Program-made: the position numbers and the translations under genes
The notes under the pieces: model-generated
Told to the model about the DNA's origin: nothing
Database searches by the model: none
Seen by the model: only the letters and a program-made list of their open reading frames with translations
In this document: one piece after another, positions 1-64,000 of the stretch
Position numbering within the stretch: the stretch's first letter is position 1
Layout of the letters: the number at the start of each line of letters is the position of its first letter
DNA from: Lentinula raphanica
Taxonomy: Eukaryota; Basidiomycota; Agaricomycetes; Agaricales; Omphalotaceae
Direction: 5' to 3'
Assembly: GCA_027919835.1 (NCBI GenBank)
Contig: JANVFP010000007.1
Location: forward strand, 1-64,000
Length of the DNA stretch: 64,000 nucleotides

Positions 1-717
1 TTCTTGTTAACTGTGTTAAGTGTAATAAACATTGAGTATAGTAAATATATTGAATGATTTAGGCTAACTGAGTGTTTGAGGGCACTAGGTGTGCTAAAAA
101 TAGCATATAAATCATCTATACATAATGCCTGATGGTTGTGGTATCATTTGAAGTAATAAAATTTTTAACACTTGCCACGTATTTTTTTTTATTTTGCATT
201 TTCAGGGCCAACAAAGCAACCCTGATTTTTTTGAGTATTTTGTATGATTTTTTCAGATTTTTTGCTACCTGATGAGATCAAGTTCTATTTTTAGACAAAT
301 TTCCTTTTTAGGCAATTTTGATGTGCCTGAGGTAACCAGGACATCACTGCAGCTATTTTTGGCTCCCTGTGATTTTTAGCATTTGAAGATCAATGATGTC
401 ATATTATACATTTTTTATTCAAAAAGGCAAGAACTGAAAAAGGAAGGTGATGACGTAATGATGTAACCCTAATTTACCTGATTTCATAATTGCCATAAAT
501 GTAGTCACTTTGCGAAGTAGATTTATTATAATATATTTATTAAATAATAAAAGAACTATTAAATATTAATAAATATAATAAATAGCCAGGTACCCCCCGG
601 AGCCCTACTGGGCTGCCCGGAAGAGTTTTTTAAGCTTGGAAAGCCACTGCTGTTACTTTGCAAAGCATATATGGAGACTTCTCAGTCTACTTTGTGAAGT
701 TCTTACAGCTTCAGCTG
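1..717 (+). repeat. Outer arm of foldback element F, ending in hAT gene
   Basis: AT-rich non-coding sequence homologous over its length to the right arm at 24800-25500 and to 4400-5116 and 29830-30549. Shared landmarks are a 'TTTTCAGGGCCAA' block near 200, a run of CpA/TpT-rich DNA, a 'CCCCCCGGAGCCCTACTGG' block near 590 and the terminus CAGCTTCAGCTG at 706-717. It abuts hAT coding sequence at CCTAATC (718-724), the duplicated target. It differs from the 25 kb arm at roughly one base in eight by eye, so the arms are not recent copies of each other. The left limit lies outside the window. Confidence 0.8.
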
Positions 718-2808
718 CCTAATCACAAGGCGTTCATGAGTATTATTGCCAAAATACTCCGCAAAAGCAGGAACAACGAGACTGAGGAGCTTACCAGAAT
801 TCTACTAAATTTTGTCGAGCTCCCATGCTCCCATTCAGCGGAAAACATGGCCAACGCCCTCATAGGAACTCTAGATGAGTATGGAGTTCGACACAAGGTC
901 AGTTTCTTGCATTGGTTTATAGTCGAATATAATGCTCACTCACCCTAGCTCTTTACTGTTACCTGCGACAATGCATCTGCCAACACGGCAATGCTTGAGG
1001 ACTTGGAGTACCAGCTTGAGCACTTTCTTGGCAAAAAGATGCACGTCCAATGCTTCACGCACACCATAAACCTTGCAGCTAAAGGCGTCCTCCAGCCCTT
1101 CGAGTCCACGAGACGTAAGACGAATAATGACGAAGATAATGTGGTGATAGATGATTTGGAGGCCGACGTGAACAATTTGGAAGGTAACAAAGAAGAGGAT
1201 GATGATGAAGACAACGAGGAAGGGTTTGTTAATGTCCTGAATGAGCTGACAGCTGCAGAGAAGGAGACGTGGCAGCGTGAGGTTGCACCGATTAGGTCGG
1301 CTCTGTATAAGGTGAGTATGTTTGACAAATGCCTGACAAATGTCTGACAAATCTCTCACCCCTCCTTGACCCTGAACCTCGTTTCTTCTCTGCTTCCCAC
1401 CCCTCCTTGACCCTGAACCTCGTTTCTTCTCTGCTTTCCACCCCTCTTTCACCCTGAACCTTGGTTACTCATTTCTCCCCTCTTCACACAACTCTTTCTC
1501 TACGTCTCTCATTTTCCTAGACACGCCAAATCTCCTTCAAGATTATCTACTCAACAACGGATTTGCTACCGAAGTGGCGAGAACATATCGGCAAAACCAA
1601 GTTCAAAGGACAAGTTTTACCTTGCGACATTGCCACACGGTGGAACTCCACGTACGACATGCTGGCTGCCTTCCTCGAGATGAAGGAGCCAGTAACTGCA
1701 TTCCTGGATCGTTCATCTCACAAGCTGACGGATTATGTTCTGGATGACGAAGAGTGGGAGGCTGTAGAGGGGCTTGTATCTGTGTTGAAGGTGAGACATC
1801 CTGTATATTTCTTTCAATCGTGTTCTGACGACGTTCTACAGATTCTCAAGGACGCAACAACTTTCTTCTCTACCAAGTCGCCAAGTGTCGCCACTGTGAT
1901 ACCGGCTATGGACATCATCGATGAAACCTTGGCCTCTGGAATCATCGACTGTACCAATCTTCCAGCACCTGTTCGGCATGCGCTCTCACTTGGCAAAAAA
2001 ACTATGAATAAATACTACCAGCTCACAGACGACTCCTACATATACTGAATGGCTATTGGTATGTATGGATGCCTACTAGTAAATTGCTAATCATCTTACT
2101 GATCTCTCCTCTCTGCAGTTCTTCACCCATCTCTCAAGCTCGATTACTTCACCAAAGTCAAATGGCAGCAAACGTGGATCAACACTGCTGAAGCAGTCAC
2201 TCAGGAAACTTGGGAGCGGACATTCAAGTCTGCTGGTCAACCTCCTGTCTCCAGTTCTCCAGCTTCGGATTTGGAGGTATGTCTACCAGTCAATCGCTTC
2301 TTCATAGCTCTGATTGTTTTATTAGGCTCCGCACAAGACTTCAAATCTATTCTATAGCTTGATGGCAAAACAATGTCAGGTTGCTCCAGTCGCCAACGAC
2401 GGAGATGAGCTCACCTGATACCTCGCCGACAGCTGCGTTTACTGTTCTGACCCACTCCAATGGTGACTCATGAACAGGGCTGTCTATCCTACTTTGGCCA
2501 AACTCGCGCTGTCAGTTCATTCAGTGCCAGGTACGTTGTGTTGCCGCGTTCAAGTTTGCATCTTCTAACCATTCCTGATTTGATTTGTAGCATCTTCTGT
2601 CCCCGTCGAGCGGTCGTTCTCTCATGGACGCATCCTTCTCCTGCACCTTCGGAATTGCCTTTGCGCGGCCACAATCCAAGCATTGATGTGCTTTGGAGAT
2701 TGGTCGCGTGAGGATATTTTTACCAACGAAGAGCTGGTAGGTTTCTTGCTGGGCGAGACTGTTGTTGATGAGGATGGCATTTCTTTTGTTGATGCTGATT
2801 TTTTGTAA
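718..2808 (+). pseudogene. hAT transposase, C-terminal half
   Basis: Codes for the second half of a hAT (Activator-type) transposase: a catalytic-core segment with TCDNASANTAML (the TxDNAxxN acid), the VQCFTHTINLAAKG helix, an acidic insert, LPKWREHIG, DIATRWNSTYDML, and the dimerisation region ending in VERSFSHGR...FVDADFL with stop TAA at 2806-2808. Several introns are visible; the first is about 898-946. The N-terminal half is absent here because foldback element F ends at 717. Reading begins at codon 'PNHKAF', which continues exactly the 'DCWTSPN' at 25501 on the other strand. No internal stop was found in the exons joined by eye, so the break by F is the main lesion. Splicing of the 2100-2600 stretch is uncertain. 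Confidence 0.85.
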
Positions 2809-2924
2809 CCTCGAACAATTGTCAATGTCTTGTAATTCTTTTACCTACTGTCAAATAATTGGTATCTTGTATTGTAAATAGTGGTAATTGTCAGTTCTAG
2901 AGCCATTGGAAGGCCAGCCCCTCC

Positions 2925-3118
2925 TTAGGCAAGGCTCCAGTGGCTCTCGCAACAAGTACCCGACTGCAACCCGACCATAACCCGACGTCAAAAAACCCAA
3001 CACCTGTTGAGGCCGGGTACCCGGCACCCGGGGCTACGGGTACGGGTGTTAGCCGGGTCCCGGGTCGGGATGGCCTCGGGGATACCCAACCCGACCCGTG
3101 CCATACACTACCGCTTTG
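2925..3118 (+). repeat. hAT 3' end: subterminal ACCCGA/CCGGGT array, TIR and TSD
   Basis: After the hAT stop comes a dense array of ACCCGA, ACCCGG and CGGGTA motifs in both orientations, then the terminus ACCCGTGCCATACACTA ending at 3110, followed by CCGCTTTG (3111-3118). The element's other end, at 26775 on the minus strand, begins TAGTGAATGGCACGGGT and is preceded on that strand by the same CCGCTTTG. The terminal TAGTG fits the hAT YARNG rule and 8 bp is the hAT target-duplication size. The motif array is probably the transposase binding region, as subterminal repeats are in other hATs (inference). Confidence 0.85.
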
Positions 3119-3305
3119 TCATGCTACAGTAACTGTGTAGATGAGCTCGGTTTGAGAGAACGACACGTCAAAGGAGCAAGAGGAAAATTAAGCGCCAGTC
3201 GGCGCTACAGTAAATGTCACATTTGAGTCACGACTCACAGCTACAGTAATGAAAACTATGGTAGCTATGGAGCTACGGATTCCGTAGGCCCAGTTTTGAA
3301 CGGAG
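3119..3305 (-). mobile_element. Harbinger element 5' end with start codon of its Myb/SANT gene
   Basis: Read on the minus strand, this starts at a terminal inverted repeat (core GGGCCTACGGAATCCGTAGC, near 3295-3270) matching the inverted copy at about 29715-29740. It runs through a leader and ends with ATG at 3122-3120 plus one base, then the hAT target duplication. Joined to 26776 on the plus strand it gives ATG ACA AAG CGG, the first codons of the Myb/SANT-like gene there. The leader has repeated TACTGTAGC motifs. It is separated from the rest of its element by hAT and by the inferred inversion. Confidence 0.8.
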
Positions 3306-5116
3306 CTAGTGTTCATATGTGTTATACTTAAAACACATAATACACTTACCAATGAAAAGTCTCGGAACAATACTAATGTATATCATACTCAACATATTTA
3401 ACACACTCAACAATGAAAACCCTCGAAACAGTGTTCATGTGTGTTATACTTAAAACTTATCATACACTTAACAATGAAAAGTCTCGGAACAATACTAATG
3501 TATATCATGCTCAACACACTTAACACACTCAACAATGAAAACCCTCAAGAAAGTGTTCATGTGTGTTATACTTAAAACACATAATACACTTAACAATGAA
3601 AAGTCTCAGAGCAATACTAATGTATATTATGCTCAACACACTTTACAATGAAAAAAGTCGAAACAGTGCTCATGTGTATTATACTTGATACACTCCATCA
3701 ATCAATATAACATACTTAACAATAAAAAATCAGAGTAGTGTAATCACTCATAACACATATCACACTGAATACACTTCATCAGTAAGAATAACATACCTTT
3801 AATAGAACATTGTTATACTATAACACACATATAACAACGAGTTTTGGGCGCTTATTTGATGTTTTTGAGTCGAAATTCATTAATACCTAACTCAATTATT
3901 TTTGTGAGGACTTTCTGTTGTGTCAGGATGTTGTATACATCATACTCCCCTAGATACAATTTGGAGAACTCAAAATTACAGCCTGTAGGGATGGCTATAT
4001 CATGATCTTTTATGATTTAACAGTGTTTCAGGTAAATGACAATACAGAAGTGTATTAAGTATAACACACATGAGCACTGTTCCGAGTTTTTTCATTGTGA
4101 AGTGTGTTGAGTATGATATACATTAGTATTGTTCCGAGACTTTTCATTGTTAAGTGTATGATGAGTTTTAAGTATAACACACATGAACACTGTTTTGAGG
4201 GTTTTCATTGTTGATTGTGTTAAATATGTTGAGTATGATATACATTAGTATTGTTCTGAGACTTTTCATTGTTAAGTGTATTATGTGCTTTAAGTATAAC
4301 ACATATGAACATTGTTTTAAGGTTTTTCATTGTTGAGTGTATTAAGTGTATTGAGTATGATATACATTACTACTGTTCTGAGTTTTTTCATTAACAAGTG
4401 TGTTAAGTTTAATAAGCATTGAGTGTGCTGAATATTGAATGATATAAGCCATTCTAAGTGTCTGAGGGTACTAGGTGTGCTCAAAATAGCATGTACATCA
4501 TATATACCTAGATTTAGTATGATTTGGAGTGATAACATTTTTTACACTTGTCGCATATTTTTTTTATTTTGTGTTTTCAGGGCCAATGAGGCAACCCTGA
4601 ATTCTTTGAGTATTTTTTATGATCTTCTCAGATTTTTTGCTATCTGATGAGATCAAGTTCTATTTTTGGACCAATTTTCTTTTTAGGCAATTTTGATGTG
4701 CCTGTGGTAGCCAATACCTCATTGTAGCTATTTTTGGTTTCCTCTGTCATGTTTTAGCACCTCAAAATCAATATTATCATTCTATGCTTTTTTCTATTCA
4801 AAAATATCATAACCCAAAAAGGAAATCAATGACGTAATGATCTAACCCTAATCTACCTGATTTCATGATTTGCGTAAACGTAGTCACTTTGCGAAGTGCA
4901 GTACAGCTTCGCAAAGTAGATTTATTATAATATACCTATTAAATAATAAAAGAATTATTAAATATTGTTAAATATACTAAATAGCCGAGCACCCCCCGGA
5001 GCCCTACTGGCCTACCCGGAAGGGTTTGTTGAGCTTTGAGAGCAAGTCCTGTTACTTCACAAAGCTGTGGTGGAGACTTATTGAACTACTTTGCGAAGTT
5101 TTTACAGCTTCTGCTG
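3306..5116. repeat. Foldback element F' (left part): both arms and centre
   Basis: A palindromic element. One arm (3306-4040) carries a minisatellite of roughly 120-bp units built around GTTCATGTGTGTTATACTT and AATGAAAAGTCTCGGAAC; its complement returns from about 4050. The outer part of the second arm ends with TTTACAGCTTCTGCTG at 5116. The 'GAGTTTTGGGCGCTTATT' landmark near the centre is shared with 23710, 24430, 30710 and 31700. The arm at 3306 continues at 29744 across the Harbinger insertion, with ACT duplicated. No protein is encoded; short ORFs here are chance. Compared with F at 22889-25500 the spacer between arms is almost absent. Confidence 0.8.
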
Positions 5117-5719
5117 CCTGACCTGACTCGAGCCAAACACTAATAAAGGCTGAGTAGGCTACTCATTTAATGGGCCTCTTAGGCCTATTTAGGTACATGA
5201 TTCTTTTCACAAAAAATTCTAACTAGGCCTATTTGAAGGGTGCCTGAAGTGCTAGGATCTGGGGGTATCTCTGGGGAGCCTAGAGATGGAAGTGGCTTTC
5301 CTAATGCATGGCAGGAGGAGGATCAACACAACTGCTCCTGGGAGCTGGGTTCTAAGTTAGCCATGTTGGGAGCTACCTGGCTCAAAAACATTGTGAATAC
5401 AGCAAGAAAGTAGTCTCAAAGAACTTGGATACCCTAGACTATTTGAGACTACCCAGGAATTGGAGGGTATCTCTACAGACTTCAGGGATGAGAATATGAG
5501 AATATTTTTCCTGATGACTCATTACTACTAAGTTCTTCTTCCAAAGAACTGTCAAAATGAAAATTCAATTATCAGTATACTTGATGAGTATGCAAAGGTA
5601 GAACAAGAAGTATGAAGAGCCTTGAGCACTCATCCTGTGTTTATTTCCCACACACTTGAAACTACAGATTCCCACATCCCTCATAATCCTTCCATTCTTC
5701 AACTCAAAATTTGCATGAA
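5117..5719. repeat. Repeat fragments, no gene
   Basis: 5135-5250 (GTAGGCTACTCA, AGGCCTATTTAGGTAC, GGTGCCTGAAGTG) is homologous to 45715-45815. 5257-5308 and about 5410-5516 match the right end of the 2-bp-TSD MITE family (GGGTATCTCT...TTTTTCCTGATG) described at 31077. The rest is unremarkable. Confidence 0.55.
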
Positions 5720-6798
5720 CTTTTTCCTTTCCCCCCTTCATTGTCCCTGTGACATGGATTCATTCCAATCCAATATCCTTCTGTACAGTTGCTTTCTCAT
5801 GTTGCAACTCAAGCTGCTTCTGCAATGTCAAGTTGTCAACTCTTCAGCTTTTGTCAGATCAACAAATTTCTCAACAGGATTCTGACCCTTTTGCCCAGAT
5901 TTCCCAAGAGTTGCTTTCTCAGAACCTCCCTTAACTTTAGAACCTGTGCTCCTCAAGTTACTGGTGTCACTTGGCTGCTTCTGTTTCAAAAAGATTACCT
6001 TCTCTGGCAGGTCATCTTCACTACTATGGAGCTCATCTTCTTCTTTCTCATCTGCACTGTCAACATCTTTGGAAGCATCAGTTTCAATGGGAGAGGTTCC
6101 ACTAGAGAGGAACAAATCATCAAAGGATGATGACTTCAAAGAGTTGATATGAAGAAAGGGTGTGTCAATGGGTGTATCATTATTTCCGAGACCAACAGGT
6201 GTGATGTTGGGTCTTTCACCAATGCTAATGTGAAAAAGCGGGGAAGGATTTTCTTTACTTTGCCTGATTGATGAAATGAGTACATGGATGAAGAGTGAAA
6301 TGAATTCACTAGCTTACTCCATGCCATCATTGAGTGGTGAGTCTTCATACTTATGTCAATTTGTTCCTCAGAGGTGAGTCTTGCACCTGTTTCTCTCATC
6401 AAATCCTTTGCCTTTTTGAGCTTGCTAACCAGGCTACTCAACAACAGACTCAGTCAGTGCATTTGATCAAGGAAAAACTCATGGTAGAGAGCAGCTTACT
6501 CTTACAGTTTTTTCTTCATCTTTGTTGACTACAAATCTCTTCCTGCAGCTTCTTTCAGATCATTGTCAAATTGTAGCTTGTACTCCAAAGTATCAGCTCT
6601 CAACATGACCTCAGCCAACATATAATGATACTCCTTCTTCAGACAGCTATTAGACTTGGTTATAGAAGTGCCATCATTGTCAAGTCCAACAGTTCCCATT
6701 CCAGGGAACAGCCCCTGCTTAATTTTGGGGTTGTCAGTGAGCTCTGCTAACATGATTTGAATAAGCTCATCTGTCCATCTGAAGAGCCTGTTAGTCAA
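5720..6798 (-). pseudogene. SANT-like DNA-binding TE protein, decayed
   Basis: The minus strand carries the pattern of a SANT/Myb-like protein family common in Agaricomycete transposons. It has RWTDELIQIMLAEL and NPKIKQGLFPG (about 6780-6700), then a linker with KLKKAKDLMRETGA and SEEQIDISMKT (6440-6330), an acidic and Ser-rich stretch (6130-5990) and a charged tail KFVDLTKAEELTT (about 5850) running to 5720. The parts lie in different frames and the body between them is partly missing. CpG is almost absent. The same family, better preserved, sits next to the Harbinger transposase at 26776-28297, so this may be the accessory gene of an older Harbinger copy (inference). Confidence 0.6.
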
Positions 6799-6817
6799 TC
6801 TAGATCAGAGTTACAAA

Positions 6818-7471
6818 ATATGGTGTAAGGCTCTTCACGAGTCCCGGTCACCGGCCAGTACTTGCCGGTTTGACCCGTGGGATTACCTGCCGGTATGTGA
6901 CCTGCAGGTCCCGGTTACCGGCTCCAGCCACAGCCCATAACCTTAATGTAAACCCAACCCTAAACCAAACAGGACCATACACATGGTCCAAAATTTTGGA
7001 CATTTGGTATGGTCTTGTTTGGATTTGCACATGACCTTTCTGAGTGGCTGTGTACACAACTACTTTTTTTATTTTAGAGTCACAGCCACCACTACTGTAA
7101 TCTGTTGTCAACTTTCAATAGATTCAGAGGGAATATTGGGATTATACAGCTGATTTCTTTCAGTTTTATAGTATGTGCATTTTAGCATCCATTACCTATT
7201 GCATGCTTTATTATAATATTACTATTTTCTCTATTTTTACTGTATATATACCTGTAAGTTACTTGCAGATACCTATAAGTAACTGCAGGTGAACTGTGTA
7301 ATTAATGACCTGCCGGATACCTGCCAACTTGCAGGTATATTACCTGCCGGACAGGTATGTTTTCTCATGGGTCAGATTCCGGTTACGGGTCAAGTGTTTT
7401 CCTTGCCCGGTACCTGCGCCACGGGTCCCGGTCATACCTGTCCGGGACTCGTGAAGACCTTTAATATGGTG
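6818..7471. mobile_element. Non-autonomous hAT MITE, 638 bp (6826-7463) with 8-bp TSD
   Basis: Left end TAAGGCTCTTCACGAGTCCC at 6826; the right end is its near-perfect complement, finishing ...CTCGTGAAGACCTTTA at 7463. ATATGGTG flanks both sides (6818-6825 and 7464-7471), a perfect 8-bp duplication. The TIR starts TAAGG/TAAAG, fitting the hAT YARNG rule. Next to both ends are arrays of CCGGT, ACCTGC(C/A)GG and ACGGGTC motifs; the middle is AT-rich with no coding capacity. It lies between the SANT-like and coiled-coil remnants. Confidence 0.9.
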
Positions 7472-7499
7472 GCATACTTGAGGTGTTCACCTTCCTTCT

Positions 7500-9600
7500 C
7501 AGCTTCTTTTGCCTTTTCTCTTTGTCCTTTTTTGGCTGTGTCTGTTGGTTTCAAGGATTTCAATGCTTGCTGCTACAAACCCCATTTTGCCAAGGAGTCT
7601 TGGGTTCACTCATTTCAAGTTCACAATTGCCACTTTAGGCTAACAGTTACATTTACCCAATACCCTGCTCTTTCACTTCCATTTCAATTTTCCGGAGACT
7701 GAAGTATTAGAGTATGTATCATAGTTACCCTTTCCATCTAGATCATATTACCATTGATACAACTGACACAAAAAGGAACAAAAATGAAAGGCTTGCTGTA
7801 CATAGAATGATCACTACTTCAAATTTTCATCCTCTCCTCATGGATCTTCACCAATTCATCGAGTTCTTTGGGATCTTCAGATGTGTTGGTGATGGCAGAG
7901 TTCTTCAAGTCTTGCTTCTGAAGTGCTTTGAATGCCTTTTCCTGCAAGTCCTCTGCTTTCAGAGTTTCCTCCAAGTTCAAAATGATATCTTCCAGATACA
8001 ATTGGAATGCATCGGGCTTGGAATTGTAAAGTGTAGCCAGGCGTTTGTTTTTTCTCTATGCAGTAGATTAAATATGTCAAGCACCAATTTCTCTATGTAG
8101 AAATTTGAAAATACAGATGACTCACTATTAGAGAAACCAAATCTTCAGCCTTGTAAACCTTGACCTGGGCAAAGAGCCGGGCAGCAGCAAGGTATCTGAT
8201 GTGATCTTTCAAATTTTCAGTCTGCTCATCAGATTCATCAGATTCCTTGGTCTCAGAATTAAACCAGGACCAGGCAGCATACTGTGTGAGTTAGCATCCT
8301 GAAACCTAATGATAACATTATTGAATTTGAGACTTACAGTAACAACCATGGCACCAATAATTACACCCTTTGTTTTTGTCAACATACATATAGCAAGCAG
8401 AATGTCACTTGAACTCACAATGTTGCATATGTCTCTTCCTATCATATGAGCAGCACAGTTAGCTTCATTACTCCTAGGGACAATTCCTTTGGAGGCATGT
8501 TTGTCAGGAAGTGCATTGGATGTTGTGTTGCTGATAATGGGAAGTTTATTGGAGGCAGATTTGCCAAGAAGTGCAATGGATATTGTGTTGCTGATAATGG
8601 GAAGTTCATTGGATATTATCATCCTATGAATGGGCAATATAGTAGGTGAGTTGGACATTATTTCCCCAGATATATGCAGAGATTGAACTGCATTGTATAC
8701 TGTGTCTTTGATGTGCCAACCAAAGAGAAACTCATACACTAATATAATCCAAGTCAGACAAGTTTTCCAGGGCATTCAATTGGAAGGAATATGTAGCTGG
8801 TCATACCTTGAGACAGAATTTTATTGGTGGCATTGAAAAGTTGAAGGATTATATTAAGTGCCTGTTCAGACTCTGAACTGTTATCCGCTTTTGGTCAGCC
8901 TCAGTGGCATTCACAACAAAGGTTCAAGGGAACTACTTGAACAGGCTAACAAGACTGCAATACTTACATGGCATACATGGTGTGCTCAACTGCAAAAATT
9001 ATCAAGAAATTCCTGATTTTGATTATAGACTTTTTGAAGTCCTTCCTGCCTTGAATTTTAGCTGGGAGTTCAAGGTCTTCTTTGATAAGCTAGTTGCTGA
9101 TCAGCATTCACAGAGTTTTGGTTCACAGCAAGCAAACCCTCTTTACTCACTTCATTCAACTTAATGCGTACATCCTCTGGGAGTTCTTTTGACACCTCAT
9201 TCACAAGATCCTGCATTGTCTGTAGGCCCTTGGCATGTATTGCCTCATCAATGGCATCACTTGCAGCTCCAACATCTTTTTTGAGATCGACATTCAATTC
9301 CTCGACTCTGATACATAGCATCATGCTTTGTCAGTCAAAGACACTAGCTTTAAACAACCAATGAATAGAGTATCCTCACTTTGATTCAAGTGAAGAGATT
9401 GCCTGCAACAGGTATTGGCATCTAGCAGTAAGGACATTACGCTTAAGCATCCTGGCTGACAAGTCTTGACTGCAGGTGTCACAGTGGTGAACAACTCTTG
9501 GTTATTTGTGAAATACCTAGATGTTTGGGATGATCCACAGCGTAAAAATGAAGGAGAGAAGACTTGAATGGGAATATAGAATGAGAAGGGAAAGAGCATG
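7500..9600 (-). pseudogene. Coiled-coil TE-type protein, decayed
   Basis: The minus strand has several short coding-like blocks: EELNVDLKKDVGAAS...NEVSKELPEDVRIKLNEVSKEG (9320-9110), a helical Glu/Lys block LEDIILNLEETLKAEDLQEK (about 8000-7900), and 8775-8209 with a local duplication (ELPIISNT repeated; DNA 8520-8610). Frames change repeatedly and I could not join them into one protein. Heptad-like Leu/Val/Ile spacing suggests coiled coil. I do not recognise a named family. Strand, order and CpG poverty match the SANT-like remnant downstream, so both may come from one old element. Confidence 0.4.
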
Positions 9601-9647
9601 GTGCAGTATGCATGGTTTATATACTAGTAAGTATGACATTGATAGAA

Positions 9648-12600
9648 GTGGAGACTTGGACTAACCAAACTTTGTTCTCCCAACTCTTTCTCACCAGGTT
9701 GGTCTTTGTGAATTTGATTCATTGTCACCGATCAAGAATAGTGCATAATGACAAGCTTCCAATATGTGATATTCTCAGCTTTTTATGAGATCATTCTCGG
9801 CATGATTCCTTTCTCTTTTTCTCTTGGCTCCCATGATCAGAATGTATTCGTCAGTTTAGAGCATTCTCAAAAGGAAATGAAATGAGGGATTGAACACATG
9901 GGATTGCTTTTGATCCAGAAAACAGGCCAGGGTACACCTTGAGTTTGGATCCATCCGTATGAATTGATCCCACTCCATCTCAAAAATTTCCAACCCCAAA
10001 ACCCAAACATATGCATGTGTTTGATACTCATGAGAACATTGAGAAGCACTGGCATTGACATATGTTCCGCTATTACAAAACTAGGTTGCTGAGCCTTGTC
10101 TGCATGAAAACAATGCTACCTCTGCAGACACGTTGTATGCTTCTTTCAATCTAATAAGACTATATATGGTCAGTCACAAGAGTAAAATTAGAAAGACCGT
10201 AGGGCACAATCTTCTGAAGATTGCCTGATATAAGTTGCTCTCTGATTTGACCATACATAGCATGATCACCATTCATGCCACAGCTGTGGTGGGCACCAGT
10301 TTTCTGGATCTTTGACTTCAATTCAAGGCTGATCTTCATCTATCATAGCCTAGACCAAGCCTCATGGCAAGCAAAGCCTCATTGTTGCAGGTTGTTGCCA
10401 ATCAGTTCAGATGCTTAATGTTAGGAAGCTATTGGTATTTGAGGATTTGTGATAAACTGTGAGAGACATGAAAGATGCAGTGCCAAGGATATGATGAAGT
10501 AAGCTCAGCAAGAGAATAACATATCATATGAGAAACTCTGCGAAGACCTTGGAAAGAATAAGATCAAAGTATAACCTATAGAGCAGTTCTAGTTGGAGTG
10601 CAATGATTGTCTTGCATTCACAAGCTACAAGTCTGACTAGAGAGACTATGGAGCAGTAGTGATGAGGCAGCCTGTGAAGAAGTGGAGACTTGGACTAACC
10701 AAACTTTGTGCTCCCAACTCTTTCTCACCAGGTTGGTCTTTGTGAATTTGTCACTAATGAAGAATAGTGCATAATGACAAGCTTCCAATATGTGGTATTC
10801 TCAGCTTTTTATGAGATCATTCTTAGCATGATTCCTTTCTCTTTTTTTCCTGGCTCCCATGATCAGAATGTATCCGCCAGTTTGGAGCATTCTCAAAAGG
10901 AGATGAAATGAGGGATTGAATACATAGGATTGCTCTTGATCCAGACAGTAGGCCAAAGCGCACCTTGAGTTTGGATCCATCCATATGAATTGATCCCAAT
11001 CTATCTCACAAATTTCCAACCCCAAAACCCAAACATATGAATGTGTTTAATACTCATGAGAACATTAAGAAGCACTGGTATTAGCATGTGTTCTGCTATT
11101 ACAAAACTAGGTTGCTGAGCTGTGTCTGCATGAAAACAATGCTACCTCTGCAGACACGTTGTATACTCCTTGTGATCTAATAAGACTATATATGGTCAGT
11201 CACAAGAGTAAAATTAGAAAGACCTTAAGACGCAATCTTCTGAACAGTGAATATTGCCTGATATAAGTCCTTCTCACCAGGTTGGTCTTTGTGAATTTGA
11301 TTCATTTTCACTGATCAAGAATAGTGCATAATGACAAGCTTCCAATATGTGATATTCTCAGCTTTTTATGAGATCATTCTCAGCATGATTCCTTGCTCTT
11401 TTTCTCCTGGCTCCCATGATCAGAATGTATCCGCCAGTTTGGAGCATTCTCAAAAGGAGGTGAAATGAGGGATTGAATACATAGGATTGCTCTTGATCCA
11501 GACAGTAGGCCAAAGCGCACCTTGAGTTTGGATCCATCCATATGAATTGATCCCAATCCATCTTACAAATTTCCAACCCCAAAACCCAAACATATGAATG
11601 TGTTTGATACTCATGAGAACATTGAGAAGCACTGGTATTAGCATGTGTTCCGCTATTACAAAACTAGGTTGCTGAGTCTTGTTTGGATGAAAACAATGCT
11701 ACCTCTGCAGACACGTTGTATGCTCCTTGCAATCTAATAAGACTATATATGGTCAGTCATGAGAGACTTTAAGGCACAATCTTCTGAACAATGAATATTG
11801 CCTGATATAAGTCCTTCTCACCAGGTTGGTCTTTGTGAATTTGATTCATTGTTACTGATCAAGAATAGTGCATAATGACAAGCTTCCAATATGTGATATT
11901 CTCAGCTTTTTATGAGATCATTCTCGGCATGATTCCTTTCTCTTTTTCTCCTGGCTCCCATGATCAGAATGTATCCGCCAGTTTGAAGCATTCTCAAAAG
12001 GAGATGAAATGAAGGATTGAATACATAGGATTGCTTTTGATCCAGACAACAGGCCAGGGTGCACCTTGAGTTTGGATCCATCCATATGAATTGATCCCAC
12101 TCCATCTCAAAAATTTCCAACCCCAAAACCCAAACATATGTATGTGTTTGATACTCATGAGAACATTGAGAAGCACTGGCATTGGCATATGTTGCCACTA
12201 GTACAAAACTAGGTTGCTGAGTCTTGTCTGTATGAAAACAATGCTACCTCTGCAGACACATTGTATGCTCCTTGAAATCTAATAAGACAATATATGGTCA
12301 GTCACAAGAGTAAAATTAGAACAACCTTAGGGCACAATCTTCTGAAGATTGCCTGATATAAGTTGCTCTCTGATTTGACTATACATAGCATGATCACCAT
12401 TCATGCCACAGCTGTGGTGGGCATCAGTTTTCTGAATCTTTGAAGGCTTCAACTCAAGGCTGATCTTCCTCTATCATAGCCTAGACCAAGCCTCATGGCA
12501 AGTAAAGCCTCATTGTTGCAGGTTGTTGCCAATAAGTTCAGATGCTTAATGTCAGGAAGCTATTGGTATTTGCGGGTTTGTGTTAAACTGTAAGAGACAT

Positions 12601-12810
12601 GAAGGATGCAATGCCAAGGATATGATGAAGTAAGCTCAGCAAGAGAATAATATATGAGAAGCCGTGCAAAGACCTTGTAAAGAATAAGATCAAAGTATAA
12701 CCTATGGAGCATTTTGAGTGTGAGTGCAATAATTCTCTTGCATTCTCAAACTACAAGTCTGACTAGGGAGACTATGGAGCAGTAGTAGTGATCACTGATG
12801 AGGCAGCCTG
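9648..12810. repeat. Tandem array of ~0.55 to 1.0 kb units
   Basis: The segment beginning near 'GGTTGGTCTTTGTGAATTTG' occurs at about 9700, 10725, 11270 and 11817. Two units are long (about 1.0 kb, 9650-10678 and 11812-12810) and two are short (about 545 bp), the short ones lacking the second half. A further partial unit lies at 13902-14400. On the minus strand each unit keeps an open frame of 74-98 codons with the core WDQF, MDPNSRC, CLDQ, QSYVFNPSFH and LRMLQTGGYILIMGAR. Copies differ mainly by transitions. Unequal exchange is the likely source. The encoded peptide is not recognised. Confidence 0.75.
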
Positions 12811-13019
12811 TGATTGTGGTACAAAAGTTAATACAAAGGAGGAAGCACCAAGGCCCATTGCTGAGCATACTTATATCAAGAAATATAGTTCCAGCCTTCA
12901 ACAATTGTCACAGTGAGAACAAAGGTTGGTGGGCCAATAAGCACCCAAAAACAACAAACCCAAGGCATGATCTTGAATTGATTGTGCTGCATCTTTCTTT
13001 CCATCCCATTTCAAGGAAC

Positions 13020-13672
13020 AGAGACACTGATTCTGTTGAGGGCTTTGTGGAAGTGCTGAATGAGTTGACTGCAGTAGAAAGGAAGATGTGGCAAGCTGAT
13101 GTTGCTCCAATTAAATCTATTCTATTCAAAGTGAGGCTATTTTTATATTTTTTCTCACCTCACTTTGGCCCTGCACACCCCTTGGCCCAGACCAAGGTTA
13201 TTTTCACACCTTGCTTCAACCCTGTACAGCTCAGAGCCAAATGTTCATTTCTCATTTTTCCCTTCATTCTCCCTCATTTCTTTCCTGTGCTCTTCCATTG
13301 CTGTATCCCTCATTCTTTAATCCTCTGATGTCTGAGCTCCTACCTATACTCATTCTATCTTCTTCTTCACAGACTCACAAAATATTGTTCAAAATTATAT
13401 ACTCATCAACGAGGTTGCTACCAAAGTGGTGTGAACATATACTAGCCTCCTCTGTTGGTGTCAAACAGTCATTCTCTCAGGGCCAGACTTTGATTTCACA
13501 CCTTTGCAACTGGCTTTGCACATCAACTATTCAAGCATTCATGTGCTTCAGCAATTGGTCACACAATGATTTGTTCATGAACAAAGAGCTAGTCCAACTC
13601 CTTCTTGAAGACATGGTCAATGATGAAAACAATGATGACGTTGTCATTGTAGAGGATGATATTTTACAGTAG
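13020..13672 (+). pseudogene. Internally deleted hAT transposase copy
   Basis: Homologous to the hAT at 718-2808. Block one (13020-13130) matches EGFVNVLNELTAAEKETW... and is followed by a 240-bp intron-like stretch. Block two (13375-13450) matches FKIIYS and LLPKW.EHI. Block three (13510-13672) jumps straight to the C-terminal dimerisation region (CTSTIQAFMCFSNWS, ELVQLLLEDM, VEDDILQ) with stop TAG at 13672. The whole TRWNSTYD region is missing. Decayed hAT subterminal motifs follow at 13749-13901, ending ...ACAAACACTA like the TIR at 3110. It is too decayed to act, and its CpG content is very low. Confidence 0.75.
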
Positions 13673-13901
13673 GCAAATGTTATACTATTGCTATGTATAC
13701 ATTGCGTCCAATACATATTGTACAATTTGGCTACCATAAACCTGACTCACTCAACTAATACCCAGGCTTGACCCAAATATATAAAACCCAAAATCCATAG
13801 GAATTGAGTACCCGGCACCCAGGATCTCAGGTACAGTTGATGGCCAGGTCCTGGGTTGGAATGACTCTTGAAGCACCCAACCCAGCCCAAGACAAACACT
13901 A

Positions 13902-14832
13902 GTTTGGAGTATTCTCAAAAGGAGATGAAATGAGGGATTGAATACATAGGATTGCTCTTGATCCAGACAGTAGGCCAGAGCGCACCTTGACTTTGGATCC
14001 ATCCCTATGAATTGATCCCACTCCATCTCAAAAATTCCCAACCCCAAAACCCAAACATATGCATGTGTTTGATACTCATGAGCACATTGAGAAGCACTGG
14101 CATTGGCATATGTTGCCACTATTACAAAATTAAGTTGCTGAGCCTTATCTGCATGAAGACAATGCTACCTCTGTAGACACATTGTATGCTGCTTGCAATC
14201 TAATAAGACAATATATGGAACCCTGCAAGGACCTGTAAAGAATAAGATCAAAGTATAACCTATGGAGCATTTCTAGTGTGAGTGCAACAATTGTCTTGCA
14301 TTCTCAAGCTACAAGTCTAACTAGGGAGACTATGGTGCAGTAGTGATGAGGCAGCCTGTGATTGTGGTACAAAAATCAATACAAAGGAGGAAGCACCAAG
14401 GCCCATTTGGCATTAAACATATTTATATCAAGAAATACAGTTCCAGTCTTCAACAAATATTTCATCATTTGATGTTACATTCAATCATCAATTGCAACAA
14501 TCATTTGGAATAATTGTCACTGCAAGAGCAAAGATCAGTGAGCCAAACAGCACCCAAAAACAACACACCCAAGGCATGATCTTAAATTGTGCCACATCTT
14601 TCTTTCCATCTCATTTCAATTTGAAATGGCTGACATTGGCATTCATTCATGGTTCTCATCTCACCACTCATACTTGCTGATGACAGATATCATCTATGAC
14701 TATTATAATTCTAGGACTTCATTTGTGGAGTACTCCTCTTGTTGCATTCACAACAGTATTCTCCACAGACAAATTGGATTTTCATGTATCATTGGTTAGT
14801 GCCAATATTTATCCAATCCAGTGAACTATGCC
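13902..14832. repeat. Partial array unit and flank
   Basis: 13902-14630 repeats the middle and end of the tandem unit at 9648-12810, including the minus-strand open frame (14119-13905) and the segment shared with 12790-13015. 14630-14824 is unique here and shows no convincing gene. Confidence 0.6.
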
Positions 14833-15606
14833 TAGAGGTGCTCACGAGTGCACACTCGAGTGTACTTGCCACTCGTGACACGAATATTTGTCACTCAAAA
14901 TCAGCAACTGTGACTCGAGTCTATACTCGAGTGTTTCTAAGTAACAGACACTCGAGTGCGAGTGCCACGAATATTCAAGGTAAATTATTCAAATCGTGAC
15001 TCGAGTGTCTACTCGAGTATATAGAGGAAAGACTCGAGTATTGAAAAAGACACTCGAGTGTTTTAATACTCATTACCTTAATTTTCATAGCTTTTAATAA
15101 ATATACAGTACCGAAAAATGTATTAACATGCTTTGAAGCAAGAACAATGTACAGATTTACTGCTAGGTAAAGTTGCCATGAGGGGGAATTGAACTCTGAA
15201 GGAAGTTAAAGGAAGGCTGACCTTAGTCCAGAGTCAGCGCCTTTAACCACTTCACCATTCACATTTTCTTACATCTGACATATGTTAGGCTATATTACTC
15301 CTTTTCTCCTAATAATTATAATAGGCAGTGGCTGTGACTCTAACACAAAAATTTATAATAGGCACATAGCCACTGAGAAAAGTCATGTGCAGGGTTAATA
15401 GTAGAAATACTCACGAGTACAGAAGAATACTCGCGAATAAATTGCACGAGTACTTGTCAACACAATTTGATGATCGTGACTCGAGTATACACCCGTGCCA
15501 CGAGTACACTTGTATAAATAGAACACTCGACTCGCGAGTCACGAGTACGAATAAACTCACGAGTACTTGTCAACACTTGCCACTCGTGAGCATCTCTAAC
15601 TATGCC
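14825..15606. mobile_element. Non-autonomous hAT MITE, 766 bp (14833-15598) with 8-bp TSD
   Basis: Begins TAGAGGTGCTCACGAGTG at 14833 and ends CACTCGTGAGCATCTCTA at 15598 (17 of 18 positions complementary). ACTATGCC is perfectly duplicated (14825-14832 and 15599-15606). Both subterminal regions are packed with ACTCGAGT, CACTCGTG and CGAGTA motifs, while the core is AT-rich. TAGAG/TAGAT fits the hAT YARNG terminus. A tRNA-like stretch sits in the core. The CpG-rich motif ends stand out against the CpG-poor surroundings. Confidence 0.9.
15172..15260 (-). tRNA. tRNA-like sequence (class II, Leu/Ser-like), probably a pseudogene or SINE piece
   Basis: On the minus strand, GGTGAAGTGGTTAAAGGCGC resembles a pol III A box. 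It is followed by CTGAC...GTCAG as a possible anticodon stem, an extended variable region, and AGTTCAATTCC as a B box. I could not draw a full acceptor stem and the anticodon loop is too long, so a working tRNA is unlikely. It lies wholly inside the 766-bp hAT MITE. Confidence 0.4.
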
Positions 15607-16620
15607 TCTGATTAATTTGAAAGCTTTCACTGTATTTGCTCTTGAGTCTTCATGCAGTATACTGAATAAGTTAGTCAGTATACGGCATGAAGACATGAAC
15701 ATATTCATTCAACTTTTGAACTACCAGGGTTCCCTACTACCTCCATGTCCAAGGATATCTTGCACATTGGTGGCAATGCCTCTAATAAGATCAAATTATT
15801 CCTCATTAACTGCAGAAAACTGTTCAAGGCTGTGAAATTGAACCCCAAGCTCAAAACAATATTCAGTGATTCAGTTGTAGCTGGTCTGAGGCTTTTGGAA
15901 ATTACTATTCATCAGAATGCTGTGGGAACAAGTGAACCTTTTGTGGCTGACCCATCTGGGTCAACAAGATACTCCAGATACTCTATGATGATATCAATCT
16001 GTGTAATAACACATCAATGAAGCTCTCTGAGCTTAAGGACATTCTGTTCTTTGATAGGGGAGCCCTCGACTCCCCACATGCCATACTAGCCAGTACATTC
16101 TGTTTCATGTGGTTCAGCTTTCCCAAACCTTTATTCTCTTTGACATATAAGAGGAACCTGTTGAATAGATCCAGATAAGTGATAATCAATGCACAAGCAT
16201 TAGTATGTGACTGAAACCTAGTATTGCTTGTATCTGGGAAAGCTAGATTGAAACCAAGTCTGTAATTGAAGTAGAAGCACAACATGTCTTGTTGTCCCTG
16301 TTTTCTATCTTTGTGCTGAAAAATCACCCCCACAAGTGTTGCCAGCTTTACTGCACCACATTTTGTACAGGCTTGTGCTTATGAAGCAGCCCCAGTACCA
16401 GTACCCAGGTAGACTTTCTTTTTCCTTCTGCATCGAGTCCAGGATCTTTTGTGCATCATTCTCCTTATCAATGTCAGTTTCATTAACATTGCTTTTGCTA
16501 TCAGGCTCCTCTACAGGTGGGTTTTTTTCAAGCTGCAATTGCAGGTACAAGACAAGCAAAGTACTGCATGTTTCAAAGGGTTGACACATCAAAAGCAGTG
16601 GTAGATGGTGTTGCAACATG
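15607..16620 (-). pseudogene. Decayed TE protein fragment with 'AFPDTSNTRFQSH' motif
   Basis: On the minus strand, 16333-15983 encodes GFNLAFPDTSNTRFQSH...ACALIITYLDLF and NHMKQNVLASM. I recall this pattern from a large uncharacterised TE-borne protein family in mushroom genomes, but cannot name its function. 16619-16305, upstream in another frame, gives an acidic linker and WCSKAGNTCGGDFSAQR. At least one frameshift separates the two. The rest of 15607-15980 is not interpretable. CpG is very low. Confidence 0.45.
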
Positions 16621-17472
16621 CCAAATCACACAATAAATATTGCCTACATACAATGTCAAGCTATTTGCAACCACTTTCAGCAAAACACACTGTGTGTCCT
16701 CAACACCTTTGATCTTTCTCTGATAAGAGTTTTCAAGTACTGATTAAATTCCTTATTCAAGATGTAGATAGAATTTCAGTTAGGCTACATGTAGTTCCTG
16801 GATCTCTCTGTCGATTTGCTTGATTTTGTTTTTCAAATCATTGTCCATCTGGATATTCATGAAATAAATACTTGATATCTACAAAACATACTGCTAAGAT
16901 CAAGAATTGGAGAATAAAGTTTGGCGGAGAAGAATTTTGCTGGCTTTGGAGCAAGTGCTTAAAATTGACTACCTGTGGGAGTCTTATTTTTAGCAGAGGG
17001 GCTGCTCATACTCATTGCCTAGAGGAGGGGCTGGGTGTCCTGGCTGCAAAGTGTAACTCAAGCAACGAGGAAGTGGTGGTCTGAAAGAAACCTTGAAAAT
17101 TTTATGCAGTGTGAAACAAAGAAAAGTCACATGTACATCATTGGTTCCTCTATAAAAGTATTAATTTTGAACAAACACCCCAGGTCAGGACCAGGCTGAA
17201 ATAAACAGAAATAAACACATTGATCAAACACAAGTCCTATACACTCATAGTAAACATGAATCAAACAGCCTCTAATAAACCCTACCAATGATATTAAACA
17301 CTGATATATAAACTTTGTAGCAATAAACCATGATCCAATTTAAACAATACAAATAAACAGTTCAGTAACTAGTTACTACAATAAACATTGGGAAACAACC
17401 ATGACTAACATCTGAAATAAACTGCACATCATGAATAAACAAAGAATCAGGAAGTTCGGGACTACTTACTTG
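16621..17472. repeat. AATAAAC motif array beside the KDZ gene
   Basis: Between about 17190 and 17445 the heptamer AATAAAC occurs about eight times on + (near 17199, 17208, 17274, 17320, 17351, 17380, 17415, 17434). This resembles the subterminal arrays of the other elements here, and it lies just downstream of the KDZ stop codon. I did not find the matching inverted array beyond 21566. 16621-17170 holds nothing I can support. Confidence 0.5.
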
Positions 17473-20400
17473 CTAGATCATGGAATGGTTGCGCTTTGAA
17501 GATTCCACCTGAATACTATCCTCACTGGAGACAGGAACACGTACATCTCCGAACCCTTGAGCGTGTGTAGTTGGGTCCTTGAACATCGGTCGATTTACCC
17601 AACTGAAGCAGAAGAAAGATTAAAACTAAATCATCATGAGTTCAGAGTAAAGCTTACCGGTCGAAGTTGAAATGCTTCTCTTCCTCCTGTCGCCACTTCA
17701 TGACATGGTCCGCTAGGGAAAACCCTTCTGAAATGATGTAAAGACTTGGTATACCACATTGGCTGTATTTTGCTTCAGCATCAGCACGTAAGGCCTCCAG
17801 AATATCACAGTGCTCCTTTGCATATGCAACATGGCCAGGCGAAGATGAATAAGGGGTTCGAGCTAATTCCATCCATGCATCGCGGGCATATGCTGATGCA
17901 TTAATGACGCGCATGAACTCTGCATGCTTCTTTTCGACTTCTTCTTGCCAACGTTCGAAGTCTGCCTCTGCTCGGGCCCATTGAATTCTATTATCTATTG
18001 GACATCATCAGTGGTTAAGGGTTTGAGGACAACGACATGTGTACTTATCTGCTCCCACTGCTCGATTTCCTGCATCGACATATTCTTCATTCTCCCAGCA
18101 GACCAGATCCAGCCATCTGCATCAACACCCGGCTGATCAGCATGCTCTAGAACTTCCTTAGTTGGCTCAAACACAGAGGTGACTTGCGCTTCAGATTGTG
18201 TAACAGATCTGGCTGAAAGGACATAAGCAAAATGAACTGCTTGACATGAACACAACGAACCTTGCCGAAGAGACATATGAGTGCCTATCATAATCTCTCA
18301 GATCAAATCTTCAAATGTAGCTCAAGACGTACCATGATAATTCAAAACATTGACGTTGAACACAGGTTCTTCACCCAACCCTTCCCCTGGTCCTTCCGTT
18401 GACCTTTGAACCACATCGTAGCCAGAAATCGCTCCCGATGCAGTTCTCGCCACCCAACTACTATGTCCGGCACTTGTCATACCCCATAAATTCCCTTCAA
18501 GAACTCGTGAGTCCCCCGGTGTCCAACGTTGTTCTGTGGATTTACGAAAGGTGTCCTTTAGCTCCAGTGGGGGCCATTTTGCTTCGTCAAGATTGTCTAG
18601 AGCTTTGAGCGCGCCCCAAAAAAGGTTATAGTCACCCATAAGATCATTCCGCTTTGATTCAATCTTCCGAATGCCGGCTATTGATTTTGTGTTTGCATCT
18701 TGCCCGCGGGCATCTTTGATCTTGCGTTCAAAAGCAGAGGAAAGATTTTTAACAGTAGTCTGCAGATTGCTGATCGTCTCCCCGAGCGCCGCTTCAAGCA
18801 TCTGAACCTGCTTTGTTGCGAGTGGAAGAAGACGTAACGCCCCACGTTCTGCAGTGGTGAAATCAGAAGGGAGGAGAAGGGATTGTTCTTTGGGATATTG
18901 CTTGTCGGGCTCCTGAGATAGGCAAGAACCAATGGAACCCATGTAACGTTTTTGCATCTTACGCCACACATCTATATCAGCTGCAAGCTTGCTTCATTGA
19001 GACGTGAGTGATTTTGGTGGCGGGCTTGAGCATGTGCTTGCCAGTTTGAAAACACAATGCCTACCGAATATTTAGATTGATTTCAGGTCAACCATTTCTG
19101 CACTCACTGTATCTGAAACAGGCGCAGCCCTTCCAATAACCAGGACGCAATGGCCCCGAGTTTAACATTTCCTGATGACACACAGATGGTATTGCTCGAA
19201 GACATCTCTTTGTCGACAATCGCCTTCAGAGTAGGTGCTACAAAGACGATTGTTATCACCCTTTCGAGCAAAGTGGATTATGTACATACCTTTCTGGTTA
19301 TTATGCGAATAGATACTAACGACTGAACACTTGCTCTTTGGATCTACACATGGCGAGCAATCCATTGCATTCCATTCCACAACTTTGGATTCAAACAGAA
19401 CACAGAGACCTGCAAAGAAATCACGTTTCTCGACATATTTGACCTTTGCGTCATTGAGATCTTTCAGAAGTTGTCGCACTATCTATCGTTAGCATGCTGA
19501 ATGAACAATGAACTCAAAAACTCATACCTAAACTCACAACCTTCCGCCAATTCCAATCGCCATAGTGCATGATCAATGTATCGATACAGTGCCCATTGCT
19601 CATTTGCAGAACAGACGGACCTATGGCGTTGAAGATCGCCCATCCATACTCTGCAGTTTTGCCGTGAAAATGCCCCATGCACATCTTGTACATGTAGCAA
19701 TAGAGGTAATCACACCCCTCGTGATGGTTTTTGACATGGCACGCCGGTATGGTCCAGCGGGCCTTCTCAACTACATCTGCATCGTCCTTATGGTAGAGGC
19801 ACCAACACTTGACTATATGGACTGTGAGGCTACACATATTGTCATAGCTGAACACTCGGGGTGGCCAATTATCTTTATCGAAACGACACGACTCAACGCG
19901 AAGCTTTACCCCGAGGTCGACTGTGGCATGACTGATAAGATGTTAGTAGGCTGTGGCATAATATATCCACCAGATCACTTACTTCTCGCCCCCTTTCATA
20001 TCGACACTTGAACAGACTAATATATGTGAACACTGAACATTGACATTGCCGGTTACGCTCATGTTCTTGAACTTGGCCCGATTAGCGCTGTTTTCGACTT
20101 TGAGGTGATTACAGGTGGCTTTCTGTTGATGAACACCCATGAGCATAAGATAGAGGAATTAGTCAGTCAAAATACCTCTTTTTGGAGCTGAGGAACGGTT
20201 TGAAGGTAGTGATCGTGACGCTTCTGTTCTGGCATGTAGGCTCTGCCAGCAAAAAGAGATACATCATTGGGGTCATTGTTCTTTTCGTAGTTCCCGGTTT
20301 TGCTGTTCCCGTCAATGGTATCATAGATCATATGAAGATGCCTTTGAATGTGTGAAGTTCAGTGTAAATGAGTGATAGAGATCCACGTACATCAAGTGCG

Positions 20401-21566
20401 GTGGGGTCTTCTCCCAACCTGGTTTGATGTTGACATTGGCCTCGGGGCAGGCAGGGCAGTAGACCATGAGATTATTTGTCGGACGTCGGGGATACAGCTC
20501 ATTCATGCCATTGCCATGAAGTCTTCCGAATTGTTTTTCTGCTTCGAGAAGGGGCCAGATGCGTGAAACGAACTGAAATTGTTTGTAGACATCCTATGTG
20601 AGGTCTCATTAGACCACGCAAAGTTGTTCAATTACATGTGGAAACTTACCGGAACATTGCCAGTGAAAACATTGTCAGTTTTGCGGCGCAGTGCACGTAT
20701 GTAGTCATAAGCCCTGATTTTTGATTGAAGCATCATCAGCTGCCAGTGTCGAAGGGTTCCAAACGTGAACACTGTTTGTGGTTCTGCCACAGTCGCTGGA
20801 AAGAAATCTGCATCTATCAGTTGTCGCCACTTATTGGAGTCGCAGCAGCCACAGAACACGACTTTGGTAGCGTGGACTTTGGTTTCGTTATCGACCAGCG
20901 TCATGTGTAGAGGTTTCGAGGCTCGAGGACACACATCGCCTTCATGTCCAAGTGGAATCCCATAAGAATCGGGTCCGAGTACTGTCGATATGTTGTGGCG
21001 TTGAAAGTATCCCCGTACGCCGTTCCAAACATGGGCCCAGTGAAGTGGTTGGTTCCGGTGAACACGAACCCAACAGGAGTGACATAGAGGAGCAAATTGC
21101 TTGCATTCGAGGCATCGAACCTCACAAAGTGCTTCGTTACAGGAGCAAGGCATTCCTATACGTGGATCGGCCTCTTTCTGCATGATCAACTGTGCCGCAG
21201 GTTCGAAGATATCAGCGTATTCTTCCAGAAGTTTGGCACGCTGGTGATGTCGATCAGTTATTGCTGAATCATGATTGCAGCAAACAAACCTACCTGAGTG
21301 CGAGTGTCTTCAGCGAAGTCTGCATTGTGATCTTCGTTTGACAAATTGCTGTGAGAGATATCTGAGAGAGCAGGGACCATTGGTGGCGGCGCAGAAGAGC
21401 CAGAAGCTACCGAGGGGGAGATTCGAGGCAGAGTTTGGGTTCGAGTCGCTTTTTGTCCATTGTCGATAACCGTGAAAGTCTTCTTGGGAGCATTCACGTT
21501 GGAGAATTGCAGGGTGTTTCGCTCGAGCTCGTTCTTCGTGATTTTGCGCCGTTTTGTTGTGGCCAT
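17473..21566 (-). CDS. KDZ (Kyakuja-Dileera-Zisupton) transposase with CxC2-type cysteine cluster
   Basis: Cut-and-paste DNA transposase of the KDZ superfamily. Start ATG 21566 (MATTKRRKITK...). Exons by eye: 21566-21294, 21240-20650, 20593-20391, 20341-20176, 20122-19983, 19931-19528, 19478-19290, 19237-19108, a short uncertain exon near 19060, 18980-18333, 18212-18045, 17994-17658 and 17602-17473. Exon 2 holds the cysteine cluster (CSCNEALCEVRCLECK, then FCGCCDSNKW). Exon 4 has the DGN motif (TIDGNSKTGN), exon 5 VTGNVNVQCSH, exon 6 YDNMCS and GHFHGKTAEYGW, and exon 12 the RIQWARAEADFERWQEE region. Frames join without an internal stop apart from the uncertain exon 9, which may use a GC donor. 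CpG content is normal, unlike the remnants to its left. In exon 6 the usual acidic positions of the 'DGE..E' motif read H and K, so activity is doubtful. Confidence 0.85.
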
Positions 21567-22359
21567 GATGGTGAGGAACAAGAGCAAGTTGTGGCTGAGC
21601 ACGAGAGCCATCAGCCACCCGCAACCACTTCGATAACGATGATATCACAAACCTTGTCCAAGCATAGAGAACAATAGTCAAACCATGAAAACCAATCTAT
21701 GAACATCCTATGTCATTATACTAGTCATTAGTACAGATGAGATGCTCGATAATGAGCATACCTTGCAAGACCAGACCTGCTCGATGTCATCCTTGAAAAA
21801 CCCCAACAACATAGAGTCATTGGATGCCCAGAAATCAGCCGACAGCTCAAAGCCATCGTACTCATCACAGTATCTATCGTCAGCCACAGCGACAGCGCAA
21901 AGCCACCCACTGCTGGAAGTAGACAGTGCAAAGCCATCGTGCTCGTCGTTGGAGAGGTAAGAGTAAGTACCACTGTTAGTCTCTTAGTAATTATGACAGC
22001 CGCTTGTAGCCAGGCTTGATCCAAAAGTGGCAATCACTCTTTTTGGGCGCTTCATTCAACGATTTTGGGCTATACAACACTCATCACCTTCTTGTCGACG
22101 CCAACAATGAGCACGATGGCTTTGAGCTGTCTGCTTGCAGTAGTCGATGGCTTTATGCTGTCACTAAAGTTCTCTCTATTCGGTCTTGGCTTTGTGCTGG
22201 TGCCGCTGTCATTGTCAAGTGTTCAACTTTGCGTTGACTCTGACTTATTCTTTTCCGCGAGACTTTCTACGATTTGGAGGGATGTTCCTCGTCCGACATC
22301 AGACTACATTCCATGTGTGGCATCCCGAAAACTCGTTTTTAATAGAAGGAGGTGCTACG
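21567..22359. repeat. Region upstream of KDZ with imperfect inverted repeat
   Basis: Segments 21840-21955 and 22090-22200 are imperfect inverted repeats containing ACAGCTCAAAGCCATCGT and its complement (also GCGCAAAGCC and GTGCAAAGCC variants). The several ORFs over this stretch on both strands are by-products of the repeat. It may be the 5' subterminal region of the KDZ element or its promoter; no clean TIR was found. Confidence 0.4.
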
Positions 22360-22829
22360 TTACTTGTACAGATGCTCCAATTGCAAATCCCAATCCTTCA
22401 CGTCGTCCACCTCCATTGATTTCAAAACCACAACTTTGACCTCGTGGATAGGAAACAATGTGTTCCATCCGATACGCCGCCAACCCTTGTCTAACACGAA
22501 CCGTTCCAGCTCTGGTCCTTTTTTGGTTAACCCTAATACATGCAGGTCGCCGGAGATCATTGCTAGAGAAATGTAAGGGCCTCGGTTTTTGGTGAGTTCA
22601 ATGGCAATTGACCGAGCGGGTGTATCATTCTGATCAACTTGTCAGTGCAGCTTGAAGACAAGTTCAGCAGGAACAATACCTTAGTCCAAGTTATCACCGT
22701 AATCGCAGGCGCGGGACCAGAGGATTCCGGACGACCACGATTGCCAAATGCCCCTGAAGGTAAGTTGAGCCTGTACTCATCAGAGTCCAGCTCATCAATC
22801 TCAAACTCGCTGGTTCGTTCACTAGGCAT
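22360..22829 (-). CDS. Small unrecognised two-exon gene
   Basis: Start ATG 22829: MPSERTSEFEIDELDSDEYR... Exon 1 ends at WTK, a 50-nt intron (GTATTG...GATCAG) is removed, and exon 2 reads NDTPARSIAIELTKNRGPYI... through LHVLGLTKKGPELERF and GWRRIGWNTLFP to LYK and stop at 22360. About 138 residues, soluble, acidic N-terminus, no signal peptide or membrane segment. A further splice at LYK could replace the last codons. The good frame and splice sites argue for a real gene. It lies upstream of the KDZ transposase on the same strand and could be an accessory gene of that element or a captured host gene. Function unknown. Confidence 0.55.
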
Positions 22830-22888
22830 ATTTTCCTCTTCTCCTCTAGCTTCACCTCATGTCAATGGACTCGGCAAAGAAAATCGTG

Positions 22889-25500
22889 CTAGGGTCGTTG
22901 GCCCTGAAAACGCAAAATAAAAAAAAATATGCGACAAGTGTAAAAAATGTTATCACTCCAAATCATACTAAATCTAGGTATATATGATGTACATGCTATT
23001 TTTAGCACACCTAGTACCCTCAGACACTTAGAATGGCTTATATCATTCAATATATTCAGCACACTCAATGCTTATTAAACTCAACACACTTGTTGATGAA
23101 AGAACTCAGGACAGTAGTAATGTCTATCATACTCAATACACTTAACACACTCAACAATGAAAACCCTCAAAACAGTGTTCATATGTGTTATACTTAAAAC
23201 ACATAATACACTTAACAATGAAAAGTCTTGGAACAATACTAATGTATATCATACTCAACATATTTAACACACTCAACAATGAAAACCCTCAAAACAGTGT
23301 TCATGTGTGTTATACTTAGAACTCATCATACACTTAACAATGAAAAGTCTCGGAACAATACTAATGTATATCATGCTCAACACACTTAACACACTCAAAA
23401 ATGAAAACCCTCAAACAAGTGTTCATGTGTGTTATACTTAAAACACATAATACACTTAACAATGAAAAGTCTCAGAGCAATACTAATGTATATCATGCTC
23501 AACACACTTTACAATGAAAAAAGTCGGAACAGTGCTCATGTGTATTATACTTGATACACTTCATCAATCAATATAACACACTTAACAATAAAAAATCAGA
23601 GTAGTGTAATCGCTCATAACACATATCACACTGAACACACTTCATCAGTAAGAATAACATACCTCAAACAGGACATTGTTATACTATAACACACACATAT
23701 AACAACGAGTTTTGGGCGCTTATGGGCGCTTATTTGATGTTTTTGAGTCGAAATTCATTAATACCTAACTCAATTATTTTTGTGAGGACTTTCTGTTGTG
23801 TCAGGATGTTGTATACATCATACTCCCCTAGATACAATTTGGAGAACTCAAAATTACAGCCTGTAGGGATGGCTATATCATGATCTTTTATGATTTAACA
23901 GTGTTTTAGGTAAATGACAATACATATGTCCATGTATTGCATAGATACCAAAGCTGTCTCATGGGGAGAGCACTCCTACAGTCTACTAACAGTGTATGAA
24001 CATGATTCAGATACTCACCATGACCATTGGACTCTGTAATATACATCTACATATTTCATGTATATTGGTGATATGTATACTTGCATGTAACTACAGATGT
24101 CATACTCAATGACTCCCATTGTAAGTCTCTTGGCTTTATGACACAGAGTAAGCATAGAATAGATTGTAGGATGTCTCCTTTCATTGCCCAGAAGGAGTTT
24201 GACTTCAGAACATGGATGTATGCACTGTGATTTACACAAAACAGTGTAAAATCATAAAAGATCATCATATATCCAGCTCTATAGGCTGTATTTTTTGGTT
24301 CTCCAAATTGTATCTAGGAAGGTACGATATAAACAACATTCTGACACAATATACAGCCCACATAAAAAATTATTGAGTGTGTTATCAATGATTTTCGACT
24401 CAAAAACACCAAATAAGCGCCCATAAGCGCCCAAAACTCGTTGTAATTAGTATAAGAATGTCCCATTATAGGTGTGTTATACTTACTGATGAAGTGTGTT
24501 CAGTGTGATAAGTATAATGAGTGATTACACTACTCCAAGTTTTTGATTGTGAAGTGTGTTATATTGATTGATGAAGTGTATTAAGTATAATACACATGAG
24601 CACTGTTCTGAGTTTTTTCATTGTGAAGTGTGTTGAGTATGATATACATTAGTATTGTTCCAAGACTTTTCATTGTTAAGTATATTATGAGTTTTAAGTA
24701 TAACACACATGAACACTGTTTTGAGGTTTTTCATTGTTGAGTGTGTTAAGTGTATTGAGTATAATATACATTACTACTGTTCTGAGCTTTTTCATTGTCA
24801 AGTGTGTTAAGTTTAATAAATTGAATGATATAAGCCATTCTAAGTGTCTGAGGGTACTAGGTGTGCTAAAATAGCATGTACATCATATATACCTAGATTT
24901 AGTATAATTTGGAGTGATAACACTTTTACACTTGTTGCGTATTTTTTTTATTTTGCATTTTCAGGGCCAATGAGGCAACCCTGAATTTTTTGAGTATTTT
25001 TTATGATTTTTTCAGATTTTTTGCTATCTGATGAGATCAAGTTCTATTTTTGGACCAATTTTCTTTTTAGGCAATTTTGATGTGCCTGAGGTAGCCAATA
25101 CCTCATTGTAGCTATTTTTGGTTTCCTCTGTCATGTTTTAGCACCTCAAGATCAATAATATTATTCTATGCTTTTTTCTATTCAAAAATATCATAACCCA
25201 AAAAGGAAATCAATGACGTAATGATCTAACCCTAATTTACCTGATTTCATGATTGCTGTAAATGTAGTCACTTCGCGAAGTGCAGTACAGCTTTGCAAAG
25301 TAGATTTATTATAATATACCTATTAAATAATAAAAGAATTATTAAATATTATTAAATATACTAAATAGCCGAGCACCCCCCGGAGCCCTACTGGCCTACC
25401 CGGAAGGGTTTATTGAGCTTCGAGAGTGAGTCCTGTTACTTCGCAAAGCTGTGGTGGAGACTTATTGGCCTACTTCGCGGAGTTTCTACAGCTTCAGCTG
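22889..25500. mobile_element. Foldback element F: long inverted repeat, left arm truncated
   Basis: Left arm 22889-23930 and right arm about 24215-25500 are inverted copies around a roughly 280-bp unique centre. Landmarks in mirror order are the 'TTTTCAGGGCCAA' block (22889 and about 24960), the roughly 121-bp minisatellite (units near 23173, 23295 and 23415, and their complements at 24580-24760), and 'AAGCGCCCAAAACTCGTTG' beside the centre. The right arm ends CTACAGCTTCAGCTG at 25500, followed by GATTAGG, the complement of CCTAATC at 718. The left arm stops abruptly at 22889 and lacks the outer half kilobase. No protein is encoded. Confidence 0.85.
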
Positions 25501-26533
25501 GATTAGGTGACGTCCAGCAATCTAGCTCAACAGGCAGCAAATATTCATATTCCTAAAGCGCTTGGTGAGTCGTCCTGTTTCGTCTTCGGTTGTCTGAGTG
25601 CTCACCTGTAACTCCTTGGCCAGACTTTCTTTTGCAGCTGCATATAATTTCCTCACATCGCGCGCAACGGTCTTCTCACTTGGCACGTACTGGCTTGGGC
25701 GTCCTTCTTTCTGCAGCCATCAAAAACTCCGGTCTTGCACGATTCGGAATGGGCGAGACAATTCGGCCACCCAACGTGCGGTTACCACTCTGTTGGAAAG
25801 CTAAGGACAGGTCTAGTGAGGGAGTGAAATGGGTTTGGATTCACCGCATCTTTTCCTTGTCAGGGGAGCGTGTTGAGAAGGTCTTGAACCAGGCTTTGAC
25901 TGTAGTGACAACCACGGTGAGTGTCGTTTGCTTCCCCTTTGAAAACTCTCTGACAGCAGCTCGTGCTTGATCCAGGGTACTCTCTTTTATTGCTGCAACT
26001 TAGCATCTTCACCACAACATCTCTTTACATGGTTGCGCATGTTCCCTATACTAATCGTGAGTTCTACATGTTTGCTCAACTCAACAAGGCTGACCTACCT
26101 GTAGATCCCTGGTCTCCTATCTGCACACCTTGTCGTATCTTCTCACCGCATTGTATACATCGATACACAAGGTATCCTGGCTTGTCGTTCTTTGCAAATT
26201 CAATCTCTGGCTCTTCGTGGAAGAACGCGTATACAGGGGATTTTCGTTTCTTCAAGTCTTTTTCTACCGGATTAGGTGAGTGCAGTGCCTCTGTTGTGTA
26301 TGGGACCACTGACTTATTTGAGCTACAGCTGCCTCCCTCGCCTCTTTCACTTGCTCGGTTGTGTCCACAACATCATCATTGTCATTGTTGTCGTCATCCT
26401 GCCCACCTATACTTGCCGCTGATTCATGTTGTTCCTCTTCGGTGTCTGACCATATGGTCCTTGTCCTTTTCGTTCGCTTTTTTGGCTTTTTTGTTGCATT
26501 TGTGTCAGATGCTGGCTTGCTTCGTTTGGGCAT
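25501..26533 (-). pseudogene. hAT transposase, N-terminal half
   Basis: Start ATG 26533: basic nuclear-localisation-like head (MPKRSKPASD...KKPKKRTKR), an acidic linker, then a BED-type zinc finger with SPVYAFF, YRCIQCGEKI and the downstream MRNHVKRCC in the next exon. ARWVAELSRPFRIV and GRPSQYVPSEKTVARDV follow, and after an intron VELDCWTSPN, which contains the first catalytic Asp. It ends at 25501 where F begins. In-frame TGA codons occur after 'RSF' (about 25710) and near 'EKM' (about 25840), each one transition from CGA or TGG. With 718-2808 this makes one complete transposase length. The first exon joints are approximate. Confidence 0.8.
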
Positions 26534-26679
26534 GTTCTGTAGCTCCCGTAGTCACTGTAGCTGAGTTGTACAAATTTTTTTTAATGATTCTCAAAACGTC
26601 GCCGTCTATCTACCCATTACATGTACATAATGAATGACATTTGCTGAAGTATTGAGAAGCCGAGAAGCCGCCTGTAGAC

Positions 26680-26783
26680 CTCCTCTCAGTGCCGGGTGTG
26701 CTACTCGGGTGCCGGGTTCCCGAATGCCCAGCCGACCCAACCCGACGCAACCCGGCACACCCGTGCCATTCACTACAAAGCGG
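26680..26783 (-). repeat. hAT 5' end: subterminal array, TIR and TSD
   Basis: On the minus strand the element begins TAGTGAATGGCACGGGT at 26775 and continues into TGCCGGGTT, GTCGGG and GGGTGCCG motifs, mirroring 2925-3110. The target duplication is 26776-26783 (CAAAGCGG on +, CCGCTTTG on -), identical to 3111-3118. It lies just 5' of the hAT start codon, so the promoter probably overlaps the array. Confidence 0.85.
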
Positions 26784-28297
26784 AAGAAGGCTCCGGGTAT
26801 CTCTGATGCAGAGAATCTGCCCCTTGCACCTCCAGAAAAGAGCAAGAAACCTCAGCAAACTAAGACTCCTAAGCCAGGAACTGGGTCCTTTGCCCTGGAC
26901 TGACAACGACAACGAAAAGATCTAGGAGCTCATAGGATTACTAGAGAAATCTGAGAACAGAGTCTTGCTAGGTACCAGGAAGGGACAGATATGTGTTTTC
27001 TTTCTGCTTTAATGCAATATTAATGCTACTCTTTAGAAAACTCTTGGCAAAACAAAAACACATGCAGAGCGTCGCATTGGCGAGTTGCTGTTCCCAGACA
27101 GCTGCTGGATTGATATATCCACTGTTCAAAACCGCGTTCATGGGAAAATCGCATCGTATGTCTTGCTATTGAATCTTTTCTGAATGAAAACTGAATAGAG
27201 AGTGTAGTTTGACTCAGTCTTACCGCAAGCATGCGAAAAAGCTCAAGATTACCAGTAATGGTGTGTGTGTGATGATGATGAAGAAGCTGAGAATGACAAT
27301 GGAGATGAGGAGAAGCAGAAGGCAGATGAAAATGAGGATGAAGAAGATCTCGATGTTCTCGCAGGAGATGTTCATTTGAAATGGTACATTGGGAGTGATG
27401 GACCCACAGATGAAACTCCTGAGAAGGCAAAGAATCTTTGGGGTGAGTCTTCCAATGATGTATCCTTCTATCTGTATTCATCCGTGTCACAGCTTCTATC
27501 ATCAAAAAATTCCCTTTCTTCCCTCGTCTTCATTCCCTGTTGGTTGGCCAACCAAATATTGAGCCACCTGCAATCACTACCGGCTTCGGACCACAAGGAA
27601 TGGCAACAGTCTTTTACCAGCCCCAGTCTCCGCCTCATTGTTCTCCCTTGGGTCCAGCAGATAATATTAAAGAGCGTGATGCTGGATTTCACACACTTTT
27701 GGAGGCTATTGAGTTTGCACAGCAGCAGTGTAGGTCCCTTTTACTCCTGGTTCTATTGCATCCATTGATGTTCATTATCACAGGTGCAACCACAGATTCT
27801 ACTGTCAACGGAACGACTAATAATCCCATTACTAACATCCCAGATAATAGCACCTTCAACATCCTCGAGGGCTTTCCATTCAGCCACAAACCCTCACCTG
27901 CACCCGAGGCAATACCATCCCGGAAACCTGTTTTGCAGGCTCAAGAGAAAATCAATATGGCGCATAATGCTATCACTCCTCATAATCAAAAATCCTTGCG
28001 TCTTGAGGATACACTTCTTACCATTACATCATAAGTTGATCATTCATTGCTGTGTCATTTCTAACTCTCTAGTGAATTTCTAGTCAACATCTTGAACATT
28101 CAAAAGAAGAGAATCTTTGCAAGTTAGATCAAGAGAATAAGAAATTGCACTTGGAGACGATGTCTACATTTGAGAGGCGCTAAGATGGAATCATGCGACG
28201 GTTTGATCTCAAGTTACTTACAGCTGAATGGTGTCAAGAACTCTTGGAAGAGGTCGATAGAGAAGAGGAGGTTATGTTGAATAGTTTACATGCTTGA
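26776..28297 (+). pseudogene. Harbinger accessory Myb/SANT-like protein (5' end detached)
   Basis: The plus strand continues a gene whose ATG lies at 3122 on the other side of the hAT. Readable parts are KRKKAPGISDAENLPLAPPEKSK (26780-26850), KTHAERRIGELLFPDSCWID, SYRKHAKKLKIT, an acidic linker (27280-27360), WYIGSDGPTDETPEKAKNLW, AITTGFGPQGMATVFYQP, and a C-terminal helix ending TAEWCQELLEEVDREEEV to the stop at 28297. PIF/Harbinger elements encode such a Myb/SANT partner beside the transposase. 26905-27040 has stops in all readings I tried, and splicing is unclear. The stop lies 26 bp past the transposase stop on the opposite strand. Confidence 0.7.
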
Positions 28298-29613
28298 TAT
28301 CCCAACTAGCTACTGTGACTGGATGTAAATGCCACCACTTCAGAACCAATTTCTGCCGTTTTGCATTATTGTCTGCCCAAAATGAAACTGCATCATAGTC
28401 AACACCGTCTTCAACCTCTTCAGCTCTAGTGTGAACAGCAAAGTGTGTGTGATTGCTTTCATCTTCCCCATCCAGAACATCAATCAAAAAATTATGAAGA
28501 ATGATACAAATAGTTACCCACTCGCATGCATATACATGATCTTTATTCGATCATATTCGGACACGAAGACCACGCAAACATGCAAAGCGGCTTTTCAGAG
28601 CTCCCATGCAGTGTTCAGACTGCACCCGCAATTTGGATACAATCCCATCGAAGAGTTTGTTCTCGGGCAAGAATGAAGCAGGTTCTTTGTGGACAGGGAT
28701 GGTTCGGTAATTTGCAGCATAAGCAGAGTCAGCCCATGCAAACTCTTCACCGTTGAAGAACCAGTCAGGATACAATGCTGCTGCAGTATGCTCAAATGCA
28801 TTTGCATCATGCACTGATCCTGTCATTCCATGGCTGAAGTCGGCAATTTGGAGATTCGAGGGAATGTTCCCAATCTAAGCACTCAATAAGTATAAATGCC
28901 TTGAGACTGAAAGATCACGGACTTGTACATTGAGCCCATAATTTCCCTTCCAAGTGAAATAGGCATCACCATCTTTATCTGGTTGAGTGTGTAGGACAGC
29001 TATTGTACTGTCGTACATGCACCAACCCTCACAAAAAAGCCCTCAGAATCCAACCAACTCCTCTACCCATTGCTTCTCTCTATCTCTTTACTTCTTCTGT
29101 GAGTGATCAAAGGAATAGTGGTGCCAGACTTTTGAGTGCAGCAAAACATCGGTGAGTGTAATTTTTGACTGAACCCTTGGAAATCCCAGCAACTCAAGCA
29201 ACATCCATGATACAGATAGACCGGCCCAAGCGAAATAAGGTTACTGCCAGCTGTTCCTGAACGGGAGCTTGAGGACGATTGGAATTATTTTTGAATATAG
29301 GATGGTCTTTGATTAGATTATGGAGGATATCAAAAGCATTGGGTGGAATCCAGAGCATTTGTATGAAGCGGTGATGATCGTTCAAGTCCTTGGCATATTC
29401 CCAAGCAAGGCAGAGGTTCCCAAGCTTTGCAACTGGCTCATCCCGCTGTCGCCCTCGTAAATAGCGTGTATTGCAGATGAGCTGCATGAGACAAGCATCT
29501 AAATGCACATTTCTCACGAGCTCTTCGTGGCTGATCCCTGAACTTGTAAAGATATTGCGTATAGTGAAAAAGATGGCATAGATATGAATATATTCATCGT
29601 GAAGCAGTGGCAT
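28272..29613 (-). pseudogene. PIF/Harbinger DDE transposase (DDE_Tnp_4 type)
   Basis: Start near 29613 (MPLLHDEYIHIY...). The N-terminal helical region has APVQEQLAVTLFRLGRS. The DDE core follows with MYDSTIAVL (first D), HDANAFEHTAAALYP, GEEFAWADSAY (second D) and LRVQSEHCMGALKSRF (E), and a tail ends WDIKHVNYST at 28272. In-frame TGA codons follow 'IMDVA' (about 29190) and 'LAPLFL' (about 29112), and the frame is lost between about 29090 and 29000. The DDE acids are all present but the gene is dead. The element's 3' TIR lies beyond 29613. Confidence 0.85.
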
Positions 29614-29689
29614 TCGTAGGTAGATAATTGAGAGTTGAGACAGTTGGCAGTAAAAAAATTATAGTGATGTCACGCTAGCTATGAAAATA

Positions 29690-29746
29690 ATAGATAGCTA
29701 TGGAGCTACAGATTCCATAGGCCCAGTTTTGAACGGACCTACTGTT
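29690..29746 (-). repeat. Harbinger 3' terminal inverted repeat and 3-bp TSD
   Basis: ATAGCTATGGAGCTACAGAT...GGCCCAGTTTTGAACGG at about 29692-29740 is the inverted match of 3258-3300. Beyond it stands ACT (about 29744-29746). At the other end, read on the minus strand, the F' arm reads ...TATGAACACT directly before the TIR. Without the element the arm would read ATATGAAC-ACT-GTTTTGAGGG, exactly the sequence seen uninterrupted in other F copies. A 3-bp duplication is the Harbinger rule. Confidence 0.75.
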
Positions 29747-30549
29747 TTGAGGTTTTTCATTGTTGAGTGTGTTCAGTGTATTGAGTATGATATACATTAC
29801 TACTGTTCTGAGTTTTTTCATTAACAAGTGTGTTAAGTTTAATAAGCATTGAGTGTGGGGAATATATTGAATGATATAAGCCATTCTAAGTGTCTGAGGG
29901 TACTAGGTGTGCTAAAAATAGCATGTACATCATATATACCTAGATTTAGTATGATTTGGAGTGATAACATCTTTTACACTTGTCGCATATTTTTTTTATT
30001 TTGTGTTTTCACGGGCCAATGAGGCAACCCTGAATTCTTTGAGTATTTTTTATGATCTTTTCAGATTTTTTGCTATCTGATAAGATCAAGTTCTATTTTT
30101 GGACCAATTTCCTTTTTAGGCAATTTTGATGTGCTTGTGGTAGCCAATACCTCATTGTAGCTATTTTTGGTTTCCTCTGTCATGTTTTAGCACCTCAAAA
30201 TCAATAATATCATTCAATGCTTTTTTCTATTCAAAAATATCATAACCTAAAAAGGAAATCAATGATGTAATGATCTAACCCTGATTTACCTGATTTCATG
30301 ATTGCCGTAAACATAGTCACTCTGCAAAGTGCAGTACAGCTTCGCAAAGTAGATTTATTATAATCTATCTATTAAATAATAAAAGAATTATTAAATATTG
30401 TTAAATATACTAAATAGCCGAGCACCCCCCAGAGCCCTACTGGCCTACCCGGAAGGACTTTTTAAGCTTCGAAAGCGAGTCCTGTTACTTCGCGAAGCTG
30501 TGGTGGGAACTTATCAGATTACTTTGCAAAGGTTCTACAGCTACGGGTG
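29744..30549. repeat. Foldback element F' (right part)
   Basis: Outer part of an F arm in forward orientation: minisatellite unit, the 'TTTTCACGGGCCAA' block near 30008, 'CCCCCCAGAGCCCTACTGG' near 30425, and the terminus CTACAGCTACGGGTG at about 30549. It completes the arm interrupted at 3306. The last bases are degraded compared with CAGCTTCAGCTG. Confidence 0.75.
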
Positions 30550-31074
30550 GAACAGTACTGATATGTATTATATCTAACACAGTTGGCAATAAATACTCAA
30601 AACAGAGTTATCAGTCACTGTACTTAACACCCTTAACAGTTAAAAAGTTGGAACAATATTGTTTGATATACATAACACACTCATTGTTATACTATAATAC
30701 ACTAATAACAACGAGTTTTGGGTGCTTATTTGGTGTTTTTGAGTCGAAATTCATTAATAGCACACTCAATAATTTTTTTGTGGGCTCTATATTGTGTCAG
30801 GATGTTGTTTATATCACATTCCTCTAGATACAATTTGGAGAACCCAAAGATACCACTTGTGGGGCTAGCTATATTGTGATCTTTTGTAATATAACAGTGT
30901 TTTATGTAAATGACAGTGCATACACCCATGTTATGAAGTCAAATTACTGCTGGGTCATGAAAAGAGTCATCCTACAGCCTATTCTATGCTAATTCTATGT
31001 GATACAGCCAAGAGATCTGTAATGGGGGTCATTGAATATGACATCTATTGGTTCATGTCAACGGCGCAGACATC

Positions 31075-31360
31075 TACATCAGGAAAAATATTCTCATCTC
31101 TAGAGTCCCCAGAGATACCCCCCAATTCCTAGGCTGCTCAGAGATTTTTGTGAACTTTGAAAGATCAAAAAACATCCTAGAGATCCTGAAAGATCCTGAA
31201 AGCATCTGAAAGCCCCAGAAAGCACCAGAAAGCACCAGAAAGCACCCAGAGAATTTTTAGAAGCCTCAAAGAACTCAGATACTCTAGGCTCTCTGAGACT
31301 ACCTAGGAATTAGGGGGTATCTCTGGGGACTCTAGAGATGAGAATATTTTTCCTGATGTA
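31075..31360. mobile_element. MITE with 2-bp TSD, copy 1 (31077-31358)
   Basis: Ends CATCAGGAAAAATATTCTCA... and its complement; the terminal inverted repeat is about 55 bp, through CTAGAGTCCCCAGAGATACC and a C-run. The core has serial CAGAAAGCAC and CCTGAAAG motifs. TA flanks both sides (31075-31076, 31359-31360). 282 bp, no coding capacity. Confidence 0.9.
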
Positions 31361-32080
31361 TAGTGTACATGAAACATGTACATGTATATCACAGAGTCCA
31401 ATAGTCATAGTGAGTATCTGAACCATGTCCAGACACTTCTAGTAGACTGTAGGAGTGATTCCCTCATGAACCATCATCAGTATACTTGCATCACATGGAC
31501 ATATGCATTGGCATTTACACAAAACACTGTTATATTACAAAAGATCACAATATAGCTAGCCCCACAGGTTGTATTTTTGGGTTCTCCAAATTGTATCTAG
31601 AGGAATATGATATAAACAACATCCTGACACAATATAGAGCCCACAAAAAAATTATTGAGTGTGCTATTAATGAATTTCAACTCAAAAACACCAAATAAGC
31701 GCCCAAAACTCATTGTTATAAGTGTATTATAGTATAACAATAAGTGTGTCATGTATATCAAACAATATTGTTAAGGGTGTTAAATATAGTGACTGAAAAC
31801 ACTGTTTTGAGTATTTATTGTCAACTGTGTTAGATATAATACATATCACTACTGTTCTGAGTTTTAGTGTGTTAGGTGTGATAAGTACCAAGTGTACTGA
31901 ACATATTGAGTAATATAAATTGTTCTGAGTGTTCAAGGGTACTAGGTATGCTAAAAATATCATGTACATTATATTTACTCAATATTGTCAGTTTGATATG
32001 ATTCTTGAGTGATATAAGCTATTCTGAGTGATTGAGGATGCTAGGGGTGCTAAAAATAGCATGTACATCATATGTACTGA

Positions 32081-33087
32081 CTGTATATGGGTGTGGGCAA
32101 TGCTCCGCCAAATTCTGAATTCCCATGTTCAGTCTGCTTTGACCAATAAGAGCAAAACTTCTACATACTTGTTCTCCTTTGTTGAACAACTGACCTGATG
32201 GTCACAGTTAATAGGTACAAAGTGGTTGAAAATGGTCTAACAGGACAGTTCTCAATCAATATCTAGATACTTATAATTTATTGCACTGTTAATGACATTC
32301 ACAAGTCTGCCAAAATTTTATACAATGTGTACTACCTATGTAACCAATAAAAAGCAATTGCAAAATGTCCTCGTAGCATCATGAAATGTAGTATCTGGGC
32401 AGTTTCGGTGCTGTGGAGGAGGCAAAACATTTTGTTTTTTATTTTGACTGCGGACCATGAAATTTTGTATGAGAACAATTAAGCACCTATTGAGTGCCCA
32501 CACTTCCTATCCATGTTGCATCAACACCGACCTCTCTACACACCAAATCACATGTTCTGTTCTTCATTTAAGGTAGAGATCATGTATACTATCAACCGCG
32601 AGCTTGATAAAGCATCCAAACTCAGTTTGACACGTAAACAAAAGTTTTCCAAAGCAGAAAGGCAGGCTTGAGTTGCAGCTGCTAATGCAGCCCGTAGGAA
32701 GTTGGCTGTGTGTCATCATGGTGCCAGTGATGAGGAGAGTGAGAAAGAAAATGATGATAACGAGCAGCTGGCCACACAAAACACAGAGCTGGAGAGGAAT
32801 GTGAAAAATCTATGACAAAAGCAAGTTATTTGAAGTCAGTGCTCAGGACTTGGAAGAGTTTGACTCTGATGGATATGATTCTGAGGCTGATTATTATAAA
32901 CAGACATTGATTCTTCAATAATGGATATACTAGACATATATCATAGCACTTATTATATGGGATCTCTGTTTACAACACTGGAAAATGGTCTGAAGATGTT
33001 TCAGAGACGATTTATGATGTGATTGGGCTAAGCGCCCATGAGTCAGTGCACAGATTTTTCAGTGGGGTTGCCCACACCCACTGTATA
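32081..33087. mobile_element. TIR element, 993 bp (32088-33080), 7-bp TSD
   Basis: Starts TGGGTGTGGGCAA and ends TTGCCCACACCCA; CTGTATA is duplicated on both sides (32081-32087, 33081-33087). Inside, 32575-32930 on + resembles a coding remnant: INRELDKASKLSLTRKQKFS, KAERQA followed by TGA, then AAANAARRKLAV, an acidic stretch and QNTELERN. That suggests a basic coiled-coil protein. I do not recognise the superfamily; a 7-bp duplication is uncommon. Confidence 0.8.
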
Positions 33088-33514
33088 GTGGATGGTATGA
33101 TTTGGAGTGATAAAATTTTTGACACGTGTCGCGTATTTTTTTTTATTTTGTGTTTTCAGAGCCAATGAGGCACACCTGGATTTTTTGACTATACTTAGGA
33201 TTTTTTTCAGATTTTTTGCTACAAAATGACATCATGATCAAATTTTTCTTTTTTGGTAATTTCAATGTCCCTGGACCTGCAATAGGCTGTATACTGTTCC
33301 CTAATATTTTTAGCATTTTTAGTGATCTTTTGGCTATTTTTAACACCTAGATTGACCCCACATCAATTTTTACCATATGAGGTCATTTGCTTACATACTC
33401 TGATCTGAACTACTCTGCCTTTTTTAGGATTTTTTAGATTTTTTATGAATTTTTGGGTTTTTTTTGAAAATGTACTGCTTATTTAATATCTGGATAATTA
33501 TTGATTACCCAAAA

Positions 33515-33791
33515 CACATCAGGAAAACCACTTTTTCTTTGTGATCTTTCAAAGACTCTAAAGATACCCCCTCTGTATAAAGAAATAATAGAAGTTTCAG
33601 AAACTCTAAAGAATTTCAAAGAAATTCAAAGATTTCTAAAGATTCTCAAAGATTTTTAAAGTTCTTCAAAGCAGTTTAAAGCATTGAAAGACTCTAAAGA
33701 TTCTGAGAGCAGTTTTTAATTCTTTATAAATTGGGGGGGTATCTTTAAAGACTTTGAGAGATAAAAATGCCAAAGTGATTTTCCTGATGCA
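33515..33791. mobile_element. MITE with 2-bp TSD, diverged copy (33517-33789)
   Basis: Ends CATCAGGAAAA and TTTTCCTGATG, flanked by CA on both sides (33515-33516, 33790-33791). The core is a run of AAAGATT/TCTAAAGA motifs different from the other copies, so it is a related subfamily. It sits in the right arm of F''. Confidence 0.75.
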
Positions 33792-33949
33792 GTAAATATA
33801 GGCCCCATGTGACAGCTAGTGACAGGCATGACCACCCCCCGGAGCTATTTCCGGAGCCCCCTCTGAGTTATTGCAGGTTTTTTCAAATGTTCCTCGATAA
33901 CTTATCAGTACTTTTTACAAAGGTTTTACAGTATCAGCTGAAAAGGTAT

Positions 33950-35549
33950 GCATCCCAAGCTCTCATTGTCTAGAGATGAAGCTGACGACCTTTGCAAAGC
34001 AAAAAAAGGACTTTTGAACCTGACAAGATTGAACCCATCGCCGCAACCTTTGCTTTGCTCCTCAGATGGAGTCTATGACAGATGCGTACATGGGTTGGTA
34101 CACGGAGTTTGGAGAAACTGGCCTCTGTCAACCAATATGTGGATGAAGGCACTGATAAGAATGTCCTCCGCGGGTTACTGAAGGATGTATTACTGATGTC
34201 ACTTCGTAAGTTTTGGTTTCACTGGTTTCGCATGCTGTGTCCTCAGGCTTGGATCCCCCTAGGTCAAGTCCGTCTCAACAAAGAATTTAAGAAAATGAAG
34301 TGGGGTTCAGCCTTCGCTGACCTTTGCTTCAAGGAAAAAATCAAACTCATCAATTATCCAGCTGGTATGAAGCCGATCGGTCCCAAAGTTGGCTACACAG
34401 GTGCTGCTTTCATTCACGTGCACCATCTGAAGTTTATCGTCAAGAGGTATATTTGGTTTTGGCAGCAAGAGGCAAAAGCAAAGAAAGCTGAAGCCACAAG
34501 GCCAAGAGATGCATCCGCACTGTTTGATGATGGCGACGACAATGACGAGGATGAGACCAGTAATGAGCAGAAGATATTCATCAGGAAAAATATTCTCATC
34601 TCTAGAGTCCCCAGAGATACCCCCCAATTCCTAGGTAGTCTCAGAGAGCCTAGAGTATCTGAGTTCTTTGAGGCTTCTAAAAATTCTCTGGGTGCTTTCT
34701 GGTGCTTTCTGGGGCTTTCAGATGCTTTCAGGATCTTTCAGGATCTCTAGGATGTTTTTTGATCTTTCAAAGTTCACAAAAATCTCTGAGCAGCCTAGGA
34801 ATTGGGGGGTATCTCTGGGGACTCTAGAGATGAGAATATTTTTCCTGATGTTTGAAGAAGACCTTGTTAGGTTCGTTCCTTGGGATGACAGTGAGTTTTC
34901 TTTTTTGAACTTATGTAATGAGTCATTGCTGACATCGTTTTCAGATGAGAGGCAACTTACACTCGAGGAACAGGCTCAGGTCAGAATCCTTCTGCAAGAA
35001 CCAAAAGGGAATAACCGCCCAGTTGTTCTTGCAGGAGTACTTCACTCGAATGTCTTTTTGAAACGTGCTGCCACCAGGGATATCCACATTGACCTTCCCG
35101 ATGAAGCCAATGAGAATAGCAACTCCCACAAAAACTCATCTGGTAGCAACGTTGATACCGAGGTTGAGTCAAGGCATCCGCGGAAGAGACAGGCAAAGGA
35201 ACCACTAGACGTCTATGATCGTCATTGTGCCCATCCATCATGTCCCCATACTCAGAAGGCACCTCCCGAAACCAGAGCTACTGGTGAAGTGGTCAAGGCA
35301 CGTCCGAAGAAACAAGCTCATCAATCTGGTTCCCATCATGGTCATGCCAAGCCAGTATCTGGAGATGAAAGTGATGCGGAACAATGCCGTCGTGCTTGTG
35401 CTCGTGCTCGAACTCTGGTATCTGGGGATGAAAGTGATGCGGAACAGCGCCATCATCCCTGTCTTCGTCATCGGGCTCGAGCTCCAGTATCCAGGGATGA
35501 AAGCGATGTGGAACTGCACCCTCGCCCTTATCCTCGTCCTCGTCCTTAG
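33950..35549 (+). pseudogene. Unrecognised TE-type ORF interrupted by a MITE
   Basis: The plus strand codes for LNKEFKKMKWGSAFADLCFK, INYPAGMKPIGPKVGYTG, a basic-acidic linker (KKAEATRPRDASALFDDGDD), then after the MITE EEDLVRFVPWDDSEFSF, LTLEEQAQVRILL, and an Arg-rich tail in which GDESDAEQ is repeated three times (about 35350-35500), stop at 35549. Removing the MITE (34579-34850) and one TT restores one frame: ...EQKIF-EEDLV.... The 5' part (33950-34200) has an intron ending CTCCTCAG before ATGGAGTC and an unclear frame after it. Similar layouts occur in uncharacterised mushroom TE proteins; I assign no function. Confidence 0.55.
34577..34852. mobile_element. MITE with 2-bp TSD, copy 2 (34579-34850)
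   Basis: Same ends and TIR as the copy at 31077, 272 bp, core in the opposite orientation; TT duplicated (34577-34578, 34851-34852). Inserted within an open reading frame. Confidence 0.9.
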
Positions 35550-36719
35550 GCTCCACTATTAGAGGTTGACAAGGATATGATATTCTGGGATGAAGCAAGA
35601 CACAATAAGTATTGTATATACATAATGAATGAGACGATATACCTGGGATGAAGCAAGACACAATAAGGGGCTTGCTTCATCCCAGCAGGATTATACATTG
35701 TTTAGTAAACAAATGTGTAAGCAGATACAGATAAAATGAAGATAAGATAAAATTACAGAGATGCCGAGTCACTATCCAACATCCACTATCTGGATATGAA
35801 AGTGGTGAGGAACAGCACTCTCATTCTCGTCCTCATCCTTGTATTGCCCCTCATGGAAGTTGAGCTATTGGCTCCCCTGTTTCTGCAGATGAAAACCCCG
35901 AGGAAAGACCAAAAAAATGTGTTTGGATTGAGCACAAGGACACCTCGAAGAAGCGGAAACATGGCATGTATTAGTAATTCACTATAATGCTTTTGAATAT
36001 AAATAAATTGTAGAAATTTTTCCAATAGAGATGTTCATCATATTTGGCCTGTTTGACTTCAACAATGCAAAATAACAGCTTAGCACGGATTAAGCCATAC
36101 TGTAAGTAAGAAGGGTAGCTCTAAGCTACTTTACCAACATGTGAAGTCTGATTCAAAAGGGGTAGCTACCCTGTTAGAATTTAGAAGGGGTAGCTACCCT
36201 GTTAGAATTTTGAAAGGGGTAGCTACCCCATTAGGTGGGTAGCTACCCTGTTAGAATTTTGAAAGGGGTAGCTACCCTATCAAGTGGGTAGCTACCCTGT
36301 TAGAATTTTAGAAGGGGTAGCTACCCTATCAAGTGGGTAGCTACCCTGTTAGAATTTTAGAAGGGGTAGCTACCCTGTTAGAATTTTGAAAGGGGTAGCT
36401 ACCCCCCAAGAATATTGGAAGGGGCAACCCATGAATTTTGCAAGGAATAAATTCCAAAGGGGTAGTAACCCTATCAAGGTAACAAGTGAGTGTCTTCTAT
36501 AGTGGGAAACCTTTCATGTAGCATAATCTGAACTAGAAGTGGGGAACTTACCAATGATAGCATAAACCTGTTTGTCTTAGAAGCTACTTGCACCTCACCA
36601 ACTACAAGTCATATGTTAATGGAAGAGTAAATTTGGAATACATTTGCACTATATGAGGTGCAGAGATATGTATTTGACCTTGTGTAATCATATTTCCTTC
36701 TGTAATTCAGGTTACTGTT
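35550..36719. repeat. Intergenic stretch with GGGTAGCTACCC tandem repeats
   Basis: 36110-36420 is a tandem series of about nine GGGTAGCTACCC palindromes spaced by TGTTAGAATTTTGAAAG or by TATCAAGT/CATTAGGT. Related palindromes stand at 45595-45710. 35585-35690 has a repeated GGGATGAAGCAAGACACAAT and its complement, able to form a hairpin. Nothing coding seen. Confidence 0.65.
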
Positions 36720-37336
36720 AGGGTTGTGCCAGATAGGGTCAGAGGGGTCCGGAGATTCTGGAGTCGGACCTAGTAGGTCCTGAGATCGGACTTAGGAAGT
36801 ACCAAGCAGGTAGGAAAGTGTACAAGACCCTATGGATTGTTGCGGGACTTGGTGCTGTTATTGACCAACACCTCCTACTTGCTGCGTGTCCCTGAGGGTA
36901 GTTGACAAACGTAAGGATCCAATAGGACCATTGGACCGTGGGAAAGTCGGAGTCGGAGTCAGACTAAACAAAGAGTCAAATGGACTAGACGAGAAGGCAG
37001 AGGTTGTACTAGATAGGACTGAAACTAGTACCAGAGGTAACTAGGTCATACCCAAGTTGATTTCAAGGTTAAGCCTACAGTACAAACTACTAAGGCTTAT
37101 ATACCAGTCTTGGAGTAATCAAGTTCCGAGGCTGTCAAGTAATTAACAATAACTATTGTAAAGTCATAACAAAAGAATGAATGTACTTATTGTAAAATAA
37201 AAGACAATAATAGTGATAAGCATAAAGACAATAAGGACTGTGGCTGTGCCTCCAAATCGGATCGGAGTCGTACACTAATAAACAAGCAAACAATTGTAAA
37301 ATAAAAGACAATAATAGTGATAAGCATAAAGACAAT
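36720..37336. repeat. CGGAGTCGG-rich repeat and tandem duplication flanking the LTR element
   Basis: 36740-37020 is rich in GGAGTCGGA and GGTCCGGAG motifs, matched on the far side of the retrotransposon at 45060-45250. 37189-37336 holds two copies of a roughly 100-bp unit (AATAAAAGACAATAATAGTG...); the second was split by the LTR element at ACAAT (37332-37336). Confidence 0.6.
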
Positions 37337-37858
37337 TGTCACAGATTTCTCTCTATTCTCTACCTTAATCACTTATCTTATCTCCTATCTCTATCTTATC
37401 ATATTATCAGTAGTAGTTTATCATTTGATCATCTCTGTGCCATACATATTTTCATTTGTACAACCAGTGATGGGACATGCTTGCTCTGCACCATATCTAC
37501 ATTACAACAGGTTGTCTTATGATGTAATAAGTGAAGCATCCACAGGATGACTTCATAGATGACTTCATAGATGACTTCACCATGAATCATCCACAGTCTC
37601 CACAGGATGACTTCATGGATGACTTCACTATGAATCATAGTGACTTCATGAATGACTTCATGTAGCTCCAACTATGACATGGACTATGATATCATTAGAT
37701 AGTAGCTCCACTCTAGAGTAGTATAAATACTCTCATGTATCTCTGGGATCCCCCAGATTCAAGAACATCTTTTATCCTCTTGTGATCAACTTGTGCTCAT
37801 ACTCTGTCACTATCCCCAACCTTTGCAACTACAACTAGGTGAGTTCTAAGTTGTGATA
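37337..37858 (+). repeat. 5' LTR of Ty3/Gypsy element
   Basis: 522 bp, begins TGTCACAG and ends GTTGTGATA (TGTCAC/GTGATA imperfect inverted ends). Flanked outside by ACAAT. It appears identical to the 3' LTR. U3 holds about seven GATGACTTCA units (37545-37660). A TATA-like GTATAAATA stands near 37719, placing the RNA start shortly after. A consensus splice donor (AGGTGAGT) stands at about 37837, so a spliced leader is possible. Confidence 0.95.
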
Positions 37859-38343
37859 GTTTCTTGAATCTTGCTTCTTGTGTGTCTGTTGTTGCTGTCA
37901 AGGACAACAGACACTTCTTTTTCTTTCTTGCCTGTTGTTGCTGTCAAGGGCAACAGGCAGGGACCTTTTGCAGGTTGTGCAGTCTGACTTCTTGTCATGG
38001 CTGTGGGGGCATCACCACCTTGTTTGGTCCTTCTGGACTTTGAACACTGTTGCTGAAAGGGACAGTCGTTCTTGATTTGCCGGACCCTAGGCATAAGGGG
38101 ACTTGCTGTATTTCATTACAACAAGACTGGTACCTTTGGGTAGGCCATGATCTGGTTCTTTTTGAACTGGAGTAGACGGCAAGCCAGCTCTTGGGCAAGA
38201 ACCAGGGAGTGTGTAACACACTCTCATTTGCTACATGAGGACATGTAGAGATCCCCCCATCCATTTGACATCAAGATCATCAAGACTTGCACACTGCATC
38301 TGGTTCCCTTTGTTTCTTTGTACTTGTCTGCTGAAAAGGGACA

Positions 38344-39222
38344 ATGTACTTATGCCATTTCTGCCAGACAATGCCTTGCAAAATTATTCCCACTTTTCCC
38401 ATGAAATATACTCCTTCCAATCGTCGTAACCATGTGTCTGTCATGGCCATGGATAAATCGACAGGTCTTTGGGAACGAATCACCATTCCCAAGGACAAAC
38501 GGAAGAAGTATGATCATGTTGGACGTCCTTGCTATACCAAAATCCCTGTCTACGCACCTGTGCGTACTCATAAACTCACTCTCCTTCAACGCCTCCAAAT
38601 CTCGATCTCTCACAAGAAATACCTCGCTAAGCTCCGTAAACGTCATCTTAAATACGTTGAGCGAGAGCGCCTGATGAATAGGCTCCATGATCTGCCTTCT
38701 CAAGATTATGATACCTCTCCAACCCATAAATTCTTTCCTGACCCTGTCTATGTTCCTCCTCCACCTATTCCCTCTGATCTCCACTTCCGACGAATTCCGA
38801 CCCTTGCTCAACGCCTTGAAGAACCCTCTCAGCTCACTCCTCTTGATACTTATCCTAAACAGGATGCTGTCCTTAAGCGTATCAAGGAGTTTGAAGGTGT
38901 TCTGCAGGCTACCAAAATTCGTCTCGAGCCAGTTTTCAGGGAGTTAAACTCGGAAGAGTACAAGGAATATAATGGACAGGCTTTTAGAATTTCCAATCAG
39001 GATCGAAATTCTCTTTGGGGATGGTATAATGATTTAGAGGATTTATATCAGGATCTAGATAAGAGGGGACACCAATTGAGTAACAAAAATTGGAGAGAGA
39101 TAAAAGGGATATGTACCAAAATTGGGAAAGTCAATTTTCAGAGTCTGTATACTAGGCTTCCTGAAATTTGCAAGGAGCTATTAGACCTGAATATTGTACT
39201 TCCTGATGCAGCCAAAGCATGA
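38344..39222 (+). CDS. Extra ORF upstream of gag (unrecognised, 292 aa)
   Basis: A full open frame between the 5' LTR and gag, ATG 38344, stop 39222. The first half is basic (KDKRKKYDHVG, SHKKYLAKLRKRHLKYVERE) with a proline stretch YVPPPPIP; the second half is acidic and helical (LKRIKEFEGVLQATKIRLEP, NSLWGWYNDLEDLYQDLDKR) and ends NIVLPDAAKA. No zinc knuckle, protease or envelope-like membrane segment is visible. Most Gypsy elements have no ORF here. It may supply a capsid or nucleic-acid-binding accessory function, but that is a guess. A downstream ATG at MKYTPSNRR is an alternative start. It is intact, and the gap to gag is about 100 bp. Confidence 0.65.
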   Translation: MYLCHFCQTMPCKIIPTFPMKYTPSNRRNHVSVMAMDKSTGLWERITIPKDKRKKYDHVGRPCYTKIPVYAPVRTHKLTLLQRLQISISHKKYLAKLRKRHLKYVERERLMNRLHDLPSQDYDTSPTHKFFPDPVYVPPPPIPSDLHFRRIPTLAQRLEEPSQLTPLDTYPKQDAVLKRIKEFEGVLQATKIRLEPVFRELNSEEYKEYNGQAFRISNQDRNSLWGWYNDLEDLYQDLDKRGHQLSNKNWREIKGICTKIGKVNFQSLYTRLPEICKELLDLNIVLPDAAKA

Positions 39223-39321
39223 TAGTCTTATGTAATCTGGCAAACATTTGTGTTTTTTCATATATTCATTTTTTCATATTATGTCTGAAAAATAATCTGA
39301 CTTCAACTACAACTAGAAAAA

Positions 39322-40788
39322 ATGTCTTACACACCTTTCACCCCTGTCGTTGAATTAGTCGATGATGGACAAGTTTGGTCCGATGCTGTCTCTCAAGGAA
39401 TTGATATGGCAGCAATTGGATTTCAAACTGATGAACAGAAAAATCAGATTGGACGACTCCTTCGCAATGCTCACGAGGCTACTACCAACATTTCCATTGG
39501 ATATATTAACAGAAATATCAATGGACTTGCTGATTGGATGAATCAGGCTTTTGCTACAGCCTTCACCAATCAAGAGAACTTAACAAATGAAGTTCGTAGC
39601 CTTCAACAGATTGTCGAAACTCAGGCAGAACTTTTACGAGCTTATAAGGCACAGCTTGATAAGCTTCCTGCTGATGCTGGAGCTGGCCCATTCAGAGGTC
39701 CCAAAGTACCTGACCCACCAACCTTCTCTGGAACAGACAACAAGATGACCTTAGAAGATTGGATGAATCAAGTCGCATTGTACTGCTCATCTTTAGGCAT
39801 TGTGACAGACCATCAAAGAATTGTGACTGCTCTTACTAGGTTGCGTTCTCCTGCCACAAACTATATGAGAAAGTACTTTGATGACACACGTTTGGGAAAC
39901 GATCTGGGATCTTGGGACAACTTTGCCAATGAGCTCAATGCCATTTATGGTCGCCGTGATAACAAAGAAGGTGCTAAAAATGAAATCACACATCTTTGGA
40001 CAAACAAGTCACTGGCTAGTAAGGACTTTATCAAATATGCTGAACAATATCGCACTCTTGCACGTATTGTGGACCACCAAGATAGTATTCACATCGACAA
40101 GCTTCGTGATGTTATTTCACAAGAGTTGCGTAATGCACTTGTTGTGTTGGAAATTTCTGGAAAGACTCCTACTAAATGGGAAGATTATCTGGAACTTCTC
40201 CTTTTATCATATAAAGCCTTACATCCAGAAAAGACTAAAAGTGTAATATTTGGCACAGGCAATAATGCTAAAGGCAATGGCAGTCATGAACCAGATGCAA
40301 TGGAGATAGATGCGGCAAAAAAGAGTAAAGGCAAAACCCCAGAAAAGGTTAATTCCCAGGAGCAAAAACAACGATATTGCCAAATATGCGCCGGAAAGGG
40401 CTTAAAGGCAAAATCAAAGACTCACAATACAGTGGATTGCTGGGATAAGCCTGGAAATGAAGGCAAAAGGCCAAATTTCAATAAAAACTCTTCATCATCT
40501 GCATCTGCATCTGGTCAAGGAAACAAAGGGAAACAACCACCACCGAGTGATAAGAAATCATTCAAAGCGCGGTTGATGGAATTATTTGATGAAATAGACA
40601 GCCAAGAGCCAGCGCCCCCAGCTGATGCTCTCAATGTCAACTCCACGAGCACCCCTGATATTAGTTTACCTGAGCTCACTGCAAAAGGAGCGACTGCACA
40701 TGTCGGTGAAGTGCAGGCAGGACCTTCTAAGCCATCGCGATGGGCTAGAAGTCAACAATACAAGGCGGATTTTCCAGAGGGACTGTAG
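39322..40788 (+). CDS. gag: Gag polyprotein, Ty3/Gypsy
   Basis: 488 residues forming the capsid and nucleocapsid of the virus-like particle. After an N-terminal coiled coil (about 75-115), the capsid region runs from PPTFSGTDNKMTLEDWMNQV (about 130) through WDNFANELNAIYG to YLELLLLSYKALHP. Next come the MEIDAA linker, a Lys-rich stretch and a zinc-knuckle-like C-x2-C-x11/12-H-x4-C (CQICAGKG...HNTVDC) with a longer C-to-H spacing than the usual CCHC. The tail is acidic and Ser/Pro-rich. ATG 39322, stop TAG 40786-40788. Pol follows in other frames, so a frameshift or re-initiation is needed. Confidence 0.9.
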   Translation: MSYTPFTPVVELVDDGQVWSDAVSQGIDMAAIGFQTDEQKNQIGRLLRNAHEATTNISIGYINRNINGLADWMNQAFATAFTNQENLTNEVRSLQQIVETQAELLRAYKAQLDKLPADAGAGPFRGPKVPDPPTFSGTDNKMTLEDWMNQVALYCSSLGIVTDHQRIVTALTRLRSPATNYMRKYFDDTRLGNDLGSWDNFANELNAIYGRRDNKEGAKNEITHLWTNKSLASKDFIKYAEQYRTLARIVDHQDSIHIDKLRDVISQELRNALVVLEISGKTPTKWEDYLELLLLSYKALHPEKTKSVIFGTGNNAKGNGSHEPDAMEIDAAKKSKGKTPEKVNSQEQKQRYCQICAGKGLKAKSKTHNTVDCWDKPGNEGKRPNFNKNSSSSASASGQGNKGKQPPPSDKKSFKARLMELFDEIDSQEPAPPADALNVNSTSTPDISLPELTAKGATAHVGEVQAGPSKPSRWARSQQYKADFPEGL

Positions 40789-40865
40789 AGGATAATGTCT
40801 GCGATCTACAGTCAGGAAATAGTGTACCCAATATCAGCACTGATAAAAAATCAGATAAAGTAGTT

Positions 40866-43800
40866 ATGGAAGCTTGTTTAAATAATATTGCTCGTAACAA
40901 GAAATCATCTTTTAGACTTTCAGTAACACTTTGGTATACGGTTTTAAAGTGCAGGCCGAGGCTCTTGTTGACTCTGGAGCAACAACAAATTTCATCGACA
41001 AAAGATATGTTGAAAGAAACCACCTGGTAACAAATAAGATAGCACAACCGTATCAAGTTTTGAATGCGGATGGAACGCCAAATGTTGCAGGAGAGATAAA
41101 AGAGTATGTTCGAGCATATGTCCAAATTGGTTCACATAAAACCATACAGTATCTATATGTCACTCAGCTAGGTGACAAGGACATGATGATTGGATACTCT
41201 TATCTCTACAAACACAATCCAGAAATAGATTGGCATTCAGGGGAATGGGCGTTCACCAGGTGTTCAGAGACATGTGCATCTAGAGCCCGTAAAATACGAG
41301 TTGATGAAGCTGGAGCTGATGAGCTTCACCTCGAACCAGATTTACCATGGGAATCTTCACTGGACAATTTAGGAGAAGAGGACATGGATAATCCTTACAT
41401 TAACTGGATTGACATGCACAATCCAGATGAGCAAAAACAAGCAGCAACTATTGCCGCTATGTTTGATGAAAAACATCTAGAAGAAGAATTTGTTGAGGAA
41501 GACGAGGATACCACTAAGTGGAAATCTCTTATACCACCATGGTTATATGATTATGGTGACGTCTTCTCAAAGAAAAGATCAGAGCGGATGCCAGAACGTA
41601 AACCATACGACCATCCAATTGATTTTGAGGAAGGGTCTACTCTTCCCAAACCATCAAAAATCTATCCACTGTCTTTAAAAGAAAGGAATTCTTTAGATGA
41701 ATGGATTGATGAGGAACTTAAGAAAGGCTATATTAGACCATCTCAAAGTCCTATTGCTGCTCCATTCTTCTTTGTCAAGAAACATGATGGTTCCTTACGG
41801 CCAGTCATGGATTATCGTGCTCTCAATGATATTACTGTTAAGAATCGCTATCCAATCCCTCGAATATCAGACTTAATAGACTCTCTCAGCCAGGCTTCGA
41901 TCTTTACAAAGATTGACTTACGCTGGGGATACAACAATGTTCGAATTCGTGAAGGGGATGAATGGAAAACAGCATTCATTACAAAGCGGGGTTTATTTGA
42001 GGCAACAGTCATGTATTTTGGATTCTCCAATGCACCAGCTACCTTTCAGACAATGATGAATGATATTCTCGGAGACTTGATACGTAAAGGAAAAGTAATG
42101 GTGTACTTGGATGATATCCTTATATTTGGCAATGACAAAGAAGAACACAGGGAGATTGTTCGAGAAGTGCTGCAAAGACTTCGAGACAATGATCTCTATG
42201 CAAAAGCTGAAAAATGCTTTTTTGAGCAGGACAGTATAGACTACCTTGGAATGATTATTTCTAAGGGTTATGTGAAGATGGATCCAAAGAAGCTTGCTGG
42301 AGTTCTTGAGTGGCCTGTACCAACAAAAGTAAAACATGTTCAAGCATTCTTAGGCTTTGCAAATTTCTACAGAAGATTTATTAAAGATTTTGCCAAGATT
42401 GCAAGGCCACTCACCAATCTCACTAAAAAGGATCAACCTTGGCTCTGGGATGACATAGCACAGGAAGCATTTGAAGCGCTGAAAAAGGCTTTCACAACTG
42501 CTCCCATTTTAAGAATACCAGATGACACTAATCCTTTCCGACTAGGCACAGATGCCAGTGATTTTGCAGTCGGAGCTGTATTGTACCAACTGGACCCAGA
42601 TGACAATCTGTGGCATCCAGTTGCCTTCTATTCCAAGTCACTCAGTGTTCATGAACGTAACTATGAGATATATGACAAGGAATTGCTTGCAATTATACGA
42701 GCATTAGAAGAATATCGACATTACTTGGAAGGTCATCCAGAAAAATTTGAAATATGGTCAGATCATCAGAATTTGACTTATTTCCGGTCTGCCCAGAAGC
42801 TAACACGAAGACAAGTGAGATGGGCTCTGTATCTTACTCGCTTTGATTATTCTCTACGGCATAAGCCAGGGAAAACAATGCAGGCTGAAGACCCTCTGTC
42901 CAGGAGGCCAGATCATGAGGAGGGGGTAAACCTCGACAATCGAGATCAAATTTTACTCAAACCTGAATTTTTTGCCATTCAGGCTATTGAGGCTGCTCAT
43001 GAATCGCCTATCAATGATGAACAAATCCTAAGGGAGGTCAAAGAAGCCTTGCTAACTGATGAAGTTACGAAGGATTACAAATCACTTCTGTCATCAGGAC
43101 CACGTGAATTCAAGAAATCACTAGAAGAGTGGAACTATGAAAATGGTCTACTACTTTACCGTGGTAAAATATATATTCCAAAGAGCACAGATGATCATCT
43201 ACGAAGACGCATAGTTCAAATGCATCATGATTTACCATCAGCAGGACATCCTGGTAGATGGAAAACCTATGAACTCGTTTCTCGAAACTATTGGTGGCCA
43301 GGGATGTCAGTCTTTGTAAAAATTATGTCTCAGGCTGTGATACTTGTCAGCGGATGAAAAATCGCTCACAACAGCCTTTTGGACCCTTACAACCTAATCG
43401 AGTACCAAATGGACCTTGGGAAATTATTTCCATAGACCTTATTACTCAATTACCACCATCTGGAAAGCACAATGCCATATGTGTTGTGGTAGATCGCTTG
43501 ACTAAGCGTGCACACTTCTTTGCAATCACAAATAATTTCACAGCCAAAGACTTAGCAAAGTTACTCTATGACAGGATATATCCACTGCATGGACTCCCAT
43601 TGCAAATAATATCTGATAGAGGAACACAGTTTGCTGCTGAAGTTTTTCAAGAATGGTGCAGGCTACTTGGGATTGAATCTACTATGTCAACTGCCTATCA
43701 TCCACAAACTGATGGACAAACAGAACGTGTTAACCAGATTCTGGAACAATATCTTCGGTGCTATGTTGACTATAATCTCAATGACTGGGCCGATCTTCTA

Positions 43801-44554
43801 AGCACAGCAGAGTTTGCATACAGCAATCAAGCACATGAAGGTACCAAGGAGAGTCCCTTCTTCCTGGAATATGGTCGACATCCTCGTGCAGGTCCTATGC
43901 TCATTAAAAATCAGGGATCCATTGATTTTAATGACATAATGCAACAAAGACTTGAAGCTCAAGAGCAAGCAAAAGCAGCTCTAAAGCTTGCAGCTGAAAG
44001 AATGAAATGGTATTATGACAAAGGAGTTCAAAACATACCTTTTAAAGTTGGAGACAAGGTTCTATTGAATCTTAAAGACTATCAAACTACAGAACGAGCT
44101 CTCCAGCCAAGATTTGAAGGTCCATTTAAAATCATCAGAAAACTATCAGATGTGACCTTTGAACTGAAACTACCTCCAAAATACCGTGGGATACATCCTG
44201 TTTTTCATGCTAGCAAGCTTGCCACCTATACAAGAATCTACCATTCCAGGACAAAAGGCTCCTACTCCTGAAACTATAATAGTTGATGGAGAGGAAGAAT
44301 GGGTAGTGGAGAAAATTTTACAACACCGAGTTCAGAGAAAGAGATTGGAATATCTGGTGAGATGGAAAGGTTTTACTCGAGATCATGATACTTGGGAACC
44401 TGCTGCAAATCTCAAAAATGCACCAGAAAAAATTCGAGAATATAAAAAACAGATTGATCATTCAATTGAAAGAGTGGAACTGGACATATTCTCAACGGAG
44501 CTCGAATCTGAAGAGGGGGTAATGTCACAGATTTCTCTCTATTCTCTACCTTAA
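40866..44554 (+). CDS. pol: Pol polyprotein: PR-RT-RNase H-integrase-chromodomain, frameshifted
   Basis: Order: protease (LVDSGATTNFID, about 40960), reverse transcriptase (DLRWGYNNVRI; YLDDILIFGN at about 42105), RNase H (GTDASDFAVGAVLYQ, about 42550), integrase zinc domain (MHHDLPSAGHPGRWKT...YWWPG then CDTCQRMK), integrase core (IDLIT, SDRGTQF, STAYHPQTDGQTERVNQ), HPVFHASKL, and a chromodomain (VEKILQHRVQRKRLEYLVRW, DTWEP). This is the chromovirus layout, and chromodomains steer integration to heterochromatin. Frame changes occur at about 40929 (T run), about 43320 (A5 run) and about 44215, so it is not translatable as sequenced. Catalytic residues are kept. Confidence 0.92.
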
Positions 44555-45049
44555 TCACTTATCTTATCTCCTATCTCTATCTTATCATATTATCAGTAGT
44601 AGTTTATCATTTGATCATCTCTGTGCCATACATATTTTCATTTGTACAACCAGTGATGGGACATGCTTGCTCTGCACCATATCTACATTACAACAGGTTG
44701 TCTTATGATGTAATAAGTGAAGCATCCACAGGATGACTTCATAGATGACTTCATAGATGACTTCACCATGAATCATCCACAGTCTCCACAGGATGACTTC
44801 ATGGATGACTTCACTATGAATCATAGTGACTTCATGAATGACTTCATGTAGCTCCAACTATGACATGGACTATGATATCATTAGATAGTAGCTCCACTCT
44901 AGAGTAGTATAAATACTCTCATGTATCTCTGGGATCCCCCAGATTCAAGAACATCTTTTATCCTCTTGTGATCAACTTGTGCTCATACTCTGTCACTATC
45001 CCCAACCTTTGCAACTACAACTAGGTGAGTTCTAAGTTGTGATAACAAT
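44511..45049 (+). repeat. Polypurine tract, 3' LTR (44523-45044) and TSD
   Basis: GAAGAGGGGGTAA directly before 44523 is a polypurine tract for plus-strand priming. The 522-bp LTR is, as far as I could compare by eye, identical to 37337-37858. ACAAT follows (45045-45049), matching 37332-37336. The full element is 37337-45044, 7708 bp. Confidence 0.95.
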
Positions 45050-45814
45050 AAGGACTGTGGCTGTGCCTCCAAATCGGATTGGAGTCGTACACTAATAAAC
45101 AAGCAAACAATTAAGTACAAGCTCCGGAGTCGGAGCTATCGGAGCCATCGGAGCTATAAAAGCCATTGGAGTAGAAATAACAAACATAAAATGAGTGTGA
45201 GGGGATTAGGGAGGGGTCTGGACCGGAATTGGATCGGAGTCGGAGGTATGAATATAACAGTTACCAAATGCTTGGTTAAAATATTTGAGTAGGAGTGTAA
45301 CAAATTATTCAATGATAGCCAGTATAGTACTAGTATACTGATGGTCTGTACTGCAGATTACCAATTGCTTGGTTGAAATATTTGGATAGGAGTGTAACAA
45401 AGTATTCAATGATAGCCAGTATAGTACTAGTATACTGATGGTGATAGTATTACAGCATCTGTATGTGTCCAACTTAATAAGTAAGGGCAAGGGAGCCTGT
45501 ATAGTGATATCATACGTATAATATTGCTACAATACTATTACAGTGTATTTGTATGTGTCCAGCCTAACAAGGGCAAAGGAATTTGATTGAGGAAAAATAT
45601 TTCCAAAATACCAGGTAGCTACACAGGAAGGACCCCTGGCACCCTGTAATATAACATATCTGGGTAGCTACCTGGTCAGAGTTGATTTATAGAGGGGTAG
45701 CTACCCCCCTAAATATAGGCTGGGTAGGCTACCCATTTGCAGGGCCTCATAGACCCATTTAGGTACCTCATTTTTTATCCTAACTAGGCCTGTTTGGAGG
45801 GTGCCTGAAATGCC
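45050..45814. repeat. Repeat-rich flank
   Basis: 45060-45250 continues the CGGAGTCGG-rich repeat interrupted by the LTR element. 45262-45350 and 45357-45445 are tandem copies of a roughly 95-bp unit containing AGTATAGTACTAGTATACTG. 45595-45710 has GGTAGCTACC palindromes, and 45715-45815 matches 5135-5250. No gene. Confidence 0.6.
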
Positions 45815-48162
45815 CCGTCTCTCTATCCAGGCTTTCATGAAATCCCTCTGCAATTTGCAGGGGGTTCCATTCAAACCATATCTACGCGAATAGTTTTCCA
45901 TCTCCTTTGATCTATACCTAGATGTCAGCCTTCGAACCCACACTTGTGTGATGAAGGCGCTTGGATGGGACTCAGATAATTGGCGGCTCATAAATACCTG
46001 CTCTTGCTGCATGTACCGTGTAGAAGGGGAGCCTAAGTTCCATTTTTCAATACTTGGAACCATGGATGGCAACAACTCACTCAAGCGGCTTTACCAAAAA
46101 GACACACGGGATGAGGAGGGAGTCGCCGAGCAGTCAAAGGAGTGGACAGATACGTGAGTCGGAGGTGGGGACTACTACCTCCATCAGGAAAAATATTTTC
46201 ATCTCTAGAGTCCCCAGAGATACCCCCCAATTCCTAGGCTGCTGAGAGATTTTTGTGAACTTTGAAAGATCAAAAAACATCCTAGAGATCCTGAAAGATC
46301 CTGAGAGCATCTGAAAGCACCAGAAAGTACCAGAAAGCACCCAGAGAATTATTAGAAGCCTCAAAGAACTCAGATACTCTAGGCTCTCTGAGACTATCTA
46401 GGAATTGGGGGGTATCTCTGGAGACTCTAGAGATGAGAATATTTTTCCTAATGTCTCCAGAGAGGAGGTTGACAAGTGGTCTCGAGACGCTTTACAAGTG
46501 AGCATTGAATCAAGCGCTGAAGCAGAAGAATCAAGCCCATGCAAGGAAAGGTGGAAGAATCTGAGCAAGGCTAGGACTGCAAAAATGTGGGGAGTTTTTG
46601 AGGAGGCAGGAATCTTTCTGTCACTCTGTTGACATGGGTTTGTTCTTCTCATTGCAGACATGGTGAGGAGTGGAGAGCTAGCAAAGTATCTGCTCGCTAT
46701 TGTTGATCAGTTGCTCAATGTGTTCAGCAAAAATCTTGGTATAGGGTACAACATTGGATGCAGGTTCAAAGCCACCATCAAGAAGACTCCTCTCCAACCA
46801 AAAGCTGAAAGGCTTGGCTACACATCCCTGGTTGGGGCATTTCATGGACATGCACATTCCTGACTCTGTCAAACCTCACACCTCACGATGTACATTCCTG
46901 GGCTTGGACTTGAGCACCTCGAACAGTGCAAGTCCTTCTTTTCTGAATCGATTGAGCTTGCGTCCTCCACTTGCCACATGTCTACTTTCCATCGCCAGAT
47001 TCAGCTACCATCATGACAACTTCAAAACATATGCCCGCCTAAGCAAATTCCTTGTCGACAAGTACAAGCAGGCTATTGAAATTCAACAATCTGCTCCAGC
47101 GCTTGCTTGTACAATGAATGACCTGGGTATCACATCAACCAGCATTTTTGTGAAATGGTTGAAGCAGAAAAAGCAGTATCTTCAGAACCTCAAAAAGGAA
47201 CCGCCGGAGGAAACTTTGCAGATGGAGTATTTTAGGAAACTCAAGAAGTACACTGCAGCCCAGAACAAGCTCAACGAGGCCCATTGAGAATGGATCACCT
47301 ACATGCCGGACTCTATCCTTGGGGCCCTTGGTCGAAACAATCAGACCTGACAAATCGAAGCTCAATGGCGCCATGCAATAGAGAATAGAGACGATTTGAA
47401 GGCTGAGGTACAAGCTTTGGAGATGAAGCTGGGCATCAAGACGTGATGGATGCCTGGCTCTGAGGAGTGGAAGCTTGCCAAAGATCTTGTTCACAGGGCA
47501 AATTACCGCCGCACCTTGGATAAGCTGGAAGGACTAGTAGTTGCGCAGCTGTTCGAACTCTTGAAGATGAACATGTTGCATACTGGTTACAAGCTTCACA
47601 AACATATTGCCGACTCCCTTAAAGCTCGTTCTCGAGCTATACGTACAGCAATCAGTTCTTTCAACGAGGCTGCTGCTGAACTCAACAGGCCTACTCTCTC
47701 ATGGGAGGAGGTTGTTGAATACTTATTCCTCTCCGACAATATCACAAACTCGTCCATGCAGAGGAGGAGATCATCAGGCTCAACAAAGAAATTCATTCAC
47801 TGATCACCTATATTCATGAGGAGTTGGCCTTTCTTGCACTGAAGGAAGAGGAGCTATGGTTGTTGAACCCCCTCCTTGCCACATAGATTCAACGCTATGC
47901 TTGGGAACGGGCGCAATGCAATGATCTGCACATGGTCAGGCTTAGGAAGCTCGCGAAGATGAAGGGGTTTACAGGTTCGCTGTCAGTAGGTCAAGGTCTT
48001 CTTAAGTCTCAGATACAGGGAGCTTCGATCGGGATGCAGTCAAAGGGAGTCAACAACCACACTACCAATGAAGATGCACCGCCGTTAGAATATGATGAAG
48101 ACGATGAGGAAGGGGTACTTGACGATATGGCTGCAGTTATCGGAGTTGCCATTGATAAGTGA
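45815..48162 (+). pseudogene. Second KDZ transposase, decayed
   Basis: A different KDZ lineage from the one at 17473, without a visible cysteine cluster. Readable blocks are TCSCCMYRVEGEPKFHFS and TMDGNNSLKRLY (about 45990-46090), REEVDKWSRDAL, WGVFEEAGIFLSLC-stop-HGFVLLIADM, GIGYNIGCRF, SLVGAFHGHAHS-stop, EPPEETLQMEYFRKLKK, LEGLVVAQLFELLKMN, LSWEEVVEYLFLSDN and LRKLAKMKGFTGS. In-frame TGAs near 46628, 46861, 47285, 47347 and 47445 and at least two frameshifts (about 47010 and 47760) kill it. The usual YDIGC reads YNIGC, so a likely catalytic Asp is lost. A MITE interrupts it at 46182. Confidence 0.85.
46180..46455. mobile_element. MITE with 2-bp TSD, copy 3 (46182-46453)
   Basis: 272 bp, same TIRs as copies 1 and 2; TC duplicated (46180-46181, 46454-46455). 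Taking out the element and one TC joins DYYL to QREEVDKW in frame, as KDZ proteins read at this point. Confidence 0.9.
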
Positions 48163-48551
48163 TATCCATGTTATGTATTCTTGAAGCCTGTAATCTATTC
48201 CTGTATATTCTACACCATATGCTTCACTGAAGGAAGTAAGGGCGGGACAAGAGGCGGGATAGCGGGATCGGCTTTTGGTAATGGCCGGACGTTCCCGATT
48301 CCCGCTCAGCGTTCAGCGCCCGGCGCCCATATCAGGTTATGTGGGAATCTAACTTAGGACTGATATTTTACGCTATAAGTTGAGACGAATTATTGAATAT
48401 TTATTGTGCTATAGAGATATTACAGAACTCCAAGGATAGAACCTTAGCCATGGGCCCCCCCTTGGCTAAGGATAAATACTCCGTTATATGGGCCTATGAG
48501 GTGATAACAATTATCACTACCAACCCCCCCCCTTTTTTTTTTTGGCTAAGA
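48163..48551. other. Intergenic, island-to-gene boundary
   Basis: 48240-48340 is a GC-rich patch with GGCGGGA, CCGGACG and CCCGCTC motifs, like the motif-dense ends of other elements here; it could be the end of the KDZ element. A homopolymer C9/T11 stretch lies at about 48523-48542. No gene. Confidence 0.5.
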
Positions 48552-50631
48552 CTACTTACTACGGTTAATGGGATTATGAGGTGACAGATGATCACAGCTT
48601 ATCCCCACCAGCCAAACCATCACCTTCGTCAACCATCGTACCCTCCTAGTTCCACCTTGCCAAGGCCCAACGTCCTCCCGGATACCTGTAACCTCTTGCT
48701 CTAGCTGTCCATAGAGTCTCTCTACAGAGCCATTTTCCTGCGTTGATAAATTCTGTATCGTTGTTGCGTGCCGTGCACCGTTTGGCGTTGTCGATGTTGT
48801 GGCTAAGTCTACGACTGAGTTTGCTTGAGCGTTGGAAGGTATGGTAGGCTGGACAGGTGGTAGAATCATAACAAATGAAAGCTCGGTGTCGATGTCCGCT
48901 GATCTGGAATTGAGATTCGTCGAGCCAAATAGGCTTAGTACGGGAGGGGAATCCTTGCTAGGCGAAAGCCATAGACCTGAAAGCCAAGTAGCAAGTTAGG
49001 TTTGTTCGGAAACAAATCAGGATTACTATCTACCTTTCGCATGATACGTCCAGCCATCCTTGAACCATTCACCAAGCTCAATATTAGTTTGTCCCGCTCC
49101 AAAGTAGGAAAACCGTTTCGCCGTTCGTCTGACTGCTTTCATGAACTTTTGCTCCATGTACGTATACCCCTCCGGTATTCGACCGGAAATTCCTTGCGAT
49201 CCAAAGAACCCGTTTGCCTGAAATGCGAACGAAGAGGGTGATTAACATATCGATCGCACTCCTGTTCTTAACTGGAACACAAACCTTTGGACTAGCGGCA
49301 ACGATCCGCACCTCAACCTGAGGATGCAGCAGTATCAACTTCTGATAAGGCTTATACAAGCTGAAATATCCACTCGTCATGTCCATTCTCGGGCGTTCGT
49401 GGACTACCGAAGAAACAACATGAGGGAGCGAGCCGACTTTGGGGAGCATCGGACGCATCGCTGCTTTCTTGAGATGGCCGAACAGGAATTGAAAGAACCG
49501 TTCCTCTTCGCGGATGTTAAATTGACCCGCTTGTATGAGAGGGAATATAGTGACAGTCGGATGGTTGGGAGGGCATTGAGCAATTTGAAGGCTTTCTTCC
49601 TCGAGTTTTGAGCGATGGGTGGATTGGAAAGAGGTGAGAGCGTGACGGATATCCTCCCCGATATGATGTGGATGGGTTTCTGGATCTGACCAGACGAGGG
49701 TGTAATCTCCGCGTGTTTCTGAGTGAGGGTTTTCATCTCCGGCGGCGGCAGCAGCGTTGGAGGGAAGTAGACGGTACGAGAACGGTGTTATTGTTTGGAG
49801 AAAGTTGAAGCAGTAGTCGGAAAGGCGGGGTTGGGCAGCAAATTGGATATATCGGTCTCTACGATTCGTGAAATAGTCCTTGTTCAGGTTGGCGCTTTTG
49901 AACCGCATCAGGTCTTGAAGCAAGATCAAGTGTTCTATATACGCACCCACTGATGATAACATCATCGTCTACACCGTATATCTTTGCATGCCAAGTTCCC
50001 CAGCCTTCGTTGAATCTTGGAGGAACGATTCGAGCCATGATGCCACGCAAGCTCGGACTACGGAATAGAGAAACATGGACACGGTCTGGAAATGCGCGCA
50101 GGAGTGGAAGTAGTATATTGGCGGTGGATGAAGGGTCTGGTCTCGTTGAACGGTTGAAGTCGAGGTGGATATACAGCTGTAATGATTCTTTCTCTGTGAG
50201 TCTCTGCCTCAACGTAGATATCTGGATTCACATAATATGAGCAAGAACCAACGTTGAACGATAAAATAAACAAGACACACACTAGTTCACTCTCGCTTGA
50301 GCCGATGTATAACGAAGAAAGGAAGATACGTTCTTCAGCGCTCCTGATCATGTTCTACATTGAACACACGACTTAGCAGAGAGCGATATGACTCTTGAAA
50401 AGAACAAACCAGTAACGCTGAGTAAAACTCGCTGGGTTGCGAAAGTATACGGATTCCATCTGCAGAAATGGAGTATTTTGGCTGGTGTTGCGCAAGTTCG
50501 GTCGACAAATCATTGAGGGTGGATTGGAATTTCCAAATAGGGCTATTGTAAGAGAGTCGTCTGGAAGTCAATGATATTTTGTTGTTGAACCTCAAGAGCG
50601 GATGGAGAAGAGGTCGAGAGTTCAAAATCAT
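48552..50631 (-). CDS. PGS1: CDP-diacylglycerol-glycerol-3-phosphate 3-phosphatidyltransferase (PGP synthase)
   Basis: Makes phosphatidylglycerophosphate, the first committed step to cardiolipin, in mitochondria. Exons by eye: 50631-50410, 50354-50283, 50221-49947, 49894-49285, 49217-49034, 48976-48552, giving 595 codons with all joints in frame. The N-terminus (MILNSRPLLHPLLRFNNK) is basic and hydroxylated, like a mitochondrial presequence. The phospholipase-D fold has two HKD-type sites: HAKIYGVDDDVIISG followed by ANLNKDYFTNRRDRY, and, split by the last intron, YHAKG / LWLSPSKD with GSTNLNSRSADIDTE. FLSSLYIGSSE and YIHLDFNRSTRPD also match PGS1. The C-terminal tail after WLTKVMVW is the least certain part. 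Head-to-head with the next gene over about 740 bp. Confidence 0.9.
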
Positions 50632-51371
50632 CCCAGGAGGGGCCAGGACGTGACGGAAGAGAAAGAAGCTTTGGGCGCTTAGCGGGCGCGTCTGCCCCTT
50701 TCTAACAAACTTCTACAATGTTCTCCATCTTCTGCAGTTTTTCAACTGAAACCGCACACAGCCTGAGGGAAGCAACGGGACTTCCTTTTCCGCAAGCTCT
50801 ACCAGCCAGAAAGGCGTTCGGAATAACCATGGTTCATTTGCAAGCCTCGTTCGTCACTCGACTGGTTCTACGATATGTACGATCTGGATTCTGGAAGAGA
50901 GGCTGATCTTGAAGCTTGATGCATGATGCGTGGAGTGGCCGATAACTGTTGATCAGCTCGAAAACGCAGAGGTGTTTTCCAAGCAGTGATATTCCGTCAA
51001 AGTTTTCCATTGCAGATTGTCTCTCCCCGCCCCACATTCGCCCGACATTCAACGAACTATATACGCTGTGATTTCTCCATTGAGAGCGAAACGCGTAACA
51101 GCCTGTAACAGCCTCAAAGCCTTTCAGTAGTCTTCACATGAGACCTCCTTAGACCTGTGTTCAATGGAAATCGTGTTGTTTACGCCAATCATTGAATCCC
51201 TGATGATCAAGAGAAAATGATGTGGTGTTGAGCCGTGGCCCGTTGATGCTTTTATCTAGTAGGATGCCCAAACACTTCCCATCCCCCGGATTTCTTTTGA
51301 CCCCCGCAGTGCGCACCGAAACAAAACTCAAGAGCTGGACTCCCTTATTCTTCACCATTACCCTTCACACA
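50632..51371. promoter_or_regulatory. Divergent intergenic region
   Basis: 740 bp between the PGS1 start on - and the secreted-protein start on +. It must hold both promoters. No convincing TATA box, gene or repeat was seen; ORFs here have unlikely composition. Confidence 0.4.
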
Positions 51372-52738
51372 ATGAAGACCTTCTCATCTCTCGTTATCGT
51401 TCTTTCTATCCTCGCTCCAGCTTATCGTGCATCGCCGATCATTTCTCGAAAGGTAGACGCAACGGTTCCTGCTGCTTCAACGTTGGAACGTCGCGGAGAC
51501 CGTTCCTCCCTTACTCTCGTTCCTCAACAAAACGGTGCAGTCCAAGAAAGTCGTCCGATTGTTGCGCGCCACCCTCCTGCAGACGATTGGCACCCCCTTC
51601 CTGTATACGATCCGACTCTCCCTCCTGAATACTCTGACAACTCCGCGTCGTACACCCACAACTCTTCAGCTCAGCCAATGATATCAGCCATACCCAGCGG
51701 TGCATGGCCTTCTCGCAAGCTCACTTTGTCGTCGGAACACCACTATCCGTCCGCGATGCCCGATAATATCATATGCTATTTCGGTGCAGATTTCACTGTG
51801 AGCTGTCCGGGTCATGATAACCTCTTCATCATGTTCACATGCACTGTCGATGCTCTAGGATTATGAGAAAGAGTTCGATCACGAAAGGCATACACTTGTG
51901 CACAAATTTCGTACTGGACGCGCCGCCGACAACAACTTACGTCCAGACGGACTTGTCTGTACATCCACGGCAAAGATTGTGCCCTTCGAATCGTGAGTTG
52001 CGTACATTCGTCCACAATAAATTGACCTGACAGTGAACATTGTTTCAGGAAACTGAACATGGAAATGGTGATGATGATACGCCGCAATCATAATCTCAAT
52101 TCGTTCACATGTCTTTTTTATGACTTCAGTGCGTCCTCACAACTAGTTTTGCAAACTTCAGGAAAATGACACGGGTAAGTATTGAATCTCATGAATCCAT
52201 CTAAGATTGATTATTGCACAATGGACGTTCATATGACAGGAATACAAAAATGAAGAGTTGGATTTCGAAACGGACGACGAGGATATCATCACTTTTAACA
52301 CTGGTGCAATGCACGTTCCCAACCCGATGCTGCTTACCGACGCTCTAGAGTTCAATGCGTACTGCTTTCCCAAGACGCAAAGTCTGCAAAATGAGTATCC
52401 TGTCGTCTCAGATCCCGCACGTGTACCAATCCTCAGACTCTCCAGTACATAGTACCAAAGAATCGGTGATTCCCTGGTACACTTGGGGTATTTCGAATTG
52501 GCCTAAAGATTCAGATGGCCAACCTGTCCGGTTCGAGTTGAAGTCCGCAGATTCGAATAGGAAGCGTTGGCTCAAGGACTGGCTGACGAATCTGGCTCGA
52601 ACTAACGCCAAGACCGCTACTGTCAAGGAACGTCTCCGCTCTCAGATGGTTCTTACTGTACGGTCAGATGGGAAAATGCAGTCCAGCACATACAAAACGT
52701 TTCTCGGACGCCTTCAGAGCTTACGTGCACAGCAGTAG
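51372..52738 (+). CDS. Unknown secreted protein, multi-exon
   Basis: Start ATG 51372 in ACACAATGAAG. MKTFSSLVIVLSILAPAYRA is a clear signal peptide. Exon 1 runs to 51797 and has a Pro-rich stretch (RHPPADDWHPLPVYDPTLPP). Exon 2 (51859-51992) reads DYEKEFDHERHTLVHKFRTG...KIVPFES. Later exons are less certain: one from about 52241 (EYKNEELDFETDDEDIITFN) to about 52377, and one from about 52433 (NSPVHSTKESVIPWYTWG) to stop TAG at 52738. The stretch 51993-52240 is not resolved. No domain is recognised. An upstream in-frame ATG lacks support. Confidence 0.6.
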
Positions 52739-53121
52739 ACAGCAGTAGAGGCTCGAGACCCCGGGAGGGTCACCCAATTTTTGATATGTTTGATGGTGGG
52801 CGTTCCTTTGCAGGTCCCGAGTCTTGAGCAGATTGTACAAGCTTTTGTATAACAACTATCCAACATTGTGTGGGTATCGGTGTAGCCTTAGCCTCTCATC
52901 AAAGAAAAATAGTACATGATCTCGTAATTCGATGGCGAAGTAGCCTCGCTAGCCAATCTGATAGTTCAACGAAGAGTAAAAACATGTTCGTTGGATCAGG
53001 ATTCAGAACAAAGGTTTAGGGGTTATGCCACTTCGAGACATCACGTGATAGCTATTGCAAATCGCGATGTAGCCTTGACGCGGACGTTTGAACTTCAACC
53101 TACAAGAACCGAATCCCGATA

Positions 53122-55845
53122 ATGGTCAAGGTGTGAGTAAGGGCTATTCTGATCTCAATCACTACTATTCTTGCTCTCCTATCCTATGTTTTGCGCTGAA
53201 CTCATGTTGCAGTCTTGTGGTAGGCTCAGCAAACGGATATATCAAGGATTTGTTCGCCAAAATCGAAACTATCGACCATAAACATGGAAAATTCGACTTT
53301 GCGCTTTGTGTCGGGGATTTCTTTGGCGGGCTGAAGGACACTGGTGCTGCTGATGACACAGGGGCAGCAGGAGAAGATGATATTTCGCAAATGTTGGAAG
53401 GTAAAATCGAAGGTGTGTTTACTCTTCACCTATTCTGCTTTTTCCATTCTCAAGGTTCTCGACTCCTAGCTCCCATCGAGTGCTACATCATGCAAGGCGA
53501 AAACCCTCTTCCTGACCCGGTCATACAGAAATTTGCAAAGACAGGAGGAGAGCTTGCCAAAAATGTATTTCTCATCAGTATGCCTTTCGTTCTTGTTCCC
53601 TGTGTTCTGTGTTGTGTTAACGCATGAATCTGATAGGTAAATCAGGCCTTGTGACGACTGCATCTGGACTACGAATCGCTTGTCTAGGAGGCGCGTTCGA
53701 ATCCAGCATCTTCTCAACCTCCGAGGTTGCTCCAGGATTTGCTTCACCCTTCTTTTCCATGCAAACTATAGACAAGCTTCTGAGCAACAGCTTGACGAAA
53801 TCAACCGCTTCTTCCTCCACAGACTACAAGTCCCTCGCATCAATCCAATCTTCTTCGTCCTCGTCCCAACTTGTGGATATCCTCATGACAAACGTTTGGC
53901 CAGCATGCATCACAGACTTTTCGTCTACACCTCTACCTCCCTTATCCTCGTCTCGCATAGGAGTACCTCCGCTCGACGACCTTTGTCGGCGTCTGAAACC
54001 GCGATACCATTTCGTTGCTGGGGCTCCAAATGGAAACAGAGAACAGCCGCCTATATTCTGGGAACGTGAACCCTTCGTGTGGGACGAAGGAAATGGGAAC
54101 GGACGCGTGTCAAGGTTTATAAGCCTTGGTGCTTTCAACGGGGCTCCCTCAGTGGAAGGAAAGAAACAGAGGGTGAGTGATTTCTTTTGGGTATTTTATA
54201 AATGTACGAGTTTCTCCTTCTATTCTGTTCTCGGTATTACAATCCATTCTCATCCTACCATACAAGTAGTGGTTCTACGCCTTCTCCATTGCTCCAGAAG
54301 CCGCTTCAGCCGTGACGCCAAAACCAACCAATGCCAGCAAAAACCCATTCACAGAAGCTGGCCATCGTAAACGGCCCTTCCAAGAAACGCAAATGTCGCA
54401 GGGCGAAAACTTCATATTCGGCAACGTGAAGCAGCCAGTGAAGAGGTCGAGAATAGGTTTGTTCGTCTATCATGTCTCGAGATTCGCTGATCCCAGCGTC
54501 GCTCATTTAGACAATGGCGATGGAAAACCTCCGCCAGGATATAAATGCCGAAGATGCGAGTCGACCGAGGTGAGTTAGACTTCCACAGCAAATCTCTTTG
54601 GAGAACTCTGTACTCATTCGACCTATCATAGCACTTCATCAACAACTGTCCCGAGCGACAGAAACCTCCTGAAGGATACGTATGTCGGATTTGTAACACG
54701 CCTGGACATCTTGTACGGGACTGTCCTTCTAGCTCCCAAAACGCTGTTGGAGACACCGGAGGTCGGAAGCCCAAGGCGGGATATGTCTGTAGAGCATGTG
54801 GGAACGAGGGAGGTCACTATCTGGATGACTGTCCTAATATCAATCAGCGAGGAGGAGGAGGAGGAAAACGAGGACCGCCGAAGGAGATTGGACGTAAGTT
54901 CTCCTTTCATCCCCAACGAAAACGTCAAACATGAATCCTACATCCACCTCTTTTAGCGGACGAATGCTGGTTCTGTCTATCAAATCCCAATCTAGCGTGC
55001 GTCGATATCATATCTTTTCAACGATTGCTTGTGAATGACTTGTAACCTCTCAAACAGAAAACACCTCATAGTCTCAATTGGCGAAGAATGTTATGTTACT
55101 CTGCCGAAAGGACAAATCATACCGACACAATCAGCTGCTCCGGATACTTCCAAAACATTGTCCTCAAAGGTACCAGGTGGCGGACACGTCCTTATCGTTC
55201 CCATTACACATTATCCGACGTATAACTCCATTCCGCCTGATCTGGCACCTCCAATCGTGCAGGAGACAGAAAAGTGAGTGAAGAATGGTCGTCGTTGTGT
55301 TTTTGTTGGCTTATCTGCGTACCCACAGCTATAAACACTCCCTGGGTAGATTTTACGCAAAGCACGGGTGTCATCCCGTCTTCTTCGAGATCTCTCGTAT
55401 AAGCCCAAGAGGCGCAAAAGGTGTCCATGCTCATGTACAATGCGTACCAATACCGCAAAGTATCTCGACGGAAGAGGTAGAAGAAGCTTTCTCATCAGAG
55501 GGCAGAGCACAAGGGATCATGTTTGAGAGTGATGCTGAACGTGCATTAAGCATGAACGCCGGAGCAGGAGGTTATTTCAAGGTTGAAATACCGGGTGGAA
55601 AGATGATGGTTCATTTGATGAGACCGGGCATTCCATTTGGGATTCAATTCGGGAGGTTCGTATTCGTGTTGTCTCTCGTCCTTTCTTCATGCTCATAGTA
55701 TACGATTCACCTCAACAGACAAGTGCTCACCAACCTTCTCGGTTTTCCTTCCCGACTCGACTGGAAGGCGTGTACATTAAGTGATAATGAGGACAGAGCG
55801 GATGCAGAAGCTTTCAAGAACGCGTTTGGACCATTTGCGCCTTGA
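53122..55845 (+). CDS. CWF19L1/Drn1-like protein with CCHC zinc knuckles
   Basis: Spliceosome-associated CwfJ family; the yeast relative Drn1 works with the lariat debranching enzyme. The first exon is only 11 nt (53122-53132, ATGGTCAAGGT) and exon 2 starts 53213, giving MVKVLVVGSANGYIKDLF. Domains: a metallophosphatase-like N-terminal domain (ALCVGDFFGGL, GLRIACLGGAF, RPRYHFVAG-type block KPRYHFVAGAPNG); GRVSRFISLGAFNG; three CCHC knuckles (YKCRRCESTEHFINNCPE, YVCRICNTPGHLVRDCP, YVCRACGNEGGHYLDDCP); then the HIT-like CwfJ C1 domain (DECWFCLSNPNL, PGGGHVLIVPITHYP) and C2 domain to GPFAP and stop 55845. About nine introns. The family's usual length and order are kept. Function in this fungus is inferred. 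Confidence 0.9.
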
Positions 55846-56048
55846 GCACATGAATTTAGTTGACCTGTCGTAGCAGATCTTAGGTAGATTGTCCGTACTG
55901 AATCTGTTTACGGAAGGAGATTATTTCTTGCTCTTGTATTCACTGAGCACTCAATGTCTTGCGACTGTTGCCTCAAAGAGCTCATCATGTCACATTCCAG
56001 ACGTCCTTGTACATGGACATGTGTAACCGACAAGATGAGATTAGCCTT
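55846..56048. other. Convergent 3' intergenic region
   Basis: About 200 bp between the stop codons of the CWF19L1-like gene (+) and the esterase (-); it must hold both polyadenylation regions. No motif stands out. Confidence 0.5.
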
Positions 56049-58714
56049 TCAATTCTGAGACCCAGCAGTTATAACAGCACATCTCCCATTGGAATCGTCC
56101 GGTAACCCTATCCTAGTCGTCAAATCCGGATGATCCAAAGAAGCCATCTGCATCGAGACCTCATCATAGTTAGGCCATACCCACTTTGTATCCTGGAGCA
56201 GCTGGAGTGTGCTTTGATATGCAGGCCCTCTGGCTGCAAGGTCTGCCAAGTCAGGATTTGGATTCCCCGTTCGAGCAAAGGTTGTCCAAAAATCTTGAAT
56301 GAGGTTGGTGTACGAGATGTCCGCCGATATTCGCAAGGGTTCAGCAAAGATGTAATAAGTTCCAAAGACCTGTTACGATCGTGTTTTATGTTGCGCAGAA
56401 AATGTCGGAACAGAACAGTTGGCGGAGAAAAAACAGAGAAAATATTAAATCGCTTACCTCGTATAAATCACCGGAATGGCACCGATAATAGGGTTGGAGA
56501 TCTCCTACGGGAAATGTGCAGAGGTCATACGGATCATAGAAAGAAAGTCCGTAAGCATGCTGCATGGAGTAGACATACCTACAAAGACGAAAAGATATCA
56601 AACCGAACTTGCACACAAAGAAACGAAATTCAGCTCACATAGCAGGAAAAGCACCAGCTTTGGATGCAGCAGCTATCATGTTTTCTGCGGGACAAGTAAG
56701 GAACCAGTCCGTATAGGCATTGATGGTCGCGTTATCTATCAGGTAGGAGGAGAATCAACACCTAAAACGCACAAAGACAAGTGACGACAAACTTACAAAC
56801 GTTGAAATCATCACTGATCGTCCAAAGCCCGGACTCGAGAACGTCCTCGGCGAGGTCGAAGCCGATAGCGTTGATGAGAGATTGGTTGAAGTCAGTAGCA
56901 TTGGGGGAAATTGAAGTCCCTAGTAGACTGCATTCGAGACATTGGAGAAGAACTTGTCAACATTGTGTGAAACTCTTTGAAGCGCATTGCAACGAACGCA
57001 CGATTGGCCTTCCTCGGGCATGAATCCAAGCATAAAAGGTACGCTGTTCACTGCATCCGGCCCCAGAGCCATCTGATTCACAGCAGAATCCAAAGCGTAC
57101 ACACCATCTATTACTGTACTCCAGGACCCAGCGAAATTGGTGACATTTAGCAAAACATCAGCGGGTAAAGCTTGTAGGCATCGTAATAGCTCTGCATCTG
57201 GCTGAGTGAGGTCACACAGAGGGTTGAGGTAAGGTTCTGTTCGTAAAAGCTCAATGAAAGACATAGCACAGAATTGAACCTCGAACGACTCACGAACCAT
57301 ATCGTACACCTCTTGCACAGTGGTGAACGTACCCGATCCACCAGACTGAGAAATCGCAGCGTGAAAGAGGCCTGCCGCTTGGGGGCTCTTGAGCAAATCT
57401 ACTATCGACCATCCCCCGCGGACTGGCCGAAAATCGTGACCTTCTCTGGGTCGCCACCGAAATCAGCTATGTGGTCCTTCACCCAGCGGAGAGCGGCAAT
57501 CTTATCGGCCATGGCGTAGTTTCCTGTGATAGAGGTACCGTTGAGACCGAGGAAGCCAAAGATGTTGAGTCGGTAGTTGATGGTGACGATGACGACGTCG
57601 CCTCGAGAGACGAGCGGGCCTCCATCGAAGGTCTCGTCAGAGCCCATCCCGTTCAGATTTCCACCACCATGGATCCAGAAAAGGACAGGCCTTAACGGTA
57701 AGGGTTTGATTGACAGTGATGGGAGGTACGAGGTGTATACGTTCAGGAACAAGCTTCAAACCTCTGTTGACAGGGATTTTATGTTCGTGTTGAACAGAGG
57801 CACTTACCAATCTTCGTTGATTCCCCATGGATTCAAGCCTGCATCGTTATTAGCGAAGGATCCGAACTGCAGACATGCGGGCTTGACTATGAAAGACTTG
57901 ACCATGAGCTTCAAAAGCTATTGATGAATCACAGAAACTGACATTCTGTAGCATTCACATATGTGCCAGTCCATGGCTCGGGATATCGGAAACGTAGAGA
58001 GCCTGTAGGTGGAGAAGCATACGGGATGCCCATGAAACGAAATGTAAGATGGTCTCGAACGCTGGAAATTGAGGTCAGAATGAGTCAGCGAAACATGAAA
58101 CTTGGTCGTAACGTACCCTGTAAATGCAATATCCTTTGATACAACATCTGTCTTGAGTAAAGATGCAAAGTCTGTGTCGACTTTAGAGGTGAGAGGTGCA
58201 GAGTTCGAGCAGAGGACAGGAAGCTTCTGTGAGTCACTGTCGATATCTGATTTGGAAGACTCTGACGTGAATGGGGTGATTGCTATGCCTTTTCCGTCGT
58301 TCGAGCCAGCCCAGAATGACGTGTGGTCGTCGAATGCACCAAGGTATCCGAGATACAGTAACTTCGGCTGGATACTGAAAGCATGTCTCAACTGTATTCT
58401 GGTAAAGATAGTCCTGACTCCTGAAGACGCACTCTGGTAGATTGTCGCTATTGAAGAGGGTTTCGTTGAAGTCCCTGCATACCCGGGCAGCTTGATCGAG
58501 GTTTTCGAGATCAAAGAACAAGAGTGCACTAGTCCGGTTATCCAGCGTCTGCCAGAGTGGTCAGATTCTGTGCAATCGTTTTAGATGTTTCAGCGATACG
58601 CACCTCCCAGTTTCCATTATTCTCGGATAATAGCAATACTGACCTTCCGGAAACACTCTGTGTGAGGACTTGGCTGATGAACAGAGCGAGCAAGGGCAGA
58701 ATGATGAGCCTCAT
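56049..58714 (-). CDS. Secreted type-B carboxylesterase/lipase
   Basis: Alpha/beta hydrolase of the COesterase family, presumably cleaving esters outside the cell. Start ATG 58714 with signal peptide MRLIILPLLALFISQVLT. An N-terminal segment of about 180 residues (TSALLFFDLENLDQAARVC, YLGAFDDHTSFWAG, CSNSAPLTSKV) precedes the esterase core RFMGIPYASPPTGSLRF. Catalytic features are the oxyanion HGGGN, VTINYRLNIFGFLG, nucleophile GQSAGG (joined across an intron at about 57402) with SQSGGSGTF, an acidic residue in FMPEEGQS, and His in YYRCHSGDLYEV followed by the final exon (FWTTFARTGNPNPDL) to the stop at 56049. Multiple short introns. Neighbours do not suggest a pathway. Substrate unknown. Confidence 0.88.
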
Positions 58715-59692
58715 AGTGGCTGTTTTCAGTTGAAGATGAACGAGATTGCCAGTCTCTACCAGTTTCACTGACGGATCCTATATCATGAGTCCCATTTTCT
58801 TGCGAGGTGTTCACGAGACTGTATACGGAAGACCGAACGGTGCTGAACGGTGTTTTGTCGGCGACATCCTGGTTTTATTGATCATGACCTACAAACTTGC
58901 TTGCTACTTAGCGTTCGTGCTCGGAGTCCTTGTGATGTTGAGTATTCGCATATATTTTTGAAGCAACTGTGGCAAGACGCAATCTGGTGCGGCTCGCACA
59001 AGACTCAACTCTGAGCATACTTGAGTGGATGATAGAACAGGACTGAGGATTCGGCATAGTACATACTGTATTTTCAGATACTCTCGGTCCCCTGAGCTCG
59101 ACGTATAATATCGAACGAATATCAGTACTCGTTAGAGACAGTATGGACATCTTGAGAGATTTCAAAGTCGAAAGCGAAAGAGGAGAACGGTAACAAGGCG
59201 TTTAACACAAACACGTACAAACTCAGGTTTAGCGCCTTCCTCTCTCCTCTTCACGAATTTCCAGGATGTGATCAAGATGTGATGAAACCTGTTTATTGCG
59301 CTTCGCTCACGATGATCTCATGCATTCTCTATAGAAATTCCAAAAACATATCCCTAACTATCCTCTCAATGGGGAAGAGGAACCGGCGCAAGCTGGCGCG
59401 CCGCGCCAGGCGTCCTCAGCTTTCCTGTCACCATGTAGTACTAACTCTGATTGTACCTTGCTCGCGTTCATCCTGAGCTTACACCTGCTTACACAGGCTA
59501 AAACCAACGACAATGTAAAATAGAAGCGATAACCTTGGATGAATTTCGCTCAGAAATTAATCATAGTCATCCAACTGAGCGTTTATCTTATCGACATCGT
59601 TCTTGTGATTGCTATACTTATAACATCGTTCATATGAGAATGCATTACCATACTCGATTATCTCAATAACACGTCCGTACAATCAGACCTGA
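58715..59692. other. Intergenic region
   Basis: Upstream of the esterase and downstream of the aminotransferase. 59391-59406 (CTGGCGCGCCGCGCCAGG) is a GC palindrome able to form a hairpin. Short ORFs lack coding features. Confidence 0.45.
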
Positions 59693-62077
59693 TCAACCGT
59701 CTTATGTGCCATATTCACAGGCTCGTCGATGCTCTTTTTGTAGCTGTAAGCAAATGTGCATGAGCAAATATATCAAATGAATCGAATCGAAGAACCATGG
59801 TCCATGATACATACCTATGTCCGAAAGCCCTCATACCCTCCTTCTTCGCCTTCTTCAACACCCTCGCGATTGCATCTAACCCTTTATCCAGGTCTTCTAT
59901 CGGTGGACCGAAAGAAAGCCTGACGAAGTGATGACAGGGCGAGTTGAACAGGTTCCTACGATGGGAGGGGTTGATGTCGAAAAAGATCCCGGGGATGACG
60001 ATGGTTTGTTCTTTGAGGAGTTCTTCGAAGAATGTCTATGTCGATAGAGAAATTGGAATGGAAATCATTATCCGTGTAACAACCAGGGGGCAGTGAACTC
60101 AGTATGCTACTCACCAATCCATTATTCAGCGGCGCCGGCAACCTTTCCAAATTCAACCAGATATAAAATGTCGCATTCGGTGGAACGTCAACATCCAGAT
60201 GAAGGTCCTTCAATCTGGACAACACATGATCGCGTTTCATTTTGAAGTGCTTTTGGAGCGCGATACGCTCGTTACGGGCATGAGTGGGATCAAGAAGAGG
60301 GATGGCTGCTAGTTGAAGTCTATAGTCGGCATGAATCCCGGCGTGGAGCACATCAGAACTTAGTGGTAGCTCAGCCCCGATTCGGAGGAGTTGAACTCAC
60401 GGATGGTTAGCTCCTCCATCGAGGAATGAACCAGATTGGGACAGAGCGGTGACGAGGTTTTTTGGTCCGACGACCCAGCAGACACGCCAGCCAGGAAGAC
60501 GCCAGTTCTTGAATGACAACGATGGGTCCAATGAGTGATCTACCCTGAGCTTAACGATAGTAACACAAACCAACCTTGGTCAAGCCGTCGACGATGATGA
60601 CTGCATCCTAACCATGATCACATCAGAATCAGAAGGTAATCGAAACCTAACATGCATCTCTATACCTGATTAACATCCTCGATATACTCAGCTGAAGAGA
60701 TCGTTTTTCCCAGATCCTTGTCGCTATCGGGATAGATATACCAAGAGTAGAACTAGCGATCACAGCACATTTAGATATAGTCTGTTCATAGACGTTAGAC
60801 GTACTTCATCCAAGATAACAGTCGTCCCTTCTCTCCCGAGCGAGACGAGTTCCTTGAGGTCGTTCCCTTTAATGACCTGCAGGTGTTACACGAGCGAAAT
60901 CAGTGAGCAGGAGAAATACAAGAAATCAAGTGGATGCATCATACCTGACCGGTGGGATTCCTCGGATTCGAAGCCAGAATGACAGCCAAGCCTTGCGTCG
61001 CAATGTCTTTCTGTAATCGTCTATCAGTACACATGCATCCATTGTATCAACAGAATTCGCCGAACCTTCGTTTGTTGAATGTCCAACCGATATTTGTTCT
61101 GTGAATCGAAAGAGCAAGAGTAAAAATATGAACGGACGCGTCGAAAAGGATGACACTGAGAAATTAACTTACGCTGGGATCCAAACTGCCAACGTTAAAA
61201 GAAGAAAAGACTCAGCCTGGCATCAACAAGGGTAGCCGTAGCCAGTGACTTACGCCGTAGGCACAGGCACGAGCCTCTTGAACGCACTCAAAACCTGATC
61301 ATATGCGGTATAATCCGGAATCTGGTAGGACTAATACACGTTGAAAGTGCAGATAAATATATCAGCCCGTGTATCATCGAAGAGAACAACCAACTCACAG
61401 TATACACATCCCCAATGACCGCTGCAACCCTAGACAGCCCCGCTCGTCCTCCAGGAACGATACACACATTCTCATACGTGTACTGAGACGCCTTGTTCTG
61501 GCGGTAAGTCACATTGTAGAGGTTCGCGACGGCTTCACGGAGAGCTATCGCGTCATCACATTAGACCATCATCATCAGAGAAACAAGGACAAGACACACA
61601 CCTTTAACCCCAGTCGTAGGCGCATACTCCAAACTATCCAACGGCATCTCCATCGTCTTCGGACGTTCAGGTGCGTTCGGGATCGGGCCCACCTCTGGCG
61701 CGCCCTGTCCGAGATTCGCCCATTCGTGTTGGGCAGTATAAGAAAACCCGTTGGCGATCGCACGTTCACTGCAGTAGATAACCCCGGTGCTTCCCGGGTG
61801 TTGGATTCCCGGTACGGTTTCTTCTTCGGGGTTGACGGTTTCGGGGAAGGCACGGACGCCTTTGGGGGCGTGGCCGGCTGATTGACGGAAGATCTGGTGG
61901 AGAGAGGGGAGTTTATGATTAGGGTATGGGACAAAGGTGAAGGGGGGATGGTATACACGAAAGACGCACCTGATGAGCCTCGGAATCCTTTTCGTGCTTC
62001 ATATTACGCATCACATCCAGAACCTGGTCAAACATGTTAGAGAGTTGAGTGAACGATTTTCCCCGTGGAAGATGCAT
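59693..62077 (-). CDS. PLP-dependent aminotransferase, class I/II
   Basis: Fold-type I aminotransferase. The start chosen is ATG 62077 (MHLPRGKSFTQLSNMFDQV); ATG 62035 is an alternative. Visible order on -: HQ|IFRQSAGHAPKGVRAFP, SYTAQHEWANLGQGAPE, LEYAPTTGVK, VCIVPGGRAGLSRVAAVIGD, VILASNPRNPTGQVI (cofactor/substrate Asn), TTVILDEFYSWYIYP (Asp/Tyr for PLP), DGLTKNWRLPGWRVCWV (Schiff-base Lys), PNATFYIWLNLERLP, HFVRLSFGPP (substrate Arg), and the last exon SYKKSIDEPVNMAHK to stop 59693. About eleven short introns. Its specificity (aspartate, alanine, aromatic or ACC-synthase-like) cannot be told from sequence alone. Confidence 0.88.
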
Positions 62078-64000
62078 CGTAGAGGAAGCAAAGTGAGAAG
62101 GTAGCGACTAGAGAGGAGATGCGAAGGAACGAAAGGAAGGGAATGATGGAACGAAAATGGAACCAAATGCGTCTCTTTAAGAATCAGAATTACTCAAACG
62201 AGTGTAAGCGTCGAGGCAGATAGATAGCGACTCCAAGTCTCCATGCACTTGTGGCCCCCAAAAAAGGCAACGATACGAGTGAGGCAAACGCGCTGCGCAA
62301 TAGCGAAAAGTACTCGTTCTTCCTGGTACTTCCGAGTTATAGCTTTTGCATCCGATCCATACCTCGACCACGCGCCATGAGCTAAAAATCTTCCTCCAAG
62401 GTCTCCATCAGGATCCATCACTCTCCGATCCTTCCCATTTGACCATGTGTATGCCATCTGCTACCATCTGCTCGACAAGATATGATCTGTCACGGTCTGT
62501 CCTGATCTATACTCTTTTCATCGCTGTATCCCAGGAAACACAGCATCCGCCATCCACAGCCAACATGGCAGTGTTATCGAGATAGGTTTCAACTCGGAAC
62601 GACGTGATCCAACTTTGTCCCTCATTGTCCTCGTTTCGAAGAAACATCGTAAAGAACGCAGTCGTGCTCCAACAAGCAACAAGCAGTCTCGAACGATGAA
62701 ACAAGTTACAGAAGAGAGAGATATGAAATCACTCACGACATCTCTAAACTTGGGCGTGCCAGGACGAGAGGGGAACGGGCTGACGGTCATAGGCGTGTTG
62801 GCCCCGCTTTTTGATCCAAGAGGCATATTGCGTTAAGTATAGGGAATTCTTCGCGACGTGAAACGATTTGCGAGTGCAGAAGTTCGTTAGTGTTCGTGGT
62901 GGTGGTTGGAGTACAAGATGTGAATATTTGAATGATTGATATATGCGGGCAAAGATGGTCACCGTGTCACTAGGCTGTTGCCCAGTTCGGTGGAGAGCTG
63001 AGTCCGAAATACGACGGTGTCCATGTACTTATTTTTAGCTCTGGTCTAATGAAAACGATGACGCGCATAGCAGCCATATAACGCACGGCAATGCGGCAAT
63101 GTGATATTCACGTGTCCCCTGGGCTATTGCTCATCTACTGCTACCTTGCCAAAAAAACTACAACTTACTGTAAAGTTGGCGGGTGCTGAGCGTTGGGCAT
63201 GAGCAGAGTCAATTATTAGGGCTATTCAGAGTGGTCAATTTTAGGTCAATTCTGATGCCAGGGCCTTCCCAAATGTGATTCTTGAATAAACTTAAGATGC
63301 AGTGAAGAGAATCAACAGTATATAATATTGTATAGGCTAATGCCATATAACCAATATGTGCTCCCCCCGGCCTAAAGTTATATTCATGTCTATCAGTGTA
63401 TAATAATGTCTATGAGGTCTGATATTTTACCATCCATAAGTACATGATTCCGACTTTGCTCATGTTTCTTTCTACTTTTAGAGTGGAAATAGTAATGTTG
63501 GGGCTCTTTGATCCGGAACTACCACCATTAAAGAGGCGCCCACTCGGGCGTTTCCCCCCCGTCGAACAAAACAGACGGAAAAGGGTACAAGGACGTACCC
63601 TCCATGGACGAAGTGTCGATGGGCCTCACCATTGAGGAGTGAGAACCGTTTACGCAGGTCTGCGACACCTGTAAAGATACGTAGCATACGGAATACGGAC
63701 CACGTCATCCCTGTATGGGAAGCCGAAAGGCATCCTACTTGCCTGTAAAGTCCAAAGACTACCCAAAATAAACCACTTTACGTCCGAAAACACACTGCAC
63801 ACTGCACACGAGGCGAAACAATCAAACACCACAGCACACGTTGACCACAACAACCATGACGTCTGATAGGAAACGGAGAAAAACCTCTGCAAAAGGTTTA
63901 GAGCCCCAGCTCTTTTGGAACTCAGAGGAGAGTATAGCATGAACAGTGCGTGTGTCGGAAAATTGGTTTGGCGCTCATAAGCGTGGCATGCAAAAGATTA
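62078..64000. other. Right-end region, no firm gene
   Basis: On -, 62826-62737 reads MPLGSKSGANTP...PGTPKFRDV followed by a consensus donor GTGAGT. It could be a 5' exon of the aminotransferase (with an unusually long intron of about 0.6 kb) or of another gene. 62200-62457 on - has an open frame of unclear status. 62840-64000 shows AT-rich patches and short ORFs with no family resemblance. Confidence 0.35.

Follow-up and report, generated by a model that had tools for sequence, protein, structure and literature searches.

A nest of transposon insertions split into inverted halves, with foldback-like F sequence at the junctions, in a genome assembly

Single transposon insertions at three nested levels now lie as inverted halves in the assembly, with F sequence at the junctions. 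The window analysed is the 64,000-nucleotide stretch formed by bases 1-64000 of contig C7 (1.6 Mb), which is very probably from a strain of Lentinula raphanica (Agaricales); the genome comprises 49 Mb in 75 contigs, and comparisons were made with paralogs within this one strain's own assembly. From outside to inside, the order before the inversion was an F element, a PIF/Harbinger-like element, a hAT element, and another F. The layers carry target duplications of 3 bp (ACT, Harbinger-like), 8 bp (CCGCTTTG, hAT), and 7 bp (CCTAATC, inner F), and all three pair only with the left piece re-inverted. As assembled, the hAT halves are ~22.4 kb apart in opposite orientation. A preliminary description had proposed one hAT insertion with an F inside it and its halves inverted, and this is borne out by empty sites in paralogs and by a third nested duplication.

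At the innermost level, an F arm that runs off the contig start (1-717, +) adjoins the C-terminal half of the hAT with its 3' terminus (718-3110, +), while the N-terminal half with its 5' terminus (25501-26775, -) adjoins the right terminus of a second F (22898-25500). The letters and coordinates first reported for these junctions are right: CAGCTTCAGCTG ends at both 717 and 25500, the first copy of the 7-bp duplication, CCTAATC, occupies 718-724 (+), and the second, on the minus strand, reads GATTAGG on the plus strand at 25501-25507. The same is true of the claimed hAT duplication, of which the first copy, CCGCTTTG, occupies 3111-3118 (+) and the second (-) appears as the complement of this sequence at 26776-26783, both beside matching hAT termini; the terminus TAGTG[AT]ATGGCACGG is present at both outer ends.

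Intact hAT paralogs show what this site looks like when it is not interrupted. All five copies that span it elsewhere in the genome (on contigs C30, C15, C14, C3, and C17) lack F there, and matches to the N and C halves, searched separately, overlap by exactly 7 bp in each of them. The site letters were read in four of the five copies and are CCTAATC in three and CCTGATC on C3, so that intact copies have a single 7-bp sequence where the window has two flanking F sequence. Codon continuity across the site, another of the earlier claims, is found in the paralogs themselves, in that intact copies give DCWTSP(N/D)HKAF (four of five, read by eye). This count leaves out C20:589843-592208, which matches the C half only, from query base 9 on, as well as distant relatives that match one side only at 67-82% identity (e.g., on C19, C36, C11, C1, and C46 and at C17:424566). 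Separately, a further split copy may exist on C3, where a 5' and a 3' hAT end ~125 kb apart (C3:76502-79894 and C3:201097-204436) have flanks that nearly match (AGTAACTC/AGTAGCTC). The interrupted element belongs to the hAT superfamily, having the 8-bp duplication, terminal inverted repeats, and, in its C-terminal half, the dimerisation domain PF05699 (23.9 bits against a cut-off of 21.4). Homologs of another of its exons are named hAT-like transposase in two entries, and six other pieces compared with Pfam (four plus two) matched no hAT model.

Paralog comparison places the hAT flanks within a Harbinger-like element, whose left end, with a terminal inverted repeat and the start codon of its second gene (3122-3120), lies at 3119-3307 (-), and whose remainder, with the right terminal inverted repeat, lies at 26784-29740 (+). 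Two of the three right-flank paralogs (C4 and C14 of C3, C4, and C14) are contiguous across the hAT site: in both, the reversed 3119-3312 sequence (72% identity) directly precedes the sequence from 26784 (79-80%). The match to the third, on C3 (94%), stops at 26791, short of the hAT site, with no upstream match. Judged against these paralogs, the hAT inserted after codon 4 of the second gene, breaking it; the start codon today lies inverted, at a distance of 23.7 kb. The terminal repeats ending at 3307 and 29740 are inverted and agree in 53 of 60 bp. A frame of the C4 paralog matches PF13359 (7.9e-16) and corresponds at 84% to window positions 28802-28344 (-), a DDE_Tnp_4-type reading frame; a second gene, expected to be MYB-like in PIF/Harbinger elements, is present as well, and its first-exon region in the C4 paralog is without a Pfam match. 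With its 3-bp duplication, terminal inverted repeats, and DDE_Tnp_4-type transposase frame, the element is PIF/Harbinger-like.

The outermost layer is new here, adding to the two duplications already described. The Harbinger-like element splits a single F of the beta subfamily into pieces at 3308-5116 and 29741-30550, the first carrying one copy of ACT (the reverse of 3308-3310) and the second beginning with the other. This F is whole only after re-inversion, and its pieces joined with one ACT read like the unbroken F at 23174-23176. Its outer ends, 5116 and 30550, are without a matching 7-bp duplication in the flanking letters. The preliminary description had held that its two duplications and the codon continuity were hard to obtain by chance. 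We can now exclude chance because all five spanning hAT copies are uninterrupted, two of three Harbinger paralogs are contiguous, and there is the additional layer of an F split by the Harbinger-like element with its ACT duplication.

Two other repeats in the window lie outside this nest. A Gypsy-type retrotransposon at 37337-45044 has reverse transcriptase and integrase frames identified by Pfam and a gag assigned by position only; it is a recent insertion because its 522-bp ends (37337-37858 and 44523-45044) are 100% identical. A repeat array at 9644-14619 consists of units of ~0.55 kb and more that are roughly 88-93% alike.

F elements are foldback-like, with long inverted arms that form most of the element. 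They are near-perfect palindromes: one copy on C20 is 98.8% identical over 2.6 kb, and the arms of a C1 copy are 100% identical over 1250 bp. A 12.9-kb copy on C20 (820022-832916) was considered as an autonomous F, and the 6 kb of it read by eye resembled a LINE insertion with reverse-transcriptase-like frames. The two window arms that share CCTAATC belong to two subfamilies, 84% alike (80% by BLAST). Of 110 diagnostic columns, 106 are alpha in the arm at 1-717 (one beta, three neither), which is 97.9% identical to one arm on C16, while the arm ending at 25500 is beta at 88 of 110 (13 alpha, nine neither), with only two window arms as the beta reference for these columns, and is 95.4% identical to the arm ending at 5116. 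The arm ending at 25500 stays beta up to its last 14 bp; that at 1-717 is alpha throughout.

The other end of the F at 22898-25500 is of a different kind. Here, a truncated copy of a KDZ-associated (CxC2) element (20632-22897, -), whose paralogs on C20 and C27 continue beyond the break, is joined to an internal position of the F arm and not to an F terminus. The sequences meeting at 22897/22898 are non-homologous, with about one base of overlap by eye, making this an illegitimate junction, which either arose with the inversion or could be a truncation that predates it. A search of the assembly for the continuation of the KDZ copy did not find the reciprocal partner of the junction; close copies occur only on C20 and C27, and what else matches on C17 and C20 is short or diverged (72-90%). 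The contig starts inside an F arm at position 1, the leftward sequence is off the contig, and the reciprocal breakpoint would lie beyond that end.

Across the genome, the F terminus pattern has 190 matches, compared with three for a reversed control. We read the flanks of 127 termini, taken from a list of 100 of the 190 places, a variant list of 29, and other loci. Among these 127, there are seven exact 7-bp partner pairs, against a mean of 0.58 and a highest value of five in 2000 column shuffles; none of the seven extends to 8 bp. Five pairs are normal insertions; the two inverted ones span 24.8 kb at the C7 locus and 143 kb at C20:113798/256898. Alpha elements with two ends (within 13 kb) number 16, a count that includes an added C14:1093013/1096072 and omits C3:2023381/2040029, whose ends are 16.6 kb apart, as well as four pairs in which the other end is of a different type. 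Five of the 16 have matching flanks of exactly 7 bp and 11 are unmatched. Arms are 95.8-100% alike in the 11 alpha elements with full arms measured; the low arm values of C20:113798-114958 (303 bp) and C33:106599-108524 (126 bp) come from short stretches and are not used as full-arm values. Genome-wide searches for partners of eight unmatched termini, two of them C20 outer flanks, found none with four degenerate patterns that covered the exact terminus only and were not validated on a known partner. The partner searches being empty, unmatched flanks alone are no proof of rearrangement, and F may also insert without a duplication. At C20:391814 and C20:397370, F-type termini 5.6 kb apart have 12-bp flanks that are reverse complements (GCCTTGACCTCG/CGAGGTCAAGGC), the arrangement being either an artefact or a palindromic duplication that exceeds F in size.

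In the C20 case, F ends at C20:113798-114958 and C20:256898-259498 (F elements of 1.2 and 2.6 kb) share a 7-bp duplication across 143 kb, and both junctions are inside one contig. On C14 and C45, the flanking DNA (98-99% identity) runs on without a gap and contains GCAAACC once. A 73-aa translation across the join is unbroken at C14:541880-542098 and C45:139014-139232 (100%), and a diverged copy at C7:727789-728007 (84%, one stop) also spans the site. The case rests on DNA contiguity in paralogs, because the 73-aa frame is perhaps not the gene's true frame; another frame is weakly T5orf172-similar, below the Pfam cut-off. The partner ends are 97.4% identical across 303 bp; the rest of the comparisons, made among the three full arms, yield 99.9-100%. 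The F that carries one partner end has arms 99.9% identical and is not visibly chimeric, whereas its C20 counterpart is chimeric. On their outer sides, the two elements have flanks that are not mutual partners, and no partner for them was found in the assembly. One duplication pair matches in each case, with the other side off the contig at C7 and the other flanks not partners on C20.

We consider it probable that the nest opened at its innermost F and that an exchange between F elements inverted the segment, separating the hAT halves. A beta F would have received the Harbinger-like element, this element the hAT, and the hAT the inner F in successive insertions, after which the nest would have broken at the innermost F. 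Its partner in the exchange would have been either an F beyond the contig start or the F joined to the KDZ copy near 22.9 kb, and the DNA from position 1, or from left of it, to the F at 22898-25500 would have inverted. The hAT C half would thereby have come to lie inverted, ~22.4 kb from the N half. The mismatch of alpha and beta arms could reflect conversion within the palindromes or, alternatively, a switch located precisely at the F terminus. We infer from sequence that the event took place in the cell, that F-F exchange was its cause, and that the mismatch arose by conversion or a terminus switch.

Recombination between F arms, put forward in the preliminary description as the likely mechanism, stands in part. 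F sequence is indeed present at the breakpoints, but a plain exchange does not account for partner ends only 84% alike or for the illegitimate join at 22897. In the passages of the Galileo study considered here, recombination between copies gives chimeric copies and near-identical partner ends (PMC2775673). Plain recombination is unsupported because the model predicts both features, whereas the partner ends are 84% identical at C7 and 97.4% over 303 bp on C20, where one copy is not visibly chimeric. It does not fit unless conversion followed, and the alternative is a switch at the F terminus.

In its strictest form, such a switch would be a transposase exchange exactly at F termini and not homologous recombination within the arms: a pair of F copies would serve as the two ends of a single large element, and the stretch between them would be flipped. 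This reading is possible, and we offer it tentatively; it is a version of the F-F exchange preferred above, with which its probability overlaps. It agrees with the arm at 25500 keeping beta sequence until 14 bp before its terminus, opposite an arm that is alpha throughout, and with the C20 F that has 99.9% identical arms around one partner end and is not visibly chimeric. The hybrid-element model predicts non-chimeric copies, as described in those parts of the Galileo paper (PMC2775673). On the other hand, conversion within a palindrome can likewise homogenise its arms, one of the two C20 elements is chimeric, and no F transposase was identified here, with one long F copy read in part. Somewhat more doubtful is the broader proposition that in this mushroom palindromic F elements flip chromosome segments by terminus switch, repeatedly so (the 24.8-kb and 143-kb cases), and leave behind non-chimeric copies whose 7-bp duplications are swapped.

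An assembly error is a less probable explanation for the arrangement on C7, and we think it unlikely. The contig end piece (1 to ~22.9 kb) would have been joined the wrong way at an F repeat, the true nest being unbroken; the contig does start inside an F arm, and one wrong join could mimic a rearrangement. A related anomaly exists in this assembly, where C8 starts inside a hAT (C8:1-2081) whose 3' flank, CTCTTCGC, recurs 5' of a hAT on C15 (842995-848324). The C15 copy differs in its 3' flank, so that an 8-bp duplication is common to it and the C8 start, a sign of a misjoin or of translocation at repeats. Against an error at C7, the 22897/22898 junction joins non-homologous sequences, which shared sequence alone would not yield, the hAT-side F arms, only 84% alike, would not easily be mistaken for each other provided that the sequencing relied on long reads, and the C20 case has both junctions within one contig. 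A further reading, extremely improbable, has two hAT copies of independent origin that both received an F at one and the same site and then lost opposite halves. hAT and F are both multicopy, but F is at the site in none of the five other spanning copies, and we reject this reading because matching duplications would be required at three nested levels.

Altogether, these results show that a single genome is enough to recognise inversions when target duplications are matched between transposon copies and the matches are checked against intact paralogs, the approach that also yielded the second, 143-kb case on C20. If real, the palindromic F family would be a repeated source of rearrangement in Lentinula. 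Among the open-access matches listed, subscription papers being mostly outside that scope, there was no report of foldback-element inversions in mushrooms. In the agaric Marasmius oreades, transposon copies are likewise associated with an inversion, according to the parts of the report consulted; there, the elements are not foldback, and one of two hAT copies was inverted in culture with the 2.5-kb sequence between them deleted (PMC9674265).

The C7 arrangement is well supported as a transposon-linked inversion of a known kind, that of Galileo, with an unusual pattern at the element ends. In alternative transposition in maize, a known transposase acts. The sections of the maize work considered here describe inversions made by transposon ends, as proposed for F, in a gene system that was studied directly (PMC8225341). 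The closest likeness is to Galileo of Drosophila buzzatii, for which the passages considered here describe foldback-like elements with long inverted arms and 7-bp duplications at an inversion, the duplication partners on different copies in opposite orientation, and a single copy in the uninverted sequence (PMC2775673). As far as those passages go, both duplication pairs are exchanged in Galileo, whereas F has one pair per event, and Galileo copies are chimeric with near-identical partner ends, whereas the F partner ends come from different copies (PMC2775673). Galileo belongs to the P superfamily.
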